Assembly (NCBI GenBank): GCA_907163375.1
Contig: CAJQUW010008698.1
Location: 186,001-250,000, forward strand
DNA length: 64,000 nt
Reading direction: 5' to 3'
Source of the DNA: Prostheceraeus crozeri
Taxonomy: Eukaryota > Platyhelminthes > Polycladida > Euryleptidae
The notes beneath the pieces were generated by a model. It did no database searches. It had not been told where the DNA came from and worked only from the letters and a program-made list of their open reading frames with translations. A program made the translations under genes and the position numbers. Shown piece after piece: positions 1 through 64,000 of this stretch (position 1 is the first letter of the stretch; the number at the start of each line of letters is the position of its first letter).

Positions 1-1440
1 CATGGGTGGTACGCCGGTACGTAGTTGATTCGCTGAGATTGTCTATTCTTCCCTATGTGTAATAGGAAATGAATGCTAAGGAATACAGTTTTTAACTTCT
101 TTTCGCCGTGCGTGAGTCGAATAAACCTTCAAGATAACTTTCTAATAACTCTCGTCTACCGAACTCGAGTTTTGATTTTGATGGACATGGCGAGCGACAT
201 GTCGAGGCCACGAGGTCTTCACTTTTCTCCTCCCTAAACATATTCTTACCTATCCAATGCAATTTATAATATGAATAATACAGGTTATCAAAATGCGACT
301 CTTACTGTTTCGATTCTCAATTCAAAAATAATTATTAACCATAATTCTACATTCTAAAGGTACAACATAACATTCTCATAATTCAAGGGTATTCCGGGGT
401 ATTCAAAGAAATATGTTACATAAATAATTATCAATGGTTTAAATTTATGCGAACGTTGAATATTATTTATGTCGTATTCACATATTATTTCACTCAATGG
501 CTAATCACATAAAAAACGATGCGACAGACGTGTAGTTCATTTGAAAGAACAGGAGCGTAAGTTTTGCAGTTCTCACTCGTCGAAGACAGCAAATTCTAAT
601 TTCATTATCCATTGAAAGCAGTCGGCGTATTCTCATTGGTCTATCATCAAATTTAAGCCAATTAAAAAAGAGCGCTGACTCTTTCGTATGATTAAGTTTG
701 TCACTTGTGTTGAATGTTTCATTCCATTTCTGATCTGAAGATCATTTCAAATGTCCCTTAATCCACAAATGATATCTAGATCCTTGATTTACGCTTCAAG
801 CATAACTTTTCATTGCTCTAGAACTCAAAACCAAATATATATATATTCATTTTCTTCTCAGTGAAATCAATCACATGTACAGAAATGTTAAAGTTTTACA
901 AGTTAAAATCAACGAATGATGATTGAGATGGAGCACGTGATTCTCAAATCAACGCTCTGCTTTTCCATATGCTAATGTTAATGAATGTGAATGAGAAATG
1001 AAGACATTGATGGAGTGGGTGATAGGAGAATAATTGATGAATCTTAATTGCTGAAGAAGTGGATGGATGGAGCCCGCTGAATGTCACTCATTGTCAACTT
1101 GCTTACGTCATTAAGCTGACATTGAGATGTTACAACTGCATTGCAATGAATTCCAAAAGACGTTATGCGTCTTATAATACGGGCGTAAAATAATAAGTCA
1201 CCGCACCTACAGACAATCTGATTCATACATTCTAACCATATTCTAAGTCATTGATCTCTTTGAGCGCCCTCTACAATACTTTTCATAATTTGCATTTCAT
1301 ATGATTTTATTGCAATATATATATAACTTTCAGAAACTGCAATTTTTCAGTTTATATATAAATCGTAATAGTTTTATATCATCAAATTATAAATTGCACT
1401 ATTTCTGTATTATCGGATATATATTGCAATTTTTCCGCAA
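1..1440. other. gene-free AT-rich DNA
   Basis: I see no credible exon, RNA gene or recognisable transposon here. Open frames are short and lack splice context. Confidence 0.5.
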
Positions 1441-1447
1441 TTTTGTC

Positions 1448-1725
1448 AACCAGTGTGGCCTACGGACCCTATGAAATATTGCAGACCATATTTCGGACCT
1501 TCACATATATTGTGAATACGGACCCTCTAAAGATTTCATGCAATATTGGATAAAATCAACTTTGGTTTTATCTTTTAACTTTATTGTTAGCAATTTTTCA
1601 GGTATGCAAGCATTAATCAGTAATAAATAACACACGTGACAGAATTTTTCTCAAAATAATTTCGGACCATCGTAATACGGACCCTTTCCTACCTGTAATA
1701 CGGACCATTTTGCCTAACAGTGTAG
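1448..1725. repeat. small repeat with recurring CGGACC motif
   Basis: The motif ACGGACCCT or a close variant recurs about six times between CCTACGGACC near 1458 and GTAATACGGACC near 1700. The ends look weakly inverted (AGTGTGGCC versus GGCAAAATGGTCC), so this may be a small non-autonomous DNA element. No coding content is seen. Confidence 0.3.
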
Positions 1726-2880
1726 AGACACAAATGAAACTTCCAGATTATTCTGCGCTATTTCTTTTTGTGAAATGAAGCGATGACCTCTATTTCACCC
1801 CTCGAGTTGAAATGTGATCTTCCGATTGCGCTGCGCTATCGAAGGCGCACGAGAAAGTTATCTGCTATCGGGCTGGACTGGACAAAGCGCTCTTCTATTA
1901 ATAGAATTCTCTCTCTCCCTTCTCTCCCTCACTGTATCACAGGCTTGAAGCGACCGAGATATTATGCAACACTCATTGAGGATTCTTCCATTCATTCACA
2001 GTTTAATGAATGAACAATAATACAACTTGCAACCTTGATTGACCAAAAAATTGACAAGCGGTGAAATTCAGGCATAGTCAGAATCATGGTCAGAATGATA
2101 TAAAGTTCACGGTCAAGTCAAGAATTTTGAGCAATTTTTTTCATTGTCATCGATGCGTCATGCAAATATACATGAAGCATTGCAACCAAAGATGTTTGAC
2201 GCAACATTTCACGATTGAATGCATCATCATCATGTAGCGAAAATCACTGAGAGAAATGAGAGCTAAGGTTATTTATTCCAAGGAAAAACTTGCCTAGATG
2301 TGCCAGACAGCCGATCGATGACAGTTTCGGGCCAGTCCACTAACATTGGAGATACGTTTTTCTTAGAAATCACAACAAATTCGCTGCTCAATGTGTGTGA
2401 CAACTCTGGGGTCGTTCTATTTCAAAATTAGCTCGTGTGAATTTAAGGGCTGACTCACGACCACTCCCTGTCAAAAAAATAAACGTGAAAATTGGGGGGG
2501 GGGCCCAAACCTCGACTTCAAGACATCACATTTCACGTCATTTTTCGATGAGAGCGGTCACAAATTGATATGATCATGCATTTTTACTTCCAAATAAGCC
2601 ATTTTCGAAAAATTTGTTGGTCCCAATTTTTTCATGTGGCCCAAGACTTTTTGACGAGGGACCCACGACTCATTTTCTCGCGGGAAATGCATCGATCTAG
2701 TTTGATTAAATGCGTTCGAATTTCTGCATCAGAAGCATCTTTTTCCACAAGCATTCTACATTTGAGTCTTAATTAGAAACTCTGAAGCTGATTGCCGAAA
2801 TTTTTGCAATTTATCAGTTTTGCGAAGCCGGAATATTGCCTTTCTGACATCATGGAGGCTAGTTAAATGCTAAAACCAGA
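1726..2880. other. gene-free interval
   Basis: No gene is recognised. The only local oddity is a short G-run near 2494. Confidence 0.45.
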
Positions 2881-2883
2881 CAT

Positions 2884-3040
2884 ATGATGAAGGTCGCCGT
2901 TGACACTCGAGGCAACTGCTGACAGCGGTCGCCGGGCAACGGTCGCCCACATACAGTCGAGGCGACCGCCACCAGGAGTCGCCGGGCGGCGGCGACTTCG
3001 GCGACGCCGAGGGCTGTCGCGGCGACCGCTGGGCGACTTT
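2884..3040. other. GC-rich patch of GTCGCC/GGCGAC words
   Basis: This is a sharp GC-rich patch in AT-rich surroundings, built from repeated GTCGCC/GGCGACC words in both orientations. It could fold strongly. The open frame across it looks like a composition effect. Confidence 0.4.
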
Positions 3041-3315
3041 TGTGGTTGATAGGGTTATAGTTTTTATGTGGCATGTCCCAATTCACCCTCAAGAGGGGTG
3101 AGTCGGGACAATTTTTGATGGTATATTTGAGATAGTTATCATGCATTAATTTATGCAAATTGTACGTCAATCCTTAGATGAAACTCTGAAATACATATAA
3201 GTACTATAGAATGGACGAAATTAAATTATTTAACATATGAAAAAGTAAAATAATTGAAAAATCCGTCCCAATTCACCCCATTTTACGGTACCTTTAAGTT
3301 TACTGCTCATATAAA

Positions 3316-4163
3316 CTTCAGCCGCTTGACAAAGGCGTTTATGGCCCATTCAAATCCTATTATAATAGCGCATGCAGTTCTTGGATGAGAGAGTACATAG
3401 GCAAAGCGATACTACTTATGATGTACCTGAAATGGCTGGAAAGGCGTTCACACGGGCAATGACTCCCAGTAACATTCAGTCGGGATTCCGCGCGACAGGA
3501 GTTTTTCCGGTGGATATAGATGTATTCAATGACGATGATTTCATGCCGTCTTTTGCAACGGAAGTACCAGATCCTACGGAGGCGACAACTTGGCCTACTT
3601 CTCCACTTCAGGAATCGACAACTTCACGAATTGAAAATCAGAGAAGTGATGAACCCAGAGGCAATCAGACCTCTAAATAAACCTGCTGTGGCATCAAAGA
3701 GGAAAGGTGGACGAAAGCCATGGAGAACCAAGATTCCTACAGATTCACCAACATCAACGCCCACAAAAGAGAAACCAAAAAAGGCAAAAGTTGTATTTGT
3801 GGATGATGAATGCAGCAATTTATCCGAAGAATCTGTGGATGTTTCATTATTAAAGACAATTGAACCAGGCGTGGGCAGCTTTGTGCTGGTGAAGTTCACT
3901 TCGAGATAGTTTGCTGTGCATTCCATTGGTGTTATTGTAGAACTTAAGTCACAGGAAATCATCTCGAAATTCATGAAGCGTTCGAGTATATCATCGTGGA
4001 CTGATAAGCCAACATTCTGTTGGCCGGAGAATCCAGAAGTGAGTTGCCATTTTCGACGAGACATTGTGATGGTGCTACCACCATCCCAGCAGTGCTCTGG
4101 CACCTCTCGGTGTCAGAACAGATGGCTGTTTTCAGTCGATCTAACTGAATATGATCCGAAATG
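3316..4163 (+). pseudogene. pogo-like transposase, C-terminal remnant
   Basis: The reading starts with LQPLD.GVYGPFK, a block typical of the catalytic-domain end of pogo/Tigger-type (Tc1/mariner superfamily) transposases. It continues with a TYDVPEMAGKAF segment, then the NIQSGFRATGVFPVDIDVF block that these proteins carry after the DDE domain. A basic linker follows, and then a C-terminal part with VGSFVLVKF and DIVMVLPP, seen in invertebrate pogo-like proteins. The reading moves between frames near 3400 and 3640, and a stop interrupts it at 3907. The catalytic aspartates and the DNA-binding domain are absent from the window. I read this as a 5'-truncated, frameshifted fossil. Confidence 0.75.
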
Positions 4164-4169
4164 AGCACC

Positions 4170-4950
4170 GGTGACCGTCAAAATGTTAGTCCTTTCCATG
4201 ATTTGTGATTGCGCGTGAATTCAATTGAATAGGGCCTAACTAGCAAAACGTAATCGCAGAAAGGATAACTCTCGCTGTCTTTATGCTTGCTTATCAGTTT
4301 CTATGAGTTTTTCTTTTAAGATCGTATTTTTCTAAATTCAATTTCTGTAAATCTTGCGATGTAGGTCTTGGCCCAGGTTTATGCTAAGCCTACCTTTTGA
4401 TGCATTTTGTGCATCTGTAATTATACACACAGATTTGCGATGATATGAAATTTGTTTTCTACAAAAAGTTTGTTGATGTCCAAACTTTATTTTTATTTAA
4501 CTCATGAGAAAGACAATTAAGTTGTTGTCTGGGTTTTATCATAGGCCTACAAAGAGTTCAAATCTTGATATGTTCACGTGAAGACATATAATGGACATAG
4601 ATATCAGTTTCCTATTATCTAATGCTTTACTGCAATACCATAAGCAATGCAACTGCATGTGAATTAATTCAAAATTAAAAAACAAGTGATGCGTTTCAAC
4701 AAACCCCATACGATGTTTCAACTAACCCCTGGATGGGGGTAAACCCTGTGGGTACGAATCTTGCGAAAGACTGGCGGATGTCAGCTACAGAATATCATAC
4801 AGTTCATACGGCAAAGTTCGCCGGCGACGCTTCGTGAATTCGCGCTCTATATACCACCTTTTACTTCTGACTTTCTCTCTCATTTTCTTTGTAATCCGCC
4901 TCCACAGCCGAAGCGCTATTTTCTTCCTCACCTCCTCACCATTTGCTAGT
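4170..4950. other. gene-free interval
   Basis: No coding or RNA feature is supported. Confidence 0.45.
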
Positions 4951-4954
4951 GATG

Positions 4955-6480
4955 AAAATTTTCCGGAAAATTTTCCATGGAAAATTATGGAAAAAATTGG
5001 AAAATTATGGAAAATTTTGAAAGTTTTGATTTTTGTGATATGGGGCGCTTCCGCAGCCGAGGCAGGTACATACCAATAGAGTGGGTCTAAAACTCTTGAT
5101 TTCATCACTATTTCGATTAAAGCGATCGTAGCACTGCGAGTTCCGTCCGCGGATGTTTGAACATTCCTTTGCCACCAGTGGCTTGTGCTAATTTGCTAGC
5201 ATTTTTGATTATCACACAGACACCGTTTGGGATAACGTGAATCTTGCTTTAGAATAGAGGTATATAATTTCATGCAATGTGAAAGATCTGGAGCAAAAAT
5301 AATTTTGGAGTTTGCTTGTTAGCTTGAAAGTTAAGCTTTATTGTGCAGCCTTGATCATAGTGATACAAATTCTCCATATGTTGATGAATATGTGAAGAAT
5401 AAGCACACAGTCCACGCAGCATTATACATGAGCGACCATATTGGAAGACTGTGAACTCGTGAGATATATGGAAACTAAAGATATCTGTGATGAGTAGAAG
5501 AATATCTAAATGACAGTTTCTGTTCTGGCATATTGTCCGATCTTCGTTGAGGACAAACTGCATGCACATCTTCCATTTCTACCTCATGGTTCAGATCTAG
5601 TTCCAAATCGATTTCAGATCTACCCAAATGAATTTCAGACATTTCCAGATGAATTGGAGATTCTCCAGTTGAATTTAAGATCCTTTCAAAGTTGGGTTTC
5701 TGATAGATATCTGAAATTCAATTAGAGAAATCTGAAATTCAATTAGAGAAATCTGAAATCCATCTAATATCTGAAATTCATTTGGGATGATCTGAAATAG
5801 ACATGGAAAGGGTGCAGTTGGTTCCAAAAGGTAACATGCAGGAATGATAGAGAAGTTTTCGGTCTTTGCATATTGCAGTCTTTTCAAACGACTACAACAG
5901 GTTTCCAAAACAAAGGAAAAAATGTCAATCACCAAAAAAAAAAAAATTCAAAATTTTCCACTGGAAAATTTTCCGGAAAATTTTGAAATTGGAAAATTTT
6001 CCGGAAAATTTTCAGGAAAATTTTCCATTTGCATCACTAGTGGAGGACAAACTACACATTCCATTTCTAGCTGGTTCCGATGGTTCAGATAGTTCCCAAT
6101 CGATTTCAGATCTACTTAAATGAATTTCAGACTTTTCCAGATGAATTGGAGATTCTCCAGTTGAATCTAAGATCCTTTCAAAGTTGAGTTTCTGACAGAT
6201 ATCTGAAATTCAATTAGAGAAATCTGAAATCCATTTAATGTCTGATATTCAGTTGGAAAGATCTGAAATAGACATGAGGTGCAGTTGGTCCCAAAAGTTA
6301 ACATGCAGGGATGATGAGAAGTTTTCGGTCTTTGAATATTACATAGTCTTTTCAAACGACTGCAACAAGTCTCCAAAACAAAGGCAAAAACGTCAATCAC
6401 CGAAAAAAAAATTTCAAAATTTTCCATTGGAAAATTTTGAAAAAATTGGAAAATTTTCTGGAAAATTTTCCATTTGCCCA
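4955..6480. repeat. tandemly duplicated AT-rich repeat with GGAAAATTTTCC palindromes
   Basis: A block of roughly 450-500 bp occurs twice (about 5510-6040 and 6050-6480). Each copy begins with a segment made of ATCTGAAATTCAATT-like units (TTTCAGAT on the other strand). Each ends in a cluster of self-complementary GGAAAATTTTCC words. A further cluster of the palindromic words lies at 4960-5010. Partial copies of the ATCTGAAATTC segment recur at 8140-8290 and 54540-54670, so this is a dispersed family. No protein is encoded. Confidence 0.65.
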
Positions 6481-6489
6481 CTATCTAAA

Positions 6490-8130
6490 AAATAAGCGCA
6501 GACTCATTGATAGTGATAAGCATACGTAGAGAATCCGCTTATATAAATTTTCATAACATCTCTTGACTTTCAATTGTTTACAACAACAACAAATAATTGA
6601 ATAATATCACAGTATTTACCGCGACACGGAAGATAAACACTTCTTTAGTTAAAGCTTTCGTAAATTAACAAAGATCCCTAATTTTTAACAGATGAGACTG
6701 ATGCTTCAATTCATTTTCATGTGAAGGTAATATACAAACATTACTATTTAGCCTAAGTTGCTACAATATTCACTATTTCGCAGGTTGGTGAAAAATCAGC
6801 TCAAATTAGCTTAACAAACATCTATCAATTAAGTTATACCAACTCACTCGCCACCTACCGCTTTTGGATTTTTATAGACGCACTTCTAAAAATGATAAAG
6901 GCGACTTTCACATGTAGCGATGATTTCGTAACAAAATTGAACAAACATAGATTCAGCCACAAAATCGCTAACTCACCAGATAATCTCTTGATATTAGCGA
7001 GCGACGTTCCCACAGGGAAGTTTGCTTCCCTTAATTTTGAATTCAATGAGCCAAGATATTTTTCACAATTGTCTCGAATCATTAGGAATTTGAAGCAGAC
7101 TTGCATGTGCTACCTTTAGATTGTTGCATCCGCTAACAAAAACTCAAGTCGATGGAACGCTAAGTGTAAGAGGAGCAACAGCAGGATACGCAGCATTCAA
7201 AATGAGATTCTGAGGTCGTGGGCATTGAATTTTCATATTTAAGAATGATTTATCATGGATTTGAGTTATTTAATTTTCGTCTTTTTTCTGAATATCAAGA
7301 AAAAGGCATTTTCAAAGTTTCATTTTTAGGAAGTAGAAATTTCAAGTTTGACTTAATTGATGAATAGAATTGAATGATGTTCTGGCTAAATAAACATTAT
7401 TACTTAAAATATTTCTACCTCCATATTTGCTGTGACCGAGACCGCAGATAACATTAATTGATTATATTTATAACCATGCAGTAAAATATGAATTTTATCG
7501 AACCACGCACTTTTCAGTGCACCGGCCCGAGATCCGGTGCAGCGCGCACATCCCTGTTTATAGCTAATAGCAAAGTTGGCTAAAACGCAGAATAATCCTG
7601 TGAGCTCCCTTAGTTGAAAATGATGTGAAAACAAATGAAATAACGAGTGTCCATTTATTACGATTCCAGTCCACTAGCTTGGACAAGTGCGAAATACTGA
7701 GGAGTCAATACAAACAAATAATATCATACAATTGGAAGGCAAAGCCTAACCGTCATATTAAAAATACTGAAAATGACATGCCCCATGTGCAATTTCACAC
7801 GAGATAACGCAAACATAGATACCGAGTACGGGGGAAAGCGGGAGTAAAAAGATTTAGAGCCTTTGAAGGTCAGTTAGTGGCGATGACGGAATGCCGGAGT
7901 CTGATTGGGAACGAATACCATTCTGGGACTTGTTGGAGACGGGAACTTGTTGATTGGGGCGCGCAAGAGGAGCGAAACTTTCTTGAGAATACTGTCTGAA
8001 GTCTGAACCGGTATTTCCTACGAAATCTGTGAATGTAAAAGAAGAAATTTAGTAGCTATAGTGATTAGCATTTGCTTAGTTTTGTGCATATAGGCAGATA
8101 TTCATTTCTAAAAAGAAAATGCCACTGTAA
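6490..8130. other. gene-free interval
   Basis: No gene is recognised. Short open frames show no family motif or splice context. Confidence 0.45.
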
Positions 8131-8139
8131 GTATTCCAC

Positions 8140-8290
8140 TTATATTCAGATATTCTCAAATGACCTTCAGAGATTTTCAGATGGATTTCAGACTTCTCCA
8201 ATTGGAATTCAAATACCTGCAAAGTTGATACTGTTGACAGATATCTGAAATTCAATCGGAAATCTGAAATCGATATAGAAATACAAATGG
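8140..8290. repeat. partial copy of the ATCTGAAATTC repeat
   Basis: It shares the TTTCAGATGG..., AATTGGAATTC and GACAGATATCTGAAATTCAA words with the 5.5-6.3 kb repeats, in the same order. Confidence 0.6.
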
Positions 8291-8719
8291 AAAATCTGTA
8301 GTTAGACTCAGGAATATTACATTCGTCAACACCCCCTTTAGTTATTCGCGAATGTTCTCGCAAAAGTGTATGTAATGGTCGCGTTGCAATTTCAATATAC
8401 ATGCACATGTAGAAATTTTCACATTACTTGTATCATAAAATTGTCAATACTGTCATAATGAAATTGCATTATGCATTTATGTATCACTGTTACAATCTAC
8501 AGTATGTACTGTTGTAATGTAATGATATTACGATTAAGACCTGTAATGCATCACCAGTAGTAACAAAAGGTCCAGAATAAACACAGCGCGCCCCCCCCCC
8601 CTCTGGAACGACAGTGTCGTGGTGTGCCGGCCAGGTTGGTTCCCAACATGTTCGCTGACTCCCCCCCCCCCTCTGCAACGACAGAGTGTGAGACTCGAGT
8701 GAGTGGGTCGGACCGCCTG

Positions 8720-8842
8720 GTTGACTTGGGCGACCGTCCAGGTTGACGTGGGCGACCGTCTAGGTGGACGTGGGCGACCGTCTAGGCTGACGTGGGCGAC
8801 CGTCTAGGCTGACGTGGGCGACCGTCTAGGTTATCGTGGATG
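8720..8842 (+). repeat. TIR minisatellite, about 30-bp unit, left copy
   Basis: There are five consecutive copies of a unit carrying GGGCGACCGTCTAGG followed by TGACGT. The inverted counterpart is at about 30502-30622. Confidence 0.85.
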
Positions 8843-9085
8843 GTGAAATGGCTGCCAGATTCGGATTCAGCGTAAAATTCTGCATCGGTAGGGTGAGTTT
8901 CAAGTCAATCGGCGAGAAAAACTGTTTCTTCAAAATTTTGGCAGAGTTAAAATGTGGGACGTTTTGGTGTGTAGGGCCCAAACGAAGCCTCGGATGAGAA
9001 AACGGAGGCCAGATTCGGAATCTACGTGAAATTTTGGATTAGGAAGGATGTTTCCAGCGAAATCGGAGAGAAAAAATTTTCACTG

Positions 9086-10860
9086 ACGTCCCCCCCCCCC
9101 CTCTGGGCAGCTTGCTTCGATTTTGGCTTCCAGTGGACGGATTTTGTCGTGCGATAGCTCGTTTGAAAGCTAAGAGTGAGACAAATTCACTGAAACAATC
9201 GGCTTGTTCCTATCTGTCTTCGTTTAGATGTGAGACGCCATTTAAGATTTTGGGACATTGGTGAAAAACGACAGAGTTAGAATTTGGGACGTTTTGGGCT
9301 CTAGCTTCAAAACGAAGCATCGGATTGGAAAACGGATTTCAGATTTGGAATCAGCGTAAAATTCTTTATCTGTATGGTGAGTTTCAAGTCAATCGGAGAG
9401 AAAAAATTTTCAACATTTTTCGAAAAAACGACAGAGTTAGAATTTGGGACGTTTTGGTGTGTAGCGTCCAAACGAAGCCTCGGATGAGAAAACGGAGGCC
9501 AGATTCGGAATCTACGTGAAATTTTGGGTTAGGAAGGATGTTTCCAGCGAAATCGGAGAGAAAAAATTTTCACTGACGTCCCCCCCCCCCTGGACAGCTT
9601 GCTTCGATTTTGGCTTCCAGTGGACGGATTTTGTCGTGCGATAGCTCGTTTGAAAGCTAAGAGTAAGACAAATTCAGTGAAACAATCGGCTTGTTCCTAT
9701 CTGTCTTCGTTTAGATGTGAGACGCCATTTAAGATTTTGGGACATTGGCGAAAAACGACAGAGTTAGAATTTGGGACGTTTTGGGCTCTAGCTTCAAAAC
9801 GAAGCATCGGATTGGAAAACGGATTTCAGATTTGGAATCAGCGTGAAATTCTTTATCTGTATGGTGAGTTTCAAGTCAATCGGAGAGAAAAAATTTTCAA
9901 CATTTTTCGAAAAAACGACAGAGTTAGAATTTGGGACGTTTTGGTGTGTAGCGTCCAAACGAAGCCTCGGATGAGAAAACGGAGGCCAGATTCGGAATCT
10001 ACGTGAAATTTTGGGTTAGGAAGGATGTTTCCAGCGAAATCGGAGAGAAAAAATTTTCACTGACGTCCCCCCCCCCCCTCTGGACAGCTTGCTTCGATTT
10101 TGGCTTCCAGTGGACGGATTTTGTCGTGCAATAGCTCGTTTGAAAGCTAAGAGTGAGACAAATTCAGTGAAACAATCGGCTTGTTCCTATCTGTCTTCGT
10201 TCAAAAGTTAGAGCGGTTACAAGATTTTAGGTCGGAGCTCGCTTACCTGAAAAAATCCTAAGTGTCAGACTGACTTTGTATGGGTAAAAATTTGAAAATT
10301 TTCCAAAGTGTGGAATTTCGACCTGGGACCGTCACCAAAACATTTTTCATCAAATTTTGAAATTTCACTGACGTCCCCCCCCCCCCCTCTGGACAGCTTG
10401 CTTCGATTTTGGCTTCTAGTGGACGGATTTTGTCGTGCGATAGCTCGTTTGAAAGCTAAGAGTGAGACAAATTCAGTGAAACAATCGGCTTGTTCCTATC
10501 TGTCTTCGTTCAAAAGTTAGAGCGGTTACAAGATTTTAGGTCGGAGCTCGCTTACCTGAAAAAATCCTAAGTGTCAGAGTGACTTTGTATGGGTAAAAAT
10601 TTGAAAATTTTCCAAAGTGTGGAATTTCGACCTGGGACCGTCACCAAAACATTTTTCATCAAATTTTGAAATTTCACTGACGTCCCCCCCCCCCCCTCTG
10701 GACAGCTTGCTTCGATTTTGGCTTCCAGTGGACGGATTTTGTCGTGCGATAGCTCGTTTGAAAGGTAAGAGTGAGACAAATTCAGTGAAACAATCGGCTT
10801 GTTCCTATCTGTCTTCGTTTAGATGTGAGACGCCATTTAAGATTTTGGGACATTGGTGAA
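9086..10860 (+). repeat. poly-C-headed tandem unit array, left TIR
   Basis: GACGT followed by a run of about 10-12 C starts units at about 9086, 9577, 10063, 10372 and 10681. Spacings are about 490, 487, 309 and 309, so there are long and short unit types. Each unit continues with CAGCTTGCTTCGATTTTGG and a GATAGCTCGTTTGAAAG segment. Apparent ORFs recur unit by unit and differ by unit structure, so I do not call them genes. Confidence 0.85.
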
Positions 10861-11223
10861 AAACGACAGAGTTAGAATTTGGGACGTTTTGGGCTCTAGC
10901 TTCAAAACGAAGCATCGGATTGGAAAGCGGATTTCAGATTTGGAATCAGCGTGAAATTCTTTATCTGTATGGTGAGTTTCATGTCAATCGGAGAGTTTCA
11001 AGTCAATCGGCGAGAAAAATGTTCAACATTTTTCGGAAAAACGACAGAGTTAGAATTTTTGCGATGGCTGCCTACTGTAGAGCCCAAACGAAGCATCGGA
11101 TGGGAAAACGGAGGCCAGATTCGGATTCAGCGTCAAATTCTACATGGAAATGGTGTATTTCCAGCTCAATCGGAGCACTAGAACCGGAGATAGACGGGAT
11201 TTTTAGTGTTTGGATGATGGGTG

Positions 11224-11310
11224 TTACGTCATCAGCTGATCGCCACACACTATATAAGCTGGGAACCGACGGAGACTTGTCATTCAGATGAGAGATTGCC
11301 AACGGTAAGT
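11224..11310 (+). promoter_or_regulatory. inward TIR promoter with 5' splice site, left arm
   Basis: In order: TTACGTCA (bZIP/CREB-like, 11224-11231), CAGCTG E-box (11233-11238), TATATAAG (11251-11258) and, 46 nt after the TATA box, AACG|GTAAGT with the junction at 11304/11305. Spacing fits a Pol II start near 11280-11285, a short leader exon and an intron donor. Transcription would run inward through the structured modules. Confidence 0.65.
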
Positions 11311-11742
11311 CGTCTCTCTGAGCTCCGATGATAGCTTCGGACATTCCAAATTCCGAGTTTCTGTAAGAAACCGACTTCGAAAATTTCATTGCTGATATCA
11401 GCTAAGCCGTCAGACTTAGAGGTTAGCCAGGAGATGGCCTTCGTCTCCAGGCCATAAAAGACTCCAAAACTTTAAAGGCTTGTAACTTTGCTTCTACAAG
11501 TCCGTTTGACTTGATTCAAAAAGGGTTCGGTCGCTATTGACCTGGCCTAAGTGACAGACTACTTATAAAATTTCATAAGTAGTGCTAAAAAGTTGAAAAA
11601 TTTAAATTCACTAGTTTTGGAGGTTTTCTGGGGTTTTCGACCCTGCTGAAGTCAATGAAAGCATTTTTAATAATGTCTGAGCCAGTCTTCTCATGCTATA
11701 AGCGGCTTTTCACTGAAAGCGAGCAAGACACGGAGAGTTTTG

Positions 11743-11915
11743 CTGTAATATTCCACTGACAGGGTGTTCCTTCGGGACGGCGGACGATGCCGTAGTGATA
11801 AGTGTGGCAAGGGAATGTGTCATATTTGAGACCGTAACCGCTGGGGCAACTCATGTTGGGCATTTGACACAGCTCTCAACGTAACACTTTGAACGCCAAT
11901 CGGTTGAGTCTTAGC
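11743..11915 (+). ncRNA. structured RNA-like module c, left arm
   Basis: It starts TGTAATATTCC and has the hairpin GTTCC-TTCG-GGAC at once followed by CGGC-N7-GCCG. Then come GCAAGGG, ACCGTAACC, CATGTTGGGC, CTCAACGT and a GGTTGAGTC end. The same landmarks occur in the same order in modules a and b although the sequence between them differs. The strand is taken from the TIR promoter direction. It matches no RNA family I know. Confidence 0.5.
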
Positions 11916-11974
11916 TATCTTGTCATGGGTGGCCTCTAAACATCTCCATTGCAAAACGCTGGTGAATCAAGCAC

Positions 11975-12340
11975 TCTACGGCTTGCTATCAAGCTGATCA
12001 AAGCAACAACTTGGGATGTTTCCTCAAGGTTTTCAAGTATGCGAAGTTCAAATCTGCTATCAGATTTGAAATTTAACTAAGTCTAAGGCAGCTTTGAGGG
12101 GTTAGATCCCAGCTACTGTTCACTACCTTTGACTCGGCGTTCCTGTTACCACTTCGGGGCAGTGACAATGATGTCTTAAGCTGTAAAGAGCGGGTATCGG
12201 GGAAGATCTCTCACTTCCCTAGTGATCAGTACAAGGCCTTCGGGCTGTCGACGGGATCGAGTGCCACTCACTACACTCAAATCTATCATTCCTCACTAAG
12301 TGTAAATTACTGACTATACATTTGTCCTGCTATCAGGTTA
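11975..12340 (+). ncRNA. hairpin cluster with invariant GCTATC/GATAGC loop, left arm
   Basis: Three hairpins share the loop GCTATC (GATAGC on the other strand) but have different stems: GCTT/AAGC at 11981-11994, TTCAAATCT/AGATTTGAA at 12047-12070 and CCT/AGG at 12326-12337. A fourth, TCTCTT/AAGAGA, follows at 12368-12385 at the head of module a. A related CGTTCCTG...CTTCGGGG stretch at about 12137-12160 looks like a diverged partial module. Confidence 0.55.
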
Positions 12341-12415
12341 TTTTTGACTTGATATCTAGTTGAATAGTCTCTTGCTATCAAGAGATTCACTTCTACTCAT
12401 AAAGCACATCATCGC

Positions 12416-12617
12416 TGTAATACCTCCTTTGCTCGAGCGTTCCTTCGGGACGGCGGGTACTGCCGTAGAGGGATTGTGTTGCACGGGTTGTTCGTCGTTT
12501 GTTAGACCGAAACCTCTGAGCCGTTGCTCATGTTGGGCGTTCGACTTCATACTCAACGTGACGCTTTCTCTCGCCAGGTCAGAGTACTTCAGCCATTCGA
12601 CAAAGGTTAGTCTTTAT
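12416..12617 (+). ncRNA. structured RNA-like module a, left arm
   Basis: It starts TGTAATACCTCC, then GTTCC-TTCG-GGAC, CGGC-N7-GCCG, GCACGGG, ACCGAAACC, a GAGC-CGTT-GCTC hairpin, CATGTTGGGC, CTCAACGT and GACAAAGGTTAGTC. GAGG...CCTC pairing around the middle is replaced by AGTG...CGCT in module c, a compensatory change. It is nearly identical to 27217-27418 and 25099-25300. Both strands are open here, but the frames track the duplicated DNA and look incidental. Confidence 0.5.
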
Positions 12618-12884
12618 GATATGGAGTAGAGTGAAATGTAATTCATTAGATGTCCCTTCAATGATTGCTCCCATGATAAACGTTGATGAGACAAATGAAA
12701 TGATTCTCATCTTCCCTTTTCAATGATTGAAATCTACTAACACACTACCGTATAATCGTCCACTATGGGGCAAGACATGATAGAGCCTCCACGCGGCTTG
12801 CCCTGGGCAGTCTTTAGACTGGTGAATACTATCATTAAGTTGAATCTGTTATCAGTCAACTTGAACGTTGCAAATGAAGTTCGG

Positions 12885-13080
12885 TGTAATACTTCCTTTC
12901 GACGGGTGTTCCTGTAAAGGGCGGCGGTGAAACCCGTAGCTATGTATACCGCAAGGGACATTCGGCAATGGCCAATCTTGTTAAACCTCTCTGCATCATG
13001 TTTGCAAGTGATTGCCGCTATCTCAACGTAGTATGCATTCGCGCCAGGGCGACATTTAGCCAACTGTCGAAGGTTGCCTA
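12885..13080 (+). ncRNA. structured RNA-like module b, left arm
   Basis: This is the most diverged module: TGTAATACTTCC, GTTCCTGTAAAGG, CGG-N9-CCG, GCAAGGGAC, TGTTTGCAAG, CTCAACGTA, CGCCAGGG and GTCGAAGGTTGCC. A GATAAC-loop hairpin (TGATAACAG on the minus strand, near 12845-12856) precedes it. Confidence 0.45.
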
Positions 13081-13334
13081 AAACTTTCCATTGCATACGT
13101 TATGAGAACCATGAGTTCTACCTGTCTCTATCAATGAGACGAATTGATGAATGGAATGAAATGGGAGGACACTCACGCGCCACACGCAACATAACACACT
13201 TCTCTCTTCCGTAGTCTAACAAGCTCTTTACACATGGATCGCAGTCGATTGCTATCCCTGTATCAGAAGTGTAAGCTATCTTAATTTTATTTGACACTAT
13301 TTCATCTATCATCATCGCCCATATGAAATGTTTT

Positions 13335-13765
13335 AAGATTTACAAGTTAGACTAAGCGTTCTACTATTTGTAAATGAAAGATATAGTTTCACCAGTTTAC
13401 AAGTTAAAAAATAAAGTTTCAATGGTGTATACGTTAGAAATAAAGTTTTAGCTGTTTGTATATCAAAATAAAGTTTCAATGGTGTATACGTTAGAAATAA
13501 AGTTTTAGCTGTTTGTATATCAAAATAAAGTTTCAAGAGTTTACAAGTTAGAAATAACGTTTCAATAGTGTATGCGTTAGAAATAAAGTTTTAGCTGTTT
13601 GTATATCAAAATAAAGTTTCAAGAGTTTACAAGTTAGAAATAAAGTTTCAATAGTGTGTATGTTAGAAATTAAGGTATAACTGTTTGTAAAAATAAGATC
13701 GGAAGATTTACTAGTTTACAAGTTTGACTAAGTGTAAATTAAAATAAAATTATAACTGTTCACGA
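13335..13765 (+). repeat. AATAAA-bearing tandem array, left TIR
   Basis: Units of about 30 bp alternate GTTTACAAGTTAGAAATAAAG and TTTGTATATCAAAATAAAG forms. Most units carry AATAAAG on the plus strand, the direction of the inward transcript. Confidence 0.8.
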
Positions 13766-13987
13766 GTTAAAGCGTTGATGCAACGATGAACAATTAATAA
13801 GCTGAAAAGTTTTAGATTCACTTTAACATTACCATATGTTTACAGATAGAAATGTATCACAGCAAAGCTACTTCATGAGTTAGTTTGCCAGGAGTGTATC
13901 ATCTCAAACTTTTACTCCGTCGTTGAAATTTCATGACGACTTTTTGCTAAACGAAAGTTAACACCAGAGGAGCGTAGGGGTGGGTGG

Positions 13988-13994
13988 TATAAAA
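13988..13994 (+). promoter_or_regulatory. TATA box of first plus-strand gene
   Basis: TATAAAA lies just inside the TIR edge, about 120 bases before the first plus-strand ORF of the unique centre. Confidence 0.5.
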
Positions 13995-14113
13995 TACGCC
14001 TACAGCACTGAGAGAGTTGGAGTGCATGAGCTATGTACATTCTTTTGACGATGAGAGGAGCGATTCAGCCGATGGCGTAGGTAGTTTCCCAGAGCATGGA
14101 GGACATTGTTTAG

Positions 14114-14464
14114 GTGACTCTAAGGGCGTATGTCGAGCTACCTTCAGTGATAGGCTTCCAACTCATGATGAATGATGATATGCTTACGACCTACATTCAA
14201 CCATTGGTGTATGCCCACACCCTCCCCCACAACGAGCTTGTCTGCCACATTGTATTCATGAGTGTGGCTCAAAGTAGGAAATTGATTGATGAGACTTTGC
14301 TGAAATATCCAAGGCGCGTATTCAAGCATGGTCGCCTACTGTTGGAGTATTATTATCAATGGCGCGACGACACACATTTGCCCACCCGTGTTTTACCACA
14401 GCTATCAACGGAAGAATACAATAGAGCTTTAGTCGAGACGGTGAAAGGAGACGATGAGCGCTAG
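14114..14464 (+). CDS. unrecognised small protein, about 100-116 residues
   Basis: The open frame follows a TAG stop at 14111. The first ATG codons inside it are at about 14165 (MMNDDM...). A possible 37-nt intron (14077-14113) would join an upstream ATG exon beginning near 14029 in the same frame, but an intron that short is doubtful. The protein has a central helix-prone part (SRKLIDETLLKYPRRVF) and an acidic C-terminal tail. No family is recognised. A TATA box 120 bases upstream and the next gene's promoter 90 bases downstream support an independent gene. Confidence 0.45.
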   Translation: MTLRAYVELPSVIGFQLMMNDDMLTTYIQPLVYAHTLPHNELVCHIVFMSVAQSRKLIDETLLKYPRRVFKHGRLLLEYYYQWRDDTHLPTRVLPQLSTEEYNRALVETVKGDDER

Positions 14465-14552
14465 CGGGCGAATGAAGCATCGGTGAGAGTGGGAATCAAC
14501 TTGATTCTATTCTCCAATGAGGATTGTTGTCTAATGAGAATCAAGCATTCCT

Positions 14553-14560
14553 TTATAAAT
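14553..14560 (+). promoter_or_regulatory. TATA box of second plus-strand gene
   Basis: TATAAATA lies about 100 bases upstream of the ATG at 14660 and is followed by a CT-rich leader. Confidence 0.55.
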
Positions 14561-14659
14561 AGAGAGCCTTCCACACTGAGAATCATTCCATCGTTGAATC
14601 GTACAAGTGACGGACGCACATTCTCTCTCTCTCTCTACATCCCTGTTATATTATCCAAC

Positions 14660-15214
14660 ATGAGTGAGGTTCCAGAGTGTGAGGTTCCAGAGTGTGAGGT
14701 ACGTTATCCAATACGTCATTGGAAAGGTAAATTTTGGCAATATCACCGTACCATTCCATTATTTCATGGAGACAAGATAATTTCAGAGACGAAGAACTGT
14801 GTAGTGATATCACGCCGTAAGATAGAATTGGAAAATGAAATAATTCCAACGTATATTGACACATTCTATTTTGAAGTAACACCGACATATCAGCATCCAA
14901 TTACAACAACGGTGGAGAAACCGAAAGACTGTCTTTATTTTGAACGTGATTACATTCCAATGTATGAAGGAGATGTAGTTATATCATGGAATCCTACAGA
15001 AACATGTATTCGACGTTCTCCAGGTAGAAAGCGTGAAGATGGAGGAGGTTTGGCACGGGCTATGTATATAGTATATCAACATACTCCAGAAGTGTATAAA
15101 CGACCGAAATTGACACGACGATTTCGTTTGGATATTGAGAAGAAGGTGTGGGTTCAGATTCTTCATACTGATACATTGACTGACATTGAATGGATGGGTG
15201 GACAAACGAGGTGA
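14660..15214 (+). CDS. unrecognised 184-residue protein
   Basis: I take ATG 14660 as the start because it follows the TATA box at 14553 at a normal distance; the frame is open upstream only with non-ATG starts. The protein begins with a duplicated VPECE motif, from a 15-bp direct repeat in the DNA. It continues with a beta-rich, tyrosine/tryptophan-rich body that includes WKGKFWQYHR and a basic stretch (RRSPGRKREDGG). It ends within sequence that belongs to the next promoter's GGTCCC region. No family is recognised. Confidence 0.6.
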   Translation: MSEVPECEVPECEVRYPIRHWKGKFWQYHRTIPLFHGDKIISETKNCVVISRRKIELENEIIPTYIDTFYFEVTPTYQHPITTTVEKPKDCLYFERDYIPMYEGDVVISWNPTETCIRRSPGRKREDGGGLARAMYIVYQHTPEVYKRPKLTRRFRLDIEKKVWVQILHTDTLTDIEWMGGQTR

Positions 15215-15220
15215 TTTCAG

Positions 15221-15275
15221 GGTCCCCTGAAGGGGACCCATGAAGGGATCGGGTCCTTTGAGAGATGTATATAAG
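15221..15275 (+). promoter_or_regulatory. GGGTCC operator-like motifs and TATA box
   Basis: GGGTCCCCTGAAGGGGACCC (inverted repeat) and ATCGGGTCC precede TATATAAG at 15268-15275. The motif reappears in the other orientation before the next promoter. Confidence 0.5.
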
Positions 15276-15306
15276 AGTGGATGAAATGAGTGTCACAATC
15301 ATAATC

Positions 15307-15546
15307 ATGGTAGAAACAAGAGAAGAGTTGAGAGTAAGGCAGCGTGAGGAGATGAAGACCATCAAACAAATGATTGAAAGATATAAGAGGAGAGCCTATA
15401 AATCGAAGAATCCAGAGAAGATCAGAGAGTGTGAGGACACATGCGACTTTGTGCTGAAAGCGACGATAGTGAGTCATCAACGACAATCAAATTATTGGAG
15501 AGATGGATTGTGGAAGGGACCCGATAGAGGACCCGATACCTTTTAG
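15307..15546 (+). CDS. small basic helical protein, 79 residues
   Basis: The ATG at 15307 is the first one well placed downstream of the TATA box at 15268; two earlier in-frame ATGs would lie at or before the expected transcript start. The body is a strongly charged, helix- or coiled-coil-prone segment (REELRVRQREEMKTIKQMIE) followed by a Lys/Arg-rich part with two cysteines. Its last codons overlap the GGACCCGAT motif block of the next promoter. A nucleic-acid-binding role is possible, but no family is recognised. Confidence 0.5.
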   Translation: MVETREELRVRQREEMKTIKQMIERYKRRAYKSKNPEKIRECEDTCDFVLKATIVSHQRQSNYWRDGLWKGPDRGPDTF

Positions 15547-15597
15547 AGGACCTGATACCTTTTAGAGGACCCGATCCACTAAAAACTGTATATAAAT
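15514..15597 (+). promoter_or_regulatory. GGACCCGAT repeat cluster and TATA box
   Basis: GGACCCGAT or GGACCTGAT occurs four times between 15518 and 15577, two of them followed by ACCTTTTAGA. TATATAAA follows at 15589-15596. It is the inverse of the ATCGGGTCC motif at the previous promoter. Confidence 0.55.
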
Positions 15598-15643
15598 GAC
15601 TTTTGAAATCATTTACTTCATATTTTGACTTGAGCTAGTGAAC

Positions 15644-15973
15644 ATGCCCGACGTAACGATGATCCAACCTTTACGGATTCGCATTCCCGAAGTGTTAGTG
15701 CCAGAGAGCGACGAGGAAGACTGGCCAACTGATCTTCCGTCTGGATGGGGATCGTGGCCCGATTTGAGTGAATTGACTGATGAAGGACTTCCAGAGTTGG
15801 TGACGCCTACCCCGATGGACAATCTTCCTCCAAGGTTTTCACCAGACATTACACAGTTGGATAGATTTTTAAATTCACCATCTTCCAGTCGGACGAATTT
15901 TAGTGAAATGGCGGATGAAGAATGCTACATCAAAACGCAAATCAAAGAAGGAGAATTACTAGTCCTTTCCTAA
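15644..15973 (+). CDS. acidic small protein, 109 residues
   Basis: The ATG at 15644 lies about 50 bases after the TATA box. The product is acidic and proline-rich, with ESDEEDWPTDLP near residue 25 and LSELTDEGLPELV near 45, then a Ser-rich C-terminal part. Acidic, aromatic-spotted segments like these occur in transcriptional activators, but this is inference only. A Cys/His-rich frame overlaps its 3' end in another phase, so an unseen splice may join the two. Confidence 0.5.
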   Translation: MPDVTMIQPLRIRIPEVLVPESDEEDWPTDLPSGWGSWPDLSELTDEGLPELVTPTPMDNLPPRFSPDITQLDRFLNSPSSSRTNFSEMADEECYIKTQIKEGELLVLS

Positions 15974-16122
15974 CTCTACCCTATGACAATTCGCTTATGT
16001 GCTTTGAGTGTCGCAGACGTGGTCTTATTAGATACATTTTACTTCTTCGTTGCCATCATATCATTTGTGTATTTTGTCGTGAAAAGCATCGATGTAATTC
16101 TTCATTTTATAATATGTTATAG
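15970..16122 (+). CDS. RING-like Cys/His protein or exon
   Basis: The frame encodes CFEC, about 15 residues, then CHHIICVFC, then a further cysteine (REKHRC). The order C-x2-C ... C-x-H-x2-C-x2-C ... C resembles a RING finger (usually an E3 ubiquitin ligase domain), but one of the usual last cysteines is missing unless supplied by a downstream exon. The ATG at 15997 is available; the frame also runs upstream over the previous ORF. The element's small genes are packed here and splice links are unresolved. Confidence 0.45.
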   Translation, partial: LTLPYDNSLMCFECRRRGLIRYILLLRCHHIICVFCREKHRCNSSFYNML

Positions 16123-16156
16123 AACGCTTCCTTAGATGTGTAAATTTCCGTTTTAG

Positions 16157-16705
16157 GCTTCTATCATCATTTTTATGGATTGTGAGGGTGAACCTGTACA
16201 GGAGCTCAGTGCTATTGCTATGAACAATTGGACATATCAGATTGTCAGTGTCTATCATCAACATGCCAACTGCGATCCCAATGTTGATCAATGGGCGAGA
16301 AAACACATTCATGGACTTAATCTGAAATATTTGCAAGACTATGGCTTTTCTTGTGAGAGTGCTCTTCTTATTGACTTTAAACGATGGTTAGCTGCTTTCA
16401 ATGTTATACGCATCTTTTGTAATAATCCTGGTAAGGAGAGGAAAGTATTTCCCAATCTAATCATTGATGATATTTTGCTCCCGCCTTGGGATAGTAGAGT
16501 GAATCAACATTATCATGAAGTCACGAAACGTTTTAAGGATTTGTGTGTTCCTATTTTGTCTGTTCGTTGTAGTAGCTACGTTCATAACCAATGCTTCTTT
16601 CCTCCTTACCTCAACACTGCCAAAGTCCTGTATGGTTATCATTGCTCTCTGTATGATAGTTACCAGCTGTATCTATTTTATCTCTTTCAAACCATTGATT
16701 TATAA
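16157..16705 (+). CDS. DEDDh 3'-5' exonuclease-like protein
   Basis: A good 3' splice site (TTTCCGTTTTAG) precedes 16157. The frame then reads a hydrophobic strand ending in M-D-C-E-G, matching the Exo I DxE motif of DEDDh exonucleases. Counting from the ATG at 16175 (176 residues), Asp98/Asp99 could supply Exo II. HCSLYD at 156-161 matches the Exo III HxxxxD signature and is followed by SYQLYLFY. The middle has a PNLIIDDILLPPW block. Such enzymes trim 3' ends of DNA or RNA, and here one would act beside the element's own polymerase. The upstream exon is not identified, so the true start may lie earlier. An AATAAA follows at about 16725. Confidence 0.6.
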   Translation, partial: ASIIIFMDCEGEPVQELSAIAMNNWTYQIVSVYHQHANCDPNVDQWARKHIHGLNLKYLQDYGFSCESALLIDFKRWLAAFNVIRIFCNNPGKERKVFPNLIIDDILLPPWDSRVNQHYHEVTKRFKDLCVPILSVRCSSYVHNQCFFPPYLNTAKVLYGYHCSLYDSYQLYLFYLFQTIDL

Positions 16706-16860
16706 TGCATGCTTGTTACCATTATTCAATAAATGTTACTATGAGAAGAGTTGTTGTTTTCATGCAATGGATGGGTTAGATAAAGGGTGATCATATCTTT
16801 TTCAAAGGACTGTGGAACATTGATTTCCATGATGAGGATTATAACAGTTAGATTTGATGA

Positions 16861-18540
16861 TGAATAAGATTTACTAGTTTGCAAGTTAGACTAAGCGTTC
16901 TATTATTTGTAAATGAAAGATATAGTTTCAATAGTTTACACGTTAAAAATAAAGTTTCAATAGTGTGTATGTTAAGAATAAAGTTCTATCTGTTTGTATG
17001 TTAGAAATAAAATGAAGTTTCATCAGTTTACAAGTTAAGAATAAAGTTTTATCTGTTTGTATGTTAGAAATAAAACAAAGTTTCAACCGTTAACAAGTTA
17101 AAAATAAAGTTTCAATAGTTTACAAGTTAAAAATAAAGTTTCAATAGTGTATATGTTAAGAATAAAGTTCTATCTGCTTCTATGTTAGAAATAAAAATGA
17201 AGGTTCACCAGTTTACAAGTTAAGAATAAAGTTTTATCTGTTTGTGTGTTAGACATAAAACAAAGTTTCAACCGTTAACAAGTTAAAAATAAAGTTTCAG
17301 ATTAAAATAAAGTTTCAATAGTGTGTATGATGGAAATAAAGTTTAAGCGCTTTGTGCGTTAAAAATAAAGTTTCAACATTGTGTACGTTAAGAATAAAGT
17401 TCTATCTGTTTATATGTTAGAAATAAAAATGAAGGTTCATCAGTTTACAAGTTAAGAATAAAGTTTTATCTGCTTGTATGTCAGAAATGAAATAAAGTTT
17501 CACCAGTTTAAAAGTTAAGAATAAAGTTTCAATAGTGTGTATGATAAGAATATAGTTCTATCTGTTTATATGTTAGAAATAAAATGAAGTTTCGTCAGTT
17601 TACAAGTTAAGAATACATTTTATCTGTTTGTATGTTAGAAATAAAATGAAGTTTCAACCGTTAACAAGTTAAAAATAAAGTTTCAATAGTTTACAAGTTA
17701 AAACTAATGTTTCAATAGTGCGTATGTTAAGAATAAAGTTTTATCTGTTTCTATGTTAGAAATAAAAAACCGGTTTCAACCGTATACAAGTTAAAAATAA
17801 AGTTTCAATAGTTAACACGTTAAAAATAAAGTTTCAACAGTGTATATGTTAAGAATAAAGTTCTATCTGCTTCTATGTTAGAAATAAAAATGAAGGTTCA
17901 CCAGTTTACAAGTTAAGAATAAAGTTTTATCTGTTTGTGTGTTAGACATAAAACAAAGTTTCAACCGTTAACAAGTTAAAAATAAAGTTTCAGATTAAAA
18001 TAAAGTTTCAATAGTGTGTATAATGGAAATAAAGTTTAAGCGCTTTGTGCGTTAAAAATAAAGTTTCAACATTGTGTACGTTAAGAATAAAGTTCTATCT
18101 GTTTATATGTTAGAAATAAAAATGAAGGTTCATCAGTTTACAAGTTAAGAATAAAGTTTTATCTGCTTGTATGTCAGAAATGAAATAAAGTTTCACCAGT
18201 TTAAAAGTTAAGAATAAAGTTTCAATAGTGTACCTGTTAAGAATAAAGTTCTATTTGTTTATATGTTAGAAATAGAATGAAGTTTCGCCGGTTTACAAGT
18301 TACGAATAAAGTTCTATCTGTTTAAGTTTGTAAGTTAAGAATAAAGTTCTATCTGTTTGTATGTTAGAAATGAAGTTTTATCTGTTTGTATGCTAGAAAT
18401 AAAGTTTCATCAGTTTCCATATTAAAAAATAAAGTTTTTAGCAGTTTACAAGTTAAAAATAGAGTTTTAATAGTGTATGCGTTAGAAATAGAGTTTTAGC
18501 CTTTGTATGCTAGAAATAAAGGTATAGCTATTTGTAAAAT
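16861..18540 (+). repeat. central AATAAA-bearing tandem array
   Basis: About 1.7 kb of imperfect units of 25-35 bp, such as AGTTAAGAATAAAGTTTTATC and GTATGTTAGAAATAAA. My hand count gives about 45 AATAAA hexamers, all on the plus strand. A stretch of about 390 bp recurs inside it (about 17140-17530 and 17838-18225). It lies directly 3' of the plus-strand gene cluster. Units match those in both TIRs. Confidence 0.85.
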
Positions 18541-18554
18541 AATAAATATTGTAA

Positions 18555-18767
18555 GTGATTAGCATATTTCGTTTGCTGAGAGAAGGTGTTCCGCCTGTTA
18601 GTGTTGGTGTATTAATATTGAAGAATTTGGTAGTATCTGTTCAATTGAAGACTATAATGGTTCTAGCAAATATTAAAAACAGCAGCCATTATATAATTTA
18701 TGAAACTGAACCCTTTCCTGCTGCTCTCATTCGAGTGGTATCCTATACATATTACCATCCTTCATAA
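18555..18767 (+). CDS. small ORF with weak TATA-binding-protein-like similarity
   Basis: The frame has no early ATG and may be a 3' exon. LKNLVVSV, QLKTIMVLA and EPFPAALIRV occur in order. In the TBP fold repeat the corresponding positions read LQNIV.TV, LKTIAL.A and ..FAAVIMRI or FPGLIYRM. The spacing needs one deletion and one insertion and only one half-repeat is present, so the match is suggestive only. It ends at TAA 18765, with an AATAAA shortly after (about 18802). Confidence 0.3.
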   Translation: MISIFRLLREGVPPVSVGVLILKNLVVSVQLKTIMVLANIKNSSHYIIYETEPFPAALIRVVSYTYYHPS

Positions 18768-18769
18768 CG

Positions 18770-19150
18770 GACATTGTATCATAACAAGCTTATGTGACTT
18801 CAATAAAGTATCACGGATTGTTAAATTCCTAATGTGTTATCTGTTTAATGTATAGCTAATGGAGGCATGTTAAACGTTGAGTTTTTCCTTCATTCACTGA
18901 CGACTCATCATATGAATGAGTTAAGGTGAAAACGGTATGCATCATCACTTTGACTGACAAAGGAATGCACACGCACTGAATGGGGAAAGATCAGGCTGTC
19001 AATAAGGATGAATAGAATCTTATCGAATGGTCTGACATCTACGACAATGAGGTGGATCCATTTTTAGACATGGGTTATCGCTTTGTCTGATATGAAAACG
19101 TTCACACGCTCGCATATTCAGCTGTGAATATAATTTACTATTGCTATTTT
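18770..19150. other. interval without clear gene
   Basis: One short frame (EWSDIYDNEVDPFLDMGYRF, near 19027-19086) has a protein-like look but no convincing splice donor. Nothing else is supported. Confidence 0.35.
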
Positions 19151-19152
19151 TA

Positions 19153-19433
19153 GTGACTATCTTTACAAGAAGAATGACAGTGATGTAAGCAACATGCTTC
19201 CTAAGCTGAATAGAGCTGTTTGTATTATTCTATTAGACATGTCGTTTAGCAAATCGGCGATACAACGATGTTGCCCACCTGTTAGAAAAATTAGTACAAG
19301 CGAGTTATGTGAAGTGTTACTTGATGATGCAAAGATACATCACATTTCATTTTTGATTGAAAATCAAAGTGCTCCTCTGAAACTGGGCGATGACATTCAT
19401 TGTCAATTGAGTGAAAATTTGATAAAACTGTAG
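19153..19433 (+). CDS. unrecognised exon/ORF
   Basis: A pyrimidine-rich acceptor (GCTATTTTTAG) precedes 19153. The frame is open from there (DYLYKKNDSD...), through ATG 19194, to a TAG at 19431. It includes a CC-containing segment and SELCEVLLDDAKIHHISFLI. No family is recognised. The next ORF starts seven bases after this stop. Confidence 0.45.
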
Positions 19434-19440
19434 TTTTTCA

Positions 19441-19773
19441 ATGCTACAAACTGTGTTTACTGCTGCGCATACGATTGGTATAGAAACACCAATGACACTT
19501 GATAAACATGAACAGCACCTTTACATTCAAAGTGATTTGATTCTACCTATTTCTGTTGGCGAGAAAAAAGAATACATTTTACGTGATTTCATTCATGATA
19601 AAGACGCTTCATATGGAATAGTCGAGAAGATGTTTGAATCTATTTTCTATCATCCCGTCATCAAACAAACTATACCCTCTATTGCTATCAAAATTACCAA
19701 TGGTTTACAAGAGTGCATCCATGTGAAAGATACTAAATCCCTCATAACGTTAGTGTTTCGGAAAACAAAGTGA
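19441..19773 (+). CDS. unrecognised 110-residue protein
   Basis: The ATG at 19441 lies seven bases past the preceding stop, in another frame. This suggests a dicistronic message, a hidden splice or a frameshift joining the two. The product has a mixed alpha/beta look (HLYIQSDLILPISVGEKKEY, SITLVF-type end) and no recognisable motif. AATAAA follows at about 19796. The gene converges on the polymerase gene, whose stop is at 19959. Confidence 0.5.
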   Translation: MLQTVFTAAHTIGIETPMTLDKHEQHLYIQSDLILPISVGEKKEYILRDFIHDKDASYGIVEKMFESIFYHPVIKQTIPSIAIKITNGLQECIHVKDTKSLITLVFRKTK

Positions 19774-19958
19774 AGTCATTGTGATATGTTTATTGAAATA
19801 AAAATATGTATATGAAAAAGTCTTTTCACAGATATAGGGGGAATGGGCTGACTGTAGGCATATATTCACAAGGAAGAAACGATCTCATGCGATACATAAA
19901 ACAACAATGTTTATCTACAGAAATCAACATCAAAATACTGAGTTAAGGATGAATCTAT

Positions 19959-22900
19959 TTACACGTCTCCTGAATGTGGTAGTGTGAGTTTAATTCTTTT
20001 GAGTGGTGGTATGTTTGTGTCAGGATGTCCATGTGGAAGAGATATGTTGTGTTCTAACCAGCACCTCTTATCCTCCCATGCAGAAAGCGCCCGTTTCCTA
20101 AAAGTATGAGTTTTGATCTCATGCGACTTAGATTTTAAGATTGTCATATTGACAAACGTTATATTTTTATTTCTATAGGCTTTCCTGAAATTCTTATGTT
20201 TCATGTTAGAGACCAATGATCTTGATATGCCTTTAGCACGCTTAATACTATCGTCGCTATCCTTTAATTTCATACTGTACATTTTTGGACGGAGGAGAAT
20301 CATTTCATCTATTTCCTTCCCTGCTGTCTCATCCTTAAAGCAGCCAAGTTTTGCCTTATTTTTGATGGAGTAGAGTGGGTGATCAGTAGGATAATTTGAT
20401 GTATCAAAATATCTTTCTAAAGATTTTCCTACTTCATTGAAATTTAAATCTTTTTGAGTGGTAATACCTAAGAAGAAACTATCTGTATCACCACCCAACA
20501 AACGAACCTCTTTTACGAGAGGAGATGGTTTTAGTATTTTATAAAAGAGTTGGTACATTTCAAGCTTAGAGTAATCTAGTACAGCTTGACCAATATAGAT
20601 GGGCTTGCACAACTCAACTTCAGATTTTATCATTTTAACACCTACAAGGTCCTCATCGATAATGTCTCTATCGATGAATAGAGGTGATGAGACCAATTTG
20701 TGATACTTTTGATCATCATTAACTAGTTTATAGTTTACACGTTTTCTAACATCCTCCATCGTCTTACCAAATAGACTATTATTCTTATATTTATAAAAAT
20801 CTTTTTCAAAATTATTTTGGGCTAGTGCACGTTTCTGGCTGTTGCTATCAATATATGGTTTGAGGAAGGCTTTCTGTCTAAATTTAATAATGCGGTGAAC
20901 TCTTTTTAAAATCATACCCATTTCTAAATAAAATTTTAAGATGCTAAAGTGGACTAGATAGTTTTCCTTATCATACTGGGTGAGTAAAAGTTTGCGGCAA
21001 GGCTTATAGTCGGGTTGACCGCATGATTCTAAATCTTTATGAAATTGTTTCATAAAGTCGGAAAACATATCTTTACTCACTTCACCTGATTCGGGTGCGA
21101 GTGGAAAATCTACGGTTTTATGTTTAATATTATTTGGATAGATTAGATCTATCTCAAAATAATATCCCCAATCACCTTCATCTGGAATTGCTAGTATGTT
21201 GGAAGGGTTGGAGAAATGTTGAATTTCACTATCATCTAACCAGCTAAACTCAGAGTGAGGTAGCGGTTTGGATAATGAACTACCATACAAATTATTTTGG
21301 TCATAGTACTTTAGGTGGATATGATCATCACCTACTGTTTCAGATTTTATATGATGTTTATTTACAAATGTGAGACCACCGCGTATTCCGCGCTCAAATA
21401 TATTATACATCTCCGGGTCTTGTAAGAGATGAATGGTCTCACCAGTCATTTTAAAAGCAGACTTAAATGACATGGCTGGTAGACTGACAAAGTGGACGGG
21501 ATCTAACTTATCTTCTTCTAATGCCACTCGTCGAAACTCCTGAAAGACATCAGCCAGCAAAAATACATCTAACTTAAGGTAGGCAATCATATATTCGCCA
21601 AATGTATGACAGTCAAATTTTATCCATGCATCTTGTGCATGATCATAATCTTCGGCCTTACATTCTGCGCCGGTCAAATCATTTTTAAATTTATCTATGG
21701 GCGGAAGAGAAGTCTCGTCGAGTTTACTAATCGCATCAAAATATGCATATGGAAAGACTCCTTTCCGTGTGATGACTTCATCGGTTAGATTTGGGTATTG
21801 TTTCTTAAGATTTTGTGTTAGTGGAAGAGACTTTAGATTTTGTACGAGAGAGGCCAGTGATGCAGTCATAAATTGGTAGGAATCTAAAAATTTTATATCA
21901 AAATAGACCGTCTTATTTTCTTTAGTTTTATCGACAGGTACTTTTGCTGTCATGGCCATAAACTTCTCTCTCGTTTGTGCTATTACATCAAGCTTCCACT
22001 CTTTCATTTGACCTAAACCTCCTTTTATTATCATATGGCTGTCGTAGCCCTTAAAATTATGGAAAATGACGGGTAATGTACGCCGTTTCATCCTCAGTGA
22101 AAAATTGCATTTTGAACATAGTGCGTTTCTAAATTTACCAGTGATGTGATCATGGTCGCGCACTTTCTTAATCTTATCATCATCAAATGTTTTACTACAT
22201 TTGGGGCAAACGTTGCAACTATCAAATTTTGCTTGATCATCTGCTGTCATATGCAATGATCTGCGATAGAGTTCACCATCATACTTTTGTTGAAATTTGA
22301 CAGCCTGTTCGAGGAATTGTAGGAATTGGTAAATACAATCCTCACCTTGCCAGACGTGCATTTTATTTTTTCTATTTTGGAAATGGTCATGCCATACTTC
22401 ATAGCAGGAAATGGCTGCTGGCTTGTGGATGATATCATCGATATAGCATTCGATGTCAGCATAGATGACACGCAGGGGACTTAGTTCATCACCATTCTCT
22501 CTATATGAAAACTCCTTATCTTTGGGCATGCGCTCTATTTGTAGTTTACCCCGCTTGCACCATTCATAATGACTTAGAAATTTATTTTTCGACCAAAATG
22601 GTCGTGTGCAGCGGTCGCATATAAAATGTTCACCTTTAATCGATTTTTGTATATGGTTGTAAAGGCGATGAATTTTTGGAATGCCACAGTAATGCCACTG
22701 TTGAGTATTGTCCTCATATACTAGCAAAAGGTTGACAACTCGATCATAGCTACTTTGGCGGTTGTTATACCTAACGCCTTTTAACCCTTTCTCCCAGACG
22801 TGAACCACTATCTTAATTTTATTTAATTTCTCAAATTTCTCTATATCTTTCAATTTCATGTCTTCACTATTACAGTCATCAAACTTCAATTCATTTTCCC

Positions 22901-23737
22901 ACTCTTGATATTTACTTCTACGGAAACGATTATCACTTACATCATTGTAGTGGAGAATGGATAACACTGCATACTTAAAACATTGCGATTCGCAATCTAC
23001 AGAAATGACTGCTTTTTTGTCTTTTAAAATTTTTGGAAGATTGAAGGAGCCTCGCCCACTATAACTTTCTAGCAAATTGATTTTAAACTTGGCAGATTCT
23101 ATACCATCAAAAATGAGGCCACTATCGCGTTCGTTGAATTTAACTATATTTAGTTTTAGTCCTTGGATATGAAAATTTAACCAAGAATCTTCATCGATTA
23201 CTTCTGTAGCAGGAGAGGAGGGTATGTGAAACTCCAACCGCTCTACTATTTGACCAGTATGATGATCGATTTTTACATATTTTATTTTTAAGTAGATGAG
23301 CGCTTTTATTCTAAAGTTGTCTAAATTTCTAAAGAGCGCATCTATCAAGGATGAATTTTGATGAAACCACTTTTCAAAGTTAGCGATGGTTTCTGAGGAG
23401 TCCATCTGGTAGTTCCTCACTAAATTGTTCATTGATATTTCAGAGAGTCGGATAGAGGAGGTACCGTTGGTGTAGGTATCGTTCGTGTGTGTATGTCGAA
23501 GTCTATGTGAAGATAATTCAAAATGTGACTCAAATGATTGAATGCAGAAGTCGCAAGTAAAGGAGACGTGTTCAATAGAGTCATCCTCACCTCGGGAGAT
23601 TGATGGCGACTTGGGTTGACACACACGTTGTCTGATGTGTCGGAGCAGATCGCGTTTCCTCGTGAAGATGTGCCCACAGTCAGCACATTCCCGCTCGTCG
23701 CCTTCCCGCGATAGTGTTGAGCTGGAACTAGCATCAC
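19959..23737 (-). CDS. family-B DNA polymerase, main exon
   Basis: The last exon of the element's polymerase gene gives residues 213-1471 of the model. Two CxxC zinc fingers lie near 230-252 and 274-294. A Cys-His hydrolase-like (OTU-type) segment follows (Cys near 465, WHYCGI near 560), then a third finger near 586-606. Exo I YADIEC is near 638-643. An endonuclease-VII-like insert (HDHITGK plus CxxCN) is near 723-756. Exo II FHNFKGYD is near 771-778 and Exo III YLKLD near 932-936. Pol motifs follow: A (YYDQNNLYG, near 1023-1031), B (NNSLFGK, near 1198-1204), C (GGDTDS, near 1294-1299) and KMYSM (near 1364). All catalytic residues are present and no stop interrupts the frame. Related polymerases occur in Polintons, adintoviruses and bidnaviruses. 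The exon starts after TTTCTCTTTTAG; the in-frame ATG at 23753 lies in the intron. Confidence 0.93.
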
Positions 23738-23796
23738 CTAAAAGAGAAATCATTCTATCATCTCTATTAAAGTCTTAGCGTTTTGTTACAACTTAC

Positions 23797-24964
23797 CTTC
23801 ACTCAATAGCTCTAAACTTTCCTTGAGAAAGGAGGGCTTTGGTGATGAAGTCGATGCCTGAAATTGAGGAAGATGCTATTAGCCAAACGTTCGAGGGAGA
23901 TGAGCGAGGAAATCTTCAACCTACCATTTTAATGGTGTGGTCGCACACCTCGATCTCCATTTCTACCGACTTGTTGGAGATGGGAGGGAAGTCGCCTGCT
24001 GTTGCCGGTGGTGGCATGTGAGAGTTGGTGGGGCGGTTAGGAACGTTGTCGCCCAGAAATACCGTTGCGAGATCTGTTGAGAAAAGGAAGGAAAGCGATC
24101 AGTAACATGACTATTCAATTCCAAGTGTGGCGTGCGTTTTGTTTAAGTCCTTGTCCCCCTTTACCATCACTGTAACTTACCATCAAGAGAATCTACTTCC
24201 GCCATCACCGATGGTTCAAGAGGAGGTAGAAGGGGGATGCGAGCCGAGGGTGGAAGAGTCCGCGGCTTGGGTGTTGGAGGGATGCGGCGACGAGGAGTAG
24301 GTATGGGTGGTGGTGGAGGTTGGGCGATGACCATGCTCGAGGTGGATGGCTGCTCAGATGGTGGGGCTGAGGTAGATGGGCGAGAGGGTAGGGTCGGAAA
24401 ATCATCATCATATTTCCGCCTCGCGACTTCCTCCCACTTCTCCTGCCTTGCCAAAACTGTAGAGTGGAAAAGAGATGAGATTGATGAATGATAGAATGCA
24501 TGCTATCAGCCATGATGATACAGAACACATGACAGCATTCATTCATTAAGATACTTACATATTCCCAGTCGTTCATAGGCTCGACCAAGTGCCCCTTCAG
24601 GAATAGGTTCTCCGTTCATGATCCGCTGCTGTACTGAAAAAGGGAGGGAGATATTAGAGTGCATTATAAATTTTAGAAATGAGCTTCGCTTTTGAAAATC
24701 GCGGAGTAAAAAGACGTTAAGGGTCTTTTGTTGAAAATTAGTAAGGATATGATTCTTACATTCTTGATGTTATTCAAAGGTTTATGAAAATTAATTCCTA
24801 TGCTCAACACATATGGTAATCGAATGATGTTAGTTCAAGAGTTTTATTAGCACAACCTGCATCCTTGCCCCATCACACAAAAACTTACATTGCTCAATGA
24901 GAGTTTCCTCCATCTTGACAGAGACGCGATAAGATTCAATTTTTCTCATGATACTCGTATCCAT
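23797..24964 (-). CDS. family-B DNA polymerase, upstream exons 1-5
   Basis: Five short exons precede the main exon: 24964-24889 (coding part of an exon starting at 25008), 24633-24559, 24456-24181, 24073-23925 and 23857-23797. Each has a GT donor (GTAAGT four times, GTAGGT once) and a pyrimidine-AG acceptor. The phases match at every junction including the last, and the sum is 4,416 coding bases with one terminal stop. ATG 24964 is the first AUG after the predicted spliced leader. The encoded 213-residue extension has a helical start, a long proline-rich stretch (PPPPPIPTPRRR) and a Ser-rich end. Such an extension is not usual in Polinton polymerases. Confidence 0.8.
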
Positions 24965-25098
24965 ATCGAAGATTAAAGTAGTTAGATTCGACGTCGAAGG
25001 TAAATTCACTGAAAAGGATGCATAAGATTTATTTCATTTTACCTATGATGATCATTGAAGGGACATCTAATGAATTACATTTCACTCTACTCCATATC

Positions 25099-25300
25099 AT
25101 AAAGACTAACCTTTGTCGAATGGCTGAAGTACTCTGACCTGATGAGAGAAAGTGTCACGTTGAGTATGAAGTCGAACGCCCAACATGAGCAACGGCTCAG
25201 AGGTTTCGGTCTAACAAACGACGAACAACCCGTGCAACACAATCCCTCTACGGCAGTACCCGCCGTCCCGAAGGAACGCTCGAGCAAAGGAAGTATTACA
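25099..25300 (-). ncRNA. structured RNA-like module a', inside polymerase leader intron
   Basis: It is nearly identical to TIR module a (27217-27418), in the same orientation but outside the TIR. The GATAGC-loop hairpin at 25331-25348 is also kept. It lies wholly within the predicted leader intron (25406-25009) of the polymerase gene. Confidence 0.55.
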
Positions 25301-25400
25301 GCGATGATATGCTTTATGAGCAGAAGTGAATCTCTTGATAGCAAGAGACTATTCAACTAGATATCAAGTCAAAATAATCTGATAGCGGGAGCTCACCAAC

Positions 25401-25455
25401 ACTCACCTTATGAAAGATAAATGTGAAGAGTAGAGCTGGTGCACTACCTTTTATA
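25401..25455 (-). promoter_or_regulatory. polymerase promoter and leader 5' splice site
   Basis: TATAAAAG on the minus strand (25455-25448) is followed after about 40 nt by CATAAG|GTGAGT, with the intron starting at 25406. The layout, TATA box then a short leader then a donor, copies that of the TIR promoter. Splicing from 25407 to the CTTTTCAG acceptor at 25009 removes a 398-nt intron. Confidence 0.6.
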
Positions 25456-25680
25456 AGATTTTCCTAAGCGGTGAATGGATGAGACGTCTCGTCCAATCAT
25501 AAGACGATCAGGAGTTTCCAGTGCGCTCACGCACTTCCAATTAATGCTGATGTCACAAACTCTCTTTTATGAACGCATGAGCATCTATTTAAATCTGTCA
25601 ATGTACATTCCTATTGCGATATGATTTATTCGTTGATGATTTTACTATGATGTCTTATGTGTTCAGAGCTTGCTCATACA

Positions 25681-25870
25681 CTTAGTCTAACTTGTAAACT
25701 AGTAAATCTTGCGATCTTATTTTTTACAAACAGTCACACCTTTATTTCTAACATATACACTATTGAAACTTTATTTCTAACTGGTAAACTGTTGAAATGA
25801 TATCTTTCATTTACAAATAGTAGAACGCTTTGTCCAACTTGTAAACTAGTAAATCTTGTTCGCCATCGAA
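25681..25870 (-). repeat. short AATAAA array beside right TIR
   Basis: The units match those of the other arrays. Together with 25870-25907 it matches 16806-17000 in reverse complement, including TGTGGAACATTGATTTCC. Confidence 0.7.
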
Positions 25871-26094
25871 TCTAACTATTTAAATCTTCATCATGGAAAT
25901 CAATGTTCCACAGTCGGAGTAAAAGTTTGAGATGATACACTCCTGGCAAACTAACTCATGAAGTAGCTTTGCTGTGATACATTTCTATCTGTAAACATAT
26001 GATAATGTCAAAGTGAATCTAAAACTTTCCAGCTTATTAATTGTTCATCGTTGCATCAACGCTTTAACTCGTGAACAGTTATAATTTTATTTTA

Positions 26095-26505
26095 ATTTAC
26101 ACTTAGTCAAACTTGTAAACTAGTAAATCTTCCGATCTTATTTTTACAAACAGTTATACCTTAATTTCTAACATACACACTATTGAAACTTTATTTCTAA
26201 CTTGTAAACTCTTGAAACTTTATTTTGATATACAAACAGCTAAAACTTTATTTCTAACGCATACACTATTGAAACGTTATTTCTAACTTGTAAACTCTTG
26301 AAACTTTATTTTGATATACAAACAGCTAAAACTTTATTTCTAACGTATACACCATTGAAACTTTATTTTGATATACAAACAGCTAAAACTTTATTTCTAA
26401 CGTATACACCATTGAAACTTTATTTTTTAACTTGTAAACTGGTGAAACTATATCTTTCATTTACAAATAGTAGCACGCTTAGTCTAACTTGTAAATCTTA
26501 AAACA
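26095..26505 (-). repeat. AATAAA-bearing tandem array, right TIR
   Basis: This is the inverted copy of the left array. AATAAA lies on the minus strand, again in the direction of inward transcription. Confidence 0.8.
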
Positions 26506-26753
26506 TTTCATATGGGCGATGATGATAGATGAAATAGTGTCAAATAAAATTAAGATAGCTTACACTTCTGATATAGGGATAGCAATCGACTGCGATCCAT
26601 GTGTAAAGAGCTTGTTAGACTACGGAAGAGAGAAGTGTGTTATGTTGCGTGTGGCGCGTGAGTGTCCTCCCATTTCATTCCATTCATCAATTCGTCTCAT
26701 TGATAGAGACAGGTAGAACTCATGGTTCTCATAACGTATGCAATGGAAAGTTT

Positions 26754-26949
26754 TAGGCAACCTTCGACAGTTGGCTAAATGTCGCCCTGGCGCGAATGCA
26801 TACTACGTTGAGATAGCGGCAATCACTTGCAAACATGATGCAGAGAGGTTTAACAAGATTGGCCATTGCCGAATGTCCCTTGCGGTATACATAGCTACGG
26901 GTTTCACCGCCGCCCTTTACAGGAACACCCGTCGAAAGGAAGTATTACA
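26754..26949 (-). ncRNA. structured RNA-like module b, right arm
   Basis: This is the reverse complement of the left module b. It is read toward the polymerase gene. Confidence 0.45.
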
Positions 26950-27216
26950 CCGAACTTCATTTGCAACGTTCAAGTTGACTGATAACAGATTCAACTTAAT
27001 GATAGTATTCACCAGTCTAAAGACTGCCCAGGGCAAGCCGCGTGGAGGCTCTATCATGTCTTGCCCCATAGTGGACGATTATACGGTAGTGTGTTAGTAG
27101 ATTTCAATCATTGAAAAGGGAAGATGAGAATCATTTCATTTGTCTCATCAACGTTTATCATGGGAGCAATCATTGAAGGGACATCTAATGAATTACATTT
27201 CACTCTACTCCATATC

Positions 27217-27418
27217 ATAAAGACTAACCTTTGTCGAATGGCTGAAGTACTCTGACCTGGCGAGAGAAAGCGTCACGTTGAGTATGAAGTCGAACGCCCA
27301 ACATGAGCAACGGCTCAGAGGTTTCGGTCTAACAAACGACGAACAACCCGTGCAACACAATCCCTCTACGGCAGTACCCGCCGTCCCGAAGGAACGCTCG
27401 AGCAAAGGAGGTATTACA
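27217..27418 (-). ncRNA. structured RNA-like module a, right arm
   Basis: This is the reverse complement of the left module a. Its GATAGC-loop hairpin lies at 27449-27466 and another at 27497-27508. Confidence 0.5.
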
Positions 27419-27763
27419 GCGATGATGTGCTTTATGAGTAGAAGTGAATCTCTTGATAGCAAGAGACTATTCAACTAGATAGCAAGTCAAAAATAACCTG
27501 ATAGCAGGACAAATGTATAGTCAGTAATTTACACTTAGTGAGGAATGATAGATTTGAGTGTAGTGAGTGGCACTCGATCCCGTCGACAGCCCGAAGGCCT
27601 TGTACTGATCACTAGGGAAGTGAGAGATCTTCCCCGATACCCGCTCTTTACAGCTTAAGACATCATTGTCACTGCCCCGAAGTGGTAACAGGAACGCCGA
27701 GTCAAAGGTAGTGAACAGTAGCTGGGATCTAACCCCTCAAAGCTGCCTTAGACTTAGTTAAAT

Positions 27764-27853
27764 TTCAAATCTGATAGCAGATTTGAACTTCGCATACTTG
27801 AAAACCTTGAGGAAACATCCCAAGTTGTTGCTTTGATCAGCTTGATAGCAAGC
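27764..27853 (-). ncRNA. GATAGC-loop hairpin pair, right arm
   Basis: Two hairpins, 27764-27787 (nine-pair stem TTCAAATCT/AGATTTGAA) and 27840-27853 (GCTT/AAGC), carry the same six-base loop. They mirror the left arm. Confidence 0.55.
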
Positions 27854-27919
27854 CGTAGAGTGCTTGATTCACCAGCGTTTTGCAATGGAGATGTTTAGAG
27901 GCCACCCATGACAAGATAG

Positions 27920-28090
27920 CTAAGACTCAACCGATTGGCGTTCAAAGTGTTACGTTGAGAGCTGTGTCAAATGCCCAACATGAGTTGCCCCAGCGGTTAC
28001 GGTCTCAAATATGACACATTCCCTTGCCACACTTATCACTACGGCATCGTCCGCCGTCCCGAAGGAACACCCTGTCAGTGGAATATTACA
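27920..28090 (-). ncRNA. structured RNA-like module c, right arm
   Basis: This is the reverse complement of the left module c. It is the first module downstream of the right promoter. Confidence 0.5.
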
Positions 28091-28523
28091 GCAAAACTCT
28101 CCGTGTCTTGCTCGCTTTCAGTGAAAAGCCGCTTATAGCATGAGAAGACTGGCTCAGACATTATTAAAAATGCTTTCATTGACTTCAGCAGGGTCGAAAA
28201 CCCCAGAAAACCTCCAAAACTAGTGAATTTAAATTTTTCAACTTTTTAGCACTACTTATGAAATTTTATAAGTAGTCTGTCACTTAGGCCAGGTCAATAG
28301 CGACCGAACCCTTTTTGAATCAAGTCAAACGGACTTGTAGAAGCAAAGTTACAAGCCTTTAAAGTTTTGGAGTCTTTTATGGCCTGGAGACGAAGGCCAT
28401 CTCCTGGCTAACCTCTAAGTCTGACGGCTTAGCTGATATCAGCAATGAAATTTTCGAAGTCGGTTTCTTACAGAAACTCGGAATTTGGAATGTCCGAAGC
28501 TATCATCGGAGCTCAGAGAGACG

Positions 28524-28610
28524 ACTTACCGTTGGCAATCTCTCATCTGAATGACAAGTCTCCGTCGGTTCCCAGCTTATATAGTGTGTGGCGATCAGCT
28601 GATGACGTAA
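28524..28610 (-). promoter_or_regulatory. inward TIR promoter with 5' splice site, right arm
   Basis: This is the mirror image of the left promoter: TGACGTAA at 28603-28610, the TATA box complement at 28576-28583 and the donor complement ACTTAC at 28524-28529. It points toward the polymerase gene and could give it an alternative leader. Confidence 0.65.
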
Positions 28611-28979
28611 CACCCATCATCCAAACACTAAAAATCCCGTCTATCTCCGGTTCTAGTGCTCCGATTGAGCTGGAAATACACCATTTCCATGTAGAATTTG
28701 ACGCTGAATCCGAATCTGGCCTCCGTTTTCCCATCCGATGCTTCGTTTGGGCTCTACAGTAGGCAGCCATCGCAAAAATTCTAACTCTGTCGTTTTTTCG
28801 AAAAATGTTGAACATTTTTCTCGCCGATTGACTTGAAACTCTCCGATTGACATGAAACTCACCATACAGATAAAGAATTTCACGCTGATTCCAAATCTGA
28901 AATCCGCTTTCCAATCCGATGCTTCGTTTTGAAGCTAGAGCCCAAAACGTCCCAAATTCTAACTCTGTCGTTTTTCACC

Positions 28980-30260
28980 AATGTCCCAAAATCTTAAATG
29001 GCGTCTCACATCTAAACGAAGACAGATAGGAACAAGCCGATTGTTTCACTGAATTTGTCTCACTCTTACCTTTCAAACGAGCTATCGCACGACAAAATCC
29101 GTCCACTGGAAGCCAAAATCGAAGCAAGCTGTCCAGAGGGGGGGGGGGGGACGTCAGTGAAATTTCAAAATTTGATGAAAAATGTTTTGGTGACGGTCCC
29201 AGGTCGAAATTCCACACTTTGGAAAATTTTCAAATTTTTACCCATACAAAGTCACTCTGACACTTAGGATTTTTTCAGGTAAGCGAGCTCCGACCTAAAA
29301 TCTTGTAACCGCTCTAACTTTTGAACGAAGACAGATAGGAACAAGCCGATTGTTTCACTGAATTTGTCTCACTCTTAGCTTTCAAACGAGCTATCGCACG
29401 ACAAAATCCGTCCACTAGAAGCCAAAATCGAAGCAAGCTGTCCAGAGGGGGGGGGGGACGTCAGTGAAATTTCAAAATTTGATGAAAAATGTTTTGGTGA
29501 CGGTCCCAGGTCGAAATTCCACACTTTGGAAAATTTTCAAATTTTTACCCATACAAAGTCAGTCTGACACTTAGGATTTTTTCAGGTAAGCGAGCTCCGA
29601 CCTAAAATCTTGTAACCGCTCTAACTTTTGAACGAAGACAGATAGGAACAAGCCGATTGTTTCACTGAATTTGTCTCACTCTTAGCTTTCAAACGAGCTA
29701 TTGCACGACAAAATCCGTCCACTGGAAGCCAAAATCGAAGCAAGCTGTCCAGAGGGGGGGGGGGACGTCAGTGAAAATTTTTTCTCTCCGATTTCGCTGG
29801 AAACATCCTTCCTAACCCAAAATTTCACGTAGATTCCGAATCTGGCCTCCGTTTTCTCATCCGAGGCTTCGTTTGGACGCTACACACCAAAACGTCCCAA
29901 ATTCTAACTCTGTCGTTTTTTCGAAAAATGTTGAAAATTTTTTCTCTCCGATTGACTTGAAACTCACCATACAGATAAAGAATTTCACGCTGATTCCAAA
30001 TCTGAAATCCGTTTTCCAATCCGATGCTTCGTTTTGAAGCTAGAGCCCAAAACGTCCCAAATTCTAACTCTGTCGTTTTTCACCAATGTCCCAAAATCTT
30101 AAATGGCGTCTCACATCTAAACGAAGACAGATAGGAACAAGCCGATTGTTTCAGTGAATTTGTCTCACTCTTAGCTTTCAAACGAGCTATCGCACGACAA
30201 AATCCGTCCACTGGAAGCCAAAATCGAAGCAAGCTGCCCAGAGGGGGGGGGGGACGTCAG
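28980..30260 (-). repeat. poly-G-headed tandem unit array, right TIR
   Basis: This is the inverted counterpart of the left array. G-runs followed by ACGTCAGTGAAA start near 29138, 29449, 29754 and 30243. One long unit is missing relative to the left arm. Confidence 0.85.
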
Positions 30261-30501
30261 TGAAAATTTTTTCTCTCCGATTTCGCTGGAAACATCCTTC
30301 CTAATCCAAAATTTCACGTAGATTCCGAATCTGGCCTCCGTTTTCTCATCCGAGGCTTCGTTTGGGCCCTACACACCAAAACGTCCCACATTTTAACTCT
30401 GCCAAAATTTTGAAGAAACAGTTTTTCTCGCCGATTGACTTGAAACTCACCCTACCGATGCAGAATTTTACGCTGAATCCGAATCTGGCAGCCATTTCAC
30501 C

Positions 30502-30622
30502 ATCCACGATAACCTAGACGGTCGCCCACGTCAGCCTAGACGGTCGCCCACGTCAGCCTAGACGGTCGCCCACGTCCACCTAGACGGTCGCCCACGTCAA
30601 CCTGGACGGTCGCCCAAGTCAA
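30502..30622 (-). repeat. TIR minisatellite, right copy
   Basis: This is the reverse complement of the left minisatellite, with the same number of CGGTCGCCCACGTC-type units. Confidence 0.85.
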
Positions 30623-31617
30623 CCAGGCGGTCCGACCCACTCACTCGAGTCTCACACTCTGTCGTTGCAGAGGGGGGGGGGGGAGTCAGCGAACATGTTG
30701 GGAACCAACCTGGCCGGCACACCACGACACTGTCGTTCCAGAGGGGGGGGGGGACTCAGACCCGAAGGACCACGGCGGCCGACCACGACACTCTGCCGTT
30801 CCAGAGGGGGGGGGGGGGCGCCGGTCGAGTGTTTGTCATTTGCTTACTACTATCACCGATTTGTTTCTTTGATCTACTAGCAGGCCTACATGTATTTTCA
30901 CAATCCACATTCACATACTTTGTGTTTGATAAGCGTGTGACTTCGTGCTCGCGAACTAGGTAGCCATTTCCGAAGAAATAAACTTCTGTAATCAACATGA
31001 CTTCACACAAGAGAGCTCGATTGAAACAGCAGACACCCCACTTTATGACAACATCACCGCTCTGCTGGATGAGGGCAAATGTGCAGATGCCGTCTTCCTA
31101 GATTTCTGCCGAGGATTAGATAGTGTACCTCACCACTGATCTCCATCGGCTCCTTTGTCTCGCCATTGTCGCACATTCCGACAACGGTATGCCGGTCCAT
31201 TCCTTGGCGTGGTTACTCCACCGGTTCTTTTGTCTACTTCTTGTTCTCTAGCCATCGATTCGTCTTATGATGTGAGTACTGATATTCCTTTCCCTGATCA
31301 CGTGGCCAACATGCTGCAGCTTCCGTTGTTGAACGATCATTATCAACTCCCGCCGAGTCCCCAAATCCCGAAATATTGAAGTTCGGAGTTGGGTCTACTT
31401 AAGCTTAATTTGTTTCCTATCTATGTTAATAAAGATCTTTTATATAGGCTCACAATGAGTATCAACGACAAGCTAGGTGACCAAAGAGTGAAGTCATGCT
31501 AGAATGAGGGACGACCCTCGGAAGAAGAGTAGAGACTTGTCGTGTCAGTACAGCAGGGATAACAATTAACAACAATGAAATTAAATAAACGATAGATCAA
31601 ATTGCCATGCAAAAGAT

Positions 31618-31692
31618 GTGCGGCTGGTAGGATTCGAACCTACGACCAATGTTAACTAGACCTGTGCTCTAACCAACTGAGCTACGAGCCAC
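31618..31692 (-). tRNA. tRNA-like sequence (anticodon AGU by position), probably a derived repeat
   Basis: The minus strand has A-box TAGCTCAGTTGG, B-box GGTTCGAATCC, good D and T arms and a loop CTAGTTA that would give anticodon AGU (Thr). The acceptor stem pairs poorly, the anticodon stem is imperfect, and a diverged copy follows 305 bp away, so a tRNA-derived repeat or pseudogene is more likely than a working tRNA. Confidence 0.5.
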
Positions 31693-31921
31693 TTACGCGA
31701 CTCTGTCAATTGGCAGGATCAAACCCTCACCACCACACATCAGTTGTCAAGGCAATAATAATCAATGAATAAATAACACGTCACAATTGTGACCGCCGAC
31801 ATTAAGGCAAGTAGCGGGGATCGATTGTCCACCAAAGCATCTTAAACCATGTCGTGATCGTGAATGCAATTAACAACAATGAAATTAAATAAACGATAGA
31901 TCAAATTGCCATGCAAAAGAT

Positions 31922-31996
31922 GTGCGGCTGGTAGGATTCGCACCTACGATCAAGGTTAACTAGACCTGTGCTCTAGCCAACTGAGCTACGAGCCAC
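31922..31996 (-). tRNA. second tRNA-like copy
   Basis: It is part of a roughly 160-bp direct repeat (31566-31727 and 31868-32027). Its B-box is mutated to GGTGCGAATCC, while its anticodon stem pairs better than that of the first copy. Confidence 0.45.
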
Positions 31997-32939
31997 TTAC
32001 GTGACTCTGTCAATTGGCAAGATCAAAGGAAGATGGCTCAACTGTGAAGTTGAAGATCGCAAGACCTCATGGAACGATTGATGGAATTGGCTATTGGTAC
32101 AATGGATCTATGTGTTTCCTACTCCTGTTCATTGGACACGTACGGGAATCCAGACGGACCCTCGGTGTTATTTGTGTGGCATGCATGCCAATCTTCGCCA
32201 CATCCTCTCTGATTGTCAGGTGGCACTGTGGAGAGGATGAAAGCGATTGTGGAAGCAGTCTCGGATGCTGTGATGCCTACCAGGTATATAACGGGAATTG
32301 ACTTTGTGCCGAGCGGCAAAACAAAAGAGACGAAGGTCTCCGCGTGTCTCGATTTGCTCCGCGGAAATGGGAGGTTCGAGTGGACAGGCAGGGGTCAGAT
32401 GAATTTTCCCCATCTGACCAACAGCCCGATCTAGTGTTGATCAACGCGGTAGGCAGGAGAATGATTACGGGCGAACTAGCCGCTCGATGGGAAGAGAACG
32501 CTGAGCATTTCCAAGAGAGGAAAGCTTCCAAATGTGAAGAACTTGCTGAGGGGATTTAGAAACAAGGGTTGAAATCTGAGCATATGTCCTTTGAAGTGGG
32601 ATGCCGCTGTTTCGTTGCTGTAGCGGTGAAGAAAGTTCTTGTGACGGCCGGTGTAAAAATCGTGAAAATCACTGTCGAGAAGTTGAGTACAAAGGCGGAA
32701 CAAGGTAGCAGCTTTGTGTTGAGGACCTGGGCGCAACTAGCTGTTCGGATCCACCATCTTGAGAGATACTGAGCTTATTGGGTCGAAATCTCGGTGACAG
32801 ATGGCGCTCAGCTAATGACTCAGTTACTTTTGGGTGCAGCACATAAAAAATGTATAGGTACATCATGAGCATCAACGACAAACTAATCCCACACAAGGAA
32901 GGCACACTGCTAAAATGAGGTTGCATAATTGAAGAATTG

Positions 32940-33270
32940 AGAAGCAAGAATAATCGACAATTATTTTCTGAAACAATCACTCCCTCTCTTAAATCACTTT
33001 ATTTCTATTATGAAATGTCTTGAGCTATCCTTCATGAAGATTGGGAACCATTATGAGAAATTGGGAGCACTCCCATAGTGCACTGGCAAGAAATATATTG
33101 CAAAATAGTATGCTTGTAAACCCCACACGTACTTCTTTGACCAAAGGTGGACAATATGATCAGTAACTCCAAAGTCTAATTTTTTGTGAGCATGGCGGGG
33201 TTAAATGAATTGATTTTTTTTATAAATTTAGCTTAAGGGCCTTTCTTCCGTATTAAACTAAGTCATAAAT
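32940..33270. repeat. diverged direct repeat, copy 1
   Basis: It shares AGGAATAATCGACAA-like, TTACTTCTATTATGAAATG-like and GCTTAAGGGCC words with 34090-34340, in the same order. Confidence 0.55.
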
Positions 33271-33445
33271 ATAAACGCTCAGTCACTGAACGAATAGAGA
33301 TGCGCCTGCACTCTGGCCATCTGTCACTCTAATCATTCAGTGAAGTATTTTGCCCCCCATCCCCCCCCAATCACCCTTGTACGAGCGACCCGCCGATCTT
33401 CAATGCACCGATTCATATGCTTAAAAAAGCGGCGGAGGTGGTAGG

Positions 33446-36400
33446 CTAAGAACTCGCCATCGTATTGACTGCAAAATTAAATTATGACCCTCACTATATT
33501 AGCAAAATGTTTTTTTTTTTCTCATCATTGACTGGAAAAAATATACATTAATCATTAAACCAAACATTGCAGATAAACGATAAATTTAACGCGTATCACC
33601 TAATGCAAAGAAATGGACATTTTCAAATGAGAAAATAGATATTCCAATTGAGAAAGTGTCATTTTTCCACTAGTTTAGACAGTATAAAAAATAACTACTA
33701 GCTGGTACAAGTAGAATTTAACAAATACTCACCGTGATTTGGCAAAACAGAGCAAAATCTATATTTCTCAATGTCGACAAACTGTGTCAACCATGAATGT
33801 ACTCGTATCATTGCCACGTCTGCCCGCTTCGCAGGATCTGTGGTCAACATGATAGAAAGTAACTGAAAAAGTATAGATATTAGATATTAGCGAAGATATC
33901 AACCATGACGCGAATCATGCTTACATCGAGTAGTTTAGGAGAAATTTTGAATGGAGGCTTCAGGACACCATGAATTGTCTCTTCGTGATCGTAGAAAGGA
34001 TTTTCTCCAAACATCAGAGTGTAAAGAGTGATACCCATGGACCAAACATCTGCCTCAGGACCTCGATATCTATAGAGGATAAAGCGACAAAATAAGAAAC
34101 AGGAATAATCGACAACAACCACAAACTCTGTTGAGTCATTTTACTTCTATTATGAAATGCTTTAAACTGTCACTTATGAAAAAATTCTGAATAGTCCAAG
34201 TGTTTATTGACAGTAGCATGCTTACAAACTCCAAGCATGTTTCGATCAGTAGCTCCGAAATCTATATTTTGCGGCCATGGTGGAGTACAATGAATGATTT
34301 TTTCATAAATTTGGCTTAAGGGCCCTTCTTCTGCACAAAACTAAGTAATGAATATAAAGAATCAAAAACAAGGGAAACACTGACACAAAGATAATTTTGA
34401 TTCTTTGATTTCTTACTTCGTTTTGTGCGGAAGAAGGGCCTTTAGGCCAAATATATGAAAATATCAATCAGTAACTCCATAATAATACTGACTATTGCTC
34501 AAAGAAGCACTCATCGGAGCTAATAAGCATACCAGCTTTTCCGTACAATTTCTAACAATAAACAATATACATATTTCAAAGTATTTCTTTATCCCTTAAT
34601 TTCCGTTTAGGATCTATGGATTTACAATTAACAATCTTTGGATTTCATAAGGTAGTCACTGCAGTTTCAACAAACTGTGTAAGTGCACGAAAATATGCTA
34701 AACCAAACTCATAACTAATAAACTTCAGATGAGGTATACATGTATAGGCCTGAGGCATTCTGATGAGACCCAGATTTGATATGCCAATTGTGTGACTAAT
34801 ATCTTTCATTGCATATTGAAAATTGAAAGCATTCGATAAACAGAAATATTGCGGAAACAACAATGTTCAAGAATGAGTATCTGTGATAATTCCAGGACAC
34901 AACAAGACCGTGGGAACCATGAAAACTTTACTGCTCTTGCCTCAAGCATTTCTATAGGTAGCAAAAATGTCAAAATTTAAGGAATCGCCCAAATCTATCT
35001 GTAAGATTGATTTTAAATCTATTTAATGATTCCTGATAGGCCTAATTGCATCTTATCGAATCAGGTATCTCTCACTGCTGACTTACTCATTGCCCAGTAA
35101 AATTTCCGGGCTGCAGAATTCCAGGGTTCCACAGAAAACTCGGAATTTCTTTCCAGGTATCAATTTTGCTGCCGCTCCAAAGTCGATCAATTTGATGCAG
35201 AATTTGTCGTTCAAGATAATATTTTCGTCTTTGATATCGCGATGAACTAATGAGAAGCGATGAAGATAATGCACAGCACTAACCAGTTGACGAAAGATGT
35301 AGCTCACTAACGGTTCATCTAGCCGCGGAGAGCGATCGATAAATTCAAACAAGTCCATTCCGTCTCCATGCTTCGGCATCACCATATGCCAGAAGTCACG
35401 TCCTTCATGACATGCGATCACTTTCACGATGTTGGGATGATCGAGACTCATCAGAAGGGCTGCCTCCCTTGGAATCTGACGCCCTGGAGTAGTAGGATCT
35501 TCGGCAAACTGGCTTGGAGAGTCACCTAGTTTTGACTTTCGTATATGCTTCACGACGACTTCAGTTCGAGTTTTCCTACACCTCGCTAAACGTACAAATC
35601 CGAAGGCGCCTTTCCCGATGATGACCAAAGGCTCATAATCTCTTTCTAATGGGTCCATTATGCTGTCCACACCGGCATTCACTACAGCCACGTCATCATC
35701 GTTCTCTGGGTACTCTATGATGGACTCCGCTGGGCGCATTCTCAGTTGTGGGGACTGCTGTGTAGATCGTGGCAACGGAGAAAAAGTGGAAGCGTTAAAA
35801 CCCGAGCGAGAAGCCACTGAGAAGTAGGACCAGGAGCGATCCGCAGGATGGCCACGAGCGGCGTCGCCTAGGACAGAGAAGAGTACAAAGTTAAGAAAGC
35901 AAAAAACACAAGGACAATAAAAATAACAAGTAGTCATTGGAAATTCATGTTTTTAAGCCGCTTTCATTAAGATATCAAACCTTTGATGAAATAGAAGAAC
36001 TGCTGACGACGACAACTCACCTCGACTTAAATCTACGCGTTCTTCATATCAAACATTTTTCTTAGCTTTAGAATTTATGACTTGCTTGTTGCATCAGCTG
36101 CATTTTCTAAGAAAACAGACTGCGATCATTTGCCCGCTATCATTTAAACTAAAACAGATGATATTTGAAATAAGTATTTCATAACTAATAATGATAGTCT
36201 GTGATCGTCAGTACAAAAGTGAAACACAATGAGTGACTAAGAATCATGATGCGTTGTAAAATTTCTAAGAGAAATTTGATATAATTTACACTTCCCCATC
36301 GGTAGCTTTATTCGGGTTCTGCGATGTTTTCATAGCTGTGTGTGTTGAAGAGCGGTCATTATTCGAAAGTATGGAATCAGTTATTTATGAATGAAATAGA

Positions 36401-39400
36401 GATGAAACTATCGAAAAAGTTAAATGCTGCGAACATCCTCTCTTTAAATGCTACACCAGTGCTGTTTTTGCTTATACTTGTTCACCACAAGATTCGGACA
36501 ACACAGCACTGAGAGCCCAGATATGGGTTGTGTCAGATTACGGTACATGATTTGAGACTGCAATGATGGCGTAACCGAATAACATCTAAGATAGAAAAAT
36601 ATTACATGAAAATTTAGTCATTTAAGCCGATTTCATCAGTTCTTGATTTTCCATTATCCTTGATTCATGCATAGTAAGAGATCCTTCGTGAAGAAGTCTG
36701 CCACTGTCCATCGATAATCTTAAATGTCCCAACTAAACAACAAACACAGCAACAGCCTGTGCGAAAGACACGGCAAGCTGTGAGTCTACATGTATGTCCC
36801 TACATTTACATCCCTTTCTAATAGTCAAGCGAATTCTCACCTGCAGAGGCCAGCATGTCGCTGTAAACAGAGGCCGTTGGCTGATACATCCCTCCAGGAT
36901 CCCTACTCGCTTCTCGAGACCAAAACGGACTTGAGGTGGAGAGGGAGAACGCTGGGGCGAATGTTTGACGCTCTGGGTTTCGTGATACCCACACCACTGT
37001 CAACGTATCACCCGATTCTTTGTCCAACAAGTCGACGTTCCGTACAGCGTAGATGAGCTCAAGAATGGAACCATCTCTGTGTCGACCTCTACCTTGGAAG
37101 CAGCCCTCCCGCACGACTGGACTGGTGGACAATGAATGGATCGGAGCACGAGGTGGCAAACCATCATGGCAATCTGGAGTGATCGCTTTCACCTGTAAAG
37201 GAAAATAATCGTGGAAAATAAATGCATTAACAATATTCAAATGTTAATAAATTTAATTTTGTGGAGAAATTTGGCTGATGTTTGCGCATCTGTACCGTGT
37301 TGATTCGAGCAAAATTTTGAGAAGCAATTATGAAAATTGCATGACTTACAACGAATGTTTTGAAAATGTTGATGATATCCAAAGTCAAGGAGAAAGAGTA
37401 CCTTTAAGAATAAATTCGAACTTTCAAATTTGAGATATTAGATACTGTCATTAGAGTCAGAAGAAGGTTGAAATATTGAATGCATTTGATGAGAAAGTTT
37501 GAAACTATGCGAAGTCTAGCGACATTCGTCCAATAACTGACATCGGGAACAACTGCCAAAAAGCAAAGTACGAACTTCCCAGCCTGAATGCGATCTATGT
37601 AAAATGAGTGCTTCAACATCGACCTGTGATTGGATCCTTAAGGACCTTTTCAGTGTACGCTCTTTCATAGACATCAATTAATCACCCTCTAATCGGTAAA
37701 GGGCACGCATTCCCTCCGCGGGAGTGGCCATACGGTGATGAGTGACGTCTCAATTTCTTTCAGTGCCTCCACCTCGTCATTCTTCACGCTCCAATCATCT
37801 TCTCTCGGGTCTTCCACTCATATCTTCTCCATTAATCTTGTTTCTTTGAGTGAACCTTTACATGGGGCTCATGTTATGTCCAAACCATCGTAGTCATTCT
37901 CGTCCTAAAGAATTCCGCCACACTCAACTCTCGACAAAATTATTTTCGATCCTGATTGACAACCCTTTCGTACAATCAAGCTCTCGGAGCTTGTGCCATA
38001 CAGCACATATTTGTATAGCTACCGCAGCACATGAACCACCACCTTTAGAGAACGTGTCTTCCACATAGCAAGACTATTTCACTGACATGAGACTGTGGCC
38101 ATCGAGTTTGACATTTCTCAGTGTTACAGCTCCTCTGGCCGGCGCAGACTCCGCATGCAATCTGACCATCTTCTCTTGATTCCAGAAAATCGCTTGTGCA
38201 CACGCCTTCCACAGGTCTTGCATTTGATAGAATTCACTCAATCTTTACCACACTATGCGCAAGGATAAACTCTCTCAAAAGTTCACCTTTAACAGATAAT
38301 TGCACATGTGTCCATTAACATAGATGGAAATGTATCCCTCCTTTGTCTCACGTTGATGAAATTACATTGTGTAAAAATTGCATCGTCGCTTGAAGCTACA
38401 CAAATTTGAAAGAATACAGATAATAATATAAAGTGCAGCTTTGCCTTTCATTTAGTTGATCATCAACGATTACGATGTTAGAAATTACGACGGTTTCGAA
38501 TAGTTTCGAGAAGAATCCTTTTCACCACAATCAGGTGTTTCATCTTTTGACGCTCCTCTCTTTGATTTTCCCTCACACTGATGACATCAACGTAGTTAAC
38601 ACACGAATTTGAATTAACATTTTTTATTGGGACACGACAATTTCGAGCAACAATGATAGGCGGACCAATCTTGCTAACCAAAACCAGATGTTCATTGTTT
38701 AAACTACTACTTTTGACATGTTGATAAGTAAATAGTATTTGCTCTATTGCTTGTTTTGGTTGGAGATTTTAACTGATTTCATTGACTAGGGCAATCACTC
38801 TTGTCGTTGTCGAGGCGGAATGCATTCTCAAAGAATATTAAGTGCTATGAAAGCAATTAAGAGGCTAACCAAAAGAAACTTTGTTCTGCTTTCCTTAACA
38901 ACGGAAATGTGTTCTCATTAAATTATTTTTTCATGACACTCAAGATCCTTTGTCTCAAGAAAATGTCGACAGCAGATGCGATCATTGGAGCAAATTATAA
39001 TTGCAAAACATTGGCTTTTCTAACCAACTATGACTGGATATGAATTTAAGTGCGCACATTAGCACCTAAATATCAGTTGGTGAAAATAACATGCACCTGA
39101 TGAGAGTATAGAGATATATGAAGCTACGACTTCACACGGGAGCAAATTCTTCTTTATGACTTTGTAGCTATTTTATCTCCCTCTGCATAAAATGTTGCAA
39201 GTTAAAAATCTTTGGAAATGTTTCTCTGATTAATACATTTATATGCTGCTGAAGCTTTTAAGACATGTGTTAATTTACATGTGTTACATTTGTCTTCAGG
39301 AGTTCACAAAAAAGTGGATAAGCAATATCTGAGTTAAAAAACATTTGAATTTTATTATGATTATAGATAACTAGAAATGATAGTTATCTGCACATCAACA

Positions 39401-42400
39401 ATTTTGTAGGATTATAGGTTATGTACAAAGTTATGGCGAAAATTCTACAGAAGAGAATTGAAGCAAAGGAGGGGACGATTCTCGATAAAGAACAGGCTGG
39501 CTTTAGAGCCGGTAGAGGCACGACGGACCAAATATTTTCTTTCTCACAATTGACTGAGAGAATGTGGGAGATGGACAGAGACGTGTTCTGTCTGTTCATT
39601 GATTTTGAGAAGGCCTTCGATTCTATTTGGAGACCAGCGATGGAGTCTATACTAGAATGGTACGGCTTTGACAGAGGCATCATTGAAGTCATCCGAATGC
39701 TGAACAACCAGACACGAGCGACAGTCAGAAAGGGGAAGATACCCACGGACGTTTTTCCAACGAGAAGAGGAGTTTTGCAAGGATGTCCCCTCTCACCGCA
39801 TCTCTTTAACATCTTTTTGGAATATGTGATGAAAGAGAGCTTAAAAGAACACGAAGAGGACGGTATTTTCAATGCTGGATAGTGCATAAATAACTGCAGA
39901 TATGCAGATGACATAGTCCTTGTTGCCGATTCCTGTGAGCAACTTCAAGCAGTACGGATAGCATCTACCGAACCTGCTCTAAGTACAAGCTGAAAATCAG
40001 TGTAACAAAAACGAAAGCGATGGTGTTCAGCAGGAGAGAGGAGACAATCCTCATATCATTGGGCACTGATCTGGTGGAGCAGGTTGTCACCTTCAAATAC
40101 CTTGGTGTCCTCTTTTCACAAAATAGAGACACTTGGAAAGCTGTGAGAGAGAGAGTGAGCATGGGGTACGTAGCACTGGGCAAACTCAGCAAACTGTGGA
40201 AAAGCCGGTGCATACCACTGCAACTAAAGTTCAGACTTCTAACCGCCATAGTGATTCCAACAGCGATTTACGGATCGGAAAGCTGGATCCTGAAGAGCAA
40301 AGATAGAGAAAAGCTGAGAGCATTCGAGATGAACTGCCTACGACGAGTGCTGAACATCCGATGGCAAGACAGAGTACCAAACACACGAGTGAGAGAAATG
40401 GCGGTAGGATGGAGAAGTATAGTGAATGTGATCGAAGACCAACAACGAAGATGGTTCGGCCATGTGGAGAGAATGTATGAGAAGAGATGGCCCAAGATGA
40501 TATTGCACGGGAGAGTGCATGGGACACGGCCAAGGGGCCGCCCTCGAATCAACTGGTGGCAGCAGTTTCGATCAGCCAACAGCCATGTCTCAGCACAAGA
40601 AATGCTGCATCAAGCAAGACATCGTGAAAGATGGATATCATTCAGACGTTCAATGTGGGACCCAACCTGACACGCCGTCAGTCGGGACTTAAGTCAAGTT
40701 AGTCAGTAGATGTTGTACCTTACTAATATGATATACACTCTTTAGCAAAATTAATGTTGGATCAATACAAATGTTGAAATATGTAGAAATCAATACAATG
40801 TTGAAACCAGTGTATAGACAAGAGAAAATACTTTCAGAGTAGTATTTGGACTCATCCACAAGGCAATTATGCGCGTAATTGGATACACAATCATAACTAA
40901 TGCTATATTGCCCTATTCATTTGTTAAGAAATGGGTAACACACTTTGGAAGTTGGTAACTGATTTTCATTCAAATTCAGTTCAGAACAATCTAATGCATA
41001 TACATATGCTGTGCACATACTTGTAGATAGTGAGTCTTGGCCTGTTATCTAACGTGCGCATAAATGCAGTACCGTAGTTATCGCTTATCATTACTTGTTC
41101 ATTTATCATTTCATCATCAATGAAAAAAGTCTATTATCATGATGAATCGACAGATTAAAAACAGTGATTTTCTTCAGTGATAAACACAGTGATAAAGACA
41201 GTTGTTTTCGCAAAAACAATAAACGAGCTGAAACAGTGGATCCTGTCAGAAAGGCAAATGCTGCCACAATCTTGACTCATTGATGAAGAGAATGAATGAT
41301 CGCATCTCAGCAAGGATTGCGGGCTAGGCAACGTGCAGTATCGGTTTAAATACGAAGTAATAACTTTTACATGCACAGCATACTTCACATAGTTTCTGAC
41401 ATGAGCTTATTTCTATGTCAGGTTTATTATCGTCAGTCAGGTCATCAGCTCGATGTTATTGGCTACAATGTAATCTACCTGTTGCATAGCTCCATTGCTC
41501 GCTTTTTATTCAACAGAACTTGCTACAATAACTATTTCGCTGTACACAACTTCAGTGTGAATTTCGAATTATACAGTCAATCTGCCTGTTTGTTCCTGTT
41601 AGCCTGAAAATAGCCAGCGATTATTGGCTGAAATTGAATAATGATAAAGAATGTGCATTTACTCTGCCATCATTACTATTCATCGGTTCTTTTCAATCTC
41701 ACCTCAAAATGACACATGGCCAATGCACAATTGATCAAACCGCAACCACTGCCGGGAGTACGGGACAACATGCTACCACAGAGTTCACCAGAAACGTCCA
41801 TTACTTACATTTAGAATACCTAAAAAGGCATATCCGAACAAACTGCGTTGGTACCAGAATTAGCAGTTTGACGTGCATTAGCTGTCTCTTCATTCCTTAA
41901 TATCATAACTTATCATATCTTAACAGATATTAACATATCATAACTTATTTCCTTAAACCATTATTTAAATCCATTCGAATTAACTGTTGAATCAATATCT
42001 CGTCGCTTGGTGTTGATGAGAAGTATATCTCCAGTGCACTGAACATGAGAAATTTACTGAAATGATAAATTTTTCAATTAAAACATCGCTTCTGTCAAAC
42101 TCAACTATTTGTCAAACCCTTCAAAGGTTTAAGAAAAAAATCAACTGACCCGGCACGACCTCAGTGATGTCAGAAATCTATCACAAGGGTCAATACAGAT
42201 TTCCGCTGCGAATTCGGACAGGAAATTATGTGATTTATCACTGTATCTGCTATTTAATGGCGCCAATGGTTGTCAAGTGTCAGAATCAAGATTGCTTCGT
42301 TGCAAGTTTCGTTAATGACCGTAAGAAATCGCCGCAATTGACTGATCTCCACCGTAGTGGAATCCCATCGTCACACACTTGATTTATCATGCATCGGTCC

Positions 42401-45400
42401 ATTTAGTTTTCCATGAATTCCATAAGCCGATCGTATTATTCTGAGATTCATTATTAGACGAACATTTAGATAGATACTTTACACGAACTCACATCTCACA
42501 TGCTCATTCCTCATGTATCTAACTAATTTCATGTTGAAGATTCCCTGTCTGTCACTTCAACAACTGCGCAAGTGTTGAGATATTAAATAATACAATCGTA
42601 ATCCACACGCTGTTCACGCTCAATTGATTGATTACTGATTATAAACGAACGAAAATGGTAGTTTCCGAAATTATAAAATGTTCTGTGGAACTGTCGATGA
42701 TCACTAATAATGCCGGTCACACACTTCATCGAAGTAATACATAAACTAGCATAACTCCTGTTAAGCTGTGAAGCATAATGCATTGAAAAGCTGAAAGCTA
42801 AAAGCCTTGCTGCAGAATCCTTTAATTATTCAAAGATACAGTATACATATACAATAATATGAGGCCAAAAATTAGCATCAATGTGACAAAGACAATATGC
42901 CGGTATACTGATTGTCAGCAACCCAGACGCAAGCAGAGCAGTCGACAATTTGATTCAATAACATTGGTAAGCGTGCTGCAAGGTAAGCTCGGTAATTAAA
43001 ATGGACACTACATAGGGAGATCTTGGCAGATTTTTGGTCCCAAGTATTGTCCATGATACCCTGGTGAAATGTCCATACTAGCATGAGCAAGAATATATGG
43101 CAGATATAAGATGAAATAAGTGCCCATCCTCGCAGAGCTCACTTTGTCTGTAAATGAGCAGAGGATTGAACTGATAGGCTTTTAGTTTCCATAATTTTTA
43201 CTCAGACAACATGATGACATGGAAACGATTCAGTTGAGATCACATAAATCGCTGCAGAAATGTATGAAAGTCTCTTGTCTATACTCACATTGATTAACTG
43301 TTCCTGTTCTCTTCTGCTTCACTTCCTTTATCATCGACAGACAGTTAAAAAAGAAGAACTTCATAAGCAGACGGAAATATAAAATCTTTCATCTATTCAT
43401 CATTAATTTTTATCTATTCATTCTTCTCCATGTACTCCACGCATCACTGCTCGCCCATGTCATCGCCAATTCTCTGACAATAATGTAACAATCTGATCAG
43501 AGCACGAAGGGATTTTTATATTCCATTGTCTCCAAACTCCGAAGTTAAAGAAAGTTCAACATCTTCACAGCAAAATACGATTTTTATTCAAATTCTGTTG
43601 CCTGAAATTGACTATGATCGCTGGACTCAAAGACATTAGTCACTTTAAGAAGTATAATCGCACATTTGCACATTTCGTTGAATTCTCAACAGGTAACTCT
43701 TCCCAAAACAGCAAATTAAACTGCATTTATTTGAAGTGATGGCGTCGGCTTTGTTTAAGATTTTACAGACATTTCAAATGATTGGTCACTTGAAGCAAAA
43801 TATGCAAGTGCTGTTATGCGGCATTCTCAGAAGACAAACTCTCGGCCTGTCTATCAGCGGCCTTTGACAATGCCATCAATCACATGCATGTGTTACTCAA
43901 ATTTGCTACTTGCGCAGCATTTCCACGTAGAACGGGGTATACATGTGCCAACAACCCCTGGAAGCAGAAAGTGTTGTCATCATCATTATTTAACTTTCTA
44001 GTGGAACAGAAAGAAGCTATCAAATTATGCTGAAGAGACAGAAAAATCCATTATTTCAAGAAGCAAGTTTTTTTGTCACTTAATTTTGAAACGCAAGATT
44101 CACACATACTATGGGGAACAAAAAGTTCATTAAAAAAAGTCGCATTTTCGGTGAGGTCAGAATGTTGCTTAAACCAATTCGATATTCTATGGACGATGCA
44201 TAAATTCCAAACATATTCTAACAAATTATGAGACATTATTTTAACTAGCAAATTTTCAATTTTCTAACATCATCAAGTCGAATAGTAATAAAAATAATTG
44301 AAGCCTCTGCTGCTATAGATATTACACTTTTCATAGATGCAATAATTAAGGCAAATTATTTGATTGATTTTTCATAGACAAAGTCCACGAATAATAGAAA
44401 AATATATCGATCTCTCCCAGCAGATTCCGAAGATATACGAATGAACAAGATCAACATCACAACACACTTTTAGTAGACAAGTTAATTGAAATGTTGCATT
44501 TATCAACAAAGTTGAATACAATTTACTGTATTAGAATGTGCCTACATTTCCGTTATCATTGTATTTCTAGCAAATATTATTCATAAATAAAAATAATTAA
44601 CTAGGATTGGTAAATGGAAAATATATGAGCAGCATAGCAGGTCTTATTTAATTTTTTTTCTGTTTCAGAATAATCCATAGCTTCTGTCAAGGACAGGTCA
44701 AGAAAGGAAGATCTTAAGAGAAAACTGGAATCAATTTGAATTCAAATAAGCCTGCACCTATTTTTTAAATGTTTGAAGCAGCTTTCCCTCCATTCATGTA
44801 TTAAGAGGACAGACACAGGTAAGATGACAAGTTTTGCTGATAATCAAATACAGAGTAGCCTGTGCAGTCCTCCAGCTTGTTCAGTCATTCTAGATACTCT
44901 AAGCTACCATGGGTACAGACGAGCCCTTGTAGGGTGAAGTGCACCGTCTACGGCTGCCAAGGAATGTGTACTTTTATAGTGCACATTTATATACAATTCG
45001 AGTAGGTTGACATCTTTCTCTGATATGTTTTCCTGCCTTTCGTCATCAATCGATCATTTGATGGTCGGGGCAGAGCATCAGGATGTCTACTTTCTCGGAG
45101 CTGTGATACCAGTTATCTCCAATACTAACGCACAAAACGATTTAAATCCATTTTTTAAATGTAAGCGATGTCTTCAAGCAATACACAATTCAAACTCAAT
45201 ATTCAGTTTCAGTTTTATATCAACGGAAATTATTTTGTGCTCTAAGCAGTCGAGCGAAGATTCCTTAGATTGGAAGGATAGCCTTTTCATCAAAATATAA
45301 TTTTTCAAAAAACAGACTCTTTGTACAGCAGAGTGACTTGTCAACGTCTAGACTTGAATACATCACCTCGCTAACATCAGTCAGCTAGCCAAGGCTGGTG

Positions 45401-48400
45401 TAGAATAATCAAAGTTAAATTATTCTTCGTCTAGAACAAGAAGAGCATCGTTCTTTATAAATGCGCTCACTGCTGCAAATTTTCATGCATTGTATCTGGA
45501 AAGTGTGATAATCAGCCTTGGATCCGATCAATATTATGGTAACTGCATGTGTCAAGTGACTCTCGACATGAGCTCTGTCCAACAACTAAAGCAACTTGCT
45601 TCAATACTTCAATTCACTGCACTAAAATCTAGAAAGTAACATTTCACCCCAACTCACCGTGGTTTGTCCGCTTTTCATCGGCGTTGATTGAGATTCTGGA
45701 TACAGCGTGTTTGCACTGTCCGTGGCGTTGGTGGCGTTACAATTTGAATTCATGGACAGATCTTCGCCTTCCTTCACGACAGCTAACTCAGCCAACATCG
45801 CACGAGCCTCAGATAACAATTCACTCGTATTTTGCAAACTGGAATCAATATATCAAACTAATCTTCAATAAATATGTCTTCTAGAGCCAATAAAGCAGTA
45901 AACAGCTACTCTTGTTACTATCATCACATGAAAATATCACGCAACCTTTTATCAAAGAAAATAAACACTCTGTCACATTGTATTTGAATTCACAAGTGCA
46001 GGCAGTATAACAAACAGCTGATAGACATCAAAAGGGATGCAGGATTTTCGATGAAATTCAGTTTGATGTAGATTCATTTTCAACGTTTCGGGAAATAAAT
46101 CTAGAAAGAGTTCAACATGGAACTAGAGCGGTAAAAGACTTTGTTACTGTATACGCGATGACATCTTCATCGACAAATCAAATCATCTTCTTTAATCATC
46201 TATTGTTTTATCGTGCGAAGTGTTTACTAACCAGCAGACTTATAGCTGGAAACAAATAAAATTAATCTTTTCATGGTGAAAGTTTGGAAAATTTTCGTGA
46301 AATTGATATGTGACGATGCTGCAAGTGGATATAAAACAGTGCATCAAATTAAATAACAATTCATGTCCATAGTTAATCGAATAAATACTATGTTGATAAA
46401 ATACTTCGTCATTGTCTTTACGCAGTATATGCAAGCGCCATAAATAGAAACCCCTGTTCATGCTCAGAAGCGCTCCTTGCAACATGTGAATTCAGTTAAT
46501 CCATGAGGTCCAATACCATTTCTTACCTCCAATGAAAGGTCGAAGATTAGACAAATATCCATCCAGCAAGTCAACACCGCCCATGTGGCGATTGTATGTG
46601 TCAGTGATGAGCAATTTTTTCAGCTTGCATTTTTACTCGTCTGTTTGCTGGCATCATTGGCATGCACTTCGCATAATTGCTAGCAACCGTCACTGATCCT
46701 TGATTGTCACTGGATCGTACAAGACAATGATTTTTTGTTGAATATGCTATGAAACTTCCACGATATTTTTTTGTTTCCTTTGCACTCGGAAACGAAGAAT
46801 TTTGGATGCAATTATTTCGCGAACTTCCGATTGCTTTTCTGGATTTACGTTTCAAATCTCAACTCTTCAAATAGAAGAAGCGAACAGAACATGTTGTCAA
46901 ATATCAGAACAGGATCCTTTTGAGCTGGAAACATGTTGCGTACAGTTTCTGACAACATGAGTCCTAAGGGGAGCATCGGACATATTTCCACATTTTTTCC
47001 ACCACGAGGAAATGCATTGTCGTTCTATCATCTGCCACTAATACCCAGTTTTGAAGTCCAAATCGCATCGGTTTATATATATTTTTTGCATCTATGTTGG
47101 CCAAAATAAGCAGCGATCTGCTCGTCGATGGAGAGATATTTAGAGTTCAAACCGAACTGTTTCAGATTTTCATTGACGAGATCAATCAAAGGACGTAGTT
47201 TGGCCCACCTATTAGTCAAACAAAGATAGTTATTATCCACTACATGAAAAAACTGATTGCTCAAATTCGGGGTTATGAGAAATCAGCTGGGAAATAGGTG
47301 AGAGTCTTTCAACGTCAACTTGCTTTTTGTCGTTCTGTTGGTAATTGCAGGGGTGGGCCGCCATGTTTGGATCTGTGACACATTTTGTCACATCTTGATA
47401 TTCGAGATTTGTCACAATTTATCACATACCGATGGGCGCAAATGTCACATTTTGTCACATGTTGATGAAAACACTTGACCAAAATTTGACCTATGCCAGT
47501 TCGCAGAAGATTCCAGGCAGCTATCAATTTTGCCTTAAAGGCCAATTTTTTAAGTAGAACATTTGACGTAATATTCATAATATATATCAAACGGGGTTAT
47601 AACGGGACAAAATTGAGAAAAATCGTTAATTTATTAATTATTACTAATTATAGTTACATAGGGGTGGCATCAGTGGTACAGTGGCTAAGTGCTTGGCCTG
47701 GCGATTTTTCGTGTCATTGAAGGAAGGGCATCCGAACTAAAAGATCACAACGCTCCAGACTGAAGTCTGACTATGTCAGCACCGTCCAAGACTTCAATAT
47801 GGGGAGTAGAGACGTTAAACCACCATTTCATTCCCATGGAGAATTGCCATTGAAGGTCTGCAGCATCTACCTCGAGATTTGATGTAATAACGAAACAGAG
47901 CATGGGTAAAACCGGGACACACTTTAAGTGAAAAAATGGCACTCAAACCTTGTAGTCTTATTACAATTGATTCTTATTATAGTCTCGATTTTATTTACGA
48001 TTCATTACCTATAGCAAACATGATTGCATAATAAACACGTACTCGAAGATGTTTCACAATGTGAATTCACAGACCATATTATCTCACAGAAAAGAGGAAA
48101 ACTTCGTTTTCAGTGAATAAATGCCACTCAGTTTTATAGCGATTTCTATTACTTTTGTTATGTATTCAGATCAATGGTAAATATAAATACATGCGTGTGC
48201 ATTATAGGAAGTATACATTCACAGTGACTCCTACGGTCTGGACATGACAATCAAGAAACGTATGGCCACATACAATGAATGTTACAATTGGGCCATCACA
48301 CAACACGTCAAAGTCAACTTTGAAAGTCGGACAAATAACAGCTCCATTTGCCTGGAGCAAGTACAATTCGCAATGTGGAGCAAGAAGGGGGGAAATATAA

Positions 48401-51400
48401 ATCTTGCATATCCCTAATGCAAATTATCATCAAAGAATAGAGGAACATTAGAATAAAGACCTTCTGGAGAACATGACTTCGTTATTTCATTCAAACGAAG
48501 TTAATGCCCCTCTGTGACTTTGTTCATATTTTGTCAGAAATTTTTTCCATGACTTTGTCACATTTTGTCACACAAACAGCAACAAACGCACATTTTGTCA
48601 CATTTTATTTTGAGATGAAAAATTGTCACATACTGTCACGTTTTGTCACATCGGCCCAATCCTGTAATTGAATAACTAAAGCTTGTACTCTTAATTATAA
48701 CAGATTCATTTAAATGGTCAATGGGATGTCTGCTTCAAATGTTAGAAGGATTTGAATTTGACATCTAAAAAAAGTGGCAGTGCCCAATGTTCCCTTTGAG
48801 AACAGCGAACTGATTTTTTCATGTAGATAGTGCTGGTTTAAACTAAGATGTAAGTTACATATATGTCACAAATTTTAAGTGAGTGAGTGATAATATCATA
48901 AAAGGAAAAAAATAATTGTCTATTAACCGCTATTCAAAAAAAGTCATAATTTTGCGATAGCACTATTTAGCGTCAAAAACAAAGAAGTGAAAGTTGGGAA
49001 TTTTGTCTACCTTAACAGATCTGAAAATGCTCGTAGAGACTAAGTTGAGTAACTTGTATGTGAAGAAAATTCCAGCATAAAAGCTGTTAAAACAATTTAA
49101 TGTTCCCACATTGGGTGTAAATGGGTTAACCGAGCACCTTTCTTCCAAGAGGCCGAGTTTTATTTATCCCACCCTTCTCTTTTACCTTTGTATCCCACAC
49201 ACATTTGTACTGAGTGTTTAGCAAGAATGCCGAGGATACCTAGTTAAAAGTCTAACAATTGAACCCAGGTATCCCGGAAGCATGGCAAACAATCTATCAC
49301 AAAGTCAATACAGAAAATCAATTCGGTTACTTCATTCGAATAATCATATATCAAAACATAATTTAAACTATGACTCATCGACAGCATAAAATTAGTTCAC
49401 CAGGCATTAACTGGCGCAATAAGTAGAATAGTACAAATAATACCCTATTGAAAAATCAAGTAAAATGATGCTTGAATTACTAAAGGAAAATTTGCTTGTC
49501 TTGTCATGTTGCAGGTAATTCACACTTGCAACGTCTTGAAGACCCCAAACTGTGGCTATTGTTATTGTGAGGTTTACTCCAATCATTCTCTTGGATTCAT
49601 TTCGAATTCTTCGAGTACGTTCATGGATTGTAAAGTATTAGTTTTCAACATGGATTATATACCTAGATAGTTTTCAACATGACCTATATAATCTAGATGA
49701 CTAGACTTCGAGTAATACAATCGCTTCGCTAAATAATAATGGATCCTGTGGTAAAAAGAACGAGAAAAGTATCCTTCATTGACAAAAAAATTGTGAAATA
49801 ATTATACTATGAGAAGTTTCATCTTTGATGACTGCAAATTCTGCAGTTTTTCATGTCTAGGACACATTACAAATTCGGCAACAAGTAATTGGTGCGGGAA
49901 AATTACCATCGAACTTGAATGAATTTTGTTCAAATATGTTTTTAAACGTCAAATGAAACACTGGTCTTCAAACAAACGTCTTTCTGAACACTGTGATAAG
50001 AGCTAAGGATGAAGGATGTCTTCATTAAGACACGAATACCACATCCATGATTAAACTCACCTGTCTGTATTATCCACAGCGTCATCTTCATCCAGAGGTG
50101 GTAATCGAAAATCACTCTCTTCTTCCTCCTCCTCCAGCATTCCATTGCCGCCCTCGTCTTCTGTTGCGTCCATCTCTGGACAATGGAAGTTGGGAATAAT
50201 GCTGGTGATTGGTTGACCGATCAACTGAGCTTCGTTGTATCCGAACAACATCTGTGCCAGCGTCGTATTGCAGGAATGAATAGAATCGTCCGACCGTACA
50301 GTCACTAGACCAGAAATGTTGGCAAAAAGCCAAAGTGTGAGAAGCCATGGTGACGAGTCAGACGAATTCGATAAACAATCTACAAGGGAGATCATCAAAT
50401 CACAAGGCACTACCGCATCGATGACACTACTAGTCTAACAATATTCAGTTATTTATTTATTTACTATTATTAGCAACTTTAGTAAGGCTTTCGACAAGCT
50501 ACCTCATTTGCCATCCTTAATGCTTGTGTGAAATTTGGTATTCCACCGCCAGTCATTATGTGCATTGCCAGTTTCCTTTCTGATGGACTTCTAAGGGTAG
50601 CTGTGAATAACTGCTGCTCTTCGTGGACGTCTGTATATAGCGGAGTTCCTCAGGATAGCGTCTTGGGAACCATTCTGTTTGCCATGACTATTGATGACTT
50701 AAAATCTGTGTGTTCTAATACGAAAGTCATAAAGTATGCAGAAGACGTTTTATTCTTACATTTTATAAGAGATCACATCGATGATAGATTGTAGATCGAA
50801 TGGGATAATGTCATTAAATGGTGTTCATCTATTGACCTTCCTATCAATATTACTAAATGTAGAGTCATGAATGTTGTTACCAGAGAGATTCTAACTTTGA
50901 ATCCTTTGATGACAGATGGGTCAATTCTCAAGGAAGTTGATAAGATCAAATTTTTGAGCATTTACATCTCATCTAACCTGAAGTGGAACTCTCATAGTTA
51001 TAAACAAGGATGTAAATGCCAGTTTATTATACGGAAATTGCGGATAGCCACATGTCCTACGTTGTTACTATGCTTTCATGCGCTCTCTTTGTATTTAGTC
51101 TGATGCATCCTTCAGAAATTTGCCAGACTATTTTTTGACAGATTAATGTGTGTTAAACGTCGAACATTTCGTATTATCGGTTTATAGCACAAAGACAACG
51201 ATTCCATAATCTCAGTGATTAATCAATCATGTCAAAAACGTTTCTATGATATTGTGCGGTTCGACAACCATCCATTGCGCGAAATTTTCCAAATGAGAAC
51301 AGACAATAACATTGCACGTTCCTCTGGCCTCCTTATCTTTCGTTGTCGCAAACCCCTTGCACGCATGAAACGCTTGAATAGATCATTTATGAGGTTCTGC

Positions 51401-54400
51401 AAGTGAATTATGGCGATTTTCTGCTGTGCTTCCTGTGTTGTAACTTTTATGCTATTATACATATTATTTCTGTGTATTTTCTTGTGATGTGCTCACCGAA
51501 TAATGTAAATTTGTGAGACAATAAAGAATACTTATTATTATCATTTATTATTATTACTAATTAATTCCGCTTTTCTCAGACATATTCGTCTTTCTGATTT
51601 CTTTGACTGTTGCATTTTTCTCTAGTCCTCTCAAGATATTTCCGCAGAGCTTGTACGCTTCCGGATGAGAATGGTCAAACGAGTGTTGTTAATGAGAATT
51701 CAACCAGTTAAATGAGTTTGCTTTATTAGTGCATCTGAAACTTTGGACGAAAAGATTTATTGTGTTATTATGATAGAATATTGTTTTCATTGGATACTCA
51801 TAAAATTTATCATTTTTAGATCTGAATAATTCACTGTTGTCACTGTAGTCTGTTTTCAAGGACAATATCTAGGAAGTGCATTCAAAATAGCAAGTTGCGA
51901 TGAGTTAAAGAAGAGAGACGTGGGATTATCTAGGCATTTCAACGTTATTTGATATCGTTGATGTGTTTATATGACGCAAGAAATTATTTTGAACATTTCA
52001 TTCACTTCCCACATATTGTACTTGAAAATGTGCCTAGAAAACATGTCCAAAACGTTGACGAATTTTGTATTTCTACTTAGCTTCTGCGTTTTCATTTTAC
52101 GTCAACTGTCTGTCCATTCTTCGCAAGATTGGACGAAGTGAAGCTTTTACATCACTATTCCAGCTCTGGAATCTTGGACGGTGCTGATCTAGTCACACTT
52201 CAGATGGGGCGTTGCTACATTTTTAGTCTCGATACCCTTCCTGCCGATTTCCTATGATATCGTGAACGGGGCCCCACCACACGACAGTGATCACCAAGTC
52301 AAGCACTCAATTATTGTGTCACGGAGACGACAAAATAATACAATATTACGAGTAAAGTATTTATTCAATGGTTTTCTGATACCGCTATTTAAAGCATTAG
52401 ATCATAATAGGCATTTACCCAGAAAGCAGAAGGAACATCATAAAAAACAATAATTTGACCAAAAATTGCTGGATATACAGACAAAAGAATCATGCTTGTT
52501 GTTCAATAATCAAATTACACAAGCGGATATATTTATTTGACATTAGAGACTGATTACCATGGATTTCAGGGACTTCAACATATGAATATCATGACTGGAA
52601 AGACGGAGATATTTGCCTTTGTGACCTTATTCTCATTAATGATACGTTGCGGAATCCATTAAGAATATAATAAATAGGAAGTGAAACCAATCACTTATCA
52701 GCAACAAATACAGAAAGAGGAGCCAGACAAATTGTCAGGCAACTCTCACATTCCTGTGTGGCGGCGTTTGATTAATAATTCATAAACATTTCGACAACCA
52801 GAATTCAAGGCTGCTGTCTCATCGCCCAAATATTCAACTTTCACACGTTGCAGGTTGACGTACTATCAATTTCAACTTTTTTCAACGGACAATAGGATCT
52901 CTAAATAATGTGATTTGAATAGTCGATATCCATCACGAAAATAGATAAAAAGAGCAAGTTATGTATCGAAGGAAGCACCTGACAATTTAATAATTATTCA
53001 TGTGATGATTAGGATTAATGAGATTCTAGCTAGTTCCGACTCGATATCAAAATTCAATGCGAAATACTATAAAAGCGATTTTATAGGGCACTTGAAAATT
53101 GAGAACAACACTCGATTTGCATACGAGTATAGACCTATAGTAGGACAGCGAAATTCACCATGAAGGAGTCTTTCAGAGGTCGTCGTGGAAATATTGAGGA
53201 CATTGGAAGCATTACTAAAAGTGGATGAAATAATCCATCCAAATACATTCTTCAATACTTATCTTTTGTCCTTGATCATTCTACCGTCCATGATGTGACG
53301 GTATCAGTTGTAGCCAGTCTCTATCATTACTCTTAAATGAGTCGAGAACAGATTTTAATGGATTGATGCTATGAAGTCAACATGTTCTAGGGATAATAAA
53401 GGTATGACTATCTTCACGCAAGCCTGCTGCAAGAAGATTAACAACATTCACTTCTACGCGAAGGCCGCAGCCAGCCATAACCTCATCGCTCAGGCCGCCC
53501 TGAAATCAAAACTTAATTTTCATTGTAAATTTACATGTACGAGTATATCACCCACAAGATATGTTGACTTAATGTAAACTAGTAATTCGTTTCTGACGTT
53601 TTTCGTAATTATGCTCGATATTTCTCTCTCACCATATACGTTTTTTTGACAATTGTAAAAATGATTGTCATTGTTGACTCAATAAACACGACTACTACTT
53701 AATGTTCTATAACATCTACAATTCTGAAATTATGCATGCAAAATGAAGCATTGAATTACATTACAAATTCACTTTACTTATCATAAAATATCTCAGAACA
53801 CCAGAGCAAATATTTGTTGGAAGGTTATTTATTTGAAACACCCAATTAAATTAGGCTGTAATAATGTCCATAGTCTAGCCATTTCCAAGAAATTCCCAGA
53901 AAATGTCTTGTGAAGGCCGGTGTAGACCATCAAGATGGTGAGTGCAAGAGTGAAGAAGGTAGAAGCCTTGTGTTAAGGACCTGGGCGCAGCGAGCTGCTG
54001 CGGACCAACAATCTTAGAAACATTGAGCTAAATGGGTCGAAGTCTCGGTAACGAATGGCGCTCACCTGATGACTCAGGTCCCTTTGAGTGCAGCATTTGC
54101 TGTTTCACATAACTGTCAACAGCCTTGTCATTTTCACTTGAGAATGGCCATGAAAACTTAGCCGAAATAAATATTAAATTGAAAAACTGAACGATCTCAT
54201 CAGATAAAATTGTGACATAAAGACTGTTGATAATAACGCGTGGTTATCACAATTATATAAATAGAAATGAAATTATGAACATGGAATGCTTTCTAAAATA
54301 ATAACCTTAAATTACTTCAAATTATCAAATTTTGAGAAAGTTGAAAGTTACAAGTATCTAACTTAAAATGCTATGAGTAAGCTTTATAAGATCTAAAGGA

Positions 54401-56795
54401 GGCCATCACAACACCGATCATGTCATCACATAAAAGGTAAACGTTGAATATATTGTGTGTATTTGCATTGTGCAAGTGCACCGTTCGACGGAATACACGT
54501 TTTCTTTTTTCATTTCATATTCTGCCATTTTTTCATGTCTATTTACAAATAGATTTCAGATCCTTCCAAGTGAATTTCATTACATCTTTAAAGTTGAGAT
54601 CGTTGATAGATATCTGAAATTTAATTGGAGAAATCTAAATTCGATTTGGAAATATCTGAATTAGACATGGAAAGGTGTAGAACACAACGCCCTCGAGTTT
54701 AGACGTGTACGAGTATACATAAATCTTGAATTGAAAATAGGTTTGACTTAATTGCCGATGTTTTGAATAATGAAAAAGGAAGTTTAGTTGTGACTTTTAT
54801 TTCACGATCCTGAATATCAGCCAATCATTGACAGATAGTGCCGTCATTATTGGATATTGCTGTCAATGCAGCTAAGCCTAAATGGATGACATTAATCATA
54901 CATTGGTGTTGACAGGCCAATAAAAGTTACAGAGTTCAACACTGAATCTAAATAGAACTTCAGTTAATACTTGATTATCTGATTTCTTATAACTCTATTG
55001 TGTGCGTAGTTGCTGATAATAAATAGCCTGTGGAGAATATATGTGAGAAGAAATCGTTCTAGACGATTAAACTTGTGTTTTCGTGTATTTCATTAACAGC
55101 AAGCATATATACTGGAGAGAAGGGAATGTTAATTGCCTGAGAAAGAGAAACATGTTTAACAGGACTTCATCAGGTGTGAACTTCATGAAACATGTCGGTC
55201 GCAAAGCAAATAGATACATCGAGTCAACGATCGATAAACAAACGAGATATTTCTCAACAACACTGCCATAGAATTTCCTTGATGCATCGGCTGTTGTTGT
55301 TGCAACACATAGTGGAGACTAAAACTTTCGAATAAAGCGCACGAAAGATGTCGTTGGTGAAATACGGTGTAAACATGTGCAAACAATGAAACAAGTATAG
55401 CTACGTCTGATTTCTATCAAGTTTGAGTAGCCAATCGAAGGTTGATACAAAACAAAATAGTTTACAAGCGGAGCGTGTTCCTTCAGCAAACTTGGCCTCG
55501 CAAAGATTGATAAGATCATTGATAGTACAAAATTCATTGATTAGCTATGTCTTAATTATTCATTTTCCAATTAATGAGCTTAATTATCATCATTCCATGA
55601 AAGGTGATTGCATGTAAATTAGCAGTAGTACATGCATGGCTCATTAAGAACTCACCAGTCTCCTCTACACTGCTTAATAGCTGAGCAAATGCAGGGTTAC
55701 CAGACCTCGACTCCAATTCCTTTACCGATTTCCTTTGTACGATGGCAAAACAGGGAAAGGATTTGCCCATTTTTGTGCGGCCAGTGATACTTAACTTCAC
55801 TTTCTGCAAAGGCGACGCAACAGTATGTTCATGAAGGTGAACGCTCAACAATAGAATTATGGGTTTTTCATACCCTAATGACGAAATATTGAGACCTACG
55901 GTACAGCACTGAATATTAGACTGGATGCTCTGAATGCATTCATTCTTATTAATTCTACATTTTCGGATATATTAGTGCAAATTCATCACGCATACGTGCG
56001 AATGATATCATGAGCTATATACGAAGATTCAAGGACAAGGTAGGAAAACATTCGTGTCAATGGCAATTACAATCATTGCAATCAGCAAGAATAATTCATA
56101 AAATGCGATTATTCTCCAACTCTCTTAAAATATCACAATTTTCGGCCAAACTGTAGAAATTAAAATTTCAGTTAGGAATTCCAGAAAAATCGCATGATTT
56201 GATAAAGCATTCATTGATTTTTTCTACTTATCCCGTTCACAAATAGGCTGAATCAAATAAGGTGTAGGGCAGTCTTACTACACTGATAACTCTGAACAAG
56301 GTTGGGATAATGCAAATTATGTGAGTGTTGGTACCTCCCCACATGCTTCCGACATTTAAGTACCACATTAAGCTATTGAGAGCATTGAGTTATAATTTGA
56401 GGTTTTAATTTTGGTTATAATTAAGAAACACTTTGCTATCAAAAGAATGCTTGACATACCTTGTTGCCAATATTATCCCGTTTTCGACGACTTGACACTT
56501 CCTCAAGACTAGTGATGAACTGATCCAACTTTTGGCCGACCAATTCACTTGATTCTGTACATTCGAAGAGAGCTAAGGCCTGCTGATCACATCCTGTCAC
56601 CGTCCATCCGTCTTCGTCATCCTCATTTCTCAACTGAGATGATGGATGAAGAAGCAGAAGAGCCGTAAGCCTCTCCACAGGTTCAAGAGCAACCAAACAC
56701 TTCACATTTCTGTCTGATGACTCCTGACCAGATGAAAGGTGTGTTAGCCACATAGAGACAGGAATTCGCAATCCAGTGCTGTCCTCGCATTCTAG
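33446..56795 (-). CDS. PASK: PAS-domain serine/threonine kinase, partial gene
   Basis: Eight exons on the minus strand (56795-56460, 55803-55656, 50379-50061, 45838-45658, 37192-36841, 35867-35087, 34069-33925, 33862-33733) join with consistent phases and encode about 797 residues. The order matches PASK: end of PAS-A, a second PAS region, a low-complexity acidic linker, an HRDG-containing segment and a C-terminal kinase. PASK is a conserved nutrient-responsive cytosolic/nuclear kinase in animals and yeast. The first exons, with the start of PAS-A, are not found; they should lie at higher coordinates. The terminal exon is uncertain: acceptors before 33468 (giving VNTMASS and stop) and before 33531 both fit the phase. 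Introns hold many transposon fossils, but the exons carry no stop. Confidence 0.9.
33733..33862 (-). CDS. PASK: PASK exon: kinase C-terminal helices
   Basis: It encodes LLSIMLTTDPAKRADVAMI and HSWLTQFVDIEKY, the end of the kinase domain. A GTGAGT donor shows that a further short terminal exon exists. Confidence 0.88.
33925..34069 (-). CDS. PASK: PASK exon: kinase C-lobe
   Basis: Joined in phase to the previous exon, it reads EYRGPEADVWSMGITLYTL then GENPFYDHEETIHGV, the alpha-F/G region of PASK. Confidence 0.92.
34090..34480. repeat. diverged repeat, copy 2, with inverted tail
   Basis: This is the second copy of the 32940-33270 repeat. The tail at 34401-34480 (GTGCGGAAGAAGGGCC) inverts the 34320-34345 part, so a local fold-back is present. 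It lies in a PASK intron. Confidence 0.55.
34490..35080. other. PASK intron sequence
   Basis: No separate gene or repeat is recognised. Confidence 0.5.
35087..35867 (-). CDS. PASK: PASK exon: kinase N-lobe and catalytic loop
   Basis: It includes the Gly-rich loop IGKGAFGFV, the ATP-binding lysine in EVVVKHI, HPNIVKV, the PASK-typical RLDEPLVSYIFRQLVSAV, catalytic loop HRDIKDEN, IDFGAAA and CGTLEFCSPE. All residues needed for catalysis are present. A Ser/Pro-rich linker precedes the domain. Confidence 0.95.
35870..36835. other. PASK intron sequence
   Basis: No separate feature is recognised. Confidence 0.5.
36841..37192 (-). CDS. PASK: PASK exon: RHRDG segment before kinase
   Basis: It encodes a beta-rich segment EGCFQGRGRHRDGSILELIY...LTVVWVSR, matching the conserved CYHRDG region ahead of the PASK kinase domain, then a Ser/Pro-rich linker. 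It begins after CTTTACAG and ends before GTGAGA. Confidence 0.85.
37200..39400. other. PASK intron sequence
   Basis: Nothing coding is recognised in this part of the large intron. Confidence 0.45.
39415..40735 (+). pseudogene. non-LTR retrotransposon fragment (reverse transcriptase)
   Basis: It starts inside the RT fingers (YKVMAKILQKRIE), then EQAGFRAGRGTTDQI, FIDFEKAFDSI, VLQGCPLSPHLFN, and in another frame after a stop CRYADDIVLVA. Downstream come FKYLGVLF, IYGSESW and a C-terminal RPRGRPRINWW. These are RTE/CR1-like LINE motifs in normal order. The 5' half with the endonuclease is missing, and stops or frameshifts occur near 39880 and 39990. It lies antisense in a PASK intron. Confidence 0.85.
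40740..45650. other. PASK intron sequence, no recognised feature
   Basis: Nearly 5 kb without a supported gene. Open frames are short and lack family motifs. Confidence 0.45.
45658..45838 (-). CDS. PASK: PASK linker exon
   Basis: A low-complexity Asn/Thr/Ser-rich linker (SLQNTSELLSEAR...). It is recognised by its acceptor GATTCCAG, donor GTGAGT and correct phase rather than by conservation. Confidence 0.7.
46525..47270 (-). pseudogene. piggyBac-like transposase remnant
   Basis: Reading down the minus strand: TNRWAKLRPLIDLVNENLK and LSIDEQIAAYFGQHRCKKYI (47255-47075), typical of the piggyBac DDE domain. Then a damaged middle, and finally NTYNRHMGGVDLLDGYLSN near 46590-46540, the piggyBac YNxxMGGVDxxD motif. 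Stops and frame changes separate the pieces. It lies in a PASK intron, close to a hAT-like element. Confidence 0.8.
47348..48664. mobile_element. hAT-like non-autonomous DNA element
   Basis: The ends are inverted: CAGGGGTGGGCCG at 47348 and CGGCCCAATCCTG at 48652-48664. TAATTG directly flanks both sides (47342-47347 and 48665-48670). Subterminal TGTCACATTTTGTCACA repeats occur at both ends. No transposase is seen. A SINE lies inside. Confidence 0.65.
47655..47830 (+). repeat. tRNA-related SINE
   Basis: It starts with GGTACAGTGGCTAAGTGCTTGG (Pol III A-box-like), then GGAAGGGCATCC, a core seen in several invertebrate SINEs, then a CAGACTGAAGTCTGACTATG tail region. It is nested in the hAT-like element. 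Confidence 0.6.
48680..50050. other. PASK intron sequence
   Basis: No supported feature. Confidence 0.45.
50061..50379 (-). CDS. PASK: PASK exon: PAS core with FGY...LIGQ motif
   Basis: It contains ISGLVTVRSDDSIHSCN and MLFGYNEAQLIGQPITSIIP, the conserved PAS core of PASK, followed by an acidic run (EEEEEE) and DEDDAVDN. Phases 1 and 2 match the neighbouring exons. Confidence 0.88.
50465..51560 (+). pseudogene. degenerate CR1/jockey-like LINE fragment
   Basis: FSKAFDKLPH, then SGVPQDSVLGT (normally SGVPQGSVLGP) and KYAEDVLF (normally YADD) mark a decayed reverse transcriptase. Its C-terminal part continues in several frames to about 51406, and the copy ends in an ATTATTATC-type simple repeat tail near 51530-51560. 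It is in a PASK intron, antisense. Confidence 0.75.
52130..52275 (-). repeat. SINE, inverted relative of the 47.7-kb copy
   Basis: CTTGGACGGTGCTGA...TAGTC matches the reverse complement of the 47755-47815 part of the SINE at 47655-47830. Confidence 0.5.
52300..53880. other. PASK intron sequence
   Basis: No supported feature. Confidence 0.45.
53905..54115 (+). repeat. LINE 3' tail copy
   Basis: It aligns with 32640-32840 (GGACCTGGGCGCA, GGGTCGAAATCTCGG-like and ATGGCGCTCA words in order). It is therefore a 5'-truncated copy of the LINE found at the right flank of the large element. Confidence 0.65.
54540..54670. repeat. partial copy of the ATCTGAAATTC repeat
   Basis: It has ATTTCAGATCCTTCC and GATATCTGAAATTTAATTGG in the same order as the 5.6-kb copies. 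Confidence 0.55.
54680..55650. other. PASK intron sequence
   Basis: No supported feature. Confidence 0.45.
55656..55803 (-). CDS. PASK: PASK exon: PAS continuation
   Basis: It lies between CTTTGCAG and GTGAGT. It encodes KVKLSITGRTKMGKSFP, the beta-strand end of the second PAS region, and a linker ending in EET. Confidence 0.85.
56460..56795 (-). CDS. PASK: PASK exon: end of PAS-A and next PAS region
   Basis: The exon begins after GACTTTCAG and ends before GTATGT. It reads IPVSMWLTHL then CLVALEPVERL, a signature of PASK between its first two PAS regions, then GCDQQALALFECTESSELVG. Length is 112 codons, phase 0 at both ends. Confidence 0.88.
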
Positions 56796-57309
56796 CTGAA
56801 AGTCAAAGAAGTAATTCATGTTTACCATAAGAATTTAGTCAATGAGATCAGAAGAATAATTATGAAATTGTTGATCATTTGTTTCTTGTGCATTTATCGG
56901 TTTTTACAAACATCGATATTTGAGATCATCATGAGTAAATCGACATAAATAGTCACTGATTGTTTCTGCAACAGCAAATGTAAAATGTGCTTAGGTTTCA
57001 TATCATCGTAAACCTTCGAGCTTAAGGATGCAGTTCACAATAACTGAATTGCCACAACAATCTATGCGTGTTTGCTCGTGCACAGCGGTTTACAGAAGCT
57101 GGGAGACAGAAGACTGAACGATATTCAGAGATACGAGAAGACGCCCATTTCAAATCAGCTTCTCTTCAATCCAGTTACGCAATTGAATATCATTATCATT
57201 ATATCTTATCATATGCCATTTTACAGACGTTGTCTTAGACCATCATCTGTTGGGAGTCGTGATACTCGTAATTTTAAAGAAAACGAGGCAGCATGAAAAA
57301 CCGAAGCCT

Positions 57310-57640
57310 TGCGCATTTCACACGTTGAAATAACCCGGCGAGGTGAACTCTAATCGATTCCAACACCTGAACGAAGTGGGGAATCTGGAGTTACAGTGGA
57401 CCATGTTAGCAGCCGCCGTAACTGAAGTGGCAAGGAAAACTGAAGGGATAAGACCCGAAACAATGAGAGAGCAGTGGTTCCAAGAACCCCATGTGGAAAA
57501 TGAACGATGAGCGGAGGAAGGTGAAGAGCGAAATGGACGCAGCAGAAAGAGAAAGGACGCTGCAAAATAGCTGTCCTTGGGGCTTGCGAAAAAAGGTGAA
57601 AGAGCATGGAAACTAAAAAACAAACGGTTGACTGATGTGA
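57310..57640 (+). pseudogene. LINE endonuclease-RT linker fragment
   Basis: One frame reads NRFQHLNEVGN.ELQW then AAAVTEVARKTEG and a basic end. This resembles the stretch between endonuclease and RT in RTE/CR1-like LINE proteins. A stop interrupts it near 57509. Confidence 0.4.
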
Positions 57641-58329
57641 TGAAATTACAATACTGATATACTACACGACTCATTTAGATTTGTACGATGATATAATTAA
57701 AGAAAACATGAAATAAATTACCGCAGTTCTTCTAATCCCTTTTATCCCTAGGGCTCTATGTCATTTTGACTCTTCCTGCGCTGATTTTAGACACATGCTT
57801 GCGTTATATTTCAGGATCGATTTGCATTAAATCAGCATAAAACCATTGCTACATCCATAAACATAGGTAAGGTAAAAACACTGCTTAAAAAATTTGATGA
57901 CAAATTTCTAATGCTCAACTTCTTTTGAAGAGTACTTGACGTGGATGGCTTAACACTTTCACATGCTTGATAATGTGAACACAAGCTAATCACAAAAATT
58001 AATAGCTGTCTTCAAATTCATGTGACAGCTGTACATCCAGTTGGCTTATCCCATTCAACCTCGTATTACTTACCGGTAACTGCTTCGAAAAAAACTGGTT
58101 GCAAATGAAAGATGATGATCAATAAGGTTTTATATAAATAGTTATCATAATTGGCACGCCTACCTGCATTCGCACGACTTGCTATTCATCAGTTGCCGTC
58201 TTGAGGTGTTGGCTATTCATTGACTATCGAATCATTTGATATTAAAAGTGATAGCACTGCTAGAGTTTGATATTGATTGAATTAGAATCACAGTCAAAGT
58301 GATTATAGGTATTGGTGGTGATATACCCT

Positions 58330-58601
58330 GGGAATATTATTGGAATTATAAAATTACACGTGACAAGGGCAAACAATTCTATATTGGCAGCACTATTAGA
58401 CATTTACACATCCGCTGTCGTGAACACACCACCAACATCAACTCATCCATATTCAACCACCTGCAAACGAGTAACATCTCTAGGACAAGAATAACAACAA
58501 CAATTTTGTCATTTGATGATGATTCAACCAACCTTCGTTTGAGAGAAGCCTACTATATTAACAAGCTAGCAACCAAAGATCAACTCAAGACACGAACTTG
58601 A
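58330..58601 (+). pseudogene. GIY-YIG endonuclease fragment, Penelope-like
   Basis: QFYIGSTIRHLHIRCREH carries the YIG-x-T-x8-R-x3-H pattern of GIY-YIG nucleases, followed by LREAYYINKLATKDQLKTR, the conserved glutamate region. Such a domain C-terminal to an RT is typical of Penelope-like retroelements. The GIY half is poor and no RT precedes it, so this is a truncated remnant. Confidence 0.6.
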
Positions 58602-58871
58602 CAGTTATTGAGATTTCCTTTTTCATTGACTTTGTTATTCCACAGCAATCAGATTTTTTATTCACATCCTATTTCTTCCCTTTTTTCTTCCTGTGAGGTC
58701 ATTTACTGTAAATGATATTGGTGCTATATAACCCTTTACTACCTGCCGCATAGTTCCTTCTCTTGCCATAGTTTTGTATATTTTGTATATCCTTTTATAT
58801 ATCTCTTGATGTGAATTTCAAATTTTATTCTATAAATCATTCACTTACTGCCTGATGATACCTACGGATAG

Positions 58872-59543
58872 CAGGGATGCGGAGTCCTATCATTTTGATA
58901 CACATAGCCTAGTTTTTTGAAAAGAACTGGTAACCTATATCATAGATCACTATAGGCTTACCTGACCTATCTTCAGTGATCATTGCTGTATCAATTATTA
59001 ATAATTTTCAATGAAAGTTTATCAAAAGTCGCTTTCAGTTATATGCATGCGAATCGACTGCTTCCATCTTCTTGATGTGTGCTTCACACGGTTTTTCTCC
59101 AGTCTCTACCAGGCAGGAAAATCCCCAATGCTTCTCCAAAAATATGAGTACACTTTCGATTTTAATATGCGCTTTGCAGGAGCATCACACACGATTAACG
59201 TGAGAGTAAGAGGTAATGTTCTCAAACTAATATTTTACTTTTGTCTCCGATGTGACCTTTGGCGCGTAGGTGCGATCGAGGCTGGGAAAGTTTTGCCTTC
59301 TCTACTAAATCACCGAGTAAAAAGACAATCCTTTTTTCACTATCACGGTTCATTCCCTTAACTATTACAAGAGCTTTGTATGCACTGTTGTCTCTGTACT
59401 TTTGTTTGACGGAGAAAGCTGACATCAAGACAATGACAACTATGCACGAGAATAAATAATTTGTTTGTATTGTATTTCGGATCTAGTTATAGGCCGGAGT
59501 CCGGAGTCCTATCATTTGATAGGACTCCGACTCCGCATCCCTG
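58872..59543. mobile_element. hAT non-autonomous element (672 bp) with 8-bp target duplication
   Basis: It begins CAGGGATGCGGAGTC and ends GACTCCGCATCCCTG, and is flanked by perfect copies of ACGGATAG (58864-58871 and 59544-59551). Eight-base duplications and CAGGG ends are hAT hallmarks. The right end carries a palindrome at 59503-59528. No transposase is encoded. Confidence 0.85.
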
Positions 59544-59679
59544 ACGGATAGTCGCAGAAATATATTGCACTAATCAGCAATTATAGATAAATTCTACCAA
59601 TTTACTTAGTTCTTTCCAATCTCTACAAAATAAGATATACCCTGGGTTCTATTTCATGCTGAGTGTCCTTACCCGGGTT

Positions 59680-59810
59680 CTTGGGGTCCGGTTGAAATAG
59701 AAGAAATGCGACATGTGAATTGAATGCCAACTTTTTCAACAGCAGTTAATAGCTGAAACTCTGCTGCATCTCTAACAGCCGATATATTTTCGCATAAAGA
59801 TGCATTTTCA
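59680..59810 (-). CDS. possible exon of unknown gene
   Basis: The minus strand reads ENISAVRDAAEFQLLTAVEK...SISTGPQEP to a GTAAGG donor near 59674. The look is protein-like and an acceptor-like AAAAG precedes it, but no family is recognised. It could be an upstream PASK exon or another gene. Confidence 0.25.
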
Positions 59811-61534
59811 CTTTTGTTAGAAATGATTAAGAACATAGAGACTATAATACGAAAATCATTGAAGTTTGTTTGAAAATAAAATTCGCAATTAGAAATGAAC
59901 CTCCGAAGTGATTTTTCAAGAGCATGGTCATAAAAAGAACATCCTATATTCACACCACGTACAGCAAATATGTGTCGGTATTCTCGGCTTTAAAAACTTT
60001 GCTAACATTTCTTGCTGCTTTGATATTCACAGTTATTGTCTTTTTTCTGCTGCTGCTTGGCTTCGTCATATCATGTCCTCTCTACACAGCGAGCAAGGAT
60101 ATCTGCGAATTATTATTCGATTTTTAAGGCGTTCAGTACATTTAATTGATACTCATATTTAATTCAGTAACGGTAAAAATGTTTCTGTGTTCGCGAATAT
60201 TGTGTTATAAGATTGCCTGTTGATTTCTCTATCGCTTTGCTTATTTTCGAGAGCAAACAACTTTAACACTGACATTTTGCACTAACAGATCAACTGAGAA
60301 TGACAGTATATGAACTCGAATATCGATTGGTTGATCCTGTTTACTCTCCTGCCTACTTCCAGCTCATAAAGGGCGTTTCGCAACGAGTGTTTCACTCTGC
60401 TTGTATTTCCCGCGTGAAAGGAAATGAAGATTTTAGTTGCACCTGGATTAACAGGTTCGCACTGAAAAATGATTCCACAAAAATGCTTCAGATGTCTCTA
60501 TAGTCCGAGGATTGACCAACATCGACCACTGTCATCCCATTTTAAGTGATTACGCACCACGGAGACATTATTTGACACCAAATTGAGGGATATATTTACT
60601 ATGGTTCGTGTTACACTACCTATGACACATGCAAGCATTCAGACATGATATTATATTGGAGGTTCCCGTGTAGTGTCCCTTGCAATATGCGGCACTTGAA
60701 AAAACGAATCAAGGAAATCAAAGCGCAAATCTAAGTTCCAGCAGATATTTTAGGCACAACGTAGTTAGGACAGCCTTTGGTACGAACTTATATCAGACAT
60801 AGAAGTGAAAACGAGTCATGGTAACGCTCAGCTGTTCCACGATGCTAATAAGTGCACATGAGATCCAGATCTTGCCTAAAACGAACAAGTTGCATTCCCA
60901 AGCAAGATATAAGTTCGTCTCCTTATTTTTCGTTTCATTTCAAAATGTTTGAATAACAAAGTCTTATCAAACTAACCGTCTTTCTGTAGTCTGTACAATA
61001 ATGTCGTGCTCGAGCTCGATGTAGCCTTCTTAAATGTTTAAGTGCCTAGGGCTTATTTATCGCTTTAGTACAACGTCCGACTATTCAAATGACAAATGTG
61101 TTTGGGGAACATTCGCATCTGACTGAATATTTACCACTCTTCAAGAACTCATTGATGAAGCTGCCACTTGAATTTTCGCAACAAAAACAAAAGCAAATTT
61201 GATAGCGTTCATCTAGCGTGAATCGAGCGTCATGCTCCTAAACTTAGAAAAGAGGAGAAAAATTTCTTATCTCTCTCGTCTGTCACGCTTTCTAAACCTT
61301 GTCAACAACCTGCACATTACCTCCTAACTTCCGAAATCTCCCAGAGCTCAGGAAGCGTTAGAATCGGTGATTGTCGGCTGCATAAGGTCATCCAACATAA
61401 CAAAACTAAATCATTTCTATCAGCAAACTAGGCGCAGACGACTGTGACATTGCTGTTTAGACAATCTTTAGGAACACTGGCTGCGACCAAGCCAATTACA
61501 GGAAGGAAAAAACGTCTATGTATCAAACAGGACG

Positions 61535-61690
61535 AAAACTTATTACCAACCTTACGCTGGGAATTCCCAGAATCAAGCCGACAATGTGTACATAAAGGGT
61601 TCTTCCCTGCAATATCTATCCACGTTTGTACAGGATCTTCACACGATGCACAATATTTCTTCAACAGGAGATTTCACATACACGCTAAAA
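61535..61690 (-). CDS. possible exon with two CxxC pairs
   Basis: The minus strand reads KKYCASCEDPVQTWIDIAGK then NPLCTHCRLDSG, ending at CCCAGC|GTAAGG. Two CxxC pairs suggest zinc binding. The frame closes upstream close to a TATTTTAG acceptor-like site. Unrecognised and tentative. Confidence 0.25.
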
Positions 61691-61930
61691 TATTAACAAT
61701 GAAAATCGATATGTCCTTGTTGAAAAATAAACAAATATATGGAATCGGATGCCATTGAAAACAAATGAGATCCACTTCACAAAAATGTGACTAACATCAC
61801 TGAGTGAAGGCAGTTAGAACTTTTTGAGATTAAATCACGAAACCCCTCCTCTGAATGTTTGTGTCCAGTAGACATCGCTTTTATTGCGGAGCGTTAAAAA
61901 ACAAAAGCACTTTCTGTAAGTTGATGTTAA

Positions 61931-62070
61931 GAAACCAAGTAGACAAGATGGTAATAATTCTTGTTCTTTAATATGCCTTATTAATTTCGGCCTGCTCTTA
62001 GGCCCTCATCAGAAGCAGAGACTCTGCTTCTGAAAAAAAAGAATTATTACCATCTTGTCTACTTGGTTTC
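61931..62070 (-). repeat. fold-back element with hammerhead-like core
   Basis: Two 32-base arms (61931-61962 and 62039-62070) are inverted copies. An inner palindrome CAGAAGCAGAG-A-CTCTGCTTCTG lies at 62010-62032. On the minus strand CTGATGA is followed by GGGCC...GGCC and GAAA, the order of a hammerhead ribozyme's conserved strands and stem II, a feature of Penelope-like elements. A proper NUH cleavage site and stem III are not evident. Confidence 0.55.
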
Positions 62071-62099
62071 CCAACTTCAACTTAAAGAAAATGATGATA

Positions 62100-64000
62100 C
62101 AAACGTAACCTGAAGAATACAAAGAAAATTTGTGTTTCACAAGCATTCCTGTTTCAGCCAATATTTCAAAACATGATTTTCGTGTTGAAATTTGTAAATC
62201 CGACCATGAGATCGACTCTTATTTCATGTACATGCACTAGATAATTAAGCATTCTAGGAAAGGTGTTTTAGACAAGCAAGGTAAGTTGAAATCGACACCA
62301 TTATTTAAACTAGCTGGCCCCGCTTGAACATATCCGGATATTGAAGACGCTCTCGAACAGCAGAATACATATTAGAGAGCATCCTTCTCGAGAAAATTCA
62401 TTTTCTTCTTCGCACTTTGCAGAAAATGTGCAACTTTTGAGTTCTTTAAGATATTTTTTTCGGTCGACATTGAGATCGCAGGAATACTAGCGTGAGGTCT
62501 GCATAAACTGCACTCCAGGCCACTCGGATTTGTGTCGCCGCGAGTAGAGATGGTTGCATTACTCTGACAGTCACTTCCATTCCTGCGAACGGTGTTGTAT
62601 CATGTTTCAAGACCAAAACATTTCAGCTTCAGCCATGAACGCAGAATGCTCCGCTGAATGATGATTGCTTTCTAACGATTATATGCAAAAAAGTATACAT
62701 TTTAGTAAAATGGAACATCTTAAATAACGCAGAAATTCAGCAAAAGTGCACTCTCTTTAATTTCATAAGCATTATGTAGAATAAGAATGGACTATTTCAA
62801 CAACTAGCACATGATTAACGGAATCCTCAGGTCAGTTATGTTCTGTACTAATTTTCTCGAAGAAAATTTGATTCATTTCTCTATCATTCGCTCTGACAAA
62901 TATGTCAAGATCATGACAGGAAAGACTGTCACATGCGGCGATGTTTCATACGAATTTGACCTGTCATATCAGGTAAAAGCCATTCCTCATATCTACGGAA
63001 GAGAATCTCAGGGCAAGAATGTGATGTGTCTCTAATCCATCAAAGGAAATAACGCGACAACTCTGATTGATATCGATAAAATTTCTGTAAATTCGTGATG
63101 TGTTGATCTCTCTGAGTTACTGACTGAATTCCGATTATTCAATATTTGTTCTCCACAAAATTCTGGTTTCAGCTTCATATTCATTAGTTCTGTGTGACTA
63201 CACGTTTTCGCTATATTTCTAATCAAAATGCACATATCATCCATTAAATTCAATAAATAATTCATATATCATTCCCAATGACATAACATTAATATTATGC
63301 ATATATTAAGCCGCGAATCACTTTCAGAAATATTCGTGAAAAAATGTTGATAATGCACCGTCAAATTGTAGTAAGAAGATATTTGAAACTGCGGAACCTA
63401 GTGGAAACAGGCTGAAAAGCCAGCACAGAAATTTATAAAAAATGCATATTGCTCAGTTAACGTGCACATTATTCAGTTTCTACAGAATACTAAAATCGTC
63501 AGCGCAATGTGTCTAGATAATCTGGTCTGGACTTGGGCTCGAATGCTGCACATCATTTGCATGGTTATGTGATAGATTTATTCATTTAATTCGTTGTGAA
63601 TTCCACAATCACTGTCAAAAATCACTGTCATATGAGTCAATTTCAGTATAAGCGCTCAGAAAGGGACATCAGGTAGAAATATGAGGACCTCCTTCCGTTC
63701 CTTCTAAAAAATGTGTTGAATTTTGGATCTTCATGATAAAAATTGTATAGATATAGAGCAGGCAAGACGGAAATGCTTTGTCTTTTTTTCAGATATCCGC
63801 AAAATGCAACAACAGCTCTGTTTCAATTCAGGATAGCGCAGCAATTATCTCGATCATATACTCGCATTATTTGAATCTAGAAACACAGTCTCATTACCAA
63901 GTCATGTTTAAAACACATCCACAATCCGAACTCCAGCGTCGTAAATGATGTTGACATAACTACATGACAAGCATCGCATTGATTCCAAAAGTACATCCAA
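62100..64000. other. gene-free interval
   Basis: No supported coding or RNA feature. Short frames lack splice context. Confidence 0.4.

Follow-up and report, generated by a model that had tools for sequence, protein, structure and literature searches.

A probable internally deleted Polinton/Maverick derivative with long inverted arms and a predicted DEDDh-fold exonuclease in the flatworm Prostheceraeus crozeri

In the genome of the polyclad flatworm Prostheceraeus crozeri, a unit of about 22 kb combines a family-B DNA polymerase (PolB) with long terminal inverted repeats (TIRs), which raises the question to which class of element it belongs. The unit lies in the window analysed here, a stretch of 64,000 nucleotides (assembly GCA_907163375.1, contig CAJQUW010008698.1, positions 186,001 to 250,000 of the forward strand). 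According to the original prediction, it matches no known element class and might represent a new lineage or a plasmid.

The borders of the element could be read directly and place it at 8556..30851, with AGTAGTAA at 8556 as the left end and TTACTACT, finishing at 30851, as the right end; each of these 8-mers occurs once in the 64-kb window. The target-site duplication ATCACC was read directly on the left (8550..8555) and on the right (30852..30857) side. The borders predicted earlier (8588-30821) located the element correctly, but left out some 30 bases on either side. The left TIR (8556..13930, plus strand, 5375 nt) opens with AGTAGTAA and contains tandem arrays, the right TIR (25902..30851, minus strand, 4950 nt) closes with TTACTACT, and together with the ATCACC duplication these arms and ends bear out the predicted ~22-kb unit with TIRs of about 5 kb. 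The arms are 100% complementary over 3552 nt in one stretch; they differ in a tandem unit of ~487 bp, of which the left arm contains more copies than the right, and in the bases immediately inside the termini. Linear plasmids likewise possess a PolB and long inverted ends, and end joining that trapped a linear plasmid or a viral genome in the chromosome would fit this part of the structure. Such a capture is extremely improbable, however, as perfect 6-bp duplications are present at the window copy and also at two relatives: C802 (1360841-1385270; 24,430 bp), which has AGTAGTAAGC ends and GATACT duplicated on both sides, and C116, a palindromic relative of 21,337 bp with AATATC on both sides. 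In the available text of PMC8097293, vertebrate Mavericks are defined by (AG)3//(CT)3 or (AGT)2//(ACT)2 ends and perfect 6-bp duplications; the ends of the window element, AGTAGTAA...TTACTACT, fit the (AGT)2//(ACT)2 form.

Palindromic long reads can give inverted contigs, and the inverted arms could therefore be suspected to be an assembly artefact. The central 800 bp of the relative C146 (L047, C146:54287-55086) are their own reverse complement and have no match to the element stretches compared; the contig ends close by, so that a fold-back assembly artefact is possible there. For the window element this explanation is extremely unlikely, since its flanks differ and yet share the ATCACC duplication, and since neither the number of tandem copies nor the bases just inside the termini are the same in both arms. 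Unless it is a fold-back introduced by the assembly, the centre of the C146 palindrome marks the apex of a copy-back form; C116 is the safer palindrome case owing to its 6-bp duplication, its reading covering the element outside the central 7 kb. In C116, C514 and C146, two exonuclease copies per element were observed in inverted orientation; the repeat arms of these three relatives thus include the exonuclease gene. At the left inner junction of the window element (13750-14350), all 40 scored genome places matched over the full length with 100% identity, and 22 of them form 11 inverted converging pairs, which are 7.9-12.2 kb apart; these are the best 40 of 1124 candidates, and because only the best candidates were scored, the genome copy counts given here and below are lower bounds biased to the most similar copies.

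PolB is encoded at 19962..23774 on the minus strand, and endonuclease VII-like and C2H2 domains were recognised within it by Pfam; DNA_pol_B_2 did not match at E 0.5 or better. The gene is a single uninterrupted stop-to-stop frame of 1271 amino acids and splicing is therefore not needed, which leaves the polymerase of the original prediction intact but not spliced. Its catalytic polymerase and exonuclease motifs vary little or not at all among 20 aligned proteins. The plus strand carries a 249-aa ORF (14465..15211), of which the relatives examined retain no more than about 50 residues, two small ORFs of 94 and 114 amino acids (15262..15970), a Cys/His-rich, RING-like ORF of 67 amino acids (15919..16119) and an exonuclease gene (16157..16702). 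The 67-aa ORF, reported earlier as RING-like, shows 85-98% identity across 11 loci in relatives; its assignment as RING is weak (PF14634, E 0.078, below the cut-off of that family). For the 94-aa ORF, a sub-threshold similarity to Cpf1_PI (E 0.0013) was taken as chance. Pfam searches of 10 ORFs outside the arms revealed no integrase, ATPase, protease or capsid, and a tblastn search of the whole window with 18 proteins of relatives recovered pieces of only two, the other 16 giving no match at E 1e-3; the reported absence of integrase, packaging ATPase, protease and capsid genes from the window copy hence holds. As regards the features of Polintons/Mavericks, the window copy has the end type, the perfect 6-bp duplication ATCACC, TIRs and a PolB, and it lacks the rve integrase, double-jelly-roll capsid, packaging ATPase and protease; without integrase and capsid, it does not qualify as an autonomous member.

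The missing genes sit in relatives of the same genome at the corresponding place between the exonuclease and PolB. Collinearity of the window with these relatives reaches to 16821 and resumes at about 18612. In the deletion region (16821..18612), the morphogenesis block is replaced by a tandem array of ~29-bp units (16916-18521), which resembles the arrays of the element's own arms. The left break at 16821 lies about 30 nt inside a 139-aa ORF of the relatives. On the right, remnants of their TBP-like ORF (18612..18843, plus strand, 36-45% amino acid identity) and of the C-terminal part of their 519-aa ORF (19326..19770, plus strand, the last 112 residues 98% identical) are convergent with PolB, the same arrangement as in C315. 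A new self-replicating PolB class that never had an integrase or capsid, possibly the simple form from which the capsid-bearing relatives descend, would account for the lack of these genes in the unit and for the multicopy state of the deleted form. This is highly improbable and already contradicted by the gap edges, where C-terminal remnants of two of the relatives' genes and a piece of some 30 nt from a third are found; the Maverick ends and the 6-bp duplication also argue against it. With a probability of about 0.9, the element is an internally deleted, non-autonomous Polinton/Maverick derivative of the adintovirus-like animal kind that has lost integrase and capsid and retained PolB, because Maverick ends with a 6-bp duplication, gene-bearing relatives in the same genome and gene remnants in the window occur together. 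The rve integrase is absent from the window and present in relatives, and the element is thus filed as a deleted derivative rather than an autonomous member; on the same evidence, the view that it matches no known class and represents a new lineage or plasmid had to be abandoned.

The deleted form is present in many copies. At the right deletion joint (18480-19300), all 40 scored genome places, the best of 1060 candidates, are full length and 99-100% identical. Among 36,229 candidates for PolB, the best 37 are 98-100% identical and 35 of these are stop-free; 21 of the 37, including the window copy, adjoin a listed right deletion joint, at a distance of 662 bp in the window and of 786-788 bp in the other 20. 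The open frames of these near-identical copies may reflect youth and not selection. In a sibling deleted copy, C11182, the right end is of the Maverick type and the flanking DNA is unlike that of the window; the left end of this copy was not found where the window layout predicts it, and since that stretch has no similarity to the window, its left arm differs from that of the window element.

The integrase of the relatives is of the rve type and carries a C-terminal chromodomain. It was found with 406 amino acids, stop-free and 100% identical at 102 of 102 scored places (the best of 27,364 candidates); on the five contigs C86, C1191, C609, C772 and C1118, an identical exonuclease is found at a distance of 2621-2622 bp from it. 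A double-jelly-roll capsid protein was recognised by its predicted fold, and ATPase-like and protease-like ORFs gave profile matches only below the cut-offs. Searches of PHROGs and PDB sequences with the capsid, the ATPase-like protein, the exonuclease and other ORFs yielded nothing or weak matches judged to be chance. The top match of the capsid model in the viral library BFVD was R9XLG5 (25% identity), an uncharacterised protein filed under Cotesia bracovirus, which is perhaps a captured Maverick capsid gene. In C315 (L041:3122-3823), a TBP-like protein (PF00352, 3.7e-19) matches in two stretches and overlaps a 220-aa ORF in another frame; a Maverick-like element here encodes a transcription factor of viral type. 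Genome-wide, a second set of PolB genes matches Pfam DNA_pol_B_2 (176 matches, many with open frames of about 1,200 amino acids), and other Maverick-like families probably share the genome with the window element. Beyond the right border of the element, the window contains a protein kinase domain (35089-35952, minus strand; PF00069, 9.9e-39), which is probably part of a host gene, and fragments of a non-LTR-type reverse transcriptase (39418-40667, plus strand; RVT_1, 7.2e-20).

Comparison of the window PolB with five capsid-lineage loci (L022, L028, L034, L038, L040) gave a dS of 0.88-0.91 and a dN of 0.11 from pairwise alignments containing 23-30 frame-shifting gaps, and the protein has thus been constrained over the span that separates the window from these loci. 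A frame of 1273 amino acids was found in three of eight right-hand loci checked. Outside the flatworm, the first 83 PolB matches (44-93% identity) are metagenome contigs of about 3-21 kb, and organism-named matches, at 30-35%, come from arthropods and a coral. Viral contigs and phage records contained no PolB relative at the sensitivity used, and a PDB sequence search with PolB gave no matches. For the proteins matching PolB (75%), exonuclease (58%) and capsid (76%), the length given for the longest contig is in each case exactly 21,290 bases, which suggests a single complete relative. Close PolB and capsid relatives (P0021, P0152) are filed under Pseudomonadota metagenome-assembled genomes; these are probably misbinned eukaryotic or viral contigs.

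The predicted structure of the 182-aa product of 16157..16702 (plus strand) supports the DEDDh exonuclease-like gene of the original prediction: the model has an RNase H-like exonuclease fold with a pLDDT of 93.6. By its own E-value order, Foldseek placed ERI2, ERI3 and ExoX at the top and also matched 3'hExo, with no arenaviral chain among the best 50 matches. Structural realignment with VIA, in contrast, ranks arenaviral chains first, whereby five of the first 23 rows are titled merely "NP exonuclease" and were counted as arenaviral by assumption. Two signatures resemble the arenavirus nucleoprotein: D-x-E-G, with D in 20/20, E in 24/24 and G in 22/24 of the rows reaching those columns, and H-C-x3-D, with H and C in all 27 family members and the last D in 26. 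The Cys of the latter corresponds to the Cys that follows H528 in the arenaviral protein. Conserved in the alignment columns of the exonuclease rows are also E16 (25/25), C138 and H143 (27/27 each) and C163, which may be counterparts of the ligands of the arenaviral zinc site. The source text available for the arenaviral nucleoprotein lists D389, E391, G392, H528 and D533 as exonuclease residues, and that of PMC10535676 describes a zinc site beside the active site. A search of PDB chains with the exonuclease profile gave six matches up to E 10 (best E 0.23), none of them arenaviral, and a Pfam scan of the 27 members recognised RNase_T in four and the arenaviral family in none; recognisable sequence homology to the arenavirus nucleoprotein was hence not found in these searches. 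A dN of 0 among exonuclease copies was discarded as a sign of selection, because the copies had been picked by protein identity. The literature search found no work joining the arenavirus nucleoprotein exonuclease with polintons, and no DEDDh protein among the best-ranked Maverick/Polinton papers.

The most likely activity of the predicted enzyme is the trimming of nucleic acid at 3' ends; the preferred guess is that its substrate is dsRNA arising where transcription converges and that it serves as a counter-defence, and an alternative role would be DNA end processing. The deleted derivative would use its PolB for protein-primed replication in the form of linear DNA, and its long arms may go back to copy-back synthesis or to an exchange of ends while it replicates. 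The deletion may have arisen at AT-rich tandem arrays, and the integrase of intact relatives could insert the element by acting in trans on the shared ends; intact relatives probably move it. As a broader and rather doubtful scenario, a Maverick-type virus invading an animal genome might yield deleted and copy-back palindromic defectives, which its own integrase inserts as a large and fresh chromosomal archive; virus and defectives would both retain an exonuclease resembling that of the arenavirus nucleoprotein, able to destroy dsRNA and to weaken RNA-based defence. If the exonuclease destroys dsRNA as the arenaviral enzymes do, this would suggest that elements and host are in conflict at the RNA level. 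The claimed new element class is removed; what the genome offers instead is no fewer than 102 intact integrase genes of this family, all identical, together with deleted and palindromic forms that are present in multiple copies and whose ends can be read. Maverick replication, movement in trans and defective-genome formation thereby become testable. According to the accessible text of PMC8097293, Maverick particles had not been observed.

Compared with known systems, the element shares (AGT)2//(ACT)2 ends, a 6-bp duplication, TIRs and PolB with Polintons/Mavericks, and its relatives have rve integrase and capsid; the window copy differs by the absence of integrase, capsid, ATPase and protease, by arms of about 5 kb, by the additional exonuclease and by a PolB without a DNA_pol_B_2 match. 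Adintoviruses are defined, in the available text of PMC11071296, by an integrase with a C-terminal chromodomain, a PolB with an N-terminal OTU-like domain and a BLASTp-recognisable hexon; the rve integrase of the relatives carries such a chromodomain, whereas the window copy has no integrase and no hexon. The exonuclease is unusual, and so is the freshness of the deleted and palindromic derivatives as a set. The 182-aa protein has the D-x-E-G and H-C-x3-D signature of the arenavirus nucleoprotein exonuclease domain, with 15-19% identity and no sequence-profile link, and, unlike this domain, it is a stand-alone protein within a DNA element and has a conserved Glu at the probable second acidic motif. 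Linear DNA viruses yield copy-back or end-duplicated defective genomes, and the palindromic derivatives described here resemble these in having the same sequence at both ends; unlike them, the forms found here are integrated in chromosomes.
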